From Streptomyces hundungensis (lineage in GTDB: Bacteria > Actinomycetota > Actinomycetes > Streptomycetales > Streptomycetaceae), in the NCBI RefSeq assembly GCF_003627815.1, contig NZ_CP032698.1, positions 6,758,001-6,822,000 on the forward strand: a DNA stretch of 64,000 bases, in the 5' to 3' direction. This document shows, one piece after another, positions 1 to 64,000 of the stretch. The notes under the pieces are model-generated. The model had not been told where the DNA came from. It saw only the letters and a list, made by a program, of their open reading frames with translations, and did not search any database. How positions within the stretch are numbered: the first letter of the stretch is position 1; the number at the start of each line of letters is the position of its first letter. The position numbers were made by a program, and so were the translations under genes.

Positions 1-22
1 TCGGGGCCGACGCGCCCCCTCG

Positions 23-1543
23 GTGAAGGAGCCCCTTGTGCGCACTCCCTACGGCAGTGACCCACCACCCGTTCTGCGCAAGAGCCTCGGCGTCGTCGAC
101 GGGGTCGCCATCGCCGCCTCCTCCACGGCGGCCACCACCAGCATCGGCATCGGACTCGGTGTCACCGCGAGCGCCGTCGGGCTGCATCTGCCGATCGTCA
201 TGCTGCTCGCGTTCCTCCCGATCCTGGGCATCGCGAGCGCCTACACCCGGCTCAACAAGGTCGAGCCCAACATGGGCAGCGGCTATGTGTGGGTGGGCCG
301 TTCGCTCAGCCCCTGGCTCGGCTTCCTGACCGGCTGGATCGGCATCGTCTCGACCGTCGTCTTCCTCTCCTACACCACCGCCGTCACCGGCTCCGCCCTG
401 CTCCAACTGGCGGGCGAGGCGGGCCTGGACACGCTCGGCGGGCTGCGGCTCGACCCCGACTCCACGGCCCAGTCCACCGCCATCGGCATCGTGGTCCTGA
501 TCGCCGTCACCTTCACCGCGGTCATCGGAACCCGCTCGGCCGCCACCCTCCAGAAGTGGCTGCTGGTCTTCGAGTACGCCGTGCTCCTCGGCTTCTGCGG
601 GTACGGACTGATCGAGGGCCCCCACCCCTTCAGCCTCGACTGGCTGAACCCCTTCACCATCCCCTCCGGCCAGGCCCTCGCCCAGGGGCTGCTGCTCTCC
701 GTCTTCTGCTACTGGGGCTTCGAGTCCACCTTCAGCGTGAACGAGGAGATCAAGGACCCCGAGGACGCCTCCAGAGCCGGACTCATCACCCTGTTCACCA
801 TGCTCGGACTGTTCCTGCTCGGCTCGTTCGCCTTCCAACGCGTGCTCTCCGTCGAGGAGTTGACCGGCCACGGCGCCCAGGGCCTCACCTTCTTCGGTGA
901 CCGGCTCGCCGGCCAACCGCTCGCCGCCCTTCCCCTGGTCGCCCTGACCTTCTCGGCCGTCGCCTCCCTCCAGTCCGGGGTGATCCCCACCGTGCGCGGC
1001 ATGTTCGCGATGAGCCGCGACCGCACGCTCGGCCCGCTCTGGCTCAAGGTCAGCCCCCGCTACGGGACCCCGGCGGCCGGCACGGTCGCGATCGGCTGCG
1101 CGGCGGCGGCCATCGCCGTCCTCTCGCTGCTCATCCCCAAGGTCGGCGATCTGATCCTGGCCTCCGTGAACGCGATCGGGATCGTCGTCTCCCTCTACTA
1201 CGCGCTGACCGCCCTGGCCGCCGCGAGCCGCTTCCGCGGTGCGCTGCGCGACGGCGTGGCCGAGGGTGCGCGGGCCGTCGTGATCCCGGCCCTGAGCGCG
1301 CTGTTCCTGCTCGGCCTCGGCGGTTACCTCGCCTGGACGTTCTACGCCTCCGCCGACCACTTCGAAGTCAGCCCCGACAACGGGTGGTTCATGCTGCTGT
1401 GCCCCGCTGTGATGGTCCTCAGCGGTGTCGCTGCGGCGGCCTGGGCCAAGTGGGTGCGGAAGTCCCCCTACTTCGTCCCCGGCCAGCCGCCCCCGGAGTC
1501 CCAGCCGGCGCCGCCGCCCGGCGCAACGCCCGAAACCGCCTGA
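23..1543 (+). CDS. APC-family amino acid permease
   Basis: Integral membrane transporter of the amino acid-polyamine-organocation superfamily, probably proton-coupled uptake of an amino acid or related amine. The 506-residue protein opens with a short hydrophilic N-terminus and the family's first helix (SLGVVDGVAIAASSTAATTS), followed by about 12 hydrophobic segments. The segment around residues 215-250 (FCYWGFESTFSVNEEIKDP) matches the unwound helix-6 signature of the superfamily (W-G-FE...E). The tail is Pro-rich. A second GTG 15 bases downstream is an equally possible start. The substrate cannot be read from sequence. The next gene encodes an amidohydrolase but lies about 390 bases away behind a repeat cluster, so co-transcription is doubtful. 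Confidence 0.85.
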   Translation: MKEPLVRTPYGSDPPPVLRKSLGVVDGVAIAASSTAATTSIGIGLGVTASAVGLHLPIVMLLAFLPILGIASAYTRLNKVEPNMGSGYVWVGRSLSPWLGFLTGWIGIVSTVVFLSYTTAVTGSALLQLAGEAGLDTLGGLRLDPDSTAQSTAIGIVVLIAVTFTAVIGTRSAATLQKWLLVFEYAVLLGFCGYGLIEGPHPFSLDWLNPFTIPSGQALAQGLLLSVFCYWGFESTFSVNEEIKDPEDASRAGLITLFTMLGLFLLGSFAFQRVLSVEELTGHGAQGLTFFGDRLAGQPLAALPLVALTFSAVASLQSGVIPTVRGMFAMSRDRTLGPLWLKVSPRYGTPAAGTVAIGCAAAAIAVLSLLIPKVGDLILASVNAIGIVVSLYYALTALAAASRFRGALRDGVAEGARAVVIPALSALFLLGLGGYLAWTFYASADHFEVSPDNGWFMLLCPAVMVLSGVAAAAWAKWVRKSPYFVPGQPPPESQPAPPPGATPETA

Positions 1544-1556
1544 ACCCCAACGGTGC

Positions 1557-1860
1557 CTGCCGCCCTGGGGCTCCGCCCCAGACCCCGTTCGCGCCTTGAG
1601 GGCGCTCGTCCTCAATCGCCGGACGGGCTGAGGTTGCCCATGCGGGCCAGCACCAGCCCCGCCAGGGGCGCGGGGAACTGCGCGACCAGCCACCCACGAC
1701 CCGCGGACGAAAGCGGAGCTCCCTGGGGCTCTGCCCCAGACCCCGGTCGCGCCTGAACGGCGCTCGTCCTCAAACGCCGGACGGGCTGAGGTGGCCCGTG
1801 CGGGCCAGTGCCGAGTAGTTAGGGGCGCGGGGAACTGCGCGACCAGCCACCTGCGGCCCC
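1557..1860. repeat. Intergenic repeat cluster, two copies (orientation 1)
   Basis: The space after the permease gene holds two copies of a repeat with a GGGGCTCCGCCCCAGACCCC hairpin segment, a CTCGTCCTCAAnCGCCGGAC segment, and the block GGGGCGCGGGGAACTGCGCG (at 1665 and 1822). The same modules recur in reverse orientation at 5.4-5.9 kb and 28.9-29.2 kb, and in this orientation near 59.5 kb. This is a family of dispersed extragenic repeats following gene 3' ends. No coding gene is visible here. Confidence 0.8.
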
Positions 1861-1934
1861 AGCCCCGCCAGGGCGCGCGAGCCCAACCCGACCGAACGCG
1901 ACCCGATCCACCCGACCGAACCCACCCTCACAGA

Positions 1935-3590
1935 ATGGATCCCCCCATGCGCCACGCCCCCGCCGACCTCGTCTTCACCGGCGGCCCGGTCCTGACCCTG
2001 GACGCCGCCCGCTCCCGTGCCACCACCGTGGCCGTCACCGGGGACCGGATCACCGCCGTCGGCCACGACGAGGTGCGCGAGCTGATCGGCCCGGCGACCG
2101 AAGTCGTCGATCTGGCCGGCAAGTTGCTGATCCCCGGCTTCCAGGACGCCCATGTCCACCCGGTGTCCGCGGGCATCGAACTGGCCCGCTGCGACCTCAC
2201 GGGCCTGCGCACGGCCACCGACACCGTGGCCGCCGTACGGGCCTACGCCGACGCGCACCCGGAACAGGAGTGGATCACCGGGGGCGGCTGGTCCATGGAG
2301 GCCTTCGAAGGGGGCAGCCCCACCCGCGAACTCCTCGACCGCGTACTGCCCGACCGGCCCGTCTACCTGCCCAACCGGGACCACCACGGCGCGTGGGTCA
2401 ACTCCCGTGCCCTGGAGCTCGCCGGGATCACCCGGGACACCCCCGACCCGGCCGACGGCCGCATCGAGCGCGACACCGGGGGCGAGCCGAACGGGCTGCT
2501 CCAGGAGGGTGCCATGGACCTGGTCGGCCGGCTCACCCCCCGCTCGACCCCGGCGGAGCGCCTCGCGGCCCTGCTGCGCGCCCAGGCGCATCTGCACGCG
2601 TACGGCATCACCGCCTGGCAGGACGCGATCATCGGCGGCTTCGGCTCGATGGACGACCCCGCCGACGCCTATGTGGCCGCCGCCCGCGACGGCTCGCTGA
2701 CCGCACGGGTGGTCGGCGCCCTGTGGTGGGACCGCGAACGCGGCGCCGAACAGATCCCCGAACTGGTCGAGCGACGCCGGGAGTTGAGCGGGGGCCGCTT
2801 CCGAGCCGGAGCCGTGAAGATCATGCTGGACGGAGTCGCGGAGACCGGCACCGCGGCCCTGCTCGGCCCCTACCTCGACAGCTGCGGTTGCGCCACCGCC
2901 AACACCGGCACGAGCTTCGTCGACCCGGCCGAACTGCGCTCGTACGTCACCGAGTTGGACGCGCTCGGCTTCCAGGCCCACTTCCACGCGCTCGGCGACC
3001 GGGCCGTGCGCGAGGCGCTCGACGCGGTGCAGGCGGCCCGCGAGAAGAACGGCTGGACCGACACCCGACCGCACCTCGCCCACCTCCAGATCGTCCACCC
3101 CGACGACATCGACCGCTTCCGCGCCCTGGGCGCCACCGCCAACATCCAGCCCCTGTGGGCCTCCCACGAACCCCAGATGGACGAGCTGACCATCCCCTTC
3201 CTGGGGGCGGAACGCGCGGGGTGGCAGTACCCGTTCGCGGCGCTGCTGCGTTCCGGGGCGACGGTGGCGGCAGGCTCGGACTGGCCGGTGAGCAGCCCCG
3301 ATCCGATGCAGGGGATCCACACGGCCGTGAACCGGATCGCACCCGGCGAGAAGGGTCCGGTGTTCCTGCCGGAGCAGCGCATCGGCCTGACCGCCGCCTT
3401 CGCCGCGTACACCTCGGGCACGGCGTATGTGAACCACCTCGACGACACGGGCTCGATCCGCGCGGGCGCGCTCGCCGACCTCGCGGTGCTCGACCGGGAC
3501 CCGTACGCGGGGCCGGCACAGGAGATCGGGGAGACGCGGGTCCTCGCGACCTACGTCGGCGGTCGACGGGTGCACGATGCCACCTCATAG
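1935..3590 (+). CDS. Amidohydrolase family 3 protein (YtcJ-like)
   Basis: Predicted metal-dependent amidohydrolase of the YtcJ/amidohydrolase-3 group. These are cytosolic TIM-barrel enzymes acting on amide or imidate bonds; the substrate is unknown. About 551 residues is normal for the family. Visible hallmarks are the N-terminal beta-sandwich strand [12 protein letters not shown], the metal ligand motif GFQDAHVHP, the conserved [12 protein letters not shown] and [10 protein letters not shown] segments, a later [10 protein letters not shown], and the C-terminal [20 protein letters not shown]. The start is the ATG giving MDPPMRHAP; a second ATG 12 bases downstream (MRHAPADL) is equally possible. 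The following mycothiol dehydrogenase gene begins about 60 bases after the stop, so the two may be co-transcribed, but no functional link is obvious. Confidence 0.85.
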
Positions 3591-3649
3591 GGTGTATTCC
3601 TGATTCACCTGATTCATCCGACGGTCGGTACGCAGCAGGGAGTGGCGGC

Positions 3650-4738
3650 ATGGCGCAGCAGGTCCAAGGGGTCATCGCACCGGGAAAGAACCAGCCCCTA
3701 CGGGTGGAGACCATCGTGGTGCCCGACCCGGGCCCCGGCGAGGCGGTGGTGAAGATCCAGGCCTGCGGCGTCTGCCACACGGACCTGCACTACAAGCAGG
3801 GTGCCATCAACGACGACTTCCCTTTCCTGCTCGGCCATGAGGCGTCCGGGATCGTGGAGTCGGTGGGCGAGGGCGTCACCGACGTCACGCCCGGCGACTT
3901 CGTGATCCTCAACTGGCGTGCGGTGTGCGGGAGTTGCCGGGCCTGTCTGCGCGGCCGTCCGCAGTACTGCTTCAACACCCACAACGCGCGGCAGAGGATG
4001 ACCCTCCTCGATGGAGGGGCCGAGCTGTCGCCCGCGCTCGGCATCGGCGCGTTCGCGGAGAAGACGCTGGTGGCGGCCGGCCAGTGCACCAAGGTCGACC
4101 CGGCCGTCTCGCCGGCCGTGGCGGGACTGCTCGGCTGCGGGGTGATGGCCGGCATCGGCGCGGCCCTCAACACCGGCAACGTCGGCCGGGGCGACTCGGT
4201 CGCGGTCATCGGCTGCGGCGGCGTCGGCGACGCGGCGATCGTGGGGGCCCGGCTCGCGGGCGCGGCCCGGATCATCGCCGTCGACATCGACGACCGCAAA
4301 CTCGCGACGGCCACGACGATGGGCGCCACGCACACGGTCAACTCCCGCTCCCAGGACGCCGTCGAGGCGATCCGCGAACTGACCGGGGGCAACGGAGCGG
4401 ACGTCGTCATCGACGCGGTGGCCCACCCCGAGACGTACAAGCAGGCGTTCTACGCGCGCGACCTGGCGGGCACGGTCGTCCTGGTCGGCGTGCCGACCCC
4501 GGAGATGACCCTGGAGCTCCCCCTCCTGGACGTCTTCGGCCGGGGTGGCGCGTTGAAGTCCTCCTGGTACGGCGACTGCCTGCCGACCCGGGACTTCCCG
4601 ATGCTGATCGATCTGCACCAGCAGGGGCGGATCGACCTCGGGGCGTTCGTCACCGAGACGATCGCGCTCGACGAGGTCGAGAAGGCCTTCGAGCGAATGC
4701 AGGAAGGGAACGTGCTGCGTTCGGTGGTGGTGCTCTGA
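3650..4738 (+). CDS. mscR: S-(hydroxymethyl)mycothiol dehydrogenase (mycothiol-dependent formaldehyde dehydrogenase)
   Basis: Zinc-dependent medium-chain dehydrogenase. In actinobacteria this family oxidises the mycothiol-formaldehyde adduct (and reduces S-nitrosomycothiol) with NAD. The 362-residue protein shows the catalytic zinc motif CGVCHTD (residues 39-45), the GHEASG zinc-histidine motif (about 63), the structural-zinc cluster [15 protein letters not shown] (about 94-108) and the Rossmann motif GCGGVGD. It overlaps the next gene by one base (TGATG), so it is translationally coupled to an MBL-fold hydrolase, the usual actinobacterial pairing for formaldehyde detoxification. A plain alcohol dehydrogenase is the alternative reading, but the coupled MBL gene favours the mycothiol assignment. 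mshC, for mycothiol synthesis, lies about 25 kb away. Confidence 0.9.
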
Positions 4739-5373
4739 TGTCCGTTCGCGCACGTATCGATCATCTGGTCACGTCCGGCACGTTCGCTCTCGACGGCGGT
4801 ACGTGGGACGTCGACAACAACGTGTGGATCGTCGGGGACGACGAGGAGGCCGTCGTCATCGACGCGGCGCACGACGCCGAGGCGATCCTGGCGGCGCTCG
4901 GCGGCCGCACGCTCCGGGCGATCGTCTGCACGCACGCCCACAACGACCACATCGACGCGGCGCCGGCGCTGGCGGAGGCGACGGGCGCGCCGATCCTGCT
5001 CCACCCGGCGGACCTGCCGCTGTGGAAGTTGACCCACCCGGACCGGCTCCCCGACGGTGAACTCGCCGACGGCGAAGCGGTGTTGATCGCGGACGTGGTC
5101 CTGAAGGTCCTGCACACCCCCGGCCACGCCCCGGGCGCGGTCTGCCTTTACGCCCCCGCCCTGGGCACCGTCTTCACCGGCGACACCCTGTTCGCCGGCG
5201 GCCCGGGAGCGACGGGCCGCTCGTTCTCCCACTTCCCGACGATCATCGACTCGATCAGGGAGCGGTTGCTGACGCTGCCGGGGGAGACGGTTGTCCTCAC
5301 GGGGCATGGGGGTGGGACGACGGTCGGTGCGGAGGCGTCGGGGTTGGAGGGGTGGGTGGCCCGGGGCCACTGA
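4738..5373 (+). CDS. MBL-fold metallohydrolase coupled to mscR
   Basis: Metallo-beta-lactamase-fold hydrolase of the glyoxalase II type, 211 residues. The metal-binding motif T-H-A-H-N-D-H is at residues 65-71, followed by HTPGHAPG, FTGDTLF (bridging Asp) and a C-terminal LTGHGGGT. Its start codon overlaps the mscR stop codon. By analogy with glutathione-dependent systems it probably hydrolyses the S-formyl-mycothiol produced by MscR, releasing formate and mycothiol. That substrate is inferred from gene coupling and is not visible in the protein. It is followed immediately by a repeat cluster. Confidence 0.87.
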   Translation: MSVRARIDHLVTSGTFALDGGTWDVDNNVWIVGDDEEAVVIDAAHDAEAILAALGGRTLRAIVCTHAHNDHIDAAPALAEATGAPILLHPADLPLWKLTHPDRLPDGELADGEAVLIADVVLKVLHTPGHAPGAVCLYAPALGTVFTGDTLFAGGPGATGRSFSHFPTIIDSIRERLLTLPGETVVLTGHGGGTTVGAEASGLEGWVARGH

Positions 5374-5419
5374 GCCGTCCCCCCGCCGGGTCCCCCCCCG
5401 GGGCGGCCCTGGCCCAGCA

Positions 5420-5875
5420 CGTCTTGCGCAGTTCCCCGCGCCCCTAAACCCTCTCGCCCCTGCGGACCGTCCCCGCTTCTCGCGCAGTTCCCCGCGCCCC
5501 TAGCCGGATCGGTGCTGGCCCGCATGGGCAGCCTCAGCCCGTCCGGCGTTTGAGGACGAGCGCCCTTGAGGCGCGATGCGGGGTCTGGGGCGGAGCCCCA
5601 GGGAGCTCCGCTTTCGTCCGCGGGTCGTGGGTGGCTGGTCGCGCAGTTCCCCGCGCCCCTGGCAGGGCTGGCGCCGGCCCGCACTGGTGCCTTCGGCGCA
5701 TCGCGTGTGCCGAGTGACATCGGCTGCGGGCCGCACTGGTGTCTTCGGCGCGTCGCGTGTGCCCGAGTGGCGTCGGTGCTGGCCCGCAGGGGCAACCTCA
5801 GCCCGTCCGGCGTTTGAGGACGAGCGCCGTTCAGGCGCGATGCGGGGTCTGGGGCGGAGCCCCAGGGAGCGCGCC
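5420..5875. repeat. Intergenic repeat cluster, several copies (orientation 2)
   Basis: About 450 bases between two convergent gene ends carry at least three copies of CGCAGTTCCCCGCGCCCC (near 5427, 5483, 5642), two of GTCCGGCGTTTGAGGACGAG, and two of the hairpin TGGGGCGGAGCCCCA. They are in the opposite orientation to the cluster at 1.6-1.9 kb. An extra near-duplicate block (CTTCGGCGCATCGCGTGTGCC, repeated about 50 bases later with CTTCGGCGCGTCGCGTGTGCC) sits at 5691-5763. No coding gene is visible. Confidence 0.8.
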
Positions 5876-6826
5876 TCAGCCACCCACACCCCCGGAGGGT
5901 CTCGGGGAGGGGTGGGGTGGGGCGAACCCCGCCGGAGGCGACAACCCGTACACCCCCCGAGCCGTCCCTCCGAACACCGCCCCCCGCTCACCCACCCCCA
6001 ACCCCGCCACCAACCCCCTCCCCGCCCCCAACACCCCCGCATACGACGCCGCCAGCCGGCAAACGGGCCAGTCCGACCCCCACATCACCCGCCCCGCCCC
6101 AAACGCGTCGAGCACCGTCTCCGCGTACGGCCGAAGATCCGCGAGCCTCCACCGCGTCCAGGACGCCTCCGTCACCATCCCGGACAGCTTGCACACCGTG
6201 TTCGGCAGCGCCGCCAGCGCGCGCACGTCCGAGGACCAGGGCTCAAGGGCGCCCGAAGCGATCGGCGGCTTCCCCAAGTGGTCGAGTACGAAGGTGAGTT
6301 CGGGATGGAGCGCGGCGGCCCGGACGCACGAGGGGAGCTGGCCGGGGAGGACCACCAGGTCGTGGACGAGCCCCGCGTCCGCCACCGCACCGAGGCCCCG
6401 CCGCACATCGGGCCGCAGCAGCCACGCGGGATCCCGCTCGCCCTGGACCTGGTGCCGGATCCCGACCAGGCGGTCGCCGCCGGGAAGCTCCCGCAGCCGG
6501 GCCAGCTCGTCGGCGACGCCCGGCGAGGTGAGGTCGGTCCAGCCGACCACCCCCGCCACGAGATCGCTGCCGTCCGCGAGGGCCAGCAGTTCGGGGGTCT
6601 CCTCCGCCACGGTCACCGTCTGCACGAGCACGGTCGCCCCCACGCCCGCGGCCCTCGCTTCCCCGCGCAGCTCGTCGAGCGTGAAGTCCCGGCGCAGCGG
6701 CGCGAGTTCGGGTCCACGGATCCAGTCCTGATCGCGCACTCCGAGCTCCCACACATGATGGTGCGCGTCGACGACGTCAAGGACCTCAGGGACCACCCGG
6801 GCCTCGACGGCATCGGCGGGATTCAC
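5876..6826 (-). CDS. Amidohydrolase-2 family lactonase, probable L-fucono-1,5-lactonase
   Basis: TIM-barrel hydrolase of the amidohydrolase-2 / PDC-lactonase group, 316 residues. The metal motif DAHHHVWELG lies near the N-terminus. FVLDHLGKPPI in the middle and VMWGSDWPVCRL near the C-terminus are diagnostic of L-fuconolactonase and L-rhamnonolactonase relatives. The GTG start overlaps the stop of the mutarotase gene (GTGA), which in turn overlaps the aldo/keto reductase gene, so this is the last gene of a tightly coupled three-gene operon. Its likely reaction is opening L-fuconolactone to L-fuconate, the substrate of the dehydratase encoded at 36.7 kb. Rhamnonolactone is the alternative substrate. 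The C-terminal tail runs to the edge of a repeat cluster. Confidence 0.8.
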   Translation of the reverse strand: MNPADAVEARVVPEVLDVVDAHHHVWELGVRDQDWIRGPELAPLRRDFTLDELRGEARAAGVGATVLVQTVTVAEETPELLALADGSDLVAGVVGWTDLTSPGVADELARLRELPGGDRLVGIRHQVQGERDPAWLLRPDVRRGLGAVADAGLVHDLVVLPGQLPSCVRAAALHPELTFVLDHLGKPPIASGALEPWSSDVRALAALPNTVCKLSGMVTEASWTRWRLADLRPYAETVLDAFGAGRVMWGSDWPVCRLAASYAGVLGAGRGLVAGLGVGERGAVFGGTARGVYGLSPPAGFAPPHPSPRPSGGVGG

Positions 6827-7143
6827 AGCCCCAGCTCCCACACCACCGGCAGCCCCGCCTCCGCCGCCCCCTCGCCCGCATAGTCGTGCACGACATCGAG
6901 CAGCTCGCCCATGCGGAGCTGCCACGCCACATTCACCGGAAGCTCCGACAATTCGCTCAACAAGCGTGCGTAATTCGTGCATTCGATCAGGTGGAACAAT
7001 GCGGCCCCGCTGCGCCAGATCGTCCAGGAGGCGACCCCGGCCGCCCTGATGGCGGCGGTCAGCTCCTGGGGCACCTCGCGGTGCGCGGCCTCGTACTCCT
7101 CGATCCGGTCGGGCCGGACCCGGGTGTGCAGGGCGACCCTCAC
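6823..7143 (-). CDS. L-rhamnose/L-fucose mutarotase family protein (RhaM-like)
   Basis: A 106-residue ferredoxin-like-fold protein of the L-rhamnose mutarotase family (formerly DUF718), which interconverts alpha and beta anomers of 6-deoxy sugars. The family pattern is clear: ALHTRVRPDRIEEYEAAHREVP at the start, then WTIWRSGAALFHLIEC and the tail MGELLDVVHDY. The GTG start overlaps the stop of the upstream reductase gene by four bases (GTGA), and its own stop overlaps the next gene the same way. In this context it would supply the anomer used by the sugar dehydrogenase encoded just upstream. Confidence 0.85.
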   Translation of the reverse strand: MRVALHTRVRPDRIEEYEAAHREVPQELTAAIRAAGVASWTIWRSGAALFHLIECTNYARLLSELSELPVNVAWQLRMGELLDVVHDYAGEGAAEAGLPVVWELGL

Positions 7144-8084
7144 AGGCCCAGCTCCTCCCAGAGCGCGTCGGGTACGGATGCCTCGAACAGGGCGGCGGCG
7201 TCGGTGACTTCGGCCGCCGAGCGCGCGCCGACCAGGACGCCGGCCACCGCGGGGTGCCGCAGGGGAAAGGCCAGCGCGGCGGCCCGCAGCGGAACGCCGT
7301 GGGCCGCGCACACCGCCTTGATCTTCAGCGCCCGCTCCACGAGCTCCGGGGGAGCGGCGGCGTAGTCGTACGTCGCGCCGGGACGGGGATCCGCGAGCAG
7401 CCCCGAGTTGAAGACCCCGCCGACCACCACGCTCTTGCCGCGCGCGGCGGCCTCCGGCAGCAGCTCGTCGGCCGCCTCCTGGTCGAGGAGCGAGTAGCGC
7501 CCCGCACACAGCACGGCGTCCACGTCCGACTCGCGCAGGAACCGCGTCAGAAGCCCCGTCCGGTTCATGCCCGCGCCGATGGCCCGTACGACGCCCTCCG
7601 AGCGCAGCCGTTCCAGCGCCGGGTACGCCTCGCGCAGCGCCTGCTCGGCGTGGTCGTCCGGGTCGTGCAGATAGACGATGTCGACCCGGTCGAGCCCGAG
7701 GCGTTCCAGGCTGGACTCGATGCTCCGGCGCACCCCGTCCGCGCTGAAGTCCCAGCGGCGCCGGTGGGTGGCGGGGACGGCGAAGCCGGCGGCGAGGTCG
7801 TCGCCGCCGCCGTCCCGGGGCTCCAGGATCCTGCCCACCTTGGTGGAGAGCGTGTACGCCTCCCGGGGCCGCCCGCGCAGGGCCTGCCCCATGCGGCGTT
7901 CGGAGAGACCGAGGCCGTAGTGCGGGGCGGTGTCGAAGGAGCGGATGCCCGCCTCCCAGGCGGCGTCGACCGCGCCCCGGGCCGTCTCGTCGGACAGTGG
8001 CGTGAAGAGGTTGCCGAGGGCGGCGCCGCCCAGGGACAGAGCGGTCACCGGACAGTGACTCGCGCCCAGCGAGGTAGCACGCAT
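7140..8084 (-). CDS. Aldo/keto reductase, probable L-fucose (D-threo-aldose) 1-dehydrogenase
   Basis: NAD(P)-dependent aldo/keto reductase, 314 residues, of the subgroup that oxidises L-fucose or D-threo-aldoses to the lactone (pyridoxal dehydrogenase-like). The start MRATSLGASHCPVTALSLGG is typical of that subgroup. The catalytic tetrad is visible as the Asp and Tyr of SFDTAPHYG, the Lys of LSTKVGR and the His of IVYLHDPD. It is the first gene of the operon reductase - mutarotase - lactonase. Upstream, a TAAATA box lies 7 bases before the ATG and a partial copy of the GntR operator lies about 75 bases upstream. The sugar is inferred from the neighbours and from the fuconate dehydratase elsewhere in the window. 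Confidence 0.78.
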   Translation of the reverse strand: MRATSLGASHCPVTALSLGGAALGNLFTPLSDETARGAVDAAWEAGIRSFDTAPHYGLGLSERRMGQALRGRPREAYTLSTKVGRILEPRDGGGDDLAAGFAVPATHRRRWDFSADGVRRSIESSLERLGLDRVDIVYLHDPDDHAEQALREAYPALERLRSEGVVRAIGAGMNRTGLLTRFLRESDVDAVLCAGRYSLLDQEAADELLPEAAARGKSVVVGGVFNSGLLADPRPGATYDYAAAPPELVERALKIKAVCAAHGVPLRAAALAFPLRHPAVAGVLVGARSAAEVTDAAALFEASVPDALWEELGL

Positions 8085-8154
8085 GTCCGCATATTTATCA
8101 GACCTTTGCGGGGTTCAGGCACCCCTCAGGCCCCAATTTCCATACTGGAGGCCC

Positions 8155-9141
8155 CTATTGGTCCGATGTCTGAGGGTCGGGCCACTCCCCGAGCCGGAGC
8201 CTGCTCTCGAACCGGTGCGCCCTGCCGTCCACCGGATCGGTGAACTCCAGCGCTCTGGCGAGCAGTTGCAGGGGCCGCTCGAAGAGCTCCGGCTCGGGCT
8301 CCGGCAGGACGACCGGGTACACCGGGTCGTGAAGGATCGGCAGGCCGAGCCGGTGCATATGGACCCGTAGCTGATGGGTGCGCCCCGTCGTGGGCAGCAG
8401 GCGGTAGCGACCGAGGGTGCCGCGCCGTTCGGCCAGCTCGATCCGGCTCTCGGCGTTGGGCTCGCCCGCCTCCTCGCGGGCGGCGATGACCCCGCGCTCC
8501 TTCACGATCCGGCTCCGCACGGTCACCGGCAGCTCCACGCCGGGGTCGTACGCGGCCACCGCCTCGTACTCCTTGCGTACCCGGCGCCCGCTGAACAGGT
8601 TCTGGTACGCGCCCCGGTCCTCGGGCCGCACCACGAACAGCGCCAGGCCCGCCGTCAGCCGGTCGAGGCGGTGGGCCGGCTGGAGCGCGGGCAGACCGAG
8701 GTCGCGCCGCAGCCGGGCCACCGCCGTCTCGGTGATGTGCCGGCCGCGCGGTGTGACGGCCAGGAAGTGCGGCTTGTCCGCGATCACGATGCGCTCGTCC
8801 CGGTAGACGATCCCCACCTCGAACGGCACCGGCACCTCCGGCGCGAACTCCCGGTGGAACCAGACGAACGCCCCGGCCCGGTACGCCTCCGCACCGCTCA
8901 GCGCCCCGTCGGAGTCGACGAACCGTCCCTCGCGCAGCATCGCCTCCACCCGCTCGGCGCCGATCGCTCCGGCGAACCGGCCCAGCAGGTGATCACCGAT
9001 CGTCGCCCAGGCCCCCTCCGGATCGGCGGGCAGCCGCACACGTACCGGATCGATGCCGTCGCGCTGTGCGAGCGGGGCGGCCGGGGTCCTGGATCTGCGT
9101 CTCACCGAACCAGAGAACCCCACCGCACCCGTCAAAGGCAA
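8155..9141 (-). CDS. RluA-family RNA pseudouridine synthase
   Basis: Converts uridine to pseudouridine in rRNA or tRNA. The 328-residue protein carries the RluA catalytic motif HRLDRLTAGL with the active-site Asp, preceded by VIADKPHFLAVTPRGRH and followed by the conserved YQNLFSGRRVRKEYEAV and TGRTHQLRVHMHRLG. The N-terminal part (about 90 residues) is not an S4 domain. This resembles the RluA/YdcM-type actinobacterial paralogue whose target site is not obvious. Its gene end reaches to 71 bases upstream of the aldo/keto reductase start, so the promoter of the fucose operon overlaps its 3' end. Confidence 0.85.
   Translation of the reverse strand: MPLTGAVGFSGSVRRRSRTPAAPLAQRDGIDPVRVRLPADPEGAWATIGDHLLGRFAGAIGAERVEAMLREGRFVDSDGALSGAEAYRAGAFVWFHREFAPEVPVPFEVGIVYRDERIVIADKPHFLAVTPRGRHITETAVARLRRDLGLPALQPAHRLDRLTAGLALFVVRPEDRGAYQNLFSGRRVRKEYEAVAAYDPGVELPVTVRSRIVKERGVIAAREEAGEPNAESRIELAERRGTLGRYRLLPTTGRTHQLRVHMHRLGLPILHDPVYPVVLPEPEPELFERPLQLLARALEFTDPVDGRAHRFESRLRLGEWPDPQTSDQ
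8159..8169. promoter_or_regulatory. Possible GntR half-site upstream of the fucose dehydrogenase operon
   Basis: TGGTCCGATGT matches the palindrome ACATCCGATGT found at the gntR start in 8 of 11 positions, including one complete half (TCCGATGT). It lies about 75 bases upstream of the aldo/keto reductase start, inside the 3' end of the neighbouring pseudouridine synthase gene. It is weaker than the two sites near 36.5 kb. Confidence 0.35.
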
Positions 9142-9300
9142 GAGAAGCCCAGGTCAGCGCGGTGTCTTCCGGCACCATCCGTACTCCCCGGGGACGGGCC
9201 GAATCTCCCTGGCCTGCTTTCTTCCCGCTCCGGAGGCATGCTGCCAGAGGGATTACCTGCGCAATATCCGTATCCGTCGCGAATGAGGCAAAGGTTCACG

Positions 9301-10827
9301 ATGAGCGAAGAGTCGGTCATGGGCGGCAAGTGCTGTCTGCTCACCACGGGCGAACTCGTGCCCGGGGACGTCATCGCGACGGATCCGGACGGCCCCTGGC
9401 TCGTCGTGGTGCGCACCGCGCCCGCGACCGAGACCAGGACCCGGCTGCAACTGCGCCCGCTGACCGGCGGCCCCGATTTGGAGCGCGTACTGCCGCGCTA
9501 CGAACGCCAGGTGGTCCGCACCACGCGGGTGGACCCGGCCGAGGTCCCGGACCCGGTGCGCCCGGCCGCACCCGAGCGCCGCCGGGTGGTGGTGACCGGC
9601 CTCGGCGCGGTGAGCCCCCTGGGAGGCGACGTGCCCGAGCTGTGGCACGGCCTGCTCGAAGGGCGCTGCGGGATCTCGGTGATGGAGGGCCCGGGCTTCG
9701 ACGGGCTTCCGGTGCGTCTGGCGGCCCGCGCCGCGGTCGACCCCGCGGAACTGCTGCCGAGGCCGATGGCCCGGCGGATGAACCGCTCGGCGCAGTTCGC
9801 CCTGGTCGCGGCCCGCGAGGCGTGGCTGGACGCGGGACTCGACCCCGCCGGGACCGTCGCCAGCGGGCTGCGTCCGACCCGTACCGGAGTGTCCATGGGC
9901 ACGATCATCGGCGGCGCGCCCGTCATGGTGGAGAGCCGGCTCACCCTCATCGAACGCGGACCGCGAGCGGTCTCCCCGTACACCACCCCCATGACCGTGC
10001 CGTCCGCCTCGGCCGCCCAGATATCCAAGGACCTGGACATCCGCGGCGAGGCCAGAACCTTCGTGTCGGCCTGCGCCTCGGGAACGGAGGCGATCGGGCA
10101 GGCCATCGACGCCATCCGCGCCGGACGGGTCGACCTCGTGGTCGCGGGCGGCACCGAGGCGGTGATCACCCCGGAGATCCTCGCCGCGTTCGCCGCGATG
10201 CGGGCCGTCTCGACCCGCAACGACCAGCCCGAACACGCGTCGAGACCCTTCGACGACGCCCGCGACGGATTCGTCCTGGGGGAGGGCGCCGGCATCCTGG
10301 TCCTGGAGGACGAGGAGCACGCCCGGGCCCGCGGCGCCCGCATCTACTGCGAGGCGGCCGGCTGGGGGCTGTCCGCGGACGCCTTCCACATGGCGGCCCC
10401 GGAACCGAGCGGCCGGGGCGTCGAGGCAGCCCTGCGCTCCGCCCTCGCGGACGCCGGGGCGACACCCGCCGACGTCGCCCACGTCAACGCGCACGCCACG
10501 GCGACCATCGACGGCGACCGCACCGAGGCCCTCGCGCTCGGCCGGCTCTTCGGCGACCACACCCGGGACATCCCCGTCACCGCCAACAAGGGCGCCCTCG
10601 GCCACCTCCAGGGCGGAGCGGGCGCGGTGGAGGCCGTCGCCGCGATCCTCACCCTGCGGGACGGCCTCATCCCCCCGACCGTCGGCTGCGACCACCCCGA
10701 GGAAGGCATGGGCCTGGACATCGTCCGCGACACCCCCCGCCCGCTGCCACCCTGCGGCGACATCGTCCTGAGCAACTCCTTCGGCTTCGGCGGCCACAAC
10801 GCGGTCCTCGCCTTCAGACGCGCCTGA
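9301..10827 (+). CDS. Beta-ketoacyl-[acyl-carrier-protein] synthase with an N-terminal extra domain
   Basis: Condensing enzyme of the KAS I/II family joining malonyl-ACP to an acyl chain. The ketosynthase part starts near residue 95 (RRVVVTGLGAVSPLGG). It has the nucleophile in SACASGTEA (Cys258) and the two histidines in NAHATAT (His398) and GALGHLQGG (His435), so the Cys-His-His triad is intact. The first 90 residues (GKCCLLTTGELVPGDVIATD, then a run of short beta strands) are not part of the usual KAS fold and look like a small beta domain of unknown role. The ATG is preceded by AAAGG at good spacing. No acyl carrier, ketoreductase or thioesterase gene adjoins, so it is an orphan KAS and not part of a visible biosynthetic cluster. 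Confidence 0.85.
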   Translation: MSEESVMGGKCCLLTTGELVPGDVIATDPDGPWLVVVRTAPATETRTRLQLRPLTGGPDLERVLPRYERQVVRTTRVDPAEVPDPVRPAAPERRRVVVTGLGAVSPLGGDVPELWHGLLEGRCGISVMEGPGFDGLPVRLAARAAVDPAELLPRPMARRMNRSAQFALVAAREAWLDAGLDPAGTVASGLRPTRTGVSMGTIIGGAPVMVESRLTLIERGPRAVSPYTTPMTVPSASAAQISKDLDIRGEARTFVSACASGTEAIGQAIDAIRAGRVDLVVAGGTEAVITPEILAAFAAMRAVSTRNDQPEHASRPFDDARDGFVLGEGAGILVLEDEEHARARGARIYCEAAGWGLSADAFHMAAPEPSGRGVEAALRSALADAGATPADVAHVNAHATATIDGDRTEALALGRLFGDHTRDIPVTANKGALGHLQGGAGAVEAVAAILTLRDGLIPPTVGCDHPEEGMGLDIVRDTPRPLPPCGDIVLSNSFGFGGHNAVLAFRRA

Positions 10828-10916
10828 GCCGACCGCGGACGGCGAGAGCCGAAAGCGCCCCATGGGGGCGGCAGTTGGCATCGGCGGGCCCGCCGCGACT
10901 CGTCCCGCCCGCGGAT

Positions 10917-10954
10917 CCACGGGTTCTCCGGTCCACGGGTTCTCCGGTCCACGG
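10917..10954. repeat. Short 16-bp tandem repeat, about 2.4 copies
   Basis: CCACGGGTTCTCCGGT is repeated twice exactly, followed by the first six bases of a third copy, in the 159-base gap between convergent genes. A small CGCCCC-ATG-GGGGCG hairpin lies about 50 bases earlier. Nothing else was recognised in this gap. Confidence 0.75.
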
Positions 10955-10986
10955 AATTACGCTCGGCGAACGCATCCGCACCGGCT

Positions 10987-12504
10987 TCACCTATACGTCT
11001 TCGGCGGAGTCGCCTTCCACGTGCGGTCGAGGGAGTCGTCCCAGGTGCCGTTCCGGTCGAAGCTCGCGGCCCGACAGCCGCGGGACATGGGGGCCGCAGC
11101 GCTGTGGCGCCAGGCGGCGTCCCCGATCCGGGCTATGGAGTGGCCGCAGTGCCGACAGGTCGCCTGACCCATCAACTCCGTTGCCAGGCGCTCCAGTTGA
11201 GCGGTGCGGTCCGCCACTTCCTCGCGTACGCCCCGCAGCACGTCCTCGGCGCTCGCCACGCCCGTCGAGTCGATGAGGTCCCGCACGAGTGCCACCGCCT
11301 CGATCGCGATGTCGGCCCGCCGGGCGGCATCGACGAGGCTCTGCGCACCAGAGCCGGCGGAGGACTTACGGGCCGTGAGGTGCGCCAACTCGACCGTGGG
11401 ACGGCTCGACATCGCGGACGGCTCCCCGTCGCCCGCGCGCCGCTCATGCCCCGTACCAGCGACGGCGTCGTCTCCGGCGTCTTTTTGGAGGCGCCTGCGG
11501 GCCACTTCGAAGGCCCATGCCTCGGTCGACGCCTTCTTGGGGACGTTGAAATGCGTGCTGGTGGCCGACTCCATGACGGTGTGGAACTCCTCCATCAGCG
11601 CTCCCCAGTGGTAGCCGCCGGCGAAGTCCTCCGGGCACCAGCCGTAGAGCCGTACGAGTTCGTCACGGACCCGGTCGAAGTGGCGCAGGCTCTTGCGCAC
11701 CGGACCGCGCGTGTCGATGCGCAGGCCGACGCGTTCGGCCTGCGCCAGCACCTCCGGCGGCAAGCCCTGCCACTTCATGTGGCCGTCGCGTTCACAGGCG
11801 TAGTCGACCCAGGACCAGAACGCCTCGGCGTCCGCGACGTCGGGCGCCTCGCGGTGGTGGCGCGGGCACAGCAGCGCGAAGTTGCGCACGTCGTTGGAGC
11901 CGCCGAGCGACTCCGGGACCACATGTGCCCTCTCCACCGGCGCCTGCCAGCAGATGAGGCAGATCGGCTCATCGAGACCGAGGTAGTCGGCGATGGCCCG
12001 GACCGGCGGCCTGGACCGGCGCCGGTCGGGCTCGCTGTCCCGGTTGCGCAGGGGCAACTCCCGGTGGTCGTAGGCGTGTTCACGGTCGGGGTCCCGTATG
12101 GTCAGGACGTCCGGGATGTCCTCGCGCTGCGGCTCGGGGTTCTTCGCGTGGAAGAGCGGCGTGTCGATCTCCGTGAGGTACGGCCCGAGGAACCCGGGGA
12201 GGAACTCCCGCATGATCTCCCGTGCGTCGGCGTCGTAGTCGCCGTCCGCGTCGCGGTGCCCCTGGATGTCGAGATAGACGTAGCGCGGGTCGCCGGGGCT
12301 GGTCGCGGCGGCCGACTTGAGGATCGAGAAGAGGCGGGTGGCGCACTTGGTGAAGTCCTCTTCGACGCGCATGTCGTGATAGAGCGCGACACCCCTCGGA
12401 CGTGCGCCACCCTCGGGCCGCCCGGACCCGGAACGGGCCGGGCCCGCAGTGCCGTCGGCGCCGGCGCGCAGGGCCGGCCCCCGCTTCTGTCGGTCGTCAT
12501 CCAT
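10987..12504 (-). CDS. HNH endonuclease-domain protein with C-terminal zinc ribbon
   Basis: A 505-residue protein of unrecognised overall family. Residues about 178-220 form an HNH/McrA-like nuclease module: CLICW, then the AHVVPESLGG histidine strand, an NDVRNFALLC asparagine segment and CPRHHREAP, so the Cys pairs and the catalytic His are present. Upstream is a region mentioning YVYLDIQGHRDADGDYD, which looks like a folded alpha/beta domain. The C-terminal 60 residues contain CRHCGHSIAR...WRH...RGC, a probable zinc ribbon with a fourth ligand. A coiled-coil-prone stretch lies between. An internal restart near residue 364 (MSSRPTVELAHL) could indicate a fusion of two ancestral genes. No methylase or other restriction partner adjoins, so a defence role is only a possibility. 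Confidence 0.7.
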   Translation of the reverse strand: MDDDRQKRGPALRAGADGTAGPARSGSGRPEGGARPRGVALYHDMRVEEDFTKCATRLFSILKSAAATSPGDPRYVYLDIQGHRDADGDYDADAREIMREFLPGFLGPYLTEIDTPLFHAKNPEPQREDIPDVLTIRDPDREHAYDHRELPLRNRDSEPDRRRSRPPVRAIADYLGLDEPICLICWQAPVERAHVVPESLGGSNDVRNFALLCPRHHREAPDVADAEAFWSWVDYACERDGHMKWQGLPPEVLAQAERVGLRIDTRGPVRKSLRHFDRVRDELVRLYGWCPEDFAGGYHWGALMEEFHTVMESATSTHFNVPKKASTEAWAFEVARRRLQKDAGDDAVAGTGHERRAGDGEPSAMSSRPTVELAHLTARKSSAGSGAQSLVDAARRADIAIEAVALVRDLIDSTGVASAEDVLRGVREEVADRTAQLERLATELMGQATCRHCGHSIARIGDAAWRHSAAAPMSRGCRAASFDRNGTWDDSLDRTWKATPPKTYR

Positions 12505-12587
12505 GACCGCACGCTAACCGCCACCACTGACAACCCGTTCTCCGTACGCCGTTGCGGCGGACAGCCCCACGGGCAACCATGGCCGCC

Positions 12588-13136
12588 ATGGACCGACCGA
12601 GGCAGCTCATCGAGTGCGGGGACTTCGTCCTGCGGCGCTGGCGGGGACAGAACGACTTCGCTCCGGCACACCAGTTGATCGAGGAGTCCCTGGACCACCT
12701 GCGCCCCTGGGAGTCGTGGGTCGCCCGCCACAGCGCGAAGAACACCCGTGATTTCCTCGCGGCGTCCGAGTCGAAGTGGGCGAGCGGTGAGGTGTACAAC
12801 TACGCCATCGCCAAGGACGGCACGCTCCTCGGCATGTGCCAGACCTATCGCGGGGCCGAACCTCAGGGGCGGCACCTGGGGTACTGGCTGCACCCCGCAG
12901 CCACCGGCCGGGGCATCGCCACGGCGGCAACGGCGGCCCTGGTCAAGGAGATGTTCACTTTGCCGGACGTGGAGTACCTGGAAATCACGCACGACGCGTC
13001 CAACGCCTCCAGTGCCGCGATACCCCGCCGGCTGGGCTTCACCGAGGTCCGGCGCGAACCGGGAAGCCCGCCCACCGCCCCCTCGTGCAGCGGCACCGAC
13101 GTGGTCTGGCGACTGAACCGTCCCACCCCGCCCTGA
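12588..13136 (+). CDS. GNAT-family N-acetyltransferase (RimJ/RimL type)
   Basis: Acetyl-CoA-dependent acetyltransferase of about 182 residues, related to the ribosomal-protein acetyltransferases RimJ/RimL. Features are the opening FVLRRWRGQNDFAPAHQLIEES, the acetyl-CoA pyrophosphate-binding loop in GYWLHPAATGRGIATAATAAL, and the late NASSAAIPRRLGF signature. An in-frame ATG nine bases earlier is an equally possible start; neither has a strong ribosome binding site. The gene is divergent from the HNH protein across a short 70-83 base gap. The acceptor substrate cannot be inferred. Confidence 0.85.
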   Translation: MDRPRQLIECGDFVLRRWRGQNDFAPAHQLIEESLDHLRPWESWVARHSAKNTRDFLAASESKWASGEVYNYAIAKDGTLLGMCQTYRGAEPQGRHLGYWLHPAATGRGIATAATAALVKEMFTLPDVEYLEITHDASNASSAAIPRRLGFTEVRREPGSPPTAPSCSGTDVVWRLNRPTPP

Positions 13137-13164
13137 TACGCAGAAAACCCCGCTCAAGATCGTC

Positions 13165-13189
13165 TACCCGACAACGCGAATATGGGCGA
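13165..13189 (+). promoter_or_regulatory. Repeated promoter/operator motif, copy 1 (XRE/DUF6879 cluster)
   Basis: A 25-base block beginning TACCCGACAACGC and ending GGGCGA, about 85 bases before the first gene of the cluster. A second block at 14817-14841 matches it at 21 of 25 positions. The blocks stand in front of two separate transcription units flanking an XRE regulator gene, so they are candidate binding sites for that regulator or a shared promoter element. CATAGACC, a possible -10, follows. Confidence 0.6.
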
Positions 13190-13273
13190 AGTGCCATAGA
13201 CCTGGCATGCGGGCCCGGCCTACCGTCCTCATGGCGGCAGGGAACGCCCCTGCGTCCGAGGAAGGGAATCCTG

Positions 13274-13480
13274 GTGCGTGAGGAACTGACCCGCCTTACC
13301 GGCAACGTCGGCGGACCCAACTGTGACGACGACGATTGTCCGAACGTCTACCGGACAAAGGGCGGCTCGATCGTCGTCCAGGGCGACGTGTCCGATGCGT
13401 TCACTCCGCCCTCGGGCGAGGGATTGGTGGAGATCCCGGAGCACATTTTGAGGGAGGCTGTCCGTGCTCTTGGATGGTGA
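13274..13480 (+). CDS. Small conserved hypothetical protein preceding DUF6879
   Basis: A 68-residue protein starting at GTG with a strong GGAAGGGA ribosome binding site. It contains a CDDDDCPNVYRT motif followed by a beta-rich segment (GGSIVVQGDVSD) and an acidic amphipathic end (EGLVEIPEHILREAV). Small proteins of this kind, pairing with DUF6879 genes in Streptomyces, have no assigned function. Its end overlaps the next gene by 17 bases, so the two are translationally coupled. Lower GC and less biased codon use than the surrounding core genes. Confidence 0.7.
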   Translation: MREELTRLTGNVGGPNCDDDDCPNVYRTKGGSIVVQGDVSDAFTPPSGEGLVEIPEHILREAVRALGW

Positions 13481-13988
13481 CGACTGGCGCCGCTTCTTCG
13501 ACGCCTTCGAGCGCGAAGCATGGCGGTTCGAGGCGCAGCCCACGTACACCATGCCAAAGGAGCAGGAGAACGTGGCCCGCTTCCTGCGCGGTGAGGACAA
13601 GCCCACCGACCACAATGCCCGCTGGCACGAACGAGTGCGCGGGTACATCGAATCCGGCAAGCACATCGGACGTGTCCGCATCGTGCGTCAGCCGCTCACC
13701 GACTACCAGCGGTATCAATTCGCCTGGGGCATTCCCGGAAACATTTCTGCCGGGGAAGACATCCGCATCTTGGATGTGACGCGCGGCGACTTCGGGTTGC
13801 CGCTCTCAGGCCGAGACTGGTGGATGTTCGACGATTCCCGCATCGCTCACCTGAACTTCCGCCCGGACGGGACTCAGATGAATCGTGAAGCGTACGAAGG
13901 TGATCCGGCCCCCTATCGGGAGTGGAAACGGGTCGCCCTGGAGCACGCAGTACCTTTCGAGGAGTACGTGAGGGGCCTTGACGCTTGA
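13464..13988 (+). CDS. DUF6879 family protein
   Basis: A 174-residue protein of the DUF6879 family, common beside XRE-DUF5753 regulators in streptomycetes; function unknown. Recognisable segments are DWRRFFDAFEREAWRFEAQPTY, the middle GRVRIVRQPLTDYQRYQFAWG, and DWWMFDDSRIAHLNF near the end, all characteristic of the family. The GTG start has AGGGAGG seven bases upstream. The 3' end overlaps the XRE gene. Co-occurrence suggests a regulatory or partner role, possibly as a target or ligand-binding partner of the neighbouring HTH protein; this is inference. Confidence 0.8.
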   Translation: MLLDGDDWRRFFDAFEREAWRFEAQPTYTMPKEQENVARFLRGEDKPTDHNARWHERVRGYIESGKHIGRVRIVRQPLTDYQRYQFAWGIPGNISAGEDIRILDVTRGDFGLPLSGRDWWMFDDSRIAHLNFRPDGTQMNREAYEGDPAPYREWKRVALEHAVPFEEYVRGLDA

Positions 13989-14811
13989 CCCTGAGGAGCT
14001 AGGCCAGTCGAAAGCTGACCTGGCAGAAACTCTCCGCAGCATGCGAAAGCGAGCCGGGCGTACTCAAGTCTGGCTCGCTCAGCGCTGCAATATTTCTCAG
14101 ACCAAGCTGAGCAATATCGAGACTGGTCGAGTCACCCCTGGTCTTGTTGATGTCGAGTTGATTCTTGGAGCCCTCGATGCGCCTCCGGAACTCTTGGCCG
14201 AAGTTACCGCCCTGGCGCGGCTGGCCAATACAGAGTGGCAAGGTAAGCGGGCGTCATGGCGAAGAGGGCTGGAGAAGCGACAAGCCGAGCTTGCCGGCCT
14301 TGAAGGGGAAGCCTCGGCGCTCCGCTACTTCCTGCCTGCGATGGTTACGGGACTCCTCGCCACACCTGAATACATCAGGGCCAGCCTCAGCAACTCTCCA
14401 GTGGGCACGACCAAGACGGTCGCCAGGAAGCTGGAACGGCAAGCAGTCCTCTACGAAAGCACGAAACATTTCACGTTCCTGCTGACAGAACAAGCCGTCA
14501 GGTGGGCCGTCGTCCCGCCTGTAGCCATGGCCGTACAGATGGATCGGCTCGCCTCGATTTCGCACCTGCCCAATGTGCGTATCGGGGTCATCCCTACAGG
14601 GACAGTTGTGGGTCGTGGGCCCATGAACACCTTCACCGTCTATGACCAACGGCTAGCGACTGTCGAGACATTCACCGGCCGTATCGTTTTCCAGGACGCC
14701 AGGGATATTGCGGAACACCTCGAAGTTTTCCGCATGTACGAGCGTCACGCATTGTTCGGTGACGAAGTCAGAGCTTTGCTCGGCCGGTGGGCCGCGGACT
14801 GCCGCGCGTGA
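13978..14811 (+). CDS. XRE-family transcriptional regulator with DUF5753 domain
   Basis: DNA-binding protein of about 277 residues. Residues 15-75 are a Cro/CI-type helix-turn-helix (LRSMRKRAGRTQVWLAQRCN followed by ISQTKLSNIETGRVTP). The remainder is DUF5753, with the family segments YFLPAMVTGLLATPEY, FLLTEQAVRW, HLPNVRIGVIPTG and VFQDARDIAEHLEVF. In Streptomyces such regulators pair with DUF397 or DUF6879 small proteins and affect development and antibiotic output. The start assigned is TTG overlapping the DUF6879 stop. No better-spaced start is seen, so the first few residues are uncertain. Confidence 0.82.
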   Translation: MTLDPEELGQSKADLAETLRSMRKRAGRTQVWLAQRCNISQTKLSNIETGRVTPGLVDVELILGALDAPPELLAEVTALARLANTEWQGKRASWRRGLEKRQAELAGLEGEASALRYFLPAMVTGLLATPEYIRASLSNSPVGTTKTVARKLERQAVLYESTKHFTFLLTEQAVRWAVVPPVAMAVQMDRLASISHLPNVRIGVIPTGTVVGRGPMNTFTVYDQRLATVETFTGRIVFQDARDIAEHLEVFRMYERHALFGDEVRALLGRWAADCRA

Positions 14812-14816
14812 TCATT

Positions 14817-14841
14817 TACCCCACAACGCCAATAAGTGCGA
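14817..14841 (+). promoter_or_regulatory. Repeated promoter/operator motif, copy 2
   Basis: The block beginning TACCCCACAACGC and ending GTGCGA matches the one at 13165-13189 in 21 of 25 positions. It lies just after the XRE stop and about 60 bases before the next small gene. Confidence 0.6.
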
Positions 14842-14901
14842 GTTCTATGCAGTATCGGGTCGACACTTGTCGGGCGCCAGAGACACCGACGAGAGGAAGC
14901 C

Positions 14902-15120
14902 ATGACTAGTCCGCTCAAGTACCCACGACCGCCGGTGGAGTTGGCGGGAGCGGTGGAGGCATATCTGTATGACTGCACCCCGGTGGAAGGGTGTGGTGTG
15001 TGCGCAGCTCTCGTAAAGGAGCTGGGGGAAGCCAAGGCCGCGGAGAAATGGAGTGCGGCGTACGACGCTGCGGCAGAGGTACGGAACCACCCTCACGCGG
15101 CGAAGGGATGGGCACGCTGA
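14902..15120 (+). CDS. Small hypothetical protein
   Basis: A 72-residue protein with a good GAGAGGAAG ribosome binding site. It has a short Pro-rich start, a CTPVEGCGVCAAL cysteine cluster (three Cys in a dozen residues, suggesting metal binding) and a C-terminal helix rich in Ala, Glu and His (AEVRNHPHAAKGWA). Not recognised as a named family. It follows the second copy of the repeated promoter motif and precedes a decayed DUF397 gene, so it probably belongs to the same regulatory cluster. Confidence 0.65.
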   Translation: MTSPLKYPRPPVELAGAVEAYLYDCTPVEGCGVCAALVKELGEAKAAEKWSAAYDAAAEVRNHPHAAKGWAR

Positions 15121-15323
15121 GCGCAGGCCCGAGTTCGAATTCCGCACGTCCAGCGCGTGCAAGTCGAGAACGACAACACGCTGTGCGTCGAGGTGGCGAC
15201 CAACGTTCCCGGTACGGTCACAGCCGCAACTCCGCGACGTGCCGGATGGTCGAGTTCACCGCCGAGGAGTGGGCGGGCTTCCTCCCCGGTGCCGAGCTGG
15301 GGGAGTTCGACGTCACGGCGTAG
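15108..15323 (+). pseudogene. Degenerate DUF397-like gene
   Basis: Pieces of a DUF397 protein appear in three different frames: an EFRTSSACKS start-like segment, then ENDNTLCVEVATNVPGTV, then MVEFTAEEWAGFLPGAELGEFD. In intact DUF397 proteins these segments (SS..., CVEVA, then FTAEEW-FL-GEFD) lie in one frame, so at least two frameshifts have occurred. The nominal open frame begins at an ATG that overlaps the end of the preceding gene and runs to the GEFDVTA end without a stop, but it encodes only the last segment faithfully. DUF397 proteins usually partner XRE-DUF5753 regulators such as the one just upstream. Confidence 0.6.
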
Positions 15324-15332
15324 GGAGTTGTC

Positions 15333-15440
15333 ATGCGGCAATGCCCCTTGTGCGGTGGTGGCACGGAGCGCGACCCCGCGCACTCCGGGGTAATGCGGTG
15401 CATGGCGTGCTGGGAAGCGCGCAGGCCGCCGCTGGAGTGA
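15333..15440 (+). CDS. 35-residue double-CxxC miniprotein
   Basis: A tiny gene of 35 codons. The product has two zinc-knuckle pairs, CPLCGGG near the start and CMACWEARRPP near the end, separated by a Thr/Glu/His segment. That geometry suits one structural zinc ion. It starts 10 bases after the DUF397 remnant, with GGGAG upstream of the ATG, and may be the last gene of the cluster. Function unknown; a regulator partner or metal-binding peptide is possible. Confidence 0.5.
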   Translation: MRQCPLCGGGTERDPAHSGVMRCMACWEARRPPLE

Positions 15441-15602
15441 GCCACGGTGCCGGGGCGTGGGGCGGGGTGGGGGAAACCGTCACCGCAGAGTGTGAAGACG
15501 GTCACCGGTCGATCTGTCGGCTCCAGCCGTTCCGCGGTCGACCCGGGAACTCTCCGGGCTGTCGGTCACGTGGCTGGTCACGCCGCACCCCAGAAACGCA
15601 GA

Positions 15603-15626
15603 AAACCCCAGATCAACTGGGGTTTT
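15603..15626 (-). terminator. Intrinsic terminator downstream of tRNA-Leu
   Basis: Perfect hairpin AAAACCCCAG-ATCA-CTGGGGTTTT lying seven bases beyond the tRNA 3' end. In the tRNA direction it ends in a T-run. Confidence 0.8.
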
Positions 15627-15632
15627 CGCTGG

Positions 15633-15717
15633 TGTCCGAGGGGGGACTTGAACCCCCACGCCCGATAAAGGGCACTAGCACCTCAAGCTAGCGCGTCTGC
15701 CATTCCGCCACCCGGAC
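15633..15717 (-). tRNA. tRNA-Leu (anticodon GAG)
   Basis: Read on the minus strand, the gene starts GTCCGGG and ends CTCGGAC plus discriminator A, giving a seven-base acceptor stem with one G-U pair. The anticodon arm GCTAGC-TTGAGGT-GCTAGT presents GAG. A long variable arm (GCCC-TTTAT-CGGGC) marks a class II tRNA, and the T arm GGGGGTTCAAGTCCCCC is canonical. The terminal CCA is not encoded (GTC... ends with A then CCAGCG). Confidence 0.95.
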
Positions 15718-15903
15718 AAGGTGTCTGTCTCGCGGGCCGTGCCCGTTCCGACGTGGAAAACAATAGCAAACATCCCGGGGTGCTCGATCACCCCCCTGGC
15801 CTGCATGAACTCCGGGTGACGGCGGGAAGCCGCCCTTGGGTGGCGTGGGGACGCGGGGGAGGATGGAGGCGGACCACAGTGAGCGACAGCGGGAGGAAGC
15901 AGC

Positions 15904-17235
15904 GTGAGCGAGTCGAGCACGACCCGGACCGGCGGCGTGACCGGTGAGGACGAGGTCGTCGACCTCTGCCGCGATCTCATCAGGATCGACACCAGCAACT
16001 ACGGCGACCACTCCGGTCCCGGTGAGCGCGCGGCCGCGGAGTACGTCGCGGAGAAGCTCGCCGAGGTCGGCCTGGAGCCGAAGATCTTCGAGTCGCACAA
16101 GGGCCGGGCCTCCACCGTGGCCCGGATCGCGGGCGAGGACCCCTCGCGGCCCGCGCTGCTCATCCACGGCCATACCGACGTCGTACCGGCCAACGCCGAC
16201 GACTGGACCCACGACCCCTTCGCCGGTGAGATCGCCGACGGCTGTGTCTGGGGCCGCGGCGCCGTCGACATGAAGGACATGGACGCGATGACCCTGGCGG
16301 TCGTACGCGACCGGCTGCGCAGCGGCCGCAAGCCCCCGCGCGACATCGTGCTCGCCTTCCTCGCCGACGAGGAGGCCGGCGGCACCTACGGGGCGCGCTT
16401 CCTGGTGGACAAGCACCCCGAACTCTTCGAGGGCGTCACCGAGGCGATCAGCGAGGTCGGCGGCTTCTCGTTCACCGTCAACGAGAAGCTGCGGCTGTAC
16501 CTGGTGGAGACCGCCCAGAAGGGCATGCACTGGATGAAGCTGACCGTGGACGGCACCGCCGGACACGGCTCGATGATCCACAAGGACAACGCCATCACCG
16601 AGCTGTCCGAGGCCGTGGCGCGGCTCGGCCGGCACAAGTTCCCGGTGCGGGTGACCAAGACGCTGCGCCACTTCCTCGACGAGCTCTCGGACGCGCTCGG
16701 CACCGAACTCGACCCCGAGAACATGGACGACACGCTGGCCAAGCTGGGCGGCATCGCCAAGCTCATCGGCGCCTCCCTCCAGAACACCGCCAACCCGACG
16801 CAGCTGGGCGCCGGCTACAAGGTCAACGTCATTCCGGGACAGGCCACCGCGCACGTCGACGGGCGTTTTCTGCCGGGGTACGAGGAGGAGTTCCTCGCCG
16901 ACCTGGACCGGATCCTGGGGCCCCGGGTGCGGCGCGAGGACGTGCACGCGGACAAGGCCCTGGAGACCACGTTCGACGGCGCCCTGGTCGACGCGATGCA
17001 GACCGCGCTCCAGGCGGAGGACCCGATCGCCCGCGCCGTGCCGTACATGCTCTCGGCCGGCACCGACGCCAAGTCCTTCGACGACCTCGGCATCCGCGGC
17101 TTCGGCTTCGCGCCGCTGAAGCTGCCGCCGGAGCTGGACTTCGCCGGGATGTTCCACGGCGTGGACGAGCGGGTGCCGGTCGACGGCCTGAAGTTCGGCG
17201 TACGCGTACTCGACCGGTTCATCGACGCCTCCTGA
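15904..17235 (+). CDS. M20/M25/M40 family metallopeptidase
   Basis: Zinc-dependent cytosolic peptidase or deacylase, 443 residues. Metal-site motifs are LLIHGHTDVVPA, WGRGAVDMKDMDAM (Asp-Met-Lys bridge) and FLADEEAGG with the catalytic Glu. A dimerisation domain follows (TVDGTAGHGSMIHKDNAI), and the C-terminal SAGTDAKSFDDLGIRGFGF and MFHGVDERVPV carry the last ligands. The GTG start is placed by GGAGGAAG five bases upstream. It is similar to the uncharacterised dipeptidase-like peptidase that sits beside the short chaplin genes in other streptomycetes. The substrate is unknown. Confidence 0.88.
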   Translation: MSESSTTRTGGVTGEDEVVDLCRDLIRIDTSNYGDHSGPGERAAAEYVAEKLAEVGLEPKIFESHKGRASTVARIAGEDPSRPALLIHGHTDVVPANADDWTHDPFAGEIADGCVWGRGAVDMKDMDAMTLAVVRDRLRSGRKPPRDIVLAFLADEEAGGTYGARFLVDKHPELFEGVTEAISEVGGFSFTVNEKLRLYLVETAQKGMHWMKLTVDGTAGHGSMIHKDNAITELSEAVARLGRHKFPVRVTKTLRHFLDELSDALGTELDPENMDDTLAKLGGIAKLIGASLQNTANPTQLGAGYKVNVIPGQATAHVDGRFLPGYEEEFLADLDRILGPRVRREDVHADKALETTFDGALVDAMQTALQAEDPIARAVPYMLSAGTDAKSFDDLGIRGFGFAPLKLPPELDFAGMFHGVDERVPVDGLKFGVRVLDRFIDAS

Positions 17236-17349
17236 GGCCCCTTCAGCCCCCCCCAGAGGCCCCCTGCGCCTCGGGAAGGGCCTCCCGTATCGACCTGCGC
17301 GACCTCGGCACTCCAATAATCGTTTGAACGTACGGGGCGGACTGAAAAG

Positions 17350-17363
17350 AGTGAATGCACTCA
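17350..17363. promoter_or_regulatory. Inverted repeat in the chpH upstream region
   Basis: GAGTG-AATG-CACTC lies about 87 bases before the chaplin start, inside a low-GC promoter stretch. It could be an operator for a developmental regulator. A terminator-like GAGGCCC/GGGCCTC pair at 17234-17290 ends the upstream peptidase gene. Confidence 0.35.
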
Positions 17364-17449
17364 TATGCTCGTAGCTCCATAACTTCTCCCTCGTTACAGG
17401 GTGTGCGGTCCGAGGCTGGGATCGCACATATGCCAACAAGGAGGAAGTA

Positions 17450-17683
17450 ATGATCAAGAAGGTCGTCGCTGCTGCGGCTGTCACTGGTGGTCTGGTTCTC
17501 GCGGGTGCGGGTCTGGCTGTCGCCGATGCGGGTGCCCAGGGTGCCGCTGTGCACTCCCCGGGCGTCCTGTCCGGCAATGTCGTCCAGGTCCCCGTGCACG
17601 TGCCGGTGAACGTGTGCGGCAACACGGTCTCCGTGATCGGGCTGCTGAACCCCGCCTTCGGCAACACCTGCGTCAACAAGTGA
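17450..17683 (+). CDS. chpH: Short chaplin, ChpH-like
   Basis: Secreted amyloid-forming surface protein that coats aerial hyphae and lowers surface tension. The 77-residue protein has an Ala-rich signal peptide ending near AVADA, leaving one chaplin domain of about 50 residues: HSPGVLSGNVVQVPVHVPVN, then CGNTVSVIGLLNPAFGNTC with the two conserved cysteines that form the disulfide. The strong AAGGAGGAAG ribosome binding site fits a highly expressed gene. It adjoins a long chaplin in the arrangement known for chpC/chpH of S. coelicolor. Confidence 0.9.
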   Translation: MIKKVVAAAAVTGGLVLAGAGLAVADAGAQGAAVHSPGVLSGNVVQVPVHVPVNVCGNTVSVIGLLNPAFGNTCVNK

Positions 17684-17822
17684 CGTTGTGCCTCAACCCA
17701 TGAGGGTCTGAGCCGGGCGGCCCCGGAGTGCGCGCCATGCACTCCGGGGCCGCCGGGCATTTCAGCCCGGGCGCAACGGCGCAGCCGGGCTTTCCGGAAG
17801 GCAGAAGGCAGGGAACGAATCT

Positions 17823-18740
17823 ATGCGACAGGTCACCCGCAAGGGACTGATCACCATGGCGGCCGCGAGCGGCGTCATCGCCATGGGCAGCGGCGCGGCG
17901 CACGCCGACTCGGCCGCCGGGGGCGGCGCCTCGAACTCGCCGGGCGTGCTGTCCGGCAACGCCGTCCAGGTCCCGGTGCACGTGCCGGTCAACGCCTGCG
18001 GCAACACGGTGAACGTGGTCGGCGCGCTCAATCCGGCGTTCGCCGATCACTGCGCCAACCAGGGCGGCGGCCACCGGAGCGGCGGAGCGGCCGCGCGTGG
18101 CCACGCCTCCCAGTCGCCCGGTGTGGGCTCCGGCAACCACATCCAGGCGCCCATCGACGTACCGCTGAACCTCTGCGGGAACGGCGTGAACGTGGTGGGC
18201 GTCGGCAACCCCGTGTTCGGCAACGACTGCGTCAACGACGAGAGCGGCCACCCCGGCCACCCCCAGCACCCGGGCCACCCGGCTCACCCGGGCCACCCCC
18301 AGCACCCCGGCCGCCCGGGCCAGCACCAGCCGCAGCACCCGGGCAAGCCCCACCACCCGGGCACCCCGCACCACCCCGGCCACCCCGGCCAGCACCAGCC
18401 GCCCTGCAACCCCGGGCAGCCGGGCCACCCTGGCCAGCCGGAGCACCCCGGCCACCCCGGCCAGCACCAGCCGCAGCACCCCGGCCAGCACCAGCCGCAG
18501 TACCCCGGTGTTCCCCAGCACCCGGTGAGCCCGGTGGCGCACCAGCCGGGCAAGCACGCGCGGCCCACCGCGCCCGCCCAGGGTGGCGCTCCGGTCGCCC
18601 CGGCCGTGACCGCGCCGCACGCCCCGGCCGCCGCGCTCGCCACCACCGGCTCCGACGGCATGGGCTTCGCCGTTCCGGCCGCCGCGGGACTGCTGCTCGG
18701 GGGAGCGGTGCTCTACCGCCGGGGCCGGGCCGCGCAGTAG
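17823..18740 (+). CDS. chpC: Long chaplin with two chaplin domains and a sortase signal (ChpC-like)
   Basis: A 305-residue cell-wall-anchored chaplin. After a signal peptide (to about residue 28) come two chaplin domains, SPGVLSGNAVQVPVHVPVN...CGNTVNVVGALNPAFADHC and SPGVGSGNHIQAPIDVPLN...CGNGVNVVGVGNPVFGNDC, each with two cysteines. Between residues about 140 and 240 is a spacer rich in Pro, Gly, His and Gln built on HPGHPGQHQPQ-like repeats. The C-terminus carries the sortase motif LATTG, a hydrophobic segment and RRGRAAQ, matching class E sortase substrates. A lone extra cysteine in the spacer (PPCNPG) is unusual. It lies downstream of the short chaplin in the same direction. Confidence 0.88.
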   Translation: MRQVTRKGLITMAAASGVIAMGSGAAHADSAAGGGASNSPGVLSGNAVQVPVHVPVNACGNTVNVVGALNPAFADHCANQGGGHRSGGAAARGHASQSPGVGSGNHIQAPIDVPLNLCGNGVNVVGVGNPVFGNDCVNDESGHPGHPQHPGHPAHPGHPQHPGRPGQHQPQHPGKPHHPGTPHHPGHPGQHQPPCNPGQPGHPGQPEHPGHPGQHQPQHPGQHQPQYPGVPQHPVSPVAHQPGKHARPTAPAQGGAPVAPAVTAPHAPAAALATTGSDGMGFAVPAAAGLLLGGAVLYRRGRAAQ

Positions 18741-18773
18741 CCGCAGCGGGCCGCCGAGGCCCCCGCGTTCGGC

Positions 18774-18823
18774 GCTCATGACGGAGCGGGCCCCGCACGG
18801 GCGGGGCCCGCTCCGTCATGAGC
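18774..18823. terminator. Perfect 23-bp inverted repeat, bidirectional terminator
   Basis: Two exact 23-base arms separated by ACGG form a very stable hairpin. It lies between the end of the long chaplin and the end of the convergent DUF5703 gene, so it can stop transcription from both sides. Confidence 0.85.
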
Positions 18824-18832
18824 CCACGTTCA

Positions 18833-19018
18833 CTACGTGGCTCGCACCTGGCGGATGATCCGCCTGCGGAGCCGCACTCTGCGGCTGCCGTCCCGGTGCA
18901 GACTCAGTCGGTCCAACTCCCAGTGTCCGTACTCGGCATGGTCGGTCAGCAGACGTGTGGCCTCCTTGCGGGACACCCCGCGCGGGACGTACACGTCGAC
19001 AAATTCGTATTCCGGCAT
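18833..19018 (-). CDS. DUF5703 family protein
   Basis: A 61-residue conserved actinobacterial protein of unknown function, DUF5703. It opens with PEYEFVDVYVPRGVSRKEAT, followed by LLTDHAEYGHWELDRLSL and a very basic end (SRRVRLRRRIIRQV). That spread, with an acidic N-terminal helix and a polybasic C-terminus, suggests nucleic acid or membrane-surface binding. It is divergent from the gene for the acidic hypothetical protein, and the promoters of the two must overlap in the 47-base gap. Confidence 0.8.
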   Translation of the reverse strand: MPEYEFVDVYVPRGVSRKEATRLLTDHAEYGHWELDRLSLHRDGSRRVRLRRRIIRQVRAT

Positions 19019-19052
19019 CGCATCTATTGTGCGGGCACGGGCCCGGTACGGA

Positions 19053-19058
19053 TAGCGT
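19053..19058 (+). promoter_or_regulatory. Leaderless -10 box (TAGCGT)
   Basis: TAGCGT ends seven bases before the ATG of the acidic hypothetical protein, and no ribosome binding site is visible. This is the spacing of Streptomyces leaderless transcripts. Confidence 0.5.
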
Positions 19059-19065
19059 CTGCACT

Positions 19066-19728
19066 ATGTCTGATGCTGCGCAGCCCACCGCTGCCGAGGT
19101 ACGTGCCGCCGCCGAGGCGGTCAAAGCCGCGCTGGACCGTCACCTCGATGCGGTGGAACGCCGCACGGGGGACGACGACCCCCAGGTGTACGAGGCGTTC
19201 AACGCCCTCGCCGCGGCCGCCGAGGCCTACGACGAGCGGCTCTACGACCGCTACGACGAGGTCACCCCCTTCGAGATCCCCGGCGCCGACGACTCGCTGC
19301 CGCCCTATCTGGGCCCGGAGGAACCCCATGCCCTGAGCGTCCTGATCCGGCGCGACTACGCGGTGGCCGAGCCACAGCGGCTGCTCGCCCAGGCCCAGCG
19401 GATCACCGACCTCGACCCCGACACGGACGAAAGCACGGTCCCGGCCGTCGGCAGCAGCGTCCACGCGGCGCTCGGCGTGCTCTTCGGCGAGTACGAACCG
19501 GATGAAATCGCCTCCCGGCACAAGGAGTTCGGCCTGGAGGAGGGCGACTCCACGCTGTGGGTGTCGGCCGCCGACGAGCTTCCCGAACCCGGCGAGTGGC
19601 TGAGCACGCCCTTCGACCACGCCGATCCCCAGCGCGTGGTGTGCCGGTTCGACGTGAGCGCCGTCTTCGACGAGGAGGAGCTGGAGGACGACCTCGACGA
19701 GGAGGATGGCCTGCGCACCACCCCCTGA
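19066..19728 (+). CDS. Conserved acidic hypothetical protein
   Basis: A 220-residue protein, strongly acidic especially at the end (VFDEEELEDDLDEEDG). It begins with a helical N-terminus (AAEVRAAAEAVKAALDRHLDAVERR) and contains SVLIRRDYAVAEPQRLLAQAQ and a VHAALGVLFGEYEPDEIASRHKEFG segment that resembles nothing with a known function. It is conserved-looking and probably cytosolic. The start is the ATG after a leaderless-type -10 box. It converges on the RecD2-like gene, and a hairpin terminator lies between. Confidence 0.75.
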   Translation: MSDAAQPTAAEVRAAAEAVKAALDRHLDAVERRTGDDDPQVYEAFNALAAAAEAYDERLYDRYDEVTPFEIPGADDSLPPYLGPEEPHALSVLIRRDYAVAEPQRLLAQAQRITDLDPDTDESTVPAVGSSVHAALGVLFGEYEPDEIASRHKEFGLEEGDSTLWVSAADELPEPGEWLSTPFDHADPQRVVCRFDVSAVFDEEELEDDLDEEDGLRTTP

Positions 19729-19745
19729 CCCCGGGCGTCACGACA

Positions 19746-19784
19746 GAGGCCGCGCACTCCCCGACGGGGTGCGCGGCCTCTTTT
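19746..19784. terminator. Bidirectional terminator
   Basis: Hairpin GAGGCCGCGCA ... TGCGCGGCCTC followed by TTTT, between the convergent acidic hypothetical and RecD2-like genes. Confidence 0.75.
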
Positions 19785-19796
19785 CGTCGGTCCGTC

Positions 19797-22181
19797 CTAC
19801 TCCGCGGGCTTCAGGAGGCCGTGCAGCAGCGGGACGAGACGCGTCGTGCGCGGCGCCGGGAGGACCTCCGCGACGGCCCGGGGGAGCGCCTGGTCCACAC
19901 CGTGGACGACGGAGAGGTGCCGCTCGGCGCGGCCGAAGGCGGTGTAGACCCAGGCCCGGCTGAGCCCCTGTGCCGCGTCTCCTGGCAGCACCGCGACCAC
20001 CGCGGGCCAGCGCATTCCGAGCGCCTGGTGCGCGGTCAGTGCCCAGCCGTGCCGCAGCGCCGACTCGACCCTGTCCTTCGGTACGAGGACGGGCGTTCCG
20101 GAGCAGTCGAGCCTGAGGCCCTCCGCGTCCGCCCCGATCACCGTGCCGGTCACCGTACGGCCCGGGGCCTGGGCGTATGCGATCCGGTCACCGGGGTCGA
20201 AACCGCCGAAGCGGCCGGGGCCCGGGTTCAGGCGCTCCTTCAGGGCCGCGTTCAGGGCGCGGGTGCCCGCCGAGCCGCCGTGGCCCACCGTGATGACCTG
20301 GGCCTGCTCGGCGGGGATGCCGAACGCCCGGGGGATCGAGTCCGCCAGGAGCTGCACACAGCGGTGCACGGCCTCGCCCGCGTCCCGCACGGGGACGATC
20401 ACGACCTCCTTGCCGGGCGCCTCGACCTGGTTCAGCTCGCCGATGCCGATCCCCGAGACCAGCTCGCCGACGGGCCCGGGGTCGGGCAGTCGCGAGGCCA
20501 CCACCGGACAGATCCGGGCGGTCAGCACATCGTGGAAGACCCGGCCCGCGCTGGCCGGCCCCAGCACCCCGGGGTCCCCGCTCAGCACCAGGCGGCAGCC
20601 GTCGGGCAGCGACTCCACGAGGACGGCCGCGGTCTCCACATCGAGCTGCGTCGCGTCCTGCACCACCAGCACGTCGAGCGCGAGCGCGCCGTCCGCGTCC
20701 CGACCGGGGCCCTCGCCGGACAGCAGCCCCGCCACCGTGAACGCGGCCAGCGGGCCGGTCAGTTCGGCCAGTCGGCGCTGTCCGTCCGCGGTGTGCGCCG
20801 CGCCCGCGGCCCGCAGCCCGGCCGCCGCGGCCGCCGTCACCACCGCCGCCGACTCGGCGCGCGCGGCCTCGCCGCCGGTGTGCGCCACGAGGCCACTGGC
20901 CGCGACCGCGCGGACCAGCTCACCACCCTCCGGCCACACCGAACCGTCGTCCCGCACCGGGGAGTTGAGCAGGCGCGCGAGAGCGTCGGCGAGGCTTTCC
21001 TCGGCGAGGGCGTACCGGTCGAGCCCGAGCAGCACCTCGGCGGGCTCGGCGGGCTCCGCCGCCTCTTCGGTGTCCTCCGCGTCCTCGGCGTCTTCCACGT
21101 CGGCCGACTCCTGCGCGAGGCCGTCCTGGAAGACCAGCACCACGCCCTCGGCGACGGCCTGCTGCACCGCCTCGTCCGGATCGGGCACCGACCGCGCGGC
21201 CAGCGCCTTGCGCACATCGTCGGCCAAGAGCGCCGTGTGCCCCTGGGTCGCCGCCTGTTCCAGGATCCAGCCGACAAGCGCGGCCGCCCTGCGCTCGTCG
21301 TCCGGCCGGCACTCGGCGCCGAGCAGCGCCCGCGCGAAGCCGTCGGCCTGCTCGGGCCGCACTCCGGGGACGGCGAGGAGCTGCCAGGGGTCCGCGCCGA
21401 GCCGCTGCGCCGCCTGTTCACCCAGAGCGCCCGCGACCCGCACGGCCAGCGCCTCGGGCGCGCCACCCCGGGTCAGCACGTCCCGTACGGAGGCGAGGGT
21501 CTCGGCGGAGGTGGCGGGCGCCTGCGCGGGCTCGGGCGCGCGGGGCCGCGCCGGGGCCGCTTCCTGGGCGGGGCCGGGGGCGGGCCTGCGGGGGGCGGGC
21601 GGCGGGCCCGCGAAGAAGGCGGTACCGGACTTCTCGCCGCTCTCCACGGCCCGTACCGCCGCGAGGAGGTCGGCGGCCTGCCCGCTCAGTTTGGTGCCGG
21701 CCGGGATGGGTGCCTCCCGCTCGGCCCTGCGCTGCTCGATCCTGGCCCGCAACTCGCGCTGCGCGGCCAACTCGGCGGCGGCTTCGGAGAGTTCGGGTGC
21801 CTTGGCGTCACCGGTTCCGGGCGAGCCGTCGCCTTCATCGGCACCGGTCTCGCTCGCACCGCCGGCCTCGCCCCCGGTCTCGCTCTCGCCGCCGTCCTCC
21901 GTACCGGTCTCGCTCGCACCGCCGGCCTCGGCACCTTCCGGCCGACCGGCCTCGGGGTCCGGACCGCCGTCGGCGCGCTCGTGCTCGGGTTCAGCGGCGT
22001 CGGCCGTCCCCGGGCCGGATGCCTCCGTGTCCTCCGTACCCTCCGCGACCTCCACGGCGGCCTCGCCGACGGAGTCGGCGCCCGTGCTGGCGGTGTCCTG
22101 CGCGGGGTCGGGTGCCACCTCCGCCCCGGCGGGTTCGTCGGCCGTGGATCCAGGGGCCGAGCCCTGGGGAAGCGCAGTCAC
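19797..22181 (-). CDS. RecD2-like helicase relative with degenerate ATPase motifs
   Basis: A 794-residue protein with an acidic, low-complexity N-terminus (about residues 1-190, many Glu/Asp/Gly/Ala repeats). A helix-hairpin-helix-like region follows (GGAPEALAVRVAGALGEQAAQ, then LGADPWQLLAVPGVRPEQAD) of the RecD2 type, and then a UvrD/RecD-fold part. In the helicase part the order of motifs is kept but key residues are lost. The P-loop position reads AHTGGEAARAES with no Lys. The Walker B position reads VLVVQDATQLD and not DE. Motif III is SGDPGVLGPASAG. The HKSQG motif has become AHQALG, and motif VI reads VYTAFGRAE. It is unlikely to hydrolyse ATP normally. Its GTG start overlaps the stop of the upstream aldo/keto reductase. 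Confidence 0.75.
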   Translation of the reverse strand: MTALPQGSAPGSTADEPAGAEVAPDPAQDTASTGADSVGEAAVEVAEGTEDTEASGPGTADAAEPEHERADGGPDPEAGRPEGAEAGGASETGTEDGGESETGGEAGGASETGADEGDGSPGTGDAKAPELSEAAAELAAQRELRARIEQRRAEREAPIPAGTKLSGQAADLLAAVRAVESGEKSGTAFFAGPPPAPRRPAPGPAQEAAPARPRAPEPAQAPATSAETLASVRDVLTRGGAPEALAVRVAGALGEQAAQRLGADPWQLLAVPGVRPEQADGFARALLGAECRPDDERRAAALVGWILEQAATQGHTALLADDVRKALAARSVPDPDEAVQQAVAEGVVLVFQDGLAQESADVEDAEDAEDTEEAAEPAEPAEVLLGLDRYALAEESLADALARLLNSPVRDDGSVWPEGGELVRAVAASGLVAHTGGEAARAESAAVVTAAAAAGLRAAGAAHTADGQRRLAELTGPLAAFTVAGLLSGEGPGRDADGALALDVLVVQDATQLDVETAAVLVESLPDGCRLVLSGDPGVLGPASAGRVFHDVLTARICPVVASRLPDPGPVGELVSGIGIGELNQVEAPGKEVVIVPVRDAGEAVHRCVQLLADSIPRAFGIPAEQAQVITVGHGGSAGTRALNAALKERLNPGPGRFGGFDPGDRIAYAQAPGRTVTGTVIGADAEGLRLDCSGTPVLVPKDRVESALRHGWALTAHQALGMRWPAVVAVLPGDAAQGLSRAWVYTAFGRAERHLSVVHGVDQALPRAVAEVLPAPRTTRLVPLLHGLLKPAE

Positions 22182-23161
22182 AGCGTGCTCCAGTCCTGAT
22201 CGGGATAGCGGTGCACGGGCGCCGACACGTCGTCGAGCGCCTGGCAGATCTCGTCAGGAAGACTAAGGGCCTCCACTGACAATGCCGCCGCGAGCTGGTG
22301 CGCGTTGCGCGCGCCGACGATCGGCGCCACCACTCCCGGCCGGTCCCTCACCCACGCCAGCGCCACCTGAAGGGGTGTCGTGGCGAGGCCGTCCGCGGCT
22401 ATCGAGACGGCGTCGACGATGCGGCTCGCCGCGTCGTCCAGGTAGGGCGCGACAAATGCCGAAAGGCCCTCCGAAGCGCCCCGCGAATCGGCCGGTGTGC
22501 CGTGCCGGTACTTCCCCGTCAGCACGCCCCGCCCCAGCGGCGACGAGGGCAGCAGCCCCACCCCCAGGTCGAGGGCGGCCGGCAGGACCTCGCGCTCCAC
22601 CCCGCGCTGGAGCAGTGAGTACTCCATCTGGGTGCTGGCGAGCCGGGTCCGCACACCGGGCGCGGCGAGTTGCCAGGTGGCGGCCTTGGCGAGCTGCCAG
22701 CCGCTGAAGTTGGAGATGCCCGCGTACCGCGCCCGGCCGCTGCTGACCGCGAGGTCGAGGGCCTGGAGGGTCTCCTCCAGGGGCGTGCCGCAGTCGAAGG
22801 CGTGCACCTGCCACAGGTCGACGTGGTCGGTGCCCAGGCGCTGGAGGGAGGCGTCGAGGGCGCTCAGCAGATGGCCGCGCGAGCCGTCGAAGCGGCGGTC
22901 GGGGTCGGGCACGCTGCCCGCCTTGGTCGCGATCACCAGATCCCGGCGCGGAACGAGCCGCTCCATCAACTGGCCGAGCAGATACTCCGCGTCCCCGCCG
23001 CCGTACACGTCCGCCGTGTCGATCAGCGTGCCGCCCGCCTCCCAGAACGCCTTCAGGAGGTCGGCGGCGTCCTGCTCGCCGACGTCCCGGCCCCATGTCA
23101 GGGTGCCGAGCCCGATCCGGGATACGCGCAGGCCCGTGCGGCCGAGATGCCTCTGCTCCAT
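22178..23161 (-). CDS. Aldo/keto reductase
   Basis: A 327-residue NADPH-dependent oxidoreductase of the AKR (beta/alpha)8 fold: MEQRHLGRTGLRVSRIGLGTLTWG at the N-terminus, catalytic Asp and Tyr in LIDTADVYGGG, Lys in IATKAGS, His in LWQVHAFD, and the late APIVGARNAHQL nucleotide site. Substrate unknown; it is a general actinobacterial type (YajO/tas group). The GTGA overlap makes it translationally coupled to the degenerate helicase downstream. A TAATCT box seven bases before the ATG suggests a leaderless transcript. An in-frame upstream GTG was not used because it lacks support. Confidence 0.87.
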   Translation of the reverse strand: MEQRHLGRTGLRVSRIGLGTLTWGRDVGEQDAADLLKAFWEAGGTLIDTADVYGGGDAEYLLGQLMERLVPRRDLVIATKAGSVPDPDRRFDGSRGHLLSALDASLQRLGTDHVDLWQVHAFDCGTPLEETLQALDLAVSSGRARYAGISNFSGWQLAKAATWQLAAPGVRTRLASTQMEYSLLQRGVEREVLPAALDLGVGLLPSSPLGRGVLTGKYRHGTPADSRGASEGLSAFVAPYLDDAASRIVDAVSIAADGLATTPLQVALAWVRDRPGVVAPIVGARNAHQLAAALSVEALSLPDEICQALDDVSAPVHRYPDQDWSTL

Positions 23162-23168
23162 GGGCGCG

Positions 23169-23174
23169 AGATTA
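23169..23174 (-). promoter_or_regulatory. Leaderless -10 box (TAATCT)
   Basis: On the minus strand TAATCT lies seven bases before the ATG of the aldo/keto reductase, with no ribosome binding site seen. Confidence 0.5.
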
Positions 23175-23329
23175 CTGGCCAGGGGCCCACGGCGAGAGAG
23201 CCTGTGGACAACTCGACCCTGCCGCATCGCGCCACCGCGCGCTAGAGTCCCGGCACAGGAACGTTACTCATGAGTAAGACGCGGGAGTGGACGCGTGCGT
23301 ACGCGTCACGACGAGTAAGGGGATCGGCC

Positions 23330-24385
23330 ATGCGGCTCGGCATCAACCTCGGCTACTGGGGCGCGGGAATGGACGGCGACAACCTCGCCGTCGCCAAGGA
23401 AGCGGACAGGCTCGGCTACGACGTCTGCTGGGCGGCCGAGGCCTACGGTTCGGACGCGCCGACCGTGCTCGCCTGGGTCGCCGCGCAGACCGAGCGCATC
23501 GACGTCGGCTCCGCCATCCTCCAGATCCCCGCCCGCCAGCCCGCCATGACCGCGATGACGGCCGCCACCCTGGACTCGCTCTCCGGCGGCCGTTTCCGGC
23601 TCGGCCTCGGCGTCTCCGGACCGCAGGTCTCCGAGGGCTGGTACGGCGTCAAGTTCGACAAGCCGCTGGCCCGCACCCGCGAATACGTCGAGATCGTCCG
23701 CAAGGCGATGACCCGCGAGCGGCTCTCCTACGAGGGCGAGCACTGGACGCTTCCGCTGCCCGGCGGCCCCGGCAAGCCCATCAAGCTGACCGTGCACCCC
23801 GAGCGCGAGCACATCCCGCTCTACATCGCCGCCATCGGACCCAAGAACCTGGAGCAGACCGGCGAGATCGCCGACGGCGCGCTGTTGATCTTCCCGGCCG
23901 CCGAGCACATCGAGGCCACCGCGCTCTCCCACATCCGCGCGGGCCGCGAGAAGGCCGGTCTGACCATGGAGGGCTTCGACGTCTGCCCGACGCTGCCGAT
24001 CGCGCTCGGCGCCGACGCGGACGTGCCGGCCCTCGCCGACATGTTCCGCCCATACACCGCGCTGTACGTCGGCGGCATGGGCAGCCGCAAGCAGAACTTC
24101 TACAACCAGCTCGCGCAGCGCATGGGGTACGAGAAGGAAGCCGCCGAGATCCAGGACAAGTACCTGTCCGGCGACAAGGCGGGGGCGGGCGCGGCGGTGC
24201 CGCAGCAGCTCATCGACTCGACCACGCTGCTCGGCTCGGTGGAGCGGATCGCCGACCGGATGAAGGCCTACGCCGAGGCCGGAGTCACCACGCTCACACT
24301 GGCCCCGGCCGGCTTCACGCTCGACGAGCGGCTGGCCTCGCTGCGCGCGGGCACCGAGGCGCTGGAGCGCGCGGACCTCGCATAA
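23330..24385 (+). CDS. LLM-class F420-dependent oxidoreductase
   Basis: A 351-residue bacterial-luciferase-like monooxygenase/reductase of the F420-dependent type. Hallmarks are RLGINLGYWG at the start, VAKEADRLGYDVCWAAEAYGSDAP, TLDSLSGGRFRLGLGVSGPQV (family glycine cluster), PLYIAAIGPKNLEQTGEIADG, and LTLAPAGFTLDERLASLR at the end. It reduces or oxidises an unknown substrate with F420H2 in the cytosol. AAGGGGA precedes the ATG. It is followed by a hairpin terminator and then the ferritin-like gene. Confidence 0.87.
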   Translation: MRLGINLGYWGAGMDGDNLAVAKEADRLGYDVCWAAEAYGSDAPTVLAWVAAQTERIDVGSAILQIPARQPAMTAMTAATLDSLSGGRFRLGLGVSGPQVSEGWYGVKFDKPLARTREYVEIVRKAMTRERLSYEGEHWTLPLPGGPGKPIKLTVHPEREHIPLYIAAIGPKNLEQTGEIADGALLIFPAAEHIEATALSHIRAGREKAGLTMEGFDVCPTLPIALGADADVPALADMFRPYTALYVGGMGSRKQNFYNQLAQRMGYEKEAAEIQDKYLSGDKAGAGAAVPQQLIDSTTLLGSVERIADRMKAYAEAGVTTLTLAPAGFTLDERLASLRAGTEALERADLA

Positions 24386-24400
24386 GGGGGATTGGTCTCA

Positions 24401-24444
24401 GCGGCCGTGGTGGGGGCTCGGGGGGTCTTCCCCGCCACGGCCGT
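24401..24444 (+). terminator. Terminator downstream of the F420 oxidoreductase
   Basis: Hairpin GGCCGTGGTGGGG ... CCCCGCCACGGCC, one G-T pair in 13, about 15 bases after the stop. Confidence 0.6.
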
Positions 24445-24605
24445 CATGCCCTACAACGCCGGGCCGCGGCGGGCGGTTACGGCGGTGGGGGCACCGCACA
24501 TTCCTTCGTTCGGCCCAGTGGGGCGCGACCCCTGTTGCCGCGGCCGGTTCGCCGCATTTGACTCGGTTGCGCAGAGTCCTGCGCGCACCCGGAGGTACGG
24601 CAACG

Positions 24606-25394
24606 ATGCTCTCGGCCAAGAGCCTGTTCCAGGAGATCCTCGACCACGACGAGTCGTTCCGGCTCTTCTGCTCCATCGCGGCCGGGGGCGAGTCCCAGGG
24701 CGGCTGGGAGAACGGCCGGATCGCCGCCCTCCTTCCCCCGCAGTGCCGCGCCCTCGCCCCCAAGGTGGCCCGGCACGGCGCCGACGAGGACAAGCACGGG
24801 CGGATCTTCCACGCGCTGATGAAGAAGCGGGGCCTGAGCGCCGTCGACGTACCCGACGACACCAACTACACGATGCTGCTCGAACGGATCGGCATCGGGC
24901 TCGGCCACGCGCGGCTCAGGAGCGAGGAGCCGCTCACCGAACGGGACGTCGTGGTCTACCTCGCGCACAGCCGCGTCACCGAGCAGCGCGCCTCGGAACA
25001 GATGGCGCTGCTGTGCAAGCACTTCGGCGCCGATCCCGATCTGGGACGCGCCGTCCGGATGATCTCCGCCGACGAGGACAACCATCTGGCGTACTGCCAC
25101 GAGGAGTTGCTGCGGCTGGCCCGCGCCGGACACGGGCCCGCCATCCAGCGGGCGCTGCGCCGGTGCGCGCTCGCCGAGATCCGCGTCTACCGCGACGTCA
25201 GCCTCGCCGTCATGGCCCACATGGGACGCATCCTCGGCTGGCCGCGCCCCAAGGCGGCGCTCCTGGCGGCCGGCATCCACACCGTGTACGCCTACGAACG
25301 CCTCGCCGGGTGGCGGCGGATGGTGGACCTCGCCATGCCGCAGCGGCGCGACGCGCTCGGCGGCCCCGCCCTCCCCGCGCCCGGCTTCGCCTAG
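24606..25394 (+). CDS. Ferritin-like di-iron domain protein
   Basis: A 262-residue helical protein whose two metal motifs fit a four-helix di-iron carboxylate fold: EDKHGRIFH (about residue 60) and EDNHLAYCHEEL (about residue 160), each with E/D-x-x-H spacing. Both are preceded by long amphipathic helices. The family has been annotated as ferritin-like in Streptomyces, without known chemistry. Its stop codon lies inside the terminal inverted repeat of the mobile-element-like sequence that follows, so the last codons (APGFA) are near an insertion site. Confidence 0.72.
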   Translation: MLSAKSLFQEILDHDESFRLFCSIAAGGESQGGWENGRIAALLPPQCRALAPKVARHGADEDKHGRIFHALMKKRGLSAVDVPDDTNYTMLLERIGIGLGHARLRSEEPLTERDVVVYLAHSRVTEQRASEQMALLCKHFGADPDLGRAVRMISADEDNHLAYCHEELLRLARAGHGPAIQRALRRCALAEIRVYRDVSLAVMAHMGRILGWPRPKAALLAAGIHTVYAYERLAGWRRMVDLAMPQRRDALGGPALPAPGFA

Positions 25395-25583
25395 GGCCTG
25401 TCCGGCGGATCTTGTCTGGGACGCGGGGGGCTGCCACGCCCATCTGCGGCGTTGTCGTCGGTTGCCGACGCTCCGCGTCGCCGCCCTCCTCCGCCTTGCA
25501 GTTGGACGCACCAGCCCCCCGCTCACCAGCACCACAAGGCCAAGGCACCCCGGCGGCGACCAGATCCGCCGGACAGGCCCTAG
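25391..25583. mobile_element. 193-bp MITE-like element with perfect 21-bp terminal inverted repeats
   Basis: The sequence begins CTAGGGCCTGTCCGGCGG and ends with its exact reverse complement. It fills the whole gap between the ferritin-like and CorA genes and encodes no protein. An inner pair, GGGGGGCTG / CAGCCCCCC, adds a second palindrome layer. The left repeat contains the stop codon of the ferritin-like gene, and the right repeat directly abuts the CorA stop (CTA). This is the structure of a non-autonomous miniature transposable element or a long extragenic palindrome. Confidence 0.7.
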
Positions 25584-26570
25584 CTACAGCCAGCCGCGCC
25601 GCTTGAACAGGCCGTACAGACCCAGCTCCAGGAGCACCATCAGCACGATCAGCGCCGGGTAGCTCCACGCCCAGTGGAGCTCGGGCATGTGGTCGAAGTT
25701 CATGCCGTAGACGCCGGCCAGCATCGTGGGGACCGCCGCCATCGCCGCCCACGCCGAGATCTTCCGCATGTCGTCGTTCTGCCGGACGCTGACCTGCGCC
25801 AGATGCGCCGAGAGGATGTCCGAGAGCAGCCGGTCCAGGCCTTCCACCGACTCGTTGGTCCGCATCAGGTGGTCGTCCACGTCGCGGAAGAACGGCTGGG
25901 ACTCGGCGTGCACGAACGGCACCCCCGCGCTCGCGAGGCGCTGCACCGGCTGCGCCAGCGGGCCGGTCGCCCGGCGGAACTCCTGGAGCTGCCGCTTGAA
26001 GGTGTAGATCCGCGAAGCGGTGCCCTTCGTGTCGCGGCCGCCCGAGGGCGAGAAGATCTGCGCTTCGAGCTCCTCCAAGTCGTTCTGGAGCTCGGCCGCC
26101 ACCTCCGTGTAGTGGTCGACGACCGCGTCGCTCACCGCGTACAGGACCGTCGTGGGCCCGTGCTTGAGCAACTCGGGCTCCGACTCCAGGCGTTGGCGCA
26201 CCACCTTCAGTGGCGCGCCCTCACCGTGCCGCACGCTCACGACGAAACTTTCGCCCACGAAGAGCATCAGCTCACCGGAGGACACCGTGTCGCTCCGCGG
26301 CTCGTACACGACCGGCTTGAGGACCATGAACAGCGAGTCGTCGTAGACCTCCAGCTTGGGCCGCTGATGCGCCTTCAGCGCATCCTCCACCGCCAGCGAA
26401 TGCAGCCCGAACTCGGTGCTGACCAGCTCGAACTCCTCCTCCGTCGGCTCATGGAGTCCCAACCAGAGGAAGCTGTCACCTTCGGCGCGCGCCTGGCGGA
26501 GGGCGTCCGAGAAATCCTTCGGGCCCTCGGTGCGGCGGCCGTCGTGGTAGATGGCGCAGTCAACGATCAT
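25584..26570 (-). CDS. corA: CorA-family magnesium/cobalt transporter
   Basis: Divalent-cation channel of the CorA/2-TM GxN family, 328 residues. The signature YGMNFDHMPELHW follows the first of two C-terminal membrane helices, and the protein ends with a positively charged KRRGWL tail inside the cell. The N-terminal two thirds are the cytosolic funnel, with segments LHEPTEEEFELV, VSVRHGEGAPLKVV and the long helix EVAAELQNDLEELE. The ATG giving MIVDCAIYHD is preferred over one nine bases earlier because GGGAG lies at ideal spacing before it. It converges on the ferritin-like gene across a MITE-like element. Confidence 0.9.
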   Translation of the reverse strand: MIVDCAIYHDGRRTEGPKDFSDALRQARAEGDSFLWLGLHEPTEEEFELVSTEFGLHSLAVEDALKAHQRPKLEVYDDSLFMVLKPVVYEPRSDTVSSGELMLFVGESFVVSVRHGEGAPLKVVRQRLESEPELLKHGPTTVLYAVSDAVVDHYTEVAAELQNDLEELEAQIFSPSGGRDTKGTASRIYTFKRQLQEFRRATGPLAQPVQRLASAGVPFVHAESQPFFRDVDDHLMRTNESVEGLDRLLSDILSAHLAQVSVRQNDDMRKISAWAAMAAVPTMLAGVYGMNFDHMPELHWAWSYPALIVLMVLLELGLYGLFKRRGWL

Positions 26571-26625
26571 TGCGCGCATTCTCCCGTGAAAGGGAGCCGC
26601 CCGCATCCGGGCGGCACCGGCCGCC

Positions 26626-26631
26626 TAGGCT
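26626..26631 (+). promoter_or_regulatory. Leaderless -10 box (TAGGCT)
   Basis: TAGGCT ends seven bases before the ATG of the phosphatase gene; no ribosome binding site is visible. Confidence 0.5.
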
Positions 26632-26638
26632 GACGACC

Positions 26639-27325
26639 ATGGCCACGCTGATCCTCGTACGTCACGGACGTTCCACCGCCAACACGGCGGGGGTGCTCGC
26701 CGGCTGGACGCCGGGCGTCGCCCTCGACGAACGCGGCAACGCCCAGGCCGCCGCCCTGCCCGACCGGCTCGCGGGGGTGCCACTCGCCGCCGTCGTCACC
26801 AGCCCCCTGCAACGCTGCCGCGAGACGGTCCAGCCGCTCCTCGACGCCCGTCCCGGTCTGCCGCTGCACCCCGAGGACCTGATCGGCGAGTGCCACTACG
26901 GCGACTGGTCCGGTCGCCCCCTCGCCGAACTCTCCGCCGAACCGCTCATGGAGGTCGTGCAGCAGCACCCCTCCCATGCGGCCTTCCCGGGCGGCGAGTC
27001 GATGCGCGCGATGCAGGCCCGCGCGGTCGGTGCCGTACGGGACTGGAACGAGCGGATCGAGGCCGAGCACGGCCCCGACGCGGTCTACGCCATGTGCTCG
27101 CACGGCGACATCATCAAGTCCGTCGTGGCGGACGCCCTCGGCATGCATCTCGACCTCTTTCAGCGGATCTCGGTGGAACCGTGTTCCCTCACCGTGATCC
27201 GCTACACCCGCCTGCGTCCCTACCTGGTCCGGCTCGGCGACACCGGGGACCTCGCCTCGCTGATGCCGCGCGCGACCCCCGCCGAGGAACAGGCCGAGGT
27301 CGGTGGCGGTGCGGGAGCACCGTGA
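26639..27325 (+). CDS. Histidine phosphatase family protein, MSMEG_4193 type
   Basis: Phosphoglycerate-mutase-like hydrolase, 228 residues. The catalytic RHG motif is at residues 8-10 (LVRHGRSTAN), the second histidine sits in MCSHGDIIKS, and an R-containing phosphate pocket follows from SPLQRCRET. Active-site residues are complete. Members named after MSMEG_4193 co-occur in actinobacteria with DUF3090 and SCO1664-like proteins, exactly as here, and the trio lies upstream of mshC. The substrate is unknown. A leaderless -10 box precedes the ATG. Confidence 0.88.
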   Translation: MATLILVRHGRSTANTAGVLAGWTPGVALDERGNAQAAALPDRLAGVPLAAVVTSPLQRCRETVQPLLDARPGLPLHPEDLIGECHYGDWSGRPLAELSAEPLMEVVQQHPSHAAFPGGESMRAMQARAVGAVRDWNERIEAEHGPDAVYAMCSHGDIIKSVVADALGMHLDLFQRISVEPCSLTVIRYTRLRPYLVRLGDTGDLASLMPRATPAEEQAEVGGGAGAP

Positions 27326-27408
27326 TCGCTCGGCGCAGTAGGGTGGACGCGCCGAAAACCGCTGCTCCACCTCCGACTGCTCCAACTCCGAACTAGGGAG
27401 ACCAGAAC

Positions 27409-27999
27409 GTGTCCCGTCAGGTGTTCTTCTACGACCCGCCGGACCGTTTCGTGGCCGGCACGGTCGGGCTCCCCGGGCGCCGGACGTTCTTCCTCCAGGC
27501 GTCCGCGGGCAGTCGCACCACCAGCGTCGCCCTGGAGAAGACCCAGGTCGCGGCGCTCGCCGAGCGGATCGACGAGCTCCTCGACGAGGTCGTGCGCAGG
27601 ACCGGAGGAAACGCTCCTGTGCCCGCCGTCGCCCCGCCCGACGTCACCGACAGCGCGCCGCTCGACTCGCCCGTCGAGGAGGAGTTCCGGGTCGGCACCA
27701 TGGCGCTCGCCTGGGACGGCGACGAACAGCGCATGATCATCGAGGCGCAGGCCCTGGTCGAGCTCGACGCCGACACCGAGGACGACCTCGCCGAGGCCGA
27801 GGAGCGCATGCTCCAGGACGAGGAGAACGGCCCGCCCATGCTGCGGGTGCGCCTGACCGGAGCCCAGGCCCGGGCCTTCGCCAAGCGGGCCCTCGACGTC
27901 GTGAACGCGGGCCGCCCGCCCTGCCCGCTGTGCAGCCTCCCGCTCGACCCGGAAGGACACGTATGCCCGCGCCAGAACGGATACCGCCGCGGAGCCTGA
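27409..27999 (+). CDS. DUF3090 family protein
   Basis: A 196-residue conserved actinobacterial protein of unknown function. The family opening is QVFFYDPPDRFVAGTVGLPGRRTF, followed by the amphipathic SVALEKTQVAALAERIDELLDEVV, a GTMALAWD segment and RVRLTGAQARAFAKRALDVVNAGRPPCP. The C-terminal CPLCSLPLDPEGHVCPRQNG is a zinc-ribbon knuckle. The GTG start has AGGGAG upstream. Its end overlaps the SCO1664-like gene by 37 bases, so the two are tightly coupled. Probably a partner or adaptor of the kinase/phosphatase pair. Confidence 0.85.
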   Translation: MSRQVFFYDPPDRFVAGTVGLPGRRTFFLQASAGSRTTSVALEKTQVAALAERIDELLDEVVRRTGGNAPVPAVAPPDVTDSAPLDSPVEEEFRVGTMALAWDGDEQRMIIEAQALVELDADTEDDLAEAEERMLQDEENGPPMLRVRLTGAQARAFAKRALDVVNAGRPPCPLCSLPLDPEGHVCPRQNGYRRGA

Positions 28000-28784
28000 C
28001 CTCGGCCGAGCTCCTCGCCAAGGGTGAGCTCACCGTCCTCGGACGGATCCGCGAGGCGTCCAACGCGGTCCTGTACTGCTCGGTGGCGTACGGCGACGAG
28101 AGCGCGGAGTGCGTCTACAAGCCCGTCGCGGGGGAGCGGCCGCTGTGGGACTTCCCCGACGGCACGCTCGCCCAGCGCGAGGTCGCCGCGTACGAGGTGT
28201 CGCGCGCGACGGGCTGGGACCTCGTGCCGCCCACCGTGCTGCGGGACGGCCCCTACGGCGAGGGCATGGTCCAGCTGTGGATCGAGACGGCGGAGGGCGA
28301 CTCCGGGCTGCTCGCCCTCGTCGAGGACGAGGAGCCGGCCGAGGGCTGGAAGGCGGTCGCGCTCGCGGAGGTCGGCGAGGGGCGCACCGCGCTGCTCGTG
28401 CACGCCGACGACGAGCGGCTGCGGAGGCTCGCGGTGCTCGACGCGGTGATCAACAACGGGGATCGCAAGGGCGGGCATCTGCTGCCCGCGCCCGACGGGC
28501 GGCTGTACGGGATCGACCACGGGGTCACGTTCAACGTGGACGACAAGTTGCGGACGCTGCTGTGGGGGTGGGCGGGCGAGCCGCTCACCTCGGAGGCGGT
28601 GGGCGCCTTGAAGGGCCTGGCCGAGGCCCTTCGACCCCGGGGGGTGCTTGCGGTGCGGCTTGCTTCGCTGATCACTGAGGCGGAGGTGGGGGCGGTGCGG
28701 GCTCGGGTGGCGGCGCTCCTGGACAGCGGGGTTCACCCCGCGCCGTCGGGGGAGTGGCCTGCGATTCCCTGGCCACCGGTCTGA
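27963..28784 (+). CDS. SCO1664 family protein (PI3K/PI4K-like or HipA-like kinase fold)
   Basis: A 273-residue protein restricted mainly to actinobacteria, with remote similarity to PI3/PI4-kinases. The sequence keeps the elements of a small-molecule kinase: Lys53 in VYKPVAGERPLWDFP, a nucleotide-facing acidic hinge, the catalytic loop LDAVINNGDRKGGHLL, and the DFG-like IDHG with metal-binding Asp (YGIDHGVTFN). Start ATG with GGAAGGA upstream, overlapping DUF3090. With the phosphatase and DUF3090 it forms a conserved trio ahead of mshC. The substrate is unknown; no experiment is known to me. Confidence 0.85.
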   Translation: MPAPERIPPRSLTSAELLAKGELTVLGRIREASNAVLYCSVAYGDESAECVYKPVAGERPLWDFPDGTLAQREVAAYEVSRATGWDLVPPTVLRDGPYGEGMVQLWIETAEGDSGLLALVEDEEPAEGWKAVALAEVGEGRTALLVHADDERLRRLAVLDAVINNGDRKGGHLLPAPDGRLYGIDHGVTFNVDDKLRTLLWGWAGEPLTSEAVGALKGLAEALRPRGVLAVRLASLITEAEVGAVRARVAALLDSGVHPAPSGEWPAIPWPPV

Positions 28785-28854
28785 GGGGTTTGCCGTGCCG
28801 TGCCGCGCCCTGCCCTGGACGGGGGCGCCCCGCCCGTCACCCGCGGCCCGTGCT

Positions 28855-29245
28855 CGCGTCTCGCGCAGTTCCCCGAGCCCCTAACCCCGCTTTCGTCTGC
28901 GGACCGTGCCCGCGTCTCGCGCAGTTCCTCGCGCCCCTGGAAACCCGTTTTCGTCTGCCGACCGTGGGTGGCTGGTCGCGCAGTTCCCCGCGCCCCTGAC
29001 AGGACCGGTGCTGGCCAGCACAGGCCACCTCAGCCTGTCCGGCGATTGAGGACGAGCGCCCTTTAGGCGCGATCGGGGTCTGGGGCGGAGCCCCAGGGGC
29101 TTTTGGCTGCGGACCGTGCGTGGCTGGGCGCGCAGTTCCCCGCGCCCCTTAGCTGTGCCGGTGCTGGGGCACCTTCAGCCTGTCCGGCGATTGAGGACGA
29201 GCGCCCTTTAGGCGCGATCGGGGTCTGGGGCGGAGCTCCAGGGGT
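28855..29245. repeat. Intergenic repeat cluster, several copies
   Basis: The 554-base gap between the SCO1664-like gene and mshC is filled with the same family as at 5.4-5.9 kb: four partial copies of GCGCAGTTCC(C/T)CG(C/A)GCCCC, two of GTCCGGCGATTGAGGACGAG, and two of the TGGGGCGGAGC(C/T)CCAG hairpin. Nothing else is seen until the mshC promoter region near 29.3 kb. Confidence 0.75.
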
Positions 29246-29326
29246 AGCAGGTTCGGGGAGTTCTGTGCAAGGGGGTGGATTCGGCCAAGAGCGGGATCCG
29301 GTTCGTATCCGGAACGTGCGTCCGGT

Positions 29327-29332
29327 TACGCT
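29327..29332 (+). promoter_or_regulatory. Leaderless -10 box (TACGCT)
   Basis: TACGCT ends six bases before the mshC ATG, without a ribosome binding site. Confidence 0.5.
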
Positions 29333-29338
29333 CAAGAC

Positions 29339-30568
29339 ATGCATGCCTGGCCCGCTTCTGAGGTCCCCGCCCTGCCCGGCAAGGGCCGCGACCTCCGGAT
29401 CCACGACACCGCGACCGGCGGACTGGTCTCCCTCGACCCCGGTCCCGTCGCCCGTATCTACGTCTGCGGGATCACCCCGTACGACGCGACCCATATGGGT
29501 CACGCGGCGACCTACAACGCGTTCGACCTCGTTCAGCGCGTGTGGCTCGACACCAAGCGGCAGGTTCACTACGTCCAGAACGTGACGGACGTGGACGACC
29601 CCCTCCTCGAGCGAGCCATCCGCGACGGCAAGGACTGGGTCGAGCTCGCCGAGGGCGAGACCGCGCTGTTCCGCGAGGACATGACCGCCCTGCGGCTGCT
29701 TCCCCCGCAGCACTACATCGGCGCCGTCGAGGCGATACCCGGAATCGTCCCGCTCGTCGAGCGGCTCCGGGACGCGGGCGCGGCGTACGAGCTCGAAGGG
29801 GATGTGTACTTCTCCGTCGAGAGCGACCCGCACTTCGGCGAGGTGTCCCACTACGACGCGGAGCTCATGCGCGCGCTGTCCGCCGAGCGCGGTGGCGACC
29901 CCGAGCGGCCCGGCAAGAAGAACCCGCTGGACCCGATGTTGTGGATGGCCGCCCGCGAGGGCGAGCCGAGCTGGGACGGCGCCTCGCTCGGCCGTGGCCG
30001 CCCGGGCTGGCACATCGAGTGCGTGGCCATCGCCCTCGACCACCTCGGCATGGGCTTCGACGTGCAGGGCGGCGGTTCCGACCTCGTCTTCCCGCACCAC
30101 GAGATGGGCGCCTCGCACGCCCAGGCGCTGACCGGCGAGCACCCCTTCGCCAAGGCGTACGTACACGCCGGCATGGTCGCCCTGGACGGCGAGAAGATGT
30201 CCAAGTCCAAGGGCAACCTCGTCTTCGTCTCCAAGCTGCGCCGCGACGGCGTCGATCCCGCCGCCATCCGCCTGTCGCTGCTCGCCCACCACTACCGGGC
30301 CGACTGGGAGTGGACCGACCAGGTGCTCCAGGACGCCGTCGAGCGCCTCGGGCGCTGGCGGGCCGCCGTGTCGCGGCCCGACGGGCCGTCCGCTGACGCG
30401 CTGGTGGAGGAGGTCCGCGAGGCCCTCGCCAACGACCTGGACGCCCCTTCGGCGCTGGCCGCCGTCGACCGCTGGGCCGCTCGCCAGGACGCGGAGGGCG
30501 GCACGGACGAGGCCGCCCCCGGTCTCGTGTCCCGTACGGTCAACGCCCTGCTCGGCGTCGCCCTGTAG
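29339..30568 (+). CDS. mshC: Mycothiol cysteine ligase MshC
   Basis: ATP-dependent ligase that joins cysteine to 1-D-myo-inosityl-2-amino-2-deoxy-alpha-D-glucopyranoside, the third enzyme of mycothiol synthesis. The 409-residue protein resembles cysteinyl-tRNA synthetase but is shorter. Zinc and ATP motifs are visible: [19 protein letters not shown] (Cys, HIGH-like HMGH), a [20 protein letters not shown] signature with metal-binding histidines, and the KMSKSKGN loop. The absence of a long C-terminal anticodon domain distinguishes it from CysS. It follows the conserved trio after a repeat-filled gap and is followed by a terminator. Confidence 0.95.
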
Positions 30569-30587
30569 CGCCAACGCGCCGACCCCG

Positions 30588-30631
30588 AACCGCCCTTGGA
30601 CTCCGCGTGAGTCCGGGGGCGGTTTCGTTTT
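30588..30631 (+). terminator. Terminator downstream of mshC
   Basis: Hairpin AACCGCCCTTGGACTC ... GAGTCCGGGGGCGGTT with a T-rich tail (TTCGTTTTT), about 20 bases after the mshC stop. Confidence 0.75.
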
Positions 30632-30703
30632 TCCCGGGCCCCACCGCATGTTTCCTGGGCCCACCCCATGGTCCGATGCTCGTTTGTGCGCTAAACACGC
30701 TCT

Positions 30704-33700
30704 ATGCAATCACCAATACGCACGAGAGTGGCTCTCGTCGGCGCGGCCGTGCTCGGTCTGCTCGCGGTGTTCGCCGGTCCGGGCAGCGCCCAGGCCGACG
30801 TCGCGGCAGACCCCCCGACCGATACCTCCGTGGGGGACGTGACCGGCTTCGAAGCCGCGTCCGGCTCCGTCTTTACGCTGCGCGCGGGCGCGGCCGAGGC
30901 ACGCGTCAGCTTCGTCGCGGACGACACCTTCCGCATCGAACTCGCCCCGAACGGCGACTTCACCGACCCGACCGGCTCCGACATCGTCCTGCCGCAGGGC
31001 AGTCCGCCCGCCACCCGCTGGAAGGACCGGGGCGACCGCTATGAGCTGAGTACCGCCAAAGTCACCCTGCGCGCCTTCAAGTCCCCGCTGCGCTTCGCCC
31101 TGTACAAGGCGGACGGCACGCAGCTCTGGGCCGAGACCAAGCCGCTGAGCTGGACCAAGGACACCACCACCCAGACCCTGTCGCGGGGCGCGGCCGAGCA
31201 GTTCTACGGCGGCGGCATGCAGAACGGCCGGGGCAACACCTCGCACCGCGACCGGACCGTCCAGGTGAGCGTCGACGACAACTGGAACGACGGCGGGCAC
31301 CCCAACTCCGTGCCGTTCTACCTCTCGACGGCCGGCTACGGCGTCTTCCGCAACACGTACGCCCCCAATACGTACGTCTTCGGGCAGCCCGTCACGACGA
31401 GCGCCAAGGAACAGCGCTTCGACGCCTACTACTTCGCGGGTGACGCCAAGCACGTCATCGGCGACTACACCCAGTTGACGGGCAAGCCGTTCCTGCCGCC
31501 GGTCTACGGCCTCGAACCCGGTGACTCCGACTGCTATCTGCACAACGCCAACCGCGGTGAGCGCCACACCCTCGACGCGGTCGCGGTCGCCGACGCGTAC
31601 AAGACCCATGACATGCCCAACGGCTGGATGCTGGTCAACGACGGCTACGGCTGCGGCTACGAGAACCTTCCCGAGACCAGTGCCGGTCTCCAGAAGGACG
31701 CGATGCACATGGGCCTGTGGACCGAGGACGGCCTCGACAAGCTCGCCGACCAGGTCAAGGCCGGCCAGCGCGTGGCCAAGCTCGACGTCGCCTGGGTCGG
31801 CGACGGCTACCAGCACGCGCTCGACGGCTGCAAGGCCGCCTACCAGGGCATCGAGGCCAACAGCGACGCCCGCGGCTTCACCTGGGCGCCGGAGAGCTGG
31901 TCGGGCGCCCAGCGCTGCGGCGTGCAGTGGTCCGGCGACCAGTCGGGCAGCTGGGACTACATCCGCTGGCAGATCCCGACCTACGCGGGCGCGACCCTGT
32001 CCGGCCTCGCCTACACCAGCGGGGACATCGACGGCATCTTCGGCGGCAGCCCCAAGACGTACACCCGCGACCTCCAGTGGAAGTCGTTCCTGCCCGCCGT
32101 GATGACCATGGACGGCTGGGCCGCGAGCGACAAGCAGCCCTACCAGTACGGCGAGCCCTACACGTCGATCAACCGGAGCTATCTGAAGCTGAAGGAGTCG
32201 CTCCTTCCGTACATGTACTCCTACGCCCACGAGGCCACGAAGACCGGCGTCGGGCCGGTCCGGCCGCTGGCGCTCGAATACCCCGACGACCCGAAAGCGG
32301 CGACCGACGCCGCGAAGTACGAGTTCCTGACCGGCGAGGACTTCCTCGTCGCACCGGTCTACCGGGACACGACCGTACGCGACGGGATCTATCTGCCCCA
32401 GGGCACCTGGATCGACTACTGGAGCGGGCGCACCTACCAGGGCCCCACCACGATCGACGGCTACAGCGCGCCCCTCGACACCCTGCCCCTGTTCGTGAAG
32501 GCCGGGGCCGCCGTGCCGATGTGGCCCGGCATCCGCTCCTACCAGGACCGCACCGCCTCTTCGCCGCTCGCCTGGGACATCTACCCCCAGGGCCGCTCGT
32601 CCTTCCAGCTGTACGAGGACGACGGCGTGACCCGCGCCCACCGCACCGGCGCCTTCGCCACCCAGCGCGCCGACGTCCTCGCCCCGCAGCGCGGACCCGG
32701 CGACGTGACCGTTCAAGTCGGCGCCGAAAAGGGGCAGTTCACGGGCAAGCAGCAGGCCCGCCCCTACCATCTGACCCTGCACACCGGGAGCGCGCCCGCC
32801 ACGGTGGAGGTCCAGGGCCACCGGCTCGCGCGGCTGGATTCGAAGGCCGCGTACGACAAGGCCGCCACCGGCTGGTTCTACGACGCTGGCGACCGGGGCG
32901 GGGTCGTCCTGGTGAAGACCGCGAGCCTGCGCACGGACCGGGCGTTCGAGGTGCGGCTGAAGGACACCAGCGCCGTGGGCGGCAGGGCCCCGGGCGCGGC
33001 CGTCACGCTGGCCGCCCCCACCGGGCAGGAACTCGCGGCGGGCGCCCCCGGCAAGGTGGCCGTGGACGTCACCGCCGGGAGCGCGGACGCCACCGGCGTA
33101 CGGGTGTCCCTCGCCGCGCCGGCCGGGTGGACCGTGACCCCGTCGGCGGCGCTCGACCGGATCCCGGCCGGGACCACCCGGCGCGTCGAGGTGGGGGTGA
33201 CCCCGGCCAAGGACGCCGCGCCCGGCGAATCCACCCTGACCGCCAACTCCACGTACGGCGGCGGCAGTTCACAGCAGCGGATCGCGGTCTCCGTGATGCC
33301 CGCGCCGCCCTCGGGCGACACCTGGGCCAGTGACATGGTCTGGCTGACCTCGGCCAACGGATACGGTCCGCCGGAGCGTGACCGCTCCAACGGCGAGTCG
33401 GGGGCCGCCGACGGCCACCCCCTCACGCTCGCGGGGACCGGCTACGCCAAGGGCATCGGAGCCCACGCCGACTCCGACATCGAGGTCTACACCGGCGGCC
33501 GGTGCACCGCCTTCACCGCCGACGTCGGCATCGACGACGAGATCAACGGCTACGGGGAGGTGGCGTTCTCCGTCGAGGCCGACGGCAAGGTGCTGTGGAC
33601 CTCGCCGAAGGTGACCGGGGCCTCGGCGACCGTGCCGGTCAACGTCGCGCTCGGCGGGGCGCGCCATGTCCATCTCAAGGTCACCGACACCAACAACGCC

Positions 33701-33751
33701 AAGTCCGGTGACCACGGCGACTGGGCCGGCGCCAAGTTCAGCTGCGCCTAG
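30704..33751 (+). CDS. Secreted GH31 glycosidase with NEW3 and NPCBM domains
   Basis: A 1015-residue exported glycoside hydrolase with a signal peptide to about residue 32 (AVLGLLAVFAGPGSAQA). The catalytic barrel holds the GH31 nucleophile in KLDVAWVGDGY (Asp361) and the acid/base in WSGDQSGSWDY (Asp412). It is followed by the GH31 beta-sandwich parts, a NEW3-like alpha-galactosidase-associated domain (about 770-860) and a C-terminal NPCBM carbohydrate-binding module. The WVGDGY environment differs from ordinary alpha-glucosidases and recalls the GH31 branch with alpha-galactosidase or alpha-N-acetylgalactosaminidase activity; that is a weak recollection. It may supply sugars to the nearby fucose/sugar importer, but no regulator site is shared. 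Confidence 0.85.
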   Translation: MQSPIRTRVALVGAAVLGLLAVFAGPGSAQADVAADPPTDTSVGDVTGFEAASGSVFTLRAGAAEARVSFVADDTFRIELAPNGDFTDPTGSDIVLPQGSPPATRWKDRGDRYELSTAKVTLRAFKSPLRFALYKADGTQLWAETKPLSWTKDTTTQTLSRGAAEQFYGGGMQNGRGNTSHRDRTVQVSVDDNWNDGGHPNSVPFYLSTAGYGVFRNTYAPNTYVFGQPVTTSAKEQRFDAYYFAGDAKHVIGDYTQLTGKPFLPPVYGLEPGDSDCYLHNANRGERHTLDAVAVADAYKTHDMPNGWMLVNDGYGCGYENLPETSAGLQKDAMHMGLWTEDGLDKLADQVKAGQRVAKLDVAWVGDGYQHALDGCKAAYQGIEANSDARGFTWAPESWSGAQRCGVQWSGDQSGSWDYIRWQIPTYAGATLSGLAYTSGDIDGIFGGSPKTYTRDLQWKSFLPAVMTMDGWAASDKQPYQYGEPYTSINRSYLKLKESLLPYMYSYAHEATKTGVGPVRPLALEYPDDPKAATDAAKYEFLTGEDFLVAPVYRDTTVRDGIYLPQGTWIDYWSGRTYQGPTTIDGYSAPLDTLPLFVKAGAAVPMWPGIRSYQDRTASSPLAWDIYPQGRSSFQLYEDDGVTRAHRTGAFATQRADVLAPQRGPGDVTVQVGAEKGQFTGKQQARPYHLTLHTGSAPATVEVQGHRLARLDSKAAYDKAATGWFYDAGDRGGVVLVKTASLRTDRAFEVRLKDTSAVGGRAPGAAVTLAAPTGQELAAGAPGKVAVDVTAGSADATGVRVSLAAPAGWTVTPSAALDRIPAGTTRRVEVGVTPAKDAAPGESTLTANSTYGGGSSQQRIAVSVMPAPPSGDTWASDMVWLTSANGYGPPERDRSNGESGAADGHPLTLAGTGYAKGIGAHADSDIEVYTGGRCTAFTADVGIDDEINGYGEVAFSVEADGKVLWTSPKVTGASATVPVNVALGGARHVHLKVTDTNNAKSGDHGDWAGAKFSCA

Positions 33752-33837
33752 CCGGCCGGCGGGCGCGGGGCGGGGGCGTTCCCCGTCCGGCGCCCTCGGG
33801 TGGTGGGGTGACGTGGGAGCGGCTCGCGGGTGGTGGG

Positions 33838-35244
33838 TCAGGAGTCCGAGGGCTCCGCGCCGAACCACACCGTCGTCGCGTTGCAGAACTCCTTGATGCC
33901 GTGGCCGGAGAGCTCGCGGCCGTAGCCGGAGCGCTTGACGCCGCCGAAGGGGAGGGCCGGGTGGGAGGCGGTCATGCCGTTGAAGAACACCCCGCCCGCC
34001 TGGAGGTCGCGTACACAGCGCTCGACTTCGGTGTCGTCGCGGGTCCAGACGTTGGAACTCAGCCCGAACGGCGTGTCGTTGGCGACCGCGAGGGCTTCGT
34101 CCAGGTCGCGCACCCGGTAGAGCGTGGCGACCGGCCCGAAGGTCTCCTCGTGGTGGATGCGCATGTCGGCGGTGACACCGGCTAGCACGGTCGGAGAATA
34201 GAACCAGCCCCGGTCCATCCCCTCGGGCCGGCTCCCGCCGCACAGGGCGGTCGCCCCCTTGCGTACGGCGTCCTCGACCAGCTCCTCCAGGTCGGCGCGG
34301 CCCCGCTCGCTGGCCAGCGGGCCGATGGCGGTGCCCTCGTCCAGGGGGTCGCCCACCGTCAACTCCCGCATTCCGGCGGTGAATTGTTCGGCGAAGGCGT
34401 CGTAGACGTCGGCGTGGACGATGAAGCGCTTGGCGGCGATGCAGGACTGGCCGTTGTTCTGGGTGCGGGCGGTCACCGCGGTCACCGCGGCCCGCTCCAC
34501 ATCGGCGGAGGCGAGCACGAGATAGGGGTCGCTGCCACCCAGTTCGAGCACGGTCTTCTTGATCTCGTCGCCGCAGATCGCCGCGACCGAGCGGCCCGCG
34601 GGCTCGCTCCCGGTCAGCGTGGCCGCCGCCACCCGGGGGTCGCGCAGCACCTTCTCGACGCCGTCGGAACCGATCAGGAGGGTCTGGAAGCAGCCCTCGG
34701 GGAGCCCGGCCCGGCGGAAGAGGTCCTCCAGGTACAGCGCGGTCTGGGGCACGTTCGAGGCGTGCTTGAGCAGGGCGACGTTGCCGGCCATCAGCGCGGG
34801 CGCCGCGAACCGCACGACCTGCCAGAGCGGGAAGTTCCACGGCATCACGGCCAGCACCACGCCCAGCGGCCGGTAGTGGACCCGGGCCCGCTCGGCCCCC
34901 GAGTCGCGGACGTCGTCCGCGGAGGGCTCCTCGTCGGCGAGCAGCTCGGCCGCGTGCTCGGCGTACCAGCGCAGCGCCTTGGCGCACTTCGCCGCTTCGG
35001 CGCGGGCCGCCACGACGGGCTTGCCCATCTCCACCGTCATGGTGCGCGCGATGTCGTCCCGGTCGACGTCGAGCAGGTCCGCCGCGCGCAGCACGAGCCG
35101 GGCGCGCTCCTCGAAGCGGGTCGTGCGCCAGCCGGCGAAGGCGGACTCGGCCGCGGCCAGGCGCCGCTCGACCTCCTCGGGCCCCATGGCCCCGAAGCTC
35201 TTGAGCGTCTCACCGGTAGCCGGATTCACCGTGGCGATGGCCAT
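33838..35244 (-). CDS. NAD(P)-dependent aldehyde dehydrogenase, succinate-semialdehyde type
   Basis: A 468-residue ALDH-superfamily enzyme oxidising an aldehyde to the acid. The cofactor region PWNFPLWQ, the Glu in [12 protein letters not shown], and the catalytic Cys in [13 protein letters not shown] are intact, as is [12 protein letters not shown]. The short sequence and the NNGQSC signature are like GabD1-type succinate-semialdehyde dehydrogenases of actinobacteria. The start is the ATG giving [11 protein letters not shown] because AGGAGG is too close to the upstream GTG. The protein may process lactaldehyde or another aldehyde from sugar breakdown, but the position next to mshC does not prove this. 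Confidence 0.85.
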
Positions 35245-35332
35245 GACGTACGACACCTCCTGAAGGCACTGGTCCCTCGACCTTCCCGCGCGTCAGGAGG
35301 CGCCGCAACGCGAACGTCGGCCCCGCCCCGGG

Positions 35333-36316
35333 CTACTCCTCGGAGGATTCTTCGCCGGGGTCGTCCGTCTTGGGGGGCTTGGGGGGCCGGGTGCGCCCGC
35401 TGGAGGTGTCCCGCAGGTAGGAGCCGTCGGCCTCGGTGGCGGGGCCGCCCGCGGTGGCCTGTCCCGGACCGGGGCCGCCGTCGCGCCGGCGCAGATACCG
35501 CTCGAATTCGCGGGCGATGGCCTCACCGGACGCCTCGGGCAGATCCGCGGTGTCCCGCGCCTCCTCAAGGGTCTGGACGTACTCGGCCACCTCGCTGTCC
35601 TCGGCGGCCAGTTGATCGACGCCGAGCTGCCAGGCGCGGGCGTCCTCGGCCAGCTCGCCGAGCGGAATCCTGAGGTCGATCAGGTCCTCCAGGCGGTTGA
35701 GCAGGGCGAGCGTGGCCTTCGGGTTGGGCGGCTGCGACACGTAGTGCGGCACCGCGGCCCACAGGCTGACCGCCGGGACGCCCGCATGGGTGCACGCCTC
35801 CTGGAGGATGCCGACGATGCCCGTGGGGCCCTCGTACCGGGTCTCCTCCAGATCCATGGTCCGCGCCAGATCCGGGTCGGAGGTCACACCGCTGACCGGC
35901 ACCGGCCGGGTGTGCGGGGTGTCGCCGAGCAGCGCGCCCAGGACCACCACCATCTCCACGCCCAGCTCATGGGCGAAGCCCAGGATCTCGTTGCAGAACG
36001 AGCGCCAGCGCATCGACGGCTCGATGCCCCGCACCAGCACCAGGTCGCGCGGCTTGTCGCCGCCCACCCGCACCACGGAGAGCCGGGTGGTGGGCCAGGT
36101 GACCTTGCGGACCCCGCCGTCCAGCCACACCGTGGGCCGGTTGACCTGGAAGTCGTAGTAGTCCTCCGCGTCCAGCGCCGCGAAGACCTCGCCCTTCCAT
36201 ACCCCGTCCAGGTGCGCGACCGCGGAGGAGGCGGCGTCGCCCGCGTCGTTCCAGCCCTCGAACGCGGCGATCATGACCGGGTCGACCAGCTCGGGAACGC
36301 CCTCCAGCTCGATCAC
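35333..36316 (-). CDS. PAC2 family protein (SCO1662/ParJ-like)
   Basis: A 327-residue protein with the proteasome-assembly-chaperone-2 fold: IELEGVPELVDPVMIAAFEGWNDAG at the start, VGGDKPRDLVLVRGIEPSMRW, ELGVEMVVVLGALLGDTPHTRPVPV and AVSLWAAVPHYVSQPPNPKATLALL. The C-terminal 90 residues are charged and Pro/Gly-rich. The GTG start is chosen because GGGAGG lies six bases upstream, replacing an ATG nine codons earlier that has no ribosome binding site. In S. coelicolor the corresponding protein has been linked to the chromosome-segregation protein ParA (ParJ, as I recall); the molecular function is otherwise unknown. Confidence 0.85.
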   Translation of the reverse strand: MIELEGVPELVDPVMIAAFEGWNDAGDAASSAVAHLDGVWKGEVFAALDAEDYYDFQVNRPTVWLDGGVRKVTWPTTRLSVVRVGGDKPRDLVLVRGIEPSMRWRSFCNEILGFAHELGVEMVVVLGALLGDTPHTRPVPVSGVTSDPDLARTMDLEETRYEGPTGIVGILQEACTHAGVPAVSLWAAVPHYVSQPPNPKATLALLNRLEDLIDLRIPLGELAEDARAWQLGVDQLAAEDSEVAEYVQTLEEARDTADLPEASGEAIAREFERYLRRRDGGPGPGQATAGGPATEADGSYLRDTSSGRTRPPKPPKTDDPGEESSEE

Positions 36317-36534
36317 CCAGTGCCTCCCTACGAAGTTCCCCATGTGTACGCCCCAACCTTACGGCTTCAGACCTACCCCGCCGCAGCCCCCGTGCACAGC
36401 CCTCCCGGGCCGGAAGTGGCGCGGGAAGGGAGGGGCGGCGAAGGGGCCGAAGACGGTGGCCGCCCCTGATTCATCCGAGCTGTGGGCCGGAAATCTCGGC
36501 ACGACCCTGGACGGTGCCGCTCAGGCGGGGATAT

Positions 36535-36564
36535 ACATCGGATGACCGGTAGAGATCCGATGTC
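36535..36564 (+). promoter_or_regulatory. Two GntR-type operators upstream of the fucose operon
   Basis: ACATCGGATGA (36535-36545) and AGATCCGATGT (36553-36563) each match the palindrome ACATC-N-GATGT at all but one of its ten arm positions, with centres 18 bases apart. The same palindrome occurs perfectly at the gntR gene (45273-45283), and 12 bases around it (ATACATCGGATG) are identical. The sites lie about 115 bases before the fuconate dehydratase start. The leader beyond them (36600-36675) contains repeated (G/A)(A/T)TCCA(T/G) units of no known function. Confidence 0.65.
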
Positions 36565-36679
36565 CACACGGACGGGCTTCCCGCGGACGGTTGCGCGGAC
36601 GTTCGTTCAGCGGTTCATCCGGGCGTTGATCCAGGTGCAGATCCATGGGGAGATCCATGCGTTCATCCAGGGGGCGTGC

Positions 36680-37999
36680 ATGAGGCCGAGCGTCACGGCG
36701 TTCGAGGTACACGACATCCGTTTTCCCACCTCGGAACGGCTCGACGGCTCGGACGCCATGAACCCCGACCCCGACTACTCGGCCGCCTATGTCGTGCTGC
36801 GCACCGAGGACGGCCACGAGGGTCACGGCTTCGTCTTCACCATCGGCCGCGGCAACGAGGTGACCGCGGCCGCCATCGAGGCGCTGCGACCCTACGTCGT
36901 CGGCCGCCCCGTGCCGGTCGGCGCGGCGGACCTCGCGGCCCTGCACCACGACCTCACCCATGACTCCCAACTCCGTTGGCTGGGGCCGGAGAAGGGGGTG
37001 ATCCACATGGCGGCGGGCGCCGTCGTCAACGCCGCCTGGGACCTGGCGGCCACCATCGCGGGGCTTCCGGTGTGGGAGTTCCTCGCCGCCATGACCCCCG
37101 AGGAACTGGTCTCGCTCGTCGACTTCCGCTATCTGACGGACGTGCTGACCCGGCAGGAGGCACTCGCCATCCTGCGCGCCGCCGAACCCGGACGCGCCGA
37201 GCGGGCCCGGCTGCTGCGCGCCGAGGGGTATCCCGCGTACACCACCTCGCCCGGCTGGCTCGGGTACGACGACGACAAGCTGGTCCGCCTCGCCAAGGAG
37301 GCCGTCGCGGACGGCTTCGCGCAGATCAAGCTGAAGGTGGGCGCCGACCTCGACGACGACGTCCGCAGGCTGGGCCTTGCCCGCGCCGCCGTCGGCCCCG
37401 GCATCCGCATCGCCGTCGACGCCAACCAGCGCTGGGACGTGCCCGACGCGATCCGCTGGATGGCGGCGCTCGCCCCGTACCAGCCGCACTGGATCGAGGA
37501 GCCGACCAGCCCCGACGACATCCTCGGGCACGCCGCCGTGCGGGCCGGGCAGCCCGTGAAGGTCGCCACCGGCGAACACGCCGCCAACCGCGTCGTGTTC
37601 AAGCAGCTCCTCCAGGCGGGCGCGGTCGACTTCGTCCAGATCGACGCGGCCCGGGTGGCCGGGGTCAACGAGAACCTGGCGATCCTGCTGCTCGCCGCGA
37701 AGTACGGCGTGCCGGTCTGCCCGCACGCGGGCGGCGTCGGCCTGTGCGAACTCGTCCAGCACCTGGCCATGTTCGACTTCGTCGCGGTCTCCGCCAGCCG
37801 CGAGGACCGGGTCATCGAGTACGTCGACCACCTCCACGAACACTTCGTGACCCCCGCCGTCGTCGAGGCCGGCCGCTACCGCGCCCCCACCGCCCCGGGC
37901 TTCTCCGCCCGGATGCACCCCGCCAGCATCGCCGCCCACCGCTACCCGGACGGGCCCCTGTGGCGGGCCCGCCGACCGGCCCAGGAGGTCGCCTCATGA
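36680..37999 (+). CDS. L-fuconate dehydratase
   Basis: Enolase-superfamily dehydratase converting L-fuconate to 2-keto-3-deoxy-L-fuconate in the oxidative fucose pathway, 439 residues. The N-terminal [24 protein letters not shown] segment is characteristic of fuconate dehydratases. The Mg-acid triad appears as Asp247 (AVDANQRW), Glu273 (WIEEP) and Glu299 (GEHAAN). The acid/base Lys are in IKLKVG (217/219) and the His in [11 protein letters not shown] (His349). The ATG has GGGGG upstream. In-frame codons before it (to 36542) have no start with a ribosome binding site and overlap the operator. The ATGA overlap couples it to the SDR gene. Confidence 0.9.
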
Positions 38000-38772
38000 G
38001 CCCCACCCAGGACTTCGACGGCATGGCGGCGCTCGTCACCGGCGGCGCCTCCGGCATCGGCGCCGCCGTCGCCGAGCTGCTCCTGGCACGCGGCGCGCGC
38101 GTCGCCGTCCTCGACCGGGACGTGGCGGGCGCCCCGGACGGCGTCCTCGCCCTGGAGGCCGACGTCACCGACGACACGGGGGTACGGGACGCGGTCGGGC
38201 GGGCCGTCGCCGCGTTCGGCGCCCTGCACACCGTGGTCTCCAACGCCGGCATCGGCGCCGTCGGCACCGTCGAGGACAACGACGACGCCGAATGGCACCG
38301 CGTCCTGGACGTCAACGTCGTCGGCATGGTCAGGGTCGCCCGGCACACGCTGCCCCACCTACGACGCGCGGCCGGGGAGCGGCCCGGCCGCGCGTCCCTG
38401 ACCCAGACCTGTTCCGTCGCCGCCACCGCCGGTCTTCCCCAACGCGCCCTGTACAGCGCCGCCAAGGGCGCCGTCCTCTCCCTCACCCTCGCGATGGCCG
38501 CCGACCACGTGCGCGAGGGAGTCCGGGTCAACTGCGTCAACCCCGGCACGGCGGACACCCCCTGGGTCGCCCGGCTGCTCGACCGCGCCGACGACCCCGA
38601 CGCCGAGCGCGCCGCGCTGCGGGCCCGCCAGCCGATGGGCCGGCTGGTCTCGGCGGCCGAGGTCGCCGCCGCCATCGCCTATCTCGCGAGCCCCGACGCG
38701 GCCGCCGTCACCGGCACGGCCCTCGCGGTCGACGGCGGCATGCAGGGTCTGCGCCTGCGCCCCAGTACCTGA
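37996..38772 (+). CDS. SDR-family dehydrogenase, probable 2-keto-3-deoxy-L-fuconate dehydrogenase
   Basis: Short-chain dehydrogenase of 258 residues: [12 protein letters not shown] at the nucleotide loop, NAGIGAVG, the catalytic Tyr-Lys in [10 protein letters not shown], and [11 protein letters not shown]. In the fucose pathway this family oxidises the 4-hydroxyl of 2-keto-3-deoxy-fuconate. The start overlaps the dehydratase stop (ATGA), giving strong translational coupling. The final diketo-acid hydrolase of the pathway is not seen in the window. Confidence 0.85.
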
Positions 38773-38805
38773 GAGCTCCGCCGTGAATCCACCAAGGACG
38801 GAACC

Positions 38806-39840
38806 ATGAGAGTGCGTACGACAACCGCCGCCGCCTGCGCCGCACTTGTCGCGCTGGCCCTGCTCACCGGCTGCAACCGCGAGTCCGGCGGCGGTTCGGG
38901 CGGCAAGAAGGTCGGCATCGATCTGCCGCGCAGCGACAGCGACTTCTGGAACTCCTACCAGCGCTACATCGAGCAGGGCGTCAAGGCCGGCGAGGTCTCC
39001 GCGCTGCCGCCCACCGACTCCCAGAACGACGTCGGCAAGCTGGTCTCCGACGTCACCGCCCTGACCGACCTGGGCGCCAAGGCGATCGTGATGGCACCGC
39101 AGGACACCGGCGCGATCGCCTCGACCCTGGAGAACCTGAGCCGGCGCAAGATCCCCGTGATCAGCGTCGACACCCGCCCCGACAAGGGCGACGTCTACAT
39201 GGTGGTGCGCGCCGACAACAAGGCGTACGGCGAGAAGGCATGCAAGTACCTGGGCGAGCAGCTCAAGGGCGCCGGCGAAGTGGCGGAATTCCAGGGCGAC
39301 TTGAGCTCCATCAACGGGCGCGACCGCTCCGAGGCCTTCAAGTCCTGCATGGACAAGAGCTACCCCGGCATCAAGGTCTACGAACTCGCCACCGACTGGA
39401 AGGGCGACATCGCCTCCGCCAAACTCCAGTCCACCCTCGCCGGGCACCCCGGTCTCGGCGGCATCTACATGCAGGCCGGCGGCGTCTTCCTCCAGCCGAC
39501 CCTGGCCCTGCTCCAGCAGAAGGGCCGGCTGTTGCCGCCGGGCAGCGCCGGGCACATCACGATCGTCTCCAACGACGGCATCCCCGAGGAGTTCGACGCG
39601 ATCAAGGCCGGAAAGATCGACGCGACCGTCTCCCAGCCCGCCGACCTCTACGCCAAGTACGCCCTCTTCTACGCCAAGGCCGCTCTGGACGGCAAGACGT
39701 TCCAGGAGGGCCCCACCGACCACGGCTCCACCATCGTCAAGATTCCGAACGGATACGAGGACCAGCTGCCCGCCCCGCTGGTCACCAAGGCCAATGTCGA
39801 CGACGCCTCGCTGTGGGCCAACCAGCTGAGGAAGGGCTGA
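38806..39840 (+). CDS. Sugar ABC transporter substrate-binding lipoprotein
   Basis: RbsB/type I periplasmic-binding-like protein anchored to the membrane, 344 residues. It has a signal peptide with lipobox ALLTGC (Cys23), the first-lobe segment KVGIDLPRSDSDFWNSYQRYI, and KIPVISVDTRP and the inter-lobe hinge of this fold. AAGGACGGA precedes the start. It heads an importer (binding protein, ATPase, permease) placed directly after the dehydratase and SDR genes, so its ligand is probably L-fucose or a related 6-deoxy sugar; this is inferred from context. Confidence 0.87.
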   Translation: MRVRTTTAAACAALVALALLTGCNRESGGGSGGKKVGIDLPRSDSDFWNSYQRYIEQGVKAGEVSALPPTDSQNDVGKLVSDVTALTDLGAKAIVMAPQDTGAIASTLENLSRRKIPVISVDTRPDKGDVYMVVRADNKAYGEKACKYLGEQLKGAGEVAEFQGDLSSINGRDRSEAFKSCMDKSYPGIKVYELATDWKGDIASAKLQSTLAGHPGLGGIYMQAGGVFLQPTLALLQQKGRLLPPGSAGHITIVSNDGIPEEFDAIKAGKIDATVSQPADLYAKYALFYAKAALDGKTFQEGPTDHGSTIVKIPNGYEDQLPAPLVTKANVDDASLWANQLRKG

Positions 39841-39842
39841 CG

Positions 39843-41446
<1,604 letters not shown>

Positions 41447-41447
<1 letters not shown>

Positions 41448-42478
41448 TGGCCGACACGGTGACCGAGGCACCGGCAGGGATGCGGGACACGAGCCCGCTC
41501 GGACGCTTCTCCCACATCCGCTGGAGCGACTTCTCGCTGGTCCCCGTGATCCTCGTCCTGGTGGTGATCGGCTTCGTCGTCTCGCCGGTGTTCCTCACCT
41601 CGGACAACCTGATCAGCGTCATCCAGCAGTCCTCCGAGCTGAGCCTGCTCGTCCTGGGACAGGCCCTGATCCTGATCTGCGGCCGCATGGACCTGTCCCT
41701 GGAGTCGACGATCGGCATCGCGCCCGTCATCGCGATGTGGCTGGTGCTTCCGTCCTCGGCGGGGGCCGGGCGCTTCACCGGAGTCGGCCTGCTGCCCGGC
41801 TGGACGGCGATCCCGGTCTGCCTCCTGGTCGGCCTGGCCATCGGCGCGTTCAACGGCTTCCTGATGCTGCGGCTGAACGTGAACGGCTTCATCGCCACGC
41901 TCGGGATGCTGACGATGCTGCGCGGACTGCACATCGGCATCACCGGGGGCCGCTCCATCATCGACATGCCGCCGTCCTTCCGCTACCTCGGGATGACGGA
42001 CTGGCTGGGCGTGCCCGCCGCGGTCTGGATCTGCCTCGCGCTCTTCGCGATGGGCGGGGCGGCGCTGGCGTGGCTGCGCCACGGGCGGTCGCTGTACGCG
42101 ATCGGCGGCAACCCGGAGGCGGCCCGGGCGGGGGGCATCCGGGTCGACCGGGTCACCTGGACCGTGCTGGCCGTCGGCGGCCTGCTGGCCGCGTTCGCGG
42201 GGATCCTCTACACCGGGCACTACGGCTCGGTCGCGGCGAACCAGGGCAACGGCTGGATCTTCCAGGTGTTCGCGGCCGCGGTGATCGGCGGTATCTCCCT
42301 GAAGGGCGGCCGGGGCACCCTCTTCGGCGCCCTGACGGGCGTCCTCACACTCCAACTGGTGGTCAACGTCATGACCTTGGGCGGGGTCCCCGCGCTCTGG
42401 AACCAGTTCCTCAACGGAGCGATCATCATCGTGGCCCTGGTGATCAGCCGCTTCGCGAGCGGAGAGAAGCAGGATTGA
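41447..42478 (+). CDS. Sugar ABC transporter permease
   Basis: RbsC-type inner-membrane permease, 343 residues, about ten hydrophobic helices. The family segments LGQALILICGRMDLSLESTIG, NGFIATLGMLTMLRGLH and GRSLYAIGGNPEAARAGGIRVDRV are clear, and the EAA-like motif is present. TGATG overlap with the ATPase gene. It completes the importer and is followed by a Ser/Thr kinase after about 180 bases. Confidence 0.88.
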
Positions 42479-42655
42479 GGTCCCTCCGCGTCGCGCGTCA
42501 CGGACAAGATCCGCGGGACCGGCCCCGGGGCCCGCCGAGCAGCGGGCGCGGGGCGGTGGGCGGCCGGGGGGCGGAACGCGCCACGGAGTTGGGTACCCTC
42601 TCGGTTGACTTCGGGGCGCCGGCGGGCCGAACTGCCGTGACAGGGGATGGATTTC

Positions 42656-44530
42656 ATGAGTGCACCTTCCACCGACCTTTTCCAGCCGCTCAGGCCCGAC
42701 GACCCGGACGCGGTGGGCGGCTATCGGCTGACCGCGGTCCTCGGCGCGGGCGGCATGGGCAAGGTGTACCTCTCCTACACGCCGGGCGGCCGGCCCATCG
42801 CCCTCAAGGTGATCCGGCCCGAGTTCAGCGAGGACCCCGAGTTCCGGCGGTGCTTCCAGCAGGAGGTGCGCGCGGCCCAGCGGGTGCAGGGCCTCTACAC
42901 CGCCCCGGTCATCGACTTCGACACCGAGGGCACCCAGCCCTGGCTGGCCACGGCCTACGTGCCGGGTCCCTCCCTCGCGCACGCGGTGGCCCGGCACGGG
43001 CGGCTGCCGCTGCGCAGCGTGCTGCTCCTTGCCGTGGGCGTCGCCGAGGCGCTGCACGTCATCCACGGCGCGGGCATCGTCCACCGTGACCTGAAGCCGG
43101 CGAACGTGCTCCTGGCCGGCGACGGCCCCCGCGTCATCGACTTCGGCATCGCGCGCGCGGCGGACGCCACCTCGCTGACCGGCAGCGGCGTCAGCGTGGG
43201 CACGCCCGCCTTCATGGCGCCCGAACAGGCCGCCGCCGGCACGGTCACGGCGGCCACCGACATCTTCGCGCTCGGCCAGATCGTGGCGTTCGCGGCGATC
43301 GGCGCGCCCGCCTACGGCGAGGGGTCCTCGCACGCGGTGCTGTACCGCATCGTGCACGAGGAGCCCGACCTCAGCGCGCTGCCCGAGGAGCTGCGGCCCC
43401 TGGTGACGCGCTGCCTCAGCCGTGACCCGGCGGACCGGCCCTCCCTGACCGAGGTCATCCAGCTGTGCCACGACCTCTCCCCGGTGCCGCTGCGCCAGGG
43501 CGAGGACTGGCTGCCCCAGGCGGTCGCGGGCTCCATCACCGAGCGCCTGAAGCTGCCGGAACCGGCGAAGACCCCGCCGCCCCGGCCGGCCGTCGCGCCG
43601 ACCCCCACCGAGGTCTCCGCCCAGCCCCCGACGCAGGGCGCGCATCCGAACGCGTACCTGCCGACCAGTCACGGCATCGCCGCCGCGCCGACCCAGGGCG
43701 TCCCCACGGGCCCGTCGCACGCCCCCATGGCTCCGGGCGCGATGGGACCCGGCTACCCGACACCGCCGCCCGGCCAACAGCCCGGCTATCCGACCCACCC
43801 CGGATACCAGACCCACCCCGGATACCAGACGCCGCCGCCCGGATACGGCCCCGGCTACCCGGCGACTTCGCCGGGCCACCACCCCGGCCATCCGGCGCCC
43901 GCGGCGAACGGCAAGCGCAAGGGCCTGATCATCGCGGGGTCCATCGTGGCGGCGGTGGCCGGCCTCGTGATCATCGGCGCTCTGCTGCCGAAGGGCGGCT
44001 CCCACGACAAGGCCAAGAGCAGCTCCCCCGTACCCGCCTCCTCCTCGGGCGCCAAGCGCAACGGGAGCACCGGCGGCTCCCAGAACAGCGGGCAGCAGCG
44101 CTCCGACCCCAAGCCGGCCTCGTACCAGGGCATCAACCTGACGGCCAACTACCAGCTGATGCTGGCCGACAACCCGCCGCGCCCCGGCTCCGGCGGCAAC
44201 GCCGGGGTGATGTACAACCACGGAGATCTCTACTTCTACCGGGACAGCCTCTTCGGCGACACCAAGCTCGGCACCGACAACGGCAAGCTGGTCGTGCTGA
44301 ACAACTCGGAGAAGGGTTCGCTGGCGACCTGCCGCGCCGAGACCCGCTACACCGACAAGGTCGGCCTCGACCAGCTCACGGACGGGTCGGAGGTCTGTGT
44401 GCTCAGCGACGCGGGCCACATCGCGGTGATGACCTACCGCGGCAAGTCGGGCGCGAACGACCCGAGCACCTACATCACCCTGGACCTCACGGTCTGGCGC
44501 AACGCCGAGGACCCCAAGAAGTCCTCCTGA
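42656..44530 (+). CDS. Membrane Ser/Thr protein kinase (Hanks type)
   Basis: A 624-residue eukaryotic-like kinase. The kinase domain (about residues 20-270) has the glycine loop LGAGGMGKVY, the ATP-Lys in IALKVI, the catalytic HRDLKPAN and DFGIA, and the activation GTPAFMAPEQ. It continues with a Pro/Gln/Gly/Tyr-rich juxtamembrane linker built on YPTHPGYQTHPGYQT-like repeats. One membrane helix (about 422-442) follows, with no PASTA repeats, and an extracytoplasmic end of about 180 residues containing two conserved cysteines (ATCRAET and EVCVLSD). The start is the ATG after AGGGGA. It lies between the sugar importer and the GntR gene but may not belong to the sugar operon. Confidence 0.87.
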   Translation: MSAPSTDLFQPLRPDDPDAVGGYRLTAVLGAGGMGKVYLSYTPGGRPIALKVIRPEFSEDPEFRRCFQQEVRAAQRVQGLYTAPVIDFDTEGTQPWLATAYVPGPSLAHAVARHGRLPLRSVLLLAVGVAEALHVIHGAGIVHRDLKPANVLLAGDGPRVIDFGIARAADATSLTGSGVSVGTPAFMAPEQAAAGTVTAATDIFALGQIVAFAAIGAPAYGEGSSHAVLYRIVHEEPDLSALPEELRPLVTRCLSRDPADRPSLTEVIQLCHDLSPVPLRQGEDWLPQAVAGSITERLKLPEPAKTPPPRPAVAPTPTEVSAQPPTQGAHPNAYLPTSHGIAAAPTQGVPTGPSHAPMAPGAMGPGYPTPPPGQQPGYPTHPGYQTHPGYQTPPPGYGPGYPATSPGHHPGHPAPAANGKRKGLIIAGSIVAAVAGLVIIGALLPKGGSHDKAKSSSPVPASSSGAKRNGSTGGSQNSGQQRSDPKPASYQGINLTANYQLMLADNPPRPGSGGNAGVMYNHGDLYFYRDSLFGDTKLGTDNGKLVVLNNSEKGSLATCRAETRYTDKVGLDQLTDGSEVCVLSDAGHIAVMTYRGKSGANDPSTYITLDLTVWRNAEDPKKSS

Positions 44531-44547
44531 GGCCCGGCGCGTTGGTG

Positions 44548-44582
44548 CCGCGCGGCCCCCGGGCTCACCAGGGGCCGCGCGG
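44548..44582. terminator. Bidirectional terminator, kinase/GntR
   Basis: Perfect 12-bp hairpin CCGCGCGGCCCC ... GGGGCCGCGCGG between the convergent kinase and GntR genes. Confidence 0.75.
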
Positions 44583-44587
44583 GGCGG

Positions 44588-45259
44588 TCAGAGCGTCGAC
44601 CTCAGCCACTGCTCCACGCTCGCGATGTGCACCGTCGCCCAGGACCGGGCCGCCTCCGCGTCCCGGTCCCGCAACGCGGCCAGGATCGCCCGGTGTTCGC
44701 GCAGCGTCCGGCCCACCGCGTCCTCCTGGGTCAGGCCCCGCCAGATGCGGGCCCGGGTGGTGGGCCCGGAAAGCCCGTCGAGCAGTGAGCACAGCACCGA
44801 GTTCCCGGAGGCCGCCACGATGCCCCGGTGGAATTCGAGGTCCGCGAGGACCAGCTCCTCCACCGAGGGGGCATCGCCCAGGGCCGCCAACTGCGCGTCC
44901 AGCGAGGCCAGTTCGGGCTCGGTGATCCGGGGCGCCGCCATCGCGGTGGCGGCCGGCTCCAGGATGCGGCGTACCGCGAGGAACTCCAGGACCGTGTCGT
45001 CGCGGTGGAAGTCGACGACGAAGCTCATCGCCTCGAGCAGGACCTGGGGATCCAGGCTGGTGACATAGGTGCCGTCGCCCTGGCGGACGTCGAGGATGCG
45101 GATGAGGGACAGCGCCCGTACCGCCTCGCGCAGGGAGTTGCGCGACAGGCCGAGCTCCGCCGCCAGTTCGCTCTCCTTGGGGAGCCGGTCGCCCGGCCGC
45201 AGCGCACCGGAGACGATCATTTCCTTGATCTTCTCGATGGCCTCGTCGGTGACAGCCAT
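44588..45259 (-). CDS. FadR-subfamily GntR transcriptional regulator, probable fucose regulator
   Basis: A 223-residue regulator with an N-terminal winged helix (IEKIKEMIVSGALRPGDRLP, SELAAELGLSRNSLREAVRALSLIRILDVRQGDGTYV) and a C-terminal FCD ligand-binding domain with metal-like residues (DLEFHRGIVAASGN, EHRAILAALRDRD). GGAGG precedes the ATG. A perfect palindrome ACATCCGATGT lies 14 bases before the start. Two near-copies lie before the fuconate dehydratase gene, so it probably represses both itself and that operon. The effector is unknown but a fucose-derived acid is reasonable. Confidence 0.85.
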   Translation of the reverse strand: MAVTDEAIEKIKEMIVSGALRPGDRLPKESELAAELGLSRNSLREAVRALSLIRILDVRQGDGTYVTSLDPQVLLEAMSFVVDFHRDDTVLEFLAVRRILEPAATAMAAPRITEPELASLDAQLAALGDAPSVEELVLADLEFHRGIVAASGNSVLCSLLDGLSGPTTRARIWRGLTQEDAVGRTLREHRAILAALRDRDAEAARSWATVHIASVEQWLRSTL

Positions 45260-45272
45260 GGGCGACCTCCAG

Positions 45273-45283
45273 ACATCCGATGT
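45273..45283. promoter_or_regulatory. Perfect GntR operator at the gntR start
   Basis: ACATC-C-GATGT is a perfect odd palindrome centred 19 bases before the ATG, overlapping the likely promoter of gntR. The wider 14 bases GACATCCGATGTAT share 12 bases with the fucose operon operator. Confidence 0.7.
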
Positions 45284-45344
45284 ATCGGCCCCCATTATGC
45301 GCGTCCCCGGGCCGCCGCGGCCGTACTCCCCGAAGTGCCCGGGG

Positions 45345-45390
45345 AACGCCGAAGGGGCGGCCCCTCGCGGGAGCCGCCCCTTCGCCGTTA
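45345..45390 (-). terminator. Terminator downstream of glpD
   Basis: Hairpin AACGCCGAAGGGGCGGC ... GCCGCCCCTTCGCCGTT with one mismatch, just past the glpD stop in the minus direction. Confidence 0.7.
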
Positions 45391-45402
45391 TGTGACGTAC
45401 CG

Positions 45403-47031
45403 TCAGTTCTTCTCGCCGAGCAGATCGTCGACCTTGGCACGGATCTCGTCCGTGGCCAGACCCCGGATCGTCAGGGTCGTACGGCGCCGCAGCACGTCGT
45501 CCGCGGTCTCGGCCCACTCGTGGTCACGGGCGTAGGCGACCTGCGCCCAGATCTCGGGGGCGTCCGGGTGGACGCGCTCGGCCAGCGCCGGGTCCTCGGC
45601 GGCCAGGCGGGCGATGTCGAAGGAGAGCGAACCGTAGTGCGTGGCCAGGTGCTTGGCGGTGTCGGCGGCCATGTGCGGGCCGGACGACGCGCCGTCCACC
45701 ATCAGGCGGTGGGCGACGGCACGCGGGTTGGCGATGCCGGGCAGCGGCATCTTGCCGGGGAGCTCGGAGATGGGCTCGAAGTCGTTGCCGAGCGGGTGCC
45801 CCGGCAGCTGCTCCAGCTTCTTCATCACGGTGCGGCCGATGTGGCGGAAGGTCGTCCACTTGCCGCCGGCCACCGACAGCATGCCGCCGCGGCCCTCGGT
45901 GACGACCGTCTCGCGCTTGGCCTTGGAGGTGTCGCCCGGACCGCCGGGCAGGACCCGCAGACCGGCGAAGGAGTAGGTGATCAGATCGCGGGACAGCTGC
46001 TGGTCGCGGATCGAGAACGCGGCCTCGTCCAGGATCTGCGCGGTGTCCGCCTCGGTGACCTTCACATCCGCCGGGTCGCCCTCGAACTCCTCGTCGGTGG
46101 TGCCGAGCAGGAGCATGTCCTCCCACGGCAGCGCGAAGGTGATCCGGTACTTGTCGATCGGGGTGGCCAGCGCCGCCTTCCAGGGCGCGGTGCGCTTGAG
46201 GACCAGGTGCGCGCCCTTGGAGAGGCGTATGGAGGGGGCCGAGTTCGGGTCCTCCATCTTGCGCAGGTGGTCGACCCAGGGGCCGGTCGCGTTGAGGACG
46301 AGCCGCGCGTCGACGCCGAACTCCTCGCCGTCCATGCGGTCCTTGAGGTCCGCACCCGTCACCCGGCCCTTGGTGAAGCGCAGCCCGGTGACCTCGGCGT
46401 GGTTGAGGACGACCGCGCCGGCCTCGACGGCGGCGCGCACCGTCATCAGGGCCATGCGGGCGTCGTTCATCTGGTCGTCGCCGTACACGGCCACGGCCTT
46501 CAGGTTGTCGGTGCGCAGCTCCGGCACGTCCGCCGCGGCCTTGGCGGGGGAGAGCAGGTGGCCGACGCCGTCACCGAAGGCGGAAAGCGCCGAGTAGGCG
46601 AAGACGCCCGCGCCCAGCTTGGCGGCGCCGTGCGGGCCGCCCTTGTACACCGGCAGGTAGAACGTGAGCGGGTTGGCGAGGTGCGGGGCCACCTGACGGG
46701 ACACCGCACGCCGCTCGAAGTGGTTCTCCGCCACCAGCTTCACCGCGCCGGTCTGCAAGTAGCGCAGACCGCCGTGGAGCAGCTTGGAGGAGGCGGAGGA
46801 GGTGGCGCCGGCGAAGTCGCCGGCGTCCACCAGGGCCACCCGCAGACCGGACTGCGCGGCGTGCCAGGCGGTGGAGATGCCCAGGATGCCGCCGCCGATG
46901 ACCAGGAGGTCGTACGTCGCCTTGGACAGTTGCTCCCGAGTCTCGGCGCGGCCCACTGCCTTGAAGGAAGACACAGTGGAGCCGGAAGCCGGGTGCGTCC
47001 CGAGGGCAGGGACGCTCTGCAAGGTGGTCAT
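45403..47031 (-). CDS. glpD: Glycerol-3-phosphate dehydrogenase GlpD
   Basis: FAD-dependent aerobic glycerol-3-phosphate dehydrogenase feeding electrons to the respiratory chain, 542 residues. The N-terminal FAD motif is YDLLVIGGGILGIS (about residue 40), followed by GDFAGATSSASSKLLHGGLRYL. Active-site and substrate segments ALPWEDMLLLGTTD and AGKWTTFRHIG-like GGKWTTFRHIGRTV are present, with the C-terminal helical cap. It is the last gene of the gyl operon: the start lies five bases after the glpK stop, and the ribosome binding site overlaps the glpK end. Confidence 0.92.
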   Translation of the reverse strand: MTTLQSVPALGTHPASGSTVSSFKAVGRAETREQLSKATYDLLVIGGGILGISTAWHAAQSGLRVALVDAGDFAGATSSASSKLLHGGLRYLQTGAVKLVAENHFERRAVSRQVAPHLANPLTFYLPVYKGGPHGAAKLGAGVFAYSALSAFGDGVGHLLSPAKAAADVPELRTDNLKAVAVYGDDQMNDARMALMTVRAAVEAGAVVLNHAEVTGLRFTKGRVTGADLKDRMDGEEFGVDARLVLNATGPWVDHLRKMEDPNSAPSIRLSKGAHLVLKRTAPWKAALATPIDKYRITFALPWEDMLLLGTTDEEFEGDPADVKVTEADTAQILDEAAFSIRDQQLSRDLITYSFAGLRVLPGGPGDTSKAKRETVVTEGRGGMLSVAGGKWTTFRHIGRTVMKKLEQLPGHPLGNDFEPISELPGKMPLPGIANPRAVAHRLMVDGASSGPHMAADTAKHLATHYGSLSFDIARLAAEDPALAERVHPDAPEIWAQVAYARDHEWAETADDVLRRRTTLTIRGLATDEIRAKVDDLLGEKN

Positions 47032-47036
47032 GTCGA

Positions 47037-48563
47037 TTACTCCTCGTCCTCGATCCAGCCCATGGTCCGCTCTACGGCCTTGAGCCAGCTCTTGTACTCG
47101 CTGTCACGCCTGTCGGCGTCCATGCGAGGGGTCCATTCCGCCGCCCGGCGCCAGTTGGCGCGCAGCGCGTCGGTGTCCGGCCAGAAGCCGACGGCGAGGC
47201 CGGCGGCGTAGGCGGCGCCGAGGCAGGTCGTCTCGGCGACCATCGGACGCACCACCGGCGCGTCCAGGAAGTCCGAGAGGGTCTGCATCAGCAGGTTGTT
47301 GGAGGTCATGCCGCCGTCGACCTTGAGCGCGGTCAGCTCGACGCCGGAGTCCTTCGTCATGGCGTCGCTGATCTCGCGGGTCTGCCAGGCGGTGGCCTCA
47401 AGGACGGCGCGCGCGATGTGCGCCTTGGTGACGTACCGGGTGAGGCCGGCGATCACACCGCGGGCGTCGGGGCGCCAGTACGGGGCGAACAGGCCTGAGA
47501 AGGCCGGCACGAAGTACGCGCCGCCGTTGTCCTCGACCGAGGAGGCCAGGGTCTCGATCTCAGCGGCGGTCTTGATCATGCCCATCTGGTCGCGCATCCA
47601 CTGGACGAGCGAGCCGGTGACGGCGATGGAGCCTTCGAGGGCGTAGACCGGCTTCTGGTCGCCGATCTGGTAACCCACCGTCGTCAACAGGCCGTTGTAG
47701 GAGTTGACGGGCTTGTCACCGGTGTTCATCAGCATGAAGGTGCCGGTGCCGTAGGTGGACTTGGCCTCGCCCTCGGAGAAGCAGGTCTGGCCGAACAGGG
47801 CCGCCTGCTGGTCACCGAGCGCGGAGGCGACGGGGATGCCGTCCAGGACGCCGCCCTTGGCGTGTCCGTACACCTCGGCGGAGGAGCGGATCTCGGGCAG
47901 CACGGCCGCCGGGATGTCCATGGACTGGAGGATCTTCTCGTCCCACGCCATGTCGTGCAGGTTCATCAGGAGGGTGCGCGAGGCGTTGGTGACGTCCGTG
48001 ACGTGGACACCGCCGTCGGTGCCGCCGGTCAGGTTCCAGATGACCCAGGAGTCCATGGTGCCGAAGAGGATGTCGCCGCGCTCGGCGCGCTCGCGCAGCC
48101 CCTCGACGTTGTCGAGCAGCCAGCGCACCTTGGGGCCGGCGAAGTAGGAGGCGAGCGGAAGGCCGGTCTGGCGGCGGAAGCGGTCCTGGCCGACGTTGCG
48201 GCCGAGCTCGCGACAGAGCGCGTCGGTACGGGTGTCCTGCCAGACCAGCGCGTTGTGCACGGGCTCGCCGGTGTTCTTGTCCCACATCAGCGTGGTCTCA
48301 CGCTGGTTGGTGATGCCGATCGCCTTGACGTCGGCGGAGGTGATGCCCGCCTTGTCGATCGCGCCCGCCACGACCTCCTGGACGTTGGTCCAGATCTCGG
48401 TGGCGTCGTGCTCGACCCAGCCCGGCTTGGGGAAGATCTGCTCGTGCTCCTTCTGGTCGACCGAGACGATCCGGCCGTCCTTGTCGAAGACGATGCAGCG
48501 GCTGGAGGTGGTGCCCTGGTCGATGGCCGCGATGAACGGGCCGGAGGAGTGGATCTCGCTCAT
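47037..48563 (-). CDS. glpK: Glycerol kinase GlpK
   Basis: ATP-dependent glycerol kinase of the FGGY family, 508 residues. Motifs: [13 protein letters not shown] phosphate loop, [13 protein letters not shown], the substrate site [31 protein letters not shown], and the second-domain [20 protein letters not shown] lies before the ATG. Order glpF-glpK-glpD downstream of gylR is the standard gyl arrangement. Confidence 0.95.
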
Positions 48564-48604
48564 GGGTGCTCCTGGGAAGTCCGAAGGGAAGTCGTCGCGT
48601 CTCG

Positions 48605-49381
48605 TCAGGCGAAGGCGATGTTGTATATGCCACCGGCGATCGCTCCGCCGATCAGCGGGCCGACGACCGGGATCCACGCGTAGCCCCAGTCGGAGCCGCC
48701 CTTGTTGGGCAGCGGCAGCAGGGCGTGCACGATGCGCGGGCCGAGGTCGCGGACCGGGTTGATCGCGTAGCCCGTCGGGCCACCGAGCGAGAGGCCGATG
48801 CCGACCACGACGAGCGCCGTGATCAGGACACCGATGACGCCGAGTCCCTTGCCATCGCCGTTGAGGCCCTGCGTCAGGATCGCGAGAACCAGCACGATGG
48901 TGGCGATGATCTCCGTGACGAGGTTCTGGACCACGTTGCGGATCTCCGGGCCGGTCGAGAAGACGCCGAGCACCGGGCCGGCCTCGCTCTCTCGGGCCTC
49001 GACGGACTTGGCGTCACCGACGATCTCGCGGTCGGTCAGATGGGCGTGGAACTGGCCGTAGTAGGCCAGCCACACCAGCACCGCGCCGAGCATGGCGCCG
49101 AGGATCTGTCCGCCGAGGTACACGGGGACGTCGCTCCACTTGGTGCCGCCCTCGATCGCGAGACCCAGGGTCACCGCGGGGTTGAGGTGGGCGCCCGAGA
49201 GGGGAGCGGAGATGTAGGCGCCGGTCAGCACCGCGAAGCCCCACCCGAAGGTGATCGCGAGCCATCCGGCGTTACGCGCCTTCGAGCGCTTCAGCGTGAC
49301 GGCGGCGCACACGCCGCCGCCCAGCAGGATGAGAACGGCGGTACCGATGATCTCGCCGATGAAGATGTCGTGGCTGGACAC
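48605..49381 (-). CDS. glpF: Glycerol facilitator GlpF
   Basis: Aquaglyceroporin of 258 residues with six membrane helices. The first NPA loop is GAHLNPAVT; the second is [12 protein letters not shown], in which NPV replaces the usual NPA but keeps the selectivity-filter Arg. The GTG start ([10 protein letters not shown]) has AAAGGAG upstream. It is the first structural gene of the gyl operon, about 430 bases after the gylR stop. Confidence 0.92.
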
Positions 49382-49809
49382 CCGCGACTCCTTTGTCCTT
49401 CGTCCAGGGGGAAACCCCAACAAGCAGAGCGCCGGATTCCTCCGGTGATCCGCGCTCTCAGGTGAGAGCTGCTGGCCCATGGCGTTGTCACACTCTAACT
49501 CGTATTGCCGGTAGGTGTTCGACAATGCCGACCGCTGCACGGCAGTTTTGTCCGCGGTCATGGGGACGTCAAGACTTTGTGTGACCGGGATCCCGGATCG
49601 TTACCAGGTGGTACGAACCCCCAAACGCCGACCCGGGCGCGAGAGCAAGATCATGTACTGGTATGGGGCCCTCGGACGCGGATACCGCCGGGGGTACGCC
49701 GGGCCCGCGCACTGGGCCGTCCAGGGGGCATGTGGCCGCGCGTCAGGGCGAACGGTGGAGCGACCGGCGGCACGGGCGCGCGGACCGCCGCGAGGCCCCG
49801 CTCATGGTC
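49382..49809. other. glpF upstream region (about 430 bases)
   Basis: No coding gene is supported here. It holds the glpF promoter and a candidate GylR operator at 49517-49531, plus a CCGGGATCCCGG palindrome at 49589-49600 between it and the gylR stop. Other small frames are GC-shadow patterns. Confidence 0.6.
49517..49531. promoter_or_regulatory. Candidate GylR operator upstream of glpF
   Basis: GTTCGACAATGCCGA matches GTTCGACAATGCTGA at 50644-50658 before gylR in 14 of 15 bases. The site is about 135 bases before the glpF start, consistent with an IclR-family operator. Confidence 0.5.
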
Positions 49810-50574
49810 CTAGAAGCGCCCGGCGCCCAGGTCCCGGGAGACCGCGCGGGCGCAGTCGCGCACCGCCGCCACCAGCTCGGGCCGCACCTCGCCGTCCTGG
49901 CAGACCCGCTCCACGGCGCCCGTCACCCCCACCGCGCCGACCGGCATCCGGCGCCGGTCGTGGATGGGCGCCGCCACCGAGGCGACGCCCTCCCAGGTCT
50001 CCTCGACGTCCGAGCCCCAGCCGCGCGCCCTGATGAGGTCGAGTACGCCCTCGAAGCCGTCCTGGGCGGTCACCGTGCGAGGGGTGAACGCCTCGCGCAC
50101 GCTCTCCACCGCCTCGGTGTGGGCCACCGGGTCGTACGCCGAGAGCACCTTGCCCAGGGCCGTCGAGTGCAGCGGCTGCATGGCGCCCACTTCGAGGACC
50201 TGCCGGCTGTCGTCGGGCCGGAAGACGTGGTGCATGATCAGCACGCCCTGCTGGTGCAGCACCCCCACGTACACGCTCTCGCCGCTGGAGCGGGCCAGGT
50301 CGTCCGTCCACACCAGCGCGCGGGCCCGCAGCTCGTGGACGTCCAGATAGCTGTTGCCCAGGCGCAGCAGCTCGGCGCCCAGCTGGTAGCGGCCCGACGC
50401 CGGGTCCTGCTCCACGAAGCCCTCGGCCTGCAAGGTGCGCAGAATGCCGTGTGCGGTGCCCTTGGCCAGGCCCAGCGAGGAGGCCACGTCGGAGAGGCCG
50501 AGCCGTCGCTCGCCCCCCGCGAGCAGTCGCAGCATGGCGGCCGCCCGTTCGAGCGACTGAATGTTGCGCGCCAT
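49810..50574 (-). CDS. gylR: IclR-family regulator of the glycerol operon (GylR)
   Basis: A 254-residue IclR-family regulator: N-terminal winged helix (SLERAAAMLRLLAGGERRLG, SDVASSLGLAKGTAHGILRTL) followed by the IclR effector domain (HSTALGKVLSAYD, SVREAFTPRTVTAQDGFEG, GAVGVTGAVER). It is the first gene of the minus-strand glycerol cluster and precedes glpF, as in the known gyl operon, where GylR represses the structural genes in the absence of glycerol-3-phosphate. Candidate operators lie upstream of gylR and of glpF. Confidence 0.9.
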   Translation of the reverse strand: MARNIQSLERAAAMLRLLAGGERRLGLSDVASSLGLAKGTAHGILRTLQAEGFVEQDPASGRYQLGAELLRLGNSYLDVHELRARALVWTDDLARSSGESVYVGVLHQQGVLIMHHVFRPDDSRQVLEVGAMQPLHSTALGKVLSAYDPVAHTEAVESVREAFTPRTVTAQDGFEGVLDLIRARGWGSDVEETWEGVASVAAPIHDRRRMPVGAVGVTGAVERVCQDGEVRPELVAAVRDCARAVSRDLGAGRF

Positions 50575-50643
50575 CGCGCTCCCTCCCTTGGGGCACTGCT
50601 GAACCGGCGGCGCCGCTGGAGCGACCGGCTCTGAGATCTACTG

Positions 50644-50658
50644 GTTCGACAATGCTGA
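50644..50658. promoter_or_regulatory. Candidate GylR operator upstream of gylR
   Basis: GTTCGACAATGCTGA, 70 bases before the gylR start, with a partial inverted copy (GGTCGACAACGG on the other strand) close by. It differs by one base from the site upstream of glpF. Confidence 0.5.
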
Positions 50659-50726
50659 ACAGTATCGGCCGTTGTCGACCTCGTGTCACCGTGGCCGTCG
50701 CCCCCGGCCGGAGTTCGGGGCGCCGT

Positions 50727-50760
50727 CAGGGGGCCCGGAGCGAGCCGTCCGCCCCCTGAT
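50727..50760. terminator. Hairpin between gylR and metH promoters
   Basis: TCAGGGGGC ... GCCCCCTGA forms a hairpin with a 16-base loop in the region upstream of metH. It may insulate the divergent promoters. The adjoining TACGCT box at 50790-50795 is a possible metH -10. Confidence 0.4.
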
Positions 50761-50861
50761 ACAGCCGCGCGCCGCCCCGGGCCGCCCGTTACGCTGGCCG
50801 CGTGCGCCCTCCCTCCGGACGGCGCAAAGCCGACAGCCGTCGCACTCCAGGGAGCACAACC

Positions 50862-53800
50862 ATGGCCTCGTTGCCGACCCCCTCCGCTGACAGCCGGACC
50901 CGTATCGACGCCCTCCGCGCGGCACTCGCCTCCCGGGTGGTGGTGGCCGACGGTGCGATGGGCACCATGCTTCAGGCACAGGACCCGACCCTGGAGGACT
51001 TCCAGGACCTCGAAGGGTGCAACGAGGTCCTCAACGTGACCCGGCCCGACATCGTGCGCTCGGTCCACGAGGCGTACTTCGCGGTCGGCGTGGACTGTGT
51101 GGAGACCAACACCTTCGGCGCCAACCACACCGCGCTCAGCGAGTACGACATCGCCGAGCGCGCCTTCGAGCTCTCCGAGTCGGGCGCCCGCATCGCCCGC
51201 GAGGTCGCCGACGCGTTCACCGCCTCGACCGGACAGCAGCGCTGGGTGCTCGGCTCCATCGGCCCCGGCACCAAGCTCCCCACCCTGGGCCACGTCGACT
51301 ACACCACCCTGCGGGACGGCTTCCAGGCCAACGCCGAGGGGCTGATCGCGGGCGGCGCCGACGCCCTCATCGTCGAGACCACCCAGGACCTGCTCCAGAC
51401 CAAGTCGGCCATCCTCGGCGCCCGCCGCGCCATGGAGGCGGCCGGAGCCGAACTGCCGCTGGTGGTCTCGCTCGCCTTCGAGACGACCGGCACCATGCTC
51501 CTCGGCTCCGAGATCGGCGCCGCGCTGACCGCGCTCGAACCGCTCGGCGTCGACATGATCGGCCTGAACTGCTCGACCGGGCCCGCCGAGATGAGCGAGC
51601 ACCTGCGCTATCTGACCCGGCACTCGCGCATCCCGCTGCTCTGCATGCCCAACGCCGGCCTGCCCGTCCTGACCCGCGACGGCGCCCACTTCCCGCTCGG
51701 CCCCGAAGGTCTGGCCGACGCCCAGGAGAACTTCGTCCGCGACTACGGCCTGTCCCTGGTGGGCGGCTGCTGCGGTACGACCCCGAGCACCTGCGCCAGG
51801 TCGTGGAGCGGCTGCGCGGGGCGGTGCCGGGCGAGCGCCGGCCGCGCCCCGAGCCCGGCGCGGCCTCGCTCTACCAGACGGTGCCCTTCCGCCAGGACAC
51901 CTCCTACCTGGCGATCGGCGAGCGCACCAACGCCAACGGCTCGAAGAAGTTCCGGGAGGCCATGCTGGAGGGCCGCTGGGACGACTGTGTGGAGATGGCA
52001 CGCGACCAGATCCGCGAGGGCGCCCACATGCTCGACCTGTGCGTCGACTACGTGGGCCGCGACGGCGTGGCCGACATGGCCGAACTCGCGGGCCGCTTCG
52101 CCACCGCCTCCACCCTGCCCATCGTGCTCGACTCCACCGAACTCCCCGTCATCCAGGCCGGGTTGGAGAAGCTGGGCGGCCGCGCGGTCATCAACTCCGT
52201 CAACTACGAGGACGGTGACGGGCCCGAGTCGCGGTTCGCGAAGGTCACCAAGCTGGCCGTCGAGCACGGCGCCGCCCTGATCGCGCTGACCATCGACGAG
52301 GAGGGCCAGGCCCGCACCGTCGAGACGAAGGTCGCGATCGCCGAGCGCCTCATCGAGGACCTGACCGGCAACTGGGGGGTGCACGAGTCGGACATCCTCA
52401 TCGACACCCTCACCTTCACCATCTGCACCGGCCAGGAAGAGTCGCGCAAGGACGGGATCGCCACCATCGAGGCGATCCGCGAGCTCAAGCGCCGCCACCC
52501 GGACGTGCAGACCACGCTCGGCCTGTCCAACATCTCCTTCGGTCTGAACCCGGCCGCCCGTGTCGTGCTCAACTCCGTCTTCCTCGACGAGTGCGTCAAG
52601 GCCGGCCTCGACTCGGCGATCGTGCACGCCTCCAAGATCCTGCCGATCGCGCGCCTGGAGGACGAGCAGGTCAAGGTCGCCCTCGACCTGATCTACGACC
52701 GGCGCAGCGAGGGCTACGACCCCCTCCAAAAGCTCATGGAGCTGTTCGAGGGCGTCAACATGAAGTCCATGAAGGCGGGCAAGGCCGAGGAACTCCTGGC
52801 CCTGCCGCTGGAGGAGCGCCTGAAGCGCCGCATCATCGACGGCGAGAAGAACGGTCTGGAGGCCGATCTCGACGAGGCGCTCCAGTCCACCCCGGCCCTC
52901 GACATCGTCAACAGCACCCTGCTCGCCGGCATGAAGGTGGTCGGCGAGCTGTTCGGCTCGGGCCAGATGCAGCTCCCGTTCGTGCTCCAGTCCGCCGAGG
53001 TCATGAAGACGGCGGTGGCCCATCTGGAGCCCCACATGGAGAAGTCGGACGCCGAAGGCAAGGGCACCATCGTGCTGGCCACCGTGCGCGGCGACGTCCA
53101 CGACATCGGCAAGAACCTCGTCGACATCATCCTGTCCAACAACGGCTACAACGTCGTCAACCTCGGCATCAAGCAGCCGGTCTCCGCGATCCTCGACGCC
53201 GCGCAGGAGCACCGCGCCGACGTCATCGGCATGTCCGGCCTCCTGGTCAAGTCCACCGTGATCATGAAGGAGAACCTGGAGGAGCTGAACCAGCGCAAGC
53301 TGGCGGCCGAGTACCCGGTCATCCTCGGCGGCGCGGCCCTGACCCGGGCCTATGTCGAGCAGGACCTGCACGAGATCTACGAGGGCGAGGTCCGCTACGC
53401 CCGCGACGCGTTCGAGGGGCTGCGGCTCATGGACGCCCTGATCGGCGTCAAGCGCGGAGTGCCCGGCGCCGTACTGCCCGAGCTCAAGCAGCGCCGCGTC
53501 CCCCAGCGCCCCGTGACATCGGCGGCCGACGTCGAGGAGCCCGAGGGCTCGGTCCGCTCGGACGTGGCCACCGACAACCCGGTGCCCACCCCGCCGTTCT
53601 GGGGCACCCGCGTCGTCAAGGGCATCCCGCTCAAGGAGTACGCGTCCTGGCTGGACGAAGGCGCCCTGTTCAAGGGCCAGTGGGGCCTGAAGGAGGCACG
53701 CAAGGGCGGGCCCACGTACGAGGAGCTGGTGGAGACCGAGGGCCGCCCGCACCTGCGCGGCTGGCTCGACAAGCTGCACACCGAGGGCCTGCTGGAAGCG

Positions 53801-54373
53801 GCCGTCGTCCACGGCTACTTCCCGTGCGTGTCCAAGGGCGACGACCTGATCCTGCTCAACGACGACGGCTCCGAGCGCACCCGCTTCACCTTCCCCCGCC
53901 AGCGCCGCGGCCGCCGGCTGTGCCTCGCGGACTTCTTCCGCCCGGAGGAGTCCGGCGAGACCGACGTCGTCGGCCTCCAGGTCGTCACCGTCGGCTCCCG
54001 CATCGGTGAGGAGACCGCCAAGCTCTTCGAGGCCAACGCCTACCGCGACTACCTCGAACTGCACGGCCTGTCCGTGCAGTTGGCGGAGGCGCTCGCCGAG
54101 TACTGGCACGCCCGGGTGCGCTCCGAGCTCGGCTTCGCCGGTGAGGACCCCGCGGACGTGAACGACATGTTCGCGCTGAAGTACCGCGGCGCGCGCTTCT
54201 CGCTCGGCTATGGCGCCTGCCCCGACCTGGAGGACCGCGCAAAGATCGCCGAGCTGCTCGAACCGGAGCGGATCGGCGTCCACCTCTCCGAGGAGTTCCA
54301 GCTCCACCCGGAGCAGTCCACCGACGCCATCGTCATCCACCACCCCGAAGCCAAGTACTTCAACGCCCGATGA
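50862..54373 (+). pseudogene. metH: Methionine synthase MetH (cobalamin-dependent), interrupted by an apparent one-base frameshift
   Basis: Transfers a methyl group from 5-methyl-tetrahydrofolate to homocysteine via cobalamin. Restoring one base gives 1170 residues, the normal length. The homocysteine domain (to about residue 310) has zinc ligands in LNCSTGPAEM and the VGGCCGTT pair. The pterin domain (GERTNANGSKKFREA), the cobalamin domain with the axial His in DVHDIGKNL, and the C-terminal activation domain follow. At 51781-51785 the reading frame changes in ACGACCCCGAGCAC. Five C in place of four would restore TTPEHLRQVVERL. The downstream frame has no start, so either one C is missing in the sequence or the gene is damaged. 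AGGGAG precedes the ATG. Confidence 0.85.
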
Positions 54374-54433
54374 CGGGGCGCCCCCGGTAATTCAGCGCGT
54401 GTTCAGCGGGTCCGACGTACACTGGTCGGCCCA

Positions 54434-54484
54434 GACGAGGCCGGTCGCTTTTCCCAGCTGGGGAAGGCGGCCGGCCTTCTCGTC
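54434..54484 (+). promoter_or_regulatory. Leader hairpin immediately before the HAD gene
   Basis: GACGAG...CCGGTCGC on one side pairs with GGCGG...CCTTCTCGTC on the other (about 20 base pairs, a two-base bulge) with CCCAGCTGGGG in the loop. It ends seven bases before the GGAGG ribosome binding site, so it could act as an attenuator or protect the 5' end. Confidence 0.5.
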
Positions 54485-54502
54485 CCTCCAGGAGGTGTGC
54501 CG

Positions 54503-55243
54503 ATGACCAGTACGGTCCCCGCTGCCGTCGCAGGTTCCCCAGCTCTCGACGCCACCCGGACGCGGCAGAGCGCGACGGGCGAGGGCGGTGCGCTCCAGGC
54601 CGTCCTGCTCGACATGGACGGCACCCTCGTCGACACCGAGGGCTTCTGGTGGGAGGCCGAGTGCGAGGCGTTCGCGACCCTCGGGCACGTCCTGGACGAG
54701 TCGTGGCGGGACATCGTGGTGGGCGGCCCCATGACGCGCAGCGCGGGCTTCCTGATCGAGGCCACGGGCGCCGACATCTCCATGCCCGAGCTGACCGTAC
54801 TGCTCAACGACCACTTCGAGGCCCGGATCGCGCGCGGGGTGCCGCTGATGCCGGGCGCCGCCCGGCTGCTCGACGAGCTCGCCGCCCATGACATCCCGAC
54901 CGCCCTGGTCTCCGCCTCGCACCGGCGCATCATCGACAAGATCGTGGACTCGCTCGGCCCGTCCCACTTCGCCCTCACCGTCGCCGGCGACGAGGTGGCC
55001 CGCACCAAGCCGCACCCCGACCCGTATCTGATCGCGGCCCGCGGGCTCGGCGCGGACCCGGCCAGATGCGCGGTCGTGGAGGACACCGCGACCGGGGTCG
55101 CGTCCGCCGAGGCGGCCGGCTGCCGGGTGGTCGCGGTGCCCTCGGTCGCCGCCATCGCGCCCACCGGGGGCCGCGTCGTGGTCGACTCTCTCGAAGAGAT
55201 CGACCTGGCCTTTCTGCGGGCGCTGATCACCCGCCTGAACTGA
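54503..55243 (+). CDS. HAD-family hydrolase (beta-phosphoglucomutase-like)
   Basis: A 246-residue haloacid dehalogenase-type phosphatase or mutase. The catalytic Asp pair is in LLDMDGTLVDTE (Asp37 and Asp39), the motif II Ser in LVSASHRR, the motif III Lys in RTKPHPDPYLIAA and the motif IV Asp in VVEDTATGVASAEAAG. The helical cap is of the small PGM type. The ATG is preferred over an upstream GTG because GGAGG is seven bases away. Substrate unknown; it lies between metH and the peptide-binding proteins. Confidence 0.85.
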   Translation: MTSTVPAAVAGSPALDATRTRQSATGEGGALQAVLLDMDGTLVDTEGFWWEAECEAFATLGHVLDESWRDIVVGGPMTRSAGFLIEATGADISMPELTVLLNDHFEARIARGVPLMPGAARLLDELAAHDIPTALVSASHRRIIDKIVDSLGPSHFALTVAGDEVARTKPHPDPYLIAARGLGADPARCAVVEDTATGVASAEAAGCRVVAVPSVAAIAPTGGRVVVDSLEEIDLAFLRALITRLN

Positions 55244-55356
55244 TCTGTTCACCCAGCGTGTGTCGTTGAATACGACAGAAACACATCGCAGCCGGGCGTT
55301 CATTTTGCGTGACCTCGTGGGCGCCCGAATTCACACCCCGTCAAAGGGACCCCCGT

Positions 55357-55372
55357 GGTGACGTTCGTCACC
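55357..55372. promoter_or_regulatory. Inverted repeat in the first peptide-binding-protein upstream region
   Basis: GGTGACG-TT-CGTCACC, seven-base arms, in a 491-base gap with no gene. It could be an operator; the rest of the gap shows no recognisable element. Confidence 0.35.
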
Positions 55373-55734
55373 CGACGGGGGGTCGACAGGAGCCCGATCC
55401 GGACACTCCGGGCCCCTCGGAGGCACCCTTGTGTCCCGTTTGGTGAGCCGGTGTACGAAACATTCCGGCACTTCTATATCGGTGGGCCGGTATTGAGCCG
55501 GACCACCCGATTCCCCGCGTGCCGACGCCAGTTCCAGCTTTTCCCGCGGCGACCACTAATCTCGTCCGAGAACTTCGCCGCACCCTCATCTGCCCCGCCG
55601 CACACCAAGTGGACGGGAACGCAGGTCCGATCGCACAAACCCGGCCCGATCGCCCCGCCCCGAACGGGCGGCCGCGGCGGAGTGTCCCGTACACAGCTGT
55701 ACCCCAAAGTGCCGGACAAGGGAGATCGTCCAGG

Positions 55735-57336
55735 ATGAACCGCAAGACTTTGGTGCTGTCGGCCGTAGTGGGCCTGCTCGCTCCCGTACTCGTCGCCTGC
55801 GGCGGATCGGAGAGCGGAGGAGACGGCGGCAAGACCATCGTCGTGGGCACCACGGACCAGTTCGTGGCAACCAAGGACGCCCCTGCCCCCTTCGATCCCG
55901 CGCATGCCTATGAGACGGGCATCTGGAACGTGATGCGGCAGAGCACGCAGTCGCTCGTCCACGTTCCGCGCGGCGGTGGCCTGCCCGTTCCCGACGCGGC
56001 CTCCACGTGCAATTTCACGGACAAGGAGAACGAGAGCTACCGCTGCACCCTGCGCAGCGGCCTCGAGTTCGCCGACGGCACCAAGGTGACCGCCGATGAC
56101 GTGAAGTACTCGATCCAGCGCGTGCTCGACATCAAGGACGACAACGGCCCCGCCGGTCTCCTGGACAACATCGACACCATGGAGACCAAGGGTGAAGGCG
56201 AGATCGTCTTCCATCTGAAGACGCCGGACGCCACCTTCCCGTACAAGCTCGCGACGCCCGCCGCGGGAATCGTGCCGAAGGACAAGTACCAGCCGAAGAA
56301 GCTCCGCGACGGCTTCGAGATGGACGGCTCCGGGCCGTACACCATGAAGGCCGAGGTCAAGAACGAGCAGGTCGTGAAGTTCACCTTCACCAAGAACCCG
56401 AACTACCAGGGTGATGTGAAGTTCGCGAACGACAAGGTCGAGCTGCGCTCCTTCCCGACCGCCGAGGCGATGGGCACCGCCCTCGCCAAGGGCGACATCG
56501 ACCTCATGGCCCGCGCCATGACGCCCGGGCAGATCCAGCAGATGCAGGTCAGCCCGAACAAGGACGTCAACCTGGTCGAGATGCCCGGCCTGGAGATCCG
56601 CTACCTCGGCTTCAACACCGACGACCCGTCGGTGAAGAACAAGGCGGTGCGCCAGGCGCTGGCCCAGGCCATCGACCGCAGCCAGCTGGTGAGCAAGGTG
56701 TACGGGCAGACCGCCGAGCCGCTGTACTCGCTGATCCCCACCTCGATCGCCGGGCACACCAACTCGTTCTTCAACAAGTACGGCGAGAGCAGCAAGGCCA
56801 AGGCCCAGAACATCCTGAAGAGCGCGGGAATCCAGACGCCCGTCAAGCTCACCCTCAACTACACCAAGGACCACTACGGTTCGATCACCGAGGACGAGTT
56901 CAAGAACCTGTCGGCGCAGCTGAACGCGACCGGTCTGTTCAGCACGACCGTCCAGGGCACCGAGTGGTCGAAGTTCCGCCCGGCGCAGAAGAAGGGCGAG
57001 TACGCGGTCTACGGCCTCGGCTGGTTCCCCGACTTCCCGGACCCGGACAACTTCGTCGCGCCGTTCTTCGGCAAGGACAACTTCCTCAACACCCCCTACG
57101 TCAGCAACGACATCCGCAACACGTTGATCCCGCAGTCGCGGGTGGCGGCCGACCGCAACCAGGCCTCCAAGACGTTCGAGCAGATCCAGGACATCGTCGC
57201 CAACGACGTCCCGGTCGTCCCGCTGTGGCAGGGCAAGCAGTACGTCGCGGCCCGCAGCGACATCACCGGCACCGAGTGGGCCATCAACTCCTCCTCCGAC
57301 CTCCAGCTCTGGGAGCTCGGGCGGGGCAAGAAGTAA
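55735..57336 (+). CDS. Peptide ABC transporter substrate-binding lipoprotein (copy 1)
   Basis: SBP_bac_5 (DppA/OppA-type) binding protein, 533 residues, with signal peptide and lipobox LVAC (Cys22). Family segments are GLEFADGTKVTADDVKYSIQRV, the hinge region, SLIPTSIAGH and the C-terminal NDVPVVPLWQGKQYVAARSD. Captures oligopeptides at the membrane surface. It is the first of two adjacent paralogues; no permease or ATPase gene follows in this window, so the transporter partners must be encoded elsewhere. Confidence 0.87.
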   Translation: MNRKTLVLSAVVGLLAPVLVACGGSESGGDGGKTIVVGTTDQFVATKDAPAPFDPAHAYETGIWNVMRQSTQSLVHVPRGGGLPVPDAASTCNFTDKENESYRCTLRSGLEFADGTKVTADDVKYSIQRVLDIKDDNGPAGLLDNIDTMETKGEGEIVFHLKTPDATFPYKLATPAAGIVPKDKYQPKKLRDGFEMDGSGPYTMKAEVKNEQVVKFTFTKNPNYQGDVKFANDKVELRSFPTAEAMGTALAKGDIDLMARAMTPGQIQQMQVSPNKDVNLVEMPGLEIRYLGFNTDDPSVKNKAVRQALAQAIDRSQLVSKVYGQTAEPLYSLIPTSIAGHTNSFFNKYGESSKAKAQNILKSAGIQTPVKLTLNYTKDHYGSITEDEFKNLSAQLNATGLFSTTVQGTEWSKFRPAQKKGEYAVYGLGWFPDFPDPDNFVAPFFGKDNFLNTPYVSNDIRNTLIPQSRVAADRNQASKTFEQIQDIVANDVPVVPLWQGKQYVAARSDITGTEWAINSSSDLQLWELGRGKK

Positions 57337-57386
57337 CGCAGGGCCCGGCCGCGGCCCTGCCGCGCCGGGCGGACCTTTTGTTGAGC

Positions 57387-58997
57387 ATGACTGTGAGGCA
57401 CGTGCGCGTGAAGATACGGAACCGATGGCTGGCGGCCCCGCTCGCGGCGGGGGTGGCGGCCGGCCTGGTGAGCGGCTGCGGCACGCAACAGGGCGGCGCC
57501 TCGTCCGGCGACGACGGTGCGGTGGTCATGGGGATGTCCGACGACATCCTGGCCACCGACCCCGCCTCGGGTTACGACCCCGGTTCCTGGCTGCTGTTCA
57601 ACAACGTCTTCCAGTCCCTGCTCAGCTTCCCCAAGGGCAGCTCCACACCGCAGCCCGAGGCGGCGCAGGAGTGCAGCTTCGACAAGGGCGGCTCGACCGT
57701 CTACCGCTGCACCCTGCGCCCCGGCCTCACCTTCAGCAACGGCGACCCGCTGACCTCCGAGGACGTCAAGTACTCCTTCGAGCGCGTGCTGAAGATCAAT
57801 GACGACAACGGTCCCGCGCCGATGCTCGCCACTCTCGGCAAGGTAGAGACGCCGGACGCCAAGACGGTGGTCTTCCACCTCAAGGTCCCGGACGCCACCT
57901 TCCCCAGCAAGATCGCCTCGGGCGCCGGCTCGATCGTCGACCACGCGCAGTACCCCGCCGACAAGCTGCGCACCGACGGCAAGGCGATCGGATCCGGCGT
58001 CTACAAGCTGGACTCCTTCGCCGAGAAGCAGGCCGTCTTCTCGGTCAACTCCTCCTACAAGGGCACCGTCAAGGCCAAGAACTCCGGCCTGACCCTCAAG
58101 CTCTTCCACGGCGACCAGAAGAACCTGGCGGCCGCCCTCAACAAGGGCGACATCGACCTCGCCTACCGAGGCCTCACCGCCAAGGACATCGCCGCCCTCC
58201 AGACCTCGACGACGGCCGACAAGCAGGGCATCAACGTCATCGAGGGCACCAGCGCCGAGGTCCAGGACCTGGTCTTCAACATGAAGGACCCGGTCGCGGG
58301 CAAGATCGGCGTGCGCAAGGCGATCGCCTACCTCGTCGACCGCGAAGCCCTGGTGCGCGACGTGTACTCGTCCACCGCCAGCCCCCTGTACTCGGTCGTC
58401 CCGAGCGGCATCACCGCCCACAGCACCGCCCTCTTCGACGAGTACGGCGGCAGCCCACAGCCCGCCAAGGCGAAGGCGGCCCTGCACTCGGCGGGCATCA
58501 ACGGCAAGGTCAAGCTGACCCTGTGGTCCACGCCGAGCCGCTACGGGCCGTCCACCGACGAGGAGTTGAAGGCGATCGCGAGCCAGCTCAACGCGAGCGA
58601 CCTGTTCGACGCCGATGTGAAGTCCGTCGAGTTCAAGCAGTACGAGAAGGACATCGAGGCCGGCAAGTACGGCGTCTACGTGAAGGGCTGGGTCCCCGAC
58701 TATCCGGACCCGGACAACTTCACCCTGCCGTTCTTCGGCAAGGGCAACGTGCTGTCCAACCACTACACCAACAAGCAGATCACCGACGAGATCCTCCCCT
58801 CGACCGCGGCCACCGCCGACCGCGCCGCCACCGAGACGGACTTCGCCAAGCTCCAGGACATCGTCGCCGACGAACTCCCCGTCCTCCCGCTGTGGCAGGG
58901 CAAGCAGTACGCGGTGGCCCGCACCGGAATCACCGGTCTGGAGTGGACCCTGGACGCCTCGACGGTCTTCCGCTTCTGGGAGATCAAGAAGAGCTGA
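57387..58997 (+). CDS. Peptide ABC transporter substrate-binding lipoprotein (copy 2)
   Basis: Second SBP_bac_5 protein, 536 residues, lipobox GLVSGC (Cys31). It resembles copy 1 throughout, sharing segments such as RPGLTFSNGDPLTSEDVKYSFERVL and the end ELPVLPLWQGKQYAVARTGITG, so a tandem duplication followed by divergence is likely. The start is the ATG; downstream GTG codons giving MKIRNRW are possible. The ligand is unknown. It ends 32 bases before a convergent VOC-family gene. Confidence 0.85.
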   Translation: MTVRHVRVKIRNRWLAAPLAAGVAAGLVSGCGTQQGGASSGDDGAVVMGMSDDILATDPASGYDPGSWLLFNNVFQSLLSFPKGSSTPQPEAAQECSFDKGGSTVYRCTLRPGLTFSNGDPLTSEDVKYSFERVLKINDDNGPAPMLATLGKVETPDAKTVVFHLKVPDATFPSKIASGAGSIVDHAQYPADKLRTDGKAIGSGVYKLDSFAEKQAVFSVNSSYKGTVKAKNSGLTLKLFHGDQKNLAAALNKGDIDLAYRGLTAKDIAALQTSTTADKQGINVIEGTSAEVQDLVFNMKDPVAGKIGVRKAIAYLVDREALVRDVYSSTASPLYSVVPSGITAHSTALFDEYGGSPQPAKAKAALHSAGINGKVKLTLWSTPSRYGPSTDEELKAIASQLNASDLFDADVKSVEFKQYEKDIEAGKYGVYVKGWVPDYPDPDNFTLPFFGKGNVLSNHYTNKQITDEILPSTAATADRAATETDFAKLQDIVADELPVLPLWQGKQYAVARTGITGLEWTLDASTVFRFWEIKKS

Positions 58998-59029
58998 ACG
59001 GCGGGCAGTCCCCGCCACGCCGGCAGGGA

Positions 59030-59377
59030 CTACGCCACCGGGTTCTCCAGCAGCGTTACGCGGTTGCCGTCCGGGTCCTCCAGGGCGGCGAACCGGGTAC
59101 GCACACCGCCGGTCTGCACCGGCCCCGCCGTAAGACCGCGCTCCGCCACCTCGGACAGAGCCTCGTCCAGCGAAGGCACCTCCAGGTTGAGCAGGGTCGA
59201 GCCGGCGTGGGCCGGGTCCTCGAAGACCTGGAGCCAACCGCTCGCGGTGAGATGCCAGTCGGCCAGCGATGCCATCGGCCGGCGGTCCGCCGGGCGCCCC
59301 AGCAGCCGCTCGTACCAGGCCACCGCGATGTCGATGTCCCGTACCGGAGCGACCATCAGTACGCGAGTCACGTCCAT
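59030..59377 (-). CDS. VOC-family protein (glyoxalase/dioxygenase fold)
   Basis: A 115-residue protein of the vicinal-oxygen-chelate superfamily: one beta-alpha-beta-beta-beta repeat pair with VAPVRDIDIAVAWYERLLGRP, the strand WLQVFEDPAH and the late FAALEDPDGNRVTLLE. Its metal ligands are incomplete compared with glyoxalase I, so the function is open (antibiotic resistance or dioxygenase relative). The ATG giving MDVTRVLMVAP has AGGTGG upstream. Its 5' side faces a repeat cluster. Confidence 0.8.
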   Translation of the reverse strand: MDVTRVLMVAPVRDIDIAVAWYERLLGRPADRRPMASLADWHLTASGWLQVFEDPAHAGSTLLNLEVPSLDEALSEVAERGLTAGPVQTGGVRTRFAALEDPDGNRVTLLENPVA

Positions 59378-59489
59378 GAGAACCACCTGCTTCCAGAGCG
59401 CGTTCTTGATGCCGTCTCTCCTACAGACACCATCCGAACCCCGAACTCATCGGTCCCGGCACCACCGCAGTCGTCCCACCCCGCCGACC

Positions 59490-59605
59490 CCCGCCCCGCC
59501 AGGGGCGCGAGGAACTGCGCGCCCAGCCACACACGACCGGTGGTCGAAATACGCCCGCACCACCGGGGTAGGGGGTCCGGGGCGGAGCCCCGGTGCCTCA
59601 GGGAG
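59490..59605. repeat. Intergenic repeat, one degenerate copy (orientation 1)
   Basis: GGGGCGCGAGGAACTGCGCG followed by CCAGCCAC and the hairpin GGGGCGGAGCCCCGG. It is the same family as at 1.6, 5.4 and 28.9 kb, but with several changes. Located in the 237-base gap between the VOC gene and the end of the response regulator gene. Confidence 0.65.
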
Positions 59606-59614
59606 CCACCCCCG

Positions 59615-60286
59615 TCACTGCGCGCCGGGCCGAACCAACCCACTCTCATACGCATAGACCGCCGCCTGCACCCGATCCCGAAGCCCCAGCTTCGTCAGCA
59701 CATGCCCCACATGCGTCTTCACCGTCGTCTCGCTGACGAACAGATCCGCCGCGATCTCCGCGTTGGACAACCCGCGGGCGACCAGCTTCAGCACCTCGAC
59801 CTCGCGGTCGGTCAGCGTGTGCAGGGTGTCCGGCACCGGCTCCTCGCCGGACGGCAGATGGTCGGCGTACTTGTCGAGCAGCCGGCGTGTGATCGAGGGC
59901 GCCAGCATCGCCTCGCCGCCCGCGACCACCCGGATCGCCTGCACCAACTCGTTGGCGGGCGCGTCCTTCAGAAGGAAGCCGCTCGCCCCGGCCCGCAGCG
60001 CCTCCACGACGTACTCGTCGAGATCGAACGTGGTCAGGACGAGCACCTTCGCGGGGCCGTCCTTGCCGGGCCCGCTGATCTGGCGGGTCGCCTCCACCCC
60101 GTCCATCCGCGGCATCCGGATGTCCATCAGGACCACATCGGGCTGGAGCGCCCGCACCTGATCGAGGGCCTGGAGACCGTCACCGGCCTCGCCGACCACC
60201 GCGATGTCCTGCTCGGCCTCCAGGATCATCCGGAAGCCGGTGCGCAGCAGCGGCTGGTCGTCGACCAGTAGGACGCGGATCGCCAC
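59615..60286 (-). CDS. Orphan NarL-type response regulator
   Basis: A 223-residue two-component regulator. The receiver domain starts AIRVLLVDDQPLLRTGF, with the phospho-acceptor in VVLMDIRMPRMDG (Asp55) and the conserved Lys in GFLLKDAPANE. The C-terminal LuxR-type helix-turn-helix is LTDREVEVLKLVARGLSNAEIA, VSETTVKTHVGHVLTKLGLRDR. GAGGAG lies before the start (GTG). No sensor kinase gene adjoins; flanking genes are a RecB nuclease and the VOC protein. Confidence 0.9.
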   Translation of the reverse strand: MAIRVLLVDDQPLLRTGFRMILEAEQDIAVVGEAGDGLQALDQVRALQPDVVLMDIRMPRMDGVEATRQISGPGKDGPAKVLVLTTFDLDEYVVEALRAGASGFLLKDAPANELVQAIRVVAGGEAMLAPSITRRLLDKYADHLPSGEEPVPDTLHTLTDREVEVLKLVARGLSNAEIAADLFVSETTVKTHVGHVLTKLGLRDRVQAAVYAYESGLVRPGAQ

Positions 60287-60413
60287 GGGTACTCCTCATC
60301 AGGATTGCTGGACCGGGCCCATTCTGCCCTGCTCACCGATGGTGGGTTCGGCCGGGCGCGGGCCACCGGCCGCCGCCACGCCCGACGCGCACCGGGCCGA
60401 GAACGGCCGTACC

Positions 60414-61271
60414 TCAGCCTGCCGTCTCCGGCGCCGCGGTGATGGACAGCGGGTAAACCGGGGGAGTCCCCCCGAATTCCGGACAGACCGCCTGGTGGTC
60501 GCACCAGCCGCACAGCTTGGTCGGCCGGGGCAGCCACTGGCCCGTCTCGGTGGCGAGCCGGATCGCCTCCCACAGCGCGTGCAGCTTCCGCTCCACCTGG
60601 ACGAGATCCGACTCGACCGGGTCGTAGGTCAGCACATCGCCACTGCCCAGGTACACCAACTGGAGCCGCCGTGGCACGACCTGCTTCAGCCGCCACACCA
60701 CCAGCGCGTAGAACTTCATCTGGAAGAGCGCGCCCTCCGCGTACTGCGGACGCGGGGCCTTGCCCGTCTTGTAGTCGACGATGCGCACCTCACCGGTGGG
60801 CGCCACATCCACCCGGTCGATGACACCGCGCAGCCGCAGCCCCGACTCCAGCTCGGTCTCGACGAAGAACTCCCGCTCCACCGGCTCCAGACGGGTGGGG
60901 TCCTCAAGCGAGAACCACCGCTCCACCAGCCGCTCGGCCTCGCCCAGCCACTTGCTGAGCCGCTCGCCCCCAAGATCGTCGGCGAACAGCTCGGTCAGCT
61001 CCGGCTTCGCTTCGAGCAACCGGTCCCACTGCGCCGGGATCATCGACTTGGCGCGCGGCGCGGTGCGCTCGGCCGCCGGATCGTCAAAAAGCCGCTCCAG
61101 GACGGCGTGCACCAGCGTGCCGCGGGTGGCGGCCTCGCTCGGCTTCTCGGGCAGCCGGTCGATCACCCGGAACCGGTACAGCAGCGGGCACTGCATGAAG
61201 TCGTTCGCCCGCGACGGCGACAGCGACGTGGGCTGCTGTGCGGCCGCGGCCCCACCGGTGCTCTCACTCAT
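60414..61271 (-). CDS. RecB-family exonuclease (PD-(D/E)XK, Fe-S)
   Basis: A 285-residue nuclease of the Cas4/AddB/RecB type. Motifs: GTLVHAVLE (QxxxY-like N-terminal helix), LRGVIDRVDVAPTGEVRIVDYKTGKAP with the catalytic Asp and Lys, and cysteines in MQCPLLY and LCGWCDHQAVCPEF, arranged 1+3 as in iron-sulfur cluster nucleases. A genome-maintenance role is likely; a CRISPR role is not indicated, since no CRISPR or cas gene is present. A TAGGGT box seven bases before the ATG suggests a leaderless transcript, divergent from the M50 peptidase. Confidence 0.85.
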   Translation of the reverse strand: MSESTGGAAAAQQPTSLSPSRANDFMQCPLLYRFRVIDRLPEKPSEAATRGTLVHAVLERLFDDPAAERTAPRAKSMIPAQWDRLLEAKPELTELFADDLGGERLSKWLGEAERLVERWFSLEDPTRLEPVEREFFVETELESGLRLRGVIDRVDVAPTGEVRIVDYKTGKAPRPQYAEGALFQMKFYALVVWRLKQVVPRRLQLVYLGSGDVLTYDPVESDLVQVERKLHALWEAIRLATETGQWLPRPTKLCGWCDHQAVCPEFGGTPPVYPLSITAAPETAG

Positions 61272-61278
61272 GACTCAG

Positions 61279-61284
61279 ACCCTA
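61279..61284 (-). promoter_or_regulatory. Leaderless -10 box (TAGGGT)
   Basis: On the minus strand TAGGGT ends seven bases before the ATG of the RecB-family nuclease. Confidence 0.45.
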
Positions 61285-61449
61285 CGACCCGCCACTGACA
61301 GCGAGCGGAATACCATCGACGACGGGCGCCCTCACCCTGCATGATCGTGGCATCGCACCATGCAGCGAACATTCGGCGGACGAGGAGAGTCCGGCCGGGG
61401 CTCCGGGGCAGGTTGCCCGGAACAGGCATCGTACCGACGAAGGGAACCC

Positions 61450-62709
61450 GTGGAAGACAGCGGCGAGAGCGGCGAGCGCGGACGGCCGCGGTCCGGCGCA
61501 CAGGACAACAAGCCCCGAGGTGGTGGCCCGGGTAAGGGCAAGCAGCCCCGCCCCGGCCCCGGCGGGGGCATCCTGATGGGCCGCCCGTTCGGAGTGCCCG
61601 TCTACGTCGCCCCCAGCTGGTTCCTGGTCGCCGCCCTCATCACCTGGGTCTTCGGCGGTCAGCTCGACCGCGTCCTGCCCGAACTCGGCGCCGCCCGCTA
61701 TCTCGTCTCGCTCTTCTTCGCGGTGGCCTTCTACGCCTCCGTACTCGTCCACGAACTCGCCCACACGGTGGCCGCGCTCCGCTTCAAACTGCCGGTCCGC
61801 CGCATCCAGCTCCAGTTCTTCGGCGGCGTCTCCGAGATCGAGAAGGAGACCGAGGAGCCGGGCCGCGAATTCGTCCTGGCCTTCGTCGGCCCCCTGCTCT
61901 CGCTCGTCCTGTCCGGCGTCTTCTACCTCGGCATGAAGGCCGTCGAACCCGGCACCGTCCCCGGCGTCCTGCTGGCCGGCCTGATGATCTCCAACCTCAT
62001 CGTGGCCGCCTTCAACCTGCTGCCCGGCCTGCCCCTGGACGGCGGCCGGATGCTCCGCGCCGTCGTCTGGAAGATCACCGGCAAGCCCATGACCGGCACC
62101 ATCGCCGCCGCCTGGGTCGGCCGCGCCCTCGCCGTCACCGTCCTCATCGGCCTGCCGATGCTCACCCAGACCGGGGTGCTCGGCAACTCGCCCGACGAGG
62201 TCAGCGGCATGGACACCGTCACCGACGCGCTGCTCGCCGCCATCCTCGCCGCGATCATCTGGACCGGCGCCGGCAACAGCCTGCGGATGGCCCGGCTGCG
62301 CGAACACCTCCCCGAGCTGCGCGCCCGCACCCTCACCCGGCGTGCCGTCCCCGTCGAGTCCACCACCCCGCTCTCCGAGGCGCTGCGCCGCGCCAACGAG
62401 GCGGGCGCCCGCGCCCTGGTCGTGGTCGACGGACACGGCGACCCGACCGCGCTGGTGCGCGAGGCCGCCATCGTGGGCGTCCCCGAACACCGCCGCCCCT
62501 GGGTCGCCGTCAGCGGCCTCGCCCAGGACCTCACCGACGGCATGCGCGTCCCGGCCGAACTCGCCGGGGAGCCCCTGCTCGACCTCCTGCGGGCCACCCC
62601 CGCCAGCGAGTACCTGGTCGTCGAGGAGACCGGCGAGATCTACGGGGTGCTCTCCGCGGCCGACGTCGAGAAGGCATTCGTCGCGGCCATGGCGCGGCCC
62701 GGCTCCTAG
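61450..62709 (+). CDS. M50-family site-2-type protease with CBS domains
   Basis: Membrane-embedded zinc protease of 419 residues. HELAH is at about residues 101-105 in helix 2, and the second zinc site is in NLLPGLPLDGGRMLRA (about 196). A low-complexity basic N-terminus precedes the helices, and the C-terminal half carries two CBS domains (ARALVVVDGHGDPTAL, SEYLVVEETGEIYGVLSAADV) for adenine-nucleotide sensing. The GTG start with GAAGGGA is chosen; the in-frame sequence before it is unsupported. It acts by regulated intramembrane proteolysis; the substrate is unknown. It stands divergent from the RecB nuclease and upstream of trmI. Confidence 0.87.
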   Translation: MEDSGESGERGRPRSGAQDNKPRGGGPGKGKQPRPGPGGGILMGRPFGVPVYVAPSWFLVAALITWVFGGQLDRVLPELGAARYLVSLFFAVAFYASVLVHELAHTVAALRFKLPVRRIQLQFFGGVSEIEKETEEPGREFVLAFVGPLLSLVLSGVFYLGMKAVEPGTVPGVLLAGLMISNLIVAAFNLLPGLPLDGGRMLRAVVWKITGKPMTGTIAAAWVGRALAVTVLIGLPMLTQTGVLGNSPDEVSGMDTVTDALLAAILAAIIWTGAGNSLRMARLREHLPELRARTLTRRAVPVESTTPLSEALRRANEAGARALVVVDGHGDPTALVREAAIVGVPEHRRPWVAVSGLAQDLTDGMRVPAELAGEPLLDLLRATPASEYLVVEETGEIYGVLSAADVEKAFVAAMARPGS

Positions 62710-62753
62710 TTCCGGCAGCCACCGCCGTGGCGTTCGAGACCTGGAACGGCCGG

Positions 62754-62759
62754 TACTCT
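62754..62759 (+). promoter_or_regulatory. Leaderless -10 box (TACTCT)
   Basis: TACTCT ends six bases before the trmI ATG, without a ribosome binding site. Confidence 0.5.
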
Positions 62760-62765
62760 GGTCGT

Positions 62766-63653
62766 ATGTCCGAACCGACCGGTGCCGCCCGCCGTCGCGG
62801 GCCCTTCAAGGTCGGGGACCAGGTCCAGCTCACCGACCCCAAGGGACGCCACTACACCTTCACGCTCGAAGCCGGGAAGAATTTCCACACCCACAAGGGT
62901 TCCTTCCCGCACGACGAGCTGATCGGTGCTCCCGAGGGCAGTGTTGTCCGTACCACGGGAAACGTCGCCTACCTCGCGCTGCGCCCCCTGCTCCCCGACT
63001 TCGTCCTGTCCATGCCCCGCGGCGCCGCCGTGGTCTACCCCAAGGACGCGGGGCAGATCCTGGCCTTCGCCGACATCTTCGCCGGCGCCCGCGTCGTCGA
63101 GGCAGGGGTCGGCTCGGGCTCGCTCAGCGCCTTCCTGCTGCGCGCCATCGGCGACCACGGAATGCTGCACTCCTACGAGCGCCGCGAGGACTTCGCCGAG
63201 ATCGCCACGCAGAACGTGGAGCGCTACTTCGGCGGTCCCCACCCGGCCTGGCAGCTCACCGTCGGCGACCTCCAGGACAACCTGTCGGACACCGACGTCG
63301 ACCGCGTCATCCTGGACATGCTCGCCCCCTGGGAGTGCCTGGACGCCGTCTCCAAGGCGCTCGTCCCCGGCGGCATCCTGTGCTGCTACGTGGCCACCAC
63401 CACCCAGCTCTCGCGCACCGTCGAGTCCATCCGCGAGATCGGCTGCTTCGCCGAGCCGCAGCCCTGGGAGTCGATAATCCGCAACTGGCACGTCGAGGGA
63501 CTGGCCGTGCGCCCCGACCACCGGATGATCGGCCACACCGGCTTCCTGGTCACCGCCCGCCGCCTCGCCGACGGCGTGGAACCCCCGATGCGCCGCCGCC
63601 GCCCCGCCAAGGGCGCGTACGGCGACGACTACGAAGGCCCCAACAAGGACTGA
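62766..63653 (+). CDS. trmI: tRNA (adenine-N1)-methyltransferase TrmI
   Basis: SAM-dependent methyltransferase making m1A58 in tRNA, 295 residues. It has an N-terminal beta domain (GPFKVGDQVQLTDPKGRHYTF), the SAM motif VVEAGVGSGSLSAFLL, the YERREDFAEIA acidic loop, and the C-terminal tetramerisation segment typical of actinobacterial TrmI. It is commonly found beside the M50 peptidase and, in mycobacteria and streptomycetes, close to the proteasome-accessory genes. The start is the ATG following a leaderless -10 box. Confidence 0.9.
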   Translation: MSEPTGAARRRGPFKVGDQVQLTDPKGRHYTFTLEAGKNFHTHKGSFPHDELIGAPEGSVVRTTGNVAYLALRPLLPDFVLSMPRGAAVVYPKDAGQILAFADIFAGARVVEAGVGSGSLSAFLLRAIGDHGMLHSYERREDFAEIATQNVERYFGGPHPAWQLTVGDLQDNLSDTDVDRVILDMLAPWECLDAVSKALVPGGILCCYVATTTQLSRTVESIREIGCFAEPQPWESIIRNWHVEGLAVRPDHRMIGHTGFLVTARRLADGVEPPMRRRRPAKGAYGDDYEGPNKD

Positions 63654-63688
63654 CCCCAGTTCTGAGGCTGGGCCTCGTACAACGAACC

Positions 63689-63738
63689 GGCGCCGCCGCC
63701 GAGTTCCCGGACCGACACGGGAACTCGGCGGCGGCGCC
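63689..63738 (+). terminator. Terminator downstream of trmI
   Basis: Perfect 21-bp arms around an eight-base loop, followed by TTTGCG. It lies about 35 bases after the stop. Confidence 0.8.
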
Positions 63739-63840
63739 TTTGCGTTGTGCCTCTTGCCCCGGTATTCCGCCCACCTGTGACGTGTGGCACGATGCTGGCC
63801 ACCCCACCACCCGCACCGCCCTTCACAGGAGACCTTCCGC

Positions 63841-64000
63841 GTGCAGAATGCCGCCGTCCCTGAGCTCGCGCACACCCACGCCCGCCCCCTGCACTGGATC
63901 GCCACCGCGACCGCGATGGCGGGCGTGGTCGCCCTCGCGGGCTTTCTGACGCCGGACGCGGCCACCGCCTCCCAGACGGCGGCCCCAGGCGCCGGCGCCC
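63841..64000 (+). CDS. Start of an unidentified gene (truncated by window end)
   Basis: GTG start after AGGAGA, giving about 53 codons in this window: MQNAAVPELAHTHARPLHWI, then a hydrophobic segment ATATAMAGVVALAGFL, then an Ala/Thr-rich stretch (TPDAATASQTAAPGAGA). A secreted or membrane-anchored protein with an N-terminal signal is likely. The family cannot be identified from the part visible. Confidence 0.6.
   Translation, partial: MQNAAVPELAHTHARPLHWIATATAMAGVVALAGFLTPDAATASQTAAPGAGA

Follow-up and report, generated by a model that had tools for sequence, protein, structure and literature searches.

The closest described counterpart of the system reported here is the non-phosphorylating L-fucose pathway known as route 3 (FucM, FucA, FucB, FucC, FucF, and FucG), as presented in PMC11199699. 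On the regulatory side, FadR, LldR, PdhR, and DgoR combine a GntR HTH with an FCD domain and a palindromic operator. PMC4494728 describes TKGT/ACMA boxes as common in the FadR subfamily and names NanR and BioR as exceptions. For upstream glycoside release, PMC10154630 names the catalytic residues of BT_1002 from Bacteroides thetaiotaomicron and lists two characterised GH141 enzymes, one of them a xylanase. Within the literature searched, no described fucose regulator of Streptomyces was found; the listings include one Streptomyces paper with the word fuconate (PMC12402327).

In the 64,000-nucleotide stretch of the Streptomyces hundungensis genome analysed here (the window), two loci encode predicted enzymes that would follow the step order of route 3 (Table 1). 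The genome encodes a counterpart of its dehydratase and candidate counterparts of its mutarotase, lactonase, SDR, and FAH hydrolase. Unlike in route 3, the genes are scattered over at least three places, and control by a FadR-subfamily GntR is proposed. The first-pass annotation had described overlapping dehydrogenase, mutarotase, and lactonase genes on the minus strand and, 28 kb away on the plus strand, a dehydratase, an SDR, and an importer, all read as consecutive steps of one oxidative pathway. Gene calls agree with both sets (locus 1, 5876-8084; locus 2, 36680-42478), and the gap measures about 28.6 kb. The single-pathway reading is supported at the sequence level by homology (1yey, 4dlf) and by the clusters of relatives, where 16 of 38 loci have the eight genes for enzymes and importer together in a single row. 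The GntR gene assigned to 44.6 kb is likewise present, with an intervening Ser/Thr kinase gene (42647-44530), previously unmentioned, separating it from the importer.

Table 1. Genes and putative operators of the proposed L-fucose regulon in the window
Feature	Coordinates	Strand	Remarks
Amidohydrolase_2, predicted L-fucono-1,5-lactonase	5876 to about 6826	minus	PF04909 7e-48; start codon uncertain
RhaM-type mutarotase, predicted L-fucose mutarotase	6823..7143	minus	PF05336 6e-19
AKR, predicted L-fucose 1-dehydrogenase	7140..8084	minus	PF00248 3.7e-45
Promoter box CAAAGGTCTGATAAATA	8092..8108	minus	homologous to complete-cluster promoter; matrix 8.8
Putative locus 1 operator CAGACATCGGACCAATA (AKR direction)	8156..8172		matrix 19.6, rank 4 in window
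Putative dehydratase operon operator, site 1	36532..36548		matrix 22.9
Putative dehydratase operon operator, site 2	36550..36566		matrix 23.7
Enolase-superfamily predicted L-fuconate dehydratase	36680..37999	plus	1yey match
SDR, predicted L-2-keto-3-deoxyfuconate 4-dehydrogenase (type-2-like)	37996..38772	plus	overlaps dehydratase gene
Sugar-binding protein (Peripla_BP_4, RbsB type)	38806..39840	plus	PF13407 2e-47
Sugar ABC transporter ATPase	39843..41447	plus	two ABC domains; PF00005 in two stretches
Sugar ABC transporter permease	41447..42478	plus	PF02653 6.2e-34
GntR of the FadR/FCD subfamily, proposed to control the regulon	44588..45259	minus	PF00392 3.8e-19, PF07729 2.1e-27
Putative GntR autoregulatory operator	45270..45286		matrix 25.9

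In locus 1, the mutarotase and AKR genes share a GTGA overlap, and the ATG of the listed lactonase ORF, at 6982, falls within the mutarotase gene. The AKR is 68-75% identical to the AKR of complete clusters in relatives, and its NCBIfam match lies under the curated cut-off. The lactonase has 4dlf as its best structure match (E 1.1e-50), and its sole NCBIfam match at 1e-5 is L-fucono-1,5-lactonase NF052480, with 216.7 bits against a cut-off of 400. In locus 2, residues 4-430 of the dehydratase align with the L-fuconate dehydratase 1yey of X. campestris (E 1.5e-196), which would make it, judged by sequence, the L-fuconate dehydratase of route 3. An alternative start is offered by an in-frame ATG at 36560, the frame being open from 36482. 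The SDR lies nearer the type-2 branch, represented by its top PDB match 4DQX (E 2.4e-43), than type 1; solved L-KDFDH structures rank only 29th to 31st of its 605 PDB matches. By hand count, Arg170 and Arg231 of 4DQX correspond in the alignment to Arg150 and Arg211 of the SDR; the Arg ligands are named in PMC11199699, which does not describe 4DQX functionally.

Very probably, both loci belong to a single L-fucose catabolic regulon that is dispersed over the genome and also includes a GH141 gene and the GntR gene, a model built on the genes, their homology, their neighbourhood, and the conservation of their operators as read from the DNA. Fucose or a fucoside would be set free by a secreted GH141 enzyme, whose gene lies elsewhere in the genome, and an RbsABC-type importer would bring in L-fucose, which we infer to be the substrate. 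The mutarotase, the AKR dehydrogenase, and the lactonase may convert L-fucose to L-fuconate, the dehydratase L-fuconate to L-2-keto-3-deoxyfuconate, and the SDR the latter to 2,4-diketo-3-deoxyfuconate. An FAH-family hydrolase, most likely the product of a gene at genome position 5.398 Mb, would then presumably yield pyruvate and L-lactate. The FadR-subfamily GntR encoded beside glpD is proposed to bind ACATCSGATGT-like palindromes and thereby repress the GH141 gene, both catabolic operons (dehydratase-importer and AKR), and the gene that encodes it. A pathway acid would release it, and our guess is L-fuconate or L-2-keto-3-deoxyfuconate. The model is complete and testable and describes how a large genus of soil bacteria would use L-fucose.

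The proposed regulator carries a GntR HTH and an FCD domain, which place it in the FadR subfamily, and its operator is likewise palindromic, although the TKGT/ACMA boxes of the subfamily consensus are absent from it. In all 20 clade-A loci, a counterpart (86-91% identical) is found across the dehydratase gene, and in 17 of them glpD follows further out.

Joint control of the two loci had been proposed on the strength of a shared operator. The 8-mer ACATCGGA occurs five times in the window against 1.76 expected, a count reached in 2 of 100 shuffles, and its copy at 13663 stands at no pathway gene; ACATCGGATGT, with up to two mismatches, occurs 13 times against 8.6 expected. The shared 8-mer alone was rejected as proof of joint control, so a trained matrix and the comparison with relatives were needed. 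The matrix was trained, with the window left out, on the dehydratase and GntR promoters of 20 relatives, drawn from 28 clade-A loci (78-86%) other than our own; sites had at least 8 of 10 matches and lay within 100 bp of a start. Its consensus reads CAGACATCSGATGTCTG. Operators precede the GntR and dehydratase genes in all 20 relatives that make up the training set, and these counts, like the others across relatives given below, ignore kinship of the genomes. Exact ACATCNGATGT stands before GntR in 18 of the 20, and in all of them with at most one mismatch; the dehydratase operon has paired sites in 20 of 20, allowing up to two mismatches. In the window, the four top positions by matrix are 45270, 36550, 36532, and 8156, with the next best at 9.9. 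Three are counterparts of training sites, and the site before the AKR gene, 8156, is alone independent.

Genome-wide, a 10-mer pattern gave eight sites and its reversed form none, a count that is left out of the evidence. Since pattern searches covered only two site shapes, further sites in the genome may have been missed. Two own-genome sites are recorded as observations, with no membership claimed: one (23.0) covers the start codon of a further sugar-binding protein gene, and the other (18.2) lies between two genes.

The last step is where an alternative survives best. As the first-pass annotation had stated, the diketo-acid hydrolase is missing from the window: no FAH-family gene occurs there, and the three in the genome all lie outside. 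The search it had suggested, for an FAH gene with the same operator, returned a single good candidate, the gene at 5.398 Mb, 1.4 Mb away, but the operator there is weak (5.3), and the gene was rejected as a clear regulon member in its own genome. A strong operator precedes the FAH gene in 11 of 20 clade-A relatives; among 20 genomes that lack a GntR match, one has it. In another set of 30 FAH promoters, five reach 15; two in that set, additional to the 20 clade-A promoters just counted, score 14.4 and 10.3. That an aldolase or another hydrolase performs the step instead is unlikely, yet deserves some weight: the FAH gene occurs in 139 of 150 genus genomes versus 97 of 150 for the dehydratase and so is not fucose-specific, its promoter operator is weak here, and an aldolase route also appears in PMC11199699. 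Against this, the route published there places a hydrolase close to LRA6 after the SDR step, FAH relatives (63-65%) stand immediately before the dehydratase gene in at least nine loci of eight genomes, and the best NCBIfam match of the candidate is the equivalent hydrolase of the L-rhamnonate pathway (358.9 bits, below the cut-off of 500). From a genome search that covered FAH-family genes, we retain the one at 5.398 Mb as the probable source of the hydrolase.

A less probable alternative holds that locus 1 escapes this GntR, being constitutive or under another regulator, with 8156 a leftover operator. This site has the lowest score of the four and is a composite of two operator types, one half from each (TTGGTCC joined to GATGTC). 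It lies 72-88 bp ahead of the AKR start, over the 3' end of the gene upstream, and the second box is degenerate. However, none of 50 shuffles reaches its score (best 17.6), the genome encodes a single GntR of this kind at E 1e-50, and stand-alone AKR operons of GntR-bearing relatives carry a site in 15 of 15 cases, a result equalled by none of 200 permuted matrices. The operator is absent from both AKR operons of genomes without a GntR match (L127, L128); three further loci of the 20 (L129-L131) were excluded from the AKR count, since their AKR gene neighbours an SDR gene or belongs to a cluster. The 28-kb proximity of the two loci is not conserved in relatives. Of 20 loci that are orthologues of locus 2, seven themselves contain both an AKR gene and a lactonase gene (52-58% and 49-58% identical, respectively).

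The mixed operator gains meaning from the complete clusters. Clusters with their own GntR carry another operator, TGGTCNGACCA, and those without a regulator of their own carry the other code. Two contiguous clusters of the genus (L065, L078) have the same enzymes (68-77% identical), the importer, and a GntR that shares 50% identity with that of the window and has Arg at a position where the latter has Ser; their operator is TGGTCNGACCA in place of ACATCSGATGT. By class boundaries set after the data were seen, 18 of the 38 cluster loci have a GntR_B-like gene (at least 67%), five have no adjacent GntR and lie in genomes having only the A type, and 15 fall in neither class. Among these, six (L062, L063, L064, L066, L068, L073) have a GntR of 50-57% and, L063 excepted, ACATCCCATCT-like sites; five (L072, L080, L081, L370, L378) have a GntR of 53-70% and ACATC-type sites; and one (L379) has a GntR of 52% and a single site of 17.2. 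Two others (L067, L375) show neither a GntR within the stretch nor a good site, and the promoter of L380 lies outside its contig.

An AKR promoter resembling cluster promoters, together with the half-and-half operator, suggests rewiring to the resident regulator. The 17-mer of the promoter box recurs identically before the SBP gene of L069, and quick FastTree trees, from which sequences containing stops were excluded, group the window with L069; at SH supports of 0.91 (AKR) and 0.92 (lactonase), this grouping is only suggestive. It is about as likely as not that locus 1 is what remains of a self-contained fucose cluster, its operator converting half-site by half-site from TGGTCNGACCA to ACATCSGATGT. 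The cluster promoter would now stand directly ahead of the AKR-mutarotase-lactonase genes, TGGTCNGACCA would be the code of the cluster GntR and ACATCSGATGT that of the resident GntR beside glpD, and whichever regulator a genome keeps would set the operator type. Within the DNA-binding domain, two positions appear to co-vary with the switch (Arg to Ser, Ser to Asn). If operator type and both positions do track the regulator, the set may serve as a natural test of regulon assembly by operator rewiring, and the two GntR codes allow a direct test of joint regulator and operator change.

Searching the genome with the matrix led to a secreted GH141-family protein, predicted to be an alpha-L-fucosidase or a related enzyme (GH141_M 8e-8, Beta_helix 2.3e-6). 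It resembles BT_1002 (5mqp, E 4.4e-44), and Asp residues align with the catalytic Asp523 and Asp564 of BT_1002 (hand count, offset 5); at the sequence level it is a BT_1002 relative with both catalytic residues. Unlike BT_1002, it has a C-terminal Fn3 domain. In all five genus-sample loci, one of them from the own genome, the best site of the locus lies in the GH141 promoter. The same holds for 34 of 35 further loci from Streptomyces and for 31 of 40 from elsewhere, where 200 permuted matrices gave at most 23 and 26, respectively. These figures cover 75 of 78 loci, L313, L319, and L321 having no upstream DNA. Many of the Streptomyces sites are weak (at least 12 in 26 of 35, at least 18 in 6 of 35), two of the 31 others score low (3.5, 8.9), and both Kutzneria loci belong to the nine without the best site in this promoter. 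The operator points to a distant GH141 gene in Streptomyces and in other genera. At a weak GH29 match in the genome (2.9e-10), no good operator site was found.

Least probable of the alternatives is a stereochemical neighbour of L-fucose (L-galactose, D-arabinose, or another 6-deoxysugar) as the natural substrate of a genuine pathway: the best structural relatives of the AKR, its closest PDB matches, are L-galactose dehydrogenases, the mutarotase family is named for L-rhamnose, and L-KDFDH also accepts D-2-keto-3-deoxypentonate (PMC11199699), but the dehydratase is nearest a solved L-fuconate dehydratase, the lactonase nearest an L-fuconolactonase model, and the same operator precedes the GH141 gene. 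Beyond L-fucose use, the GntR has a further role, as eight genus genomes keep it with no dehydratase at E 1e-60.

The window occupies positions 6758001-6822000 of a single-contig genome of 8.39 Mb. Residues 4-430 of its dehydratase match the L-fuconate dehydratase of X. campestris (PDB 1yey, E 1.5e-196), in agreement with the first-pass annotation of locus 2. The lactonase, which that annotation had assigned to the L-fucose route, has 4dlf as its best PDB match (1.1e-50) and L-fucono-1,5-lactonase as its only NCBIfam match at 1e-5, the latter below the curated cut-off. Among solved structures, L-galactose dehydrogenases are nearest to the AKR, and L-fucose is 6-deoxy-L-galactose. The PDB entry nearest to the SDR is 4DQX (2.4e-43); the solved L-KDFDH structures (8Y4J, 8XWK, 8Y11) also match, but rank 29th-31st of 605. 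4DQX has been placed near type-2 L-KDFDH, with Arg170 and Arg231 as likely ligands (PMC11199699), and the window SDR has an Arg aligned with each (residues counted by hand). The dehydrogenase, lactonase, and dehydratase of the same route are annotated in an acidimicrobial actinobacterium (PMC12263773).

Features of the two loci and of operator-like sites (window positions unless a locus or contig is named)
Feature	Position	Strand	Gene order or matrix score
Locus 1		minus	AKR, mutarotase, lactonase
Site before AKR	from 8156		19.6
Dehydratase promoter, site 1	from 36532		22.9
Dehydratase promoter, site 2	from 36550		23.7
Leader, operator site 2 to dehydratase start	36567-36680		
Locus 2		plus	dehydratase, SDR, sugar-binding protein, ATPase, permease
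Ser/Thr kinase gene	42647-44530		
GntR-FCD gene	44588-45259	minus	
GntR promoter site	from 45270		25.9
Paired sites, L169	9121-9155		
Paired sites, L170	8055-8089		
Palindrome, L205	5037-5053 (G000:C1:7314036-7314052)		23.0

Of 150 genomes sampled from the genus, 97 encode the dehydratase (E 1e-60) and 108 encode the AKR (E 1e-30); all counts over relatives are raw and uncorrected for relatedness. The dehydratases split into two clades. Those of clade A (78-86% identical; 28 loci, not counting the window's own and a fragment) share the window's context. Across the 20 clade-A loci fetched for neighbor counts, PAC2 lies beside the dehydratase and GntR (86-91% identical) comes next in every one, with the SDR in 18, glpD in 17, and the importer in 14; the AKR (52-58%) and lactonase (49-58%) stand in the same row in seven. 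Clade B dehydratases (66-75% identical) often belong to a complete cluster: of 38 cluster loci, drawn from two sets of 20 and 18, 16 have the genes for importer, dehydratase, SDR, AKR, mutarotase, and lactonase in a single row. In the eight of these 16 that were compared, the last three are 66-79% identical to their counterparts in locus 1. Because relatives hold both gene sets in one row, the members of loci 1 and 2 are predicted to be partners in one pathway, as had been proposed. Their closeness, 28 kb apart in the window, is not conserved, since the stand-alone AKR operon can be distant in other clade-A genomes (0.52 Mb versus 6.60 Mb in G023). Downstream (3') of locus 2 lie the Ser/Thr kinase gene, GntR, glpD, and glpK, the last two named by eye from ORF sequences. 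The best NCBIfam match of the kinase is AfsK, below cut-off, and the 20 clade-A loci showed no match covering at least 40% of its gene.

ACATCNGATGT occurs unchanged in the GntR promoter of 18 of the 20 clade-A loci, and the other two differ from it at no more than one position. All 20 dehydratase promoters bear a pair of sites, each with two mismatches or fewer. A symmetric 17-bp matrix was built from these 60 sites, with the window excluded. The four window sites tabulated are its top matches, followed by one of 9.9, and 50 dinucleotide shuffles of the window never attained 19.6 (best 17.6). The operator claimed to be common to both loci is recovered, with one such site at locus 1 and two at locus 2. 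Where a stand-alone AKR operon accompanies a GntR match (15 relatives), the top-scoring site anywhere in the fetched locus lies in the AKR promoter in every case (12.4-23.1); 200 column-permuted palindromic matrices achieved this in 1.5 loci on average and in 14 at most. The matrix scan detected no such promoter site in the AKR loci of G027 and G132, genomes without a GntR match.

The window's dehydratase leader exceeds that of relatives by ~85 bp and apparently consists of imperfect ATCCAGG/ATCCATG-like repeats (by eye). A longer dehydratase N-terminus is possible because no stop interrupts the frame after an ATG at 36560, within the operator. Paired dehydratase-promoter-like sites also lie between PAC2 and GntR in L169 and L170, from genomes with no detected dehydratase; they are perhaps relics of a lost operon.

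Without fucose, GntR would be bound at its sites (two ahead of the dehydratase, one ahead of its own gene, and one located 64 bp 5' of the AKR promoter box) and would repress. Uptake and basal activity would then supply a pathway acid that may release it; small carboxylic acids are ligands of proteins in the FadR subfamily (PMC4494728). GntR has another role as well, because eight genus genomes (G006, G016, G030, G058, G080, G082, G088, G138) keep it without a detected dehydratase. Literature searches, confined to open-licence PMC papers, showed no L-fucose regulator of Streptomyces.

The predicted operators of the window's GntR (A type, ACATCSGATGT-like) differ from those of clusters with their own GntR (B type). 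An adjacent type-B GntR, 67% or more identical to that of L065, is present in 18 of the 38 cluster loci, with TGGTCNGACCA perfect in 17 and matched at 9 of 10 positions in L366; none of the 18 had an A-type site of at least 15 in the matrix scan. Five clusters (G085, G133, G008, G065, G119) lack an adjacent GntR, and their genomes' only GntR match is A type. All five have A-type sites (18.7-25.2), up to ~1.2 kb before the dehydratase, and none has a perfect B site. The remaining cluster loci fall outside both classes; that of G095, a genome without a GntR match, has neither site type. The regulators read LPKES...SRNS in A type (21/21) and LP[TA]ER...SRSS in B type (18/18), two differences that we take, via E. 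coli FadR Arg35, to be HTH positions 28 and 39. According to PMC4494728, Arg at position 28 is associated with a G/C pair at positions 6/14 of the operator, and a further contact is made by position 39. The locus-1 promoter aligns with that of complete clusters, GGTCTGATAAATAT box included, and its operator, TTGGTCC|GATGTC, takes one half from each code. Hybrid operator, cluster-like promoter, and trees together suggest a cluster origin of locus 1, followed by rewiring to the resident GntR. A third cluster type (L062, L064, L066, L068, L073) has no mutarotase match, another gene order, and a GntR of 50-57% identity with the motif LPPE[PA]...SRNL; its importer is preceded by ACATCCCATCT-like sites, which may represent a third operator code.

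Two genome-wide pattern searches, with matches scored by the matrix, yielded three new sites of at least 18: L190 (23.0), L183 (21.7), and L185 (18.2). The L183 site lies ~120 bp upstream of a gene whose product, a secreted protein of 882 residues, is related to GH141 BT_1002 (5mqp, E 4.4e-44); the nearest named relatives of this protein come from Streptomyces (91% identical in S. sp. ASQP_92). Both catalytic Asp residues of BT_1002, named in PMC10154630, align with Asp in this protein (offset 5 by hand count). Its activity is a prediction, because the second characterized GH141 enzyme is a xylanase (PMC10154630). Orthologs occur in 5/150 genus genomes, own included, and the promoter holds the locus's best site in all five. 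In an independent named set, 35 Streptomyces loci were scored along with 40 others, mostly from Amycolatopsis, further actinomycetes, and MAGs. This promoter has the locus's best site in 34 of the former and 31 of the latter, where position alone would give 1.7 and 2.0 and 200 permuted matrices gave maxima of 23 and 26 (means 4.3 and 4.8). Many Streptomyces sites are weak (at least 12 in 26/35, at least 18 in 6/35); those of the other loci reach these scores in 29/40 and 25/40. By these promoter comparisons, the GH141 gene is a predicted further member of the regulon. The strong operator-like palindrome in L205 overlaps what may be the start codon of a second gene for a sugar-binding protein, which neighbors LacI and ROK genes; 12/20 loci, own included, have a site of at least 13 in the same place, once despite changed codons.

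The diketo-acid hydrolase, reported as missing from the window, is indeed absent: the genome's three FAH-family genes all lie elsewhere. One at 5.398 Mb (285 residues) is 64% identical to the L072 FAH gene that immediately precedes the dehydratase, and FAH neighbors stand within ~110 bp of a dehydratase in at least nine loci of eight genomes. It matches an L-rhamnonate-pathway hydrolase model below cut-off, but is present in 139/150 genus genomes. It is the likely enzyme of the last step. The suggested search for a hydrolase with the same operator gave a candidate whose promoter carries a site of at least 15 in 11/20 clade-A relatives, versus 1/20 genomes without a GntR match, but scores 5.3 here; the gene apparently belongs to the regulon in relatives and not clearly in its own genome. 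In FAH promoters L132-L161, an operator-like element near -59 (e.g., CAGTC[AC]TCCGATGGCTG) precedes the core FAH gene and recurs in many of the 30 loci.
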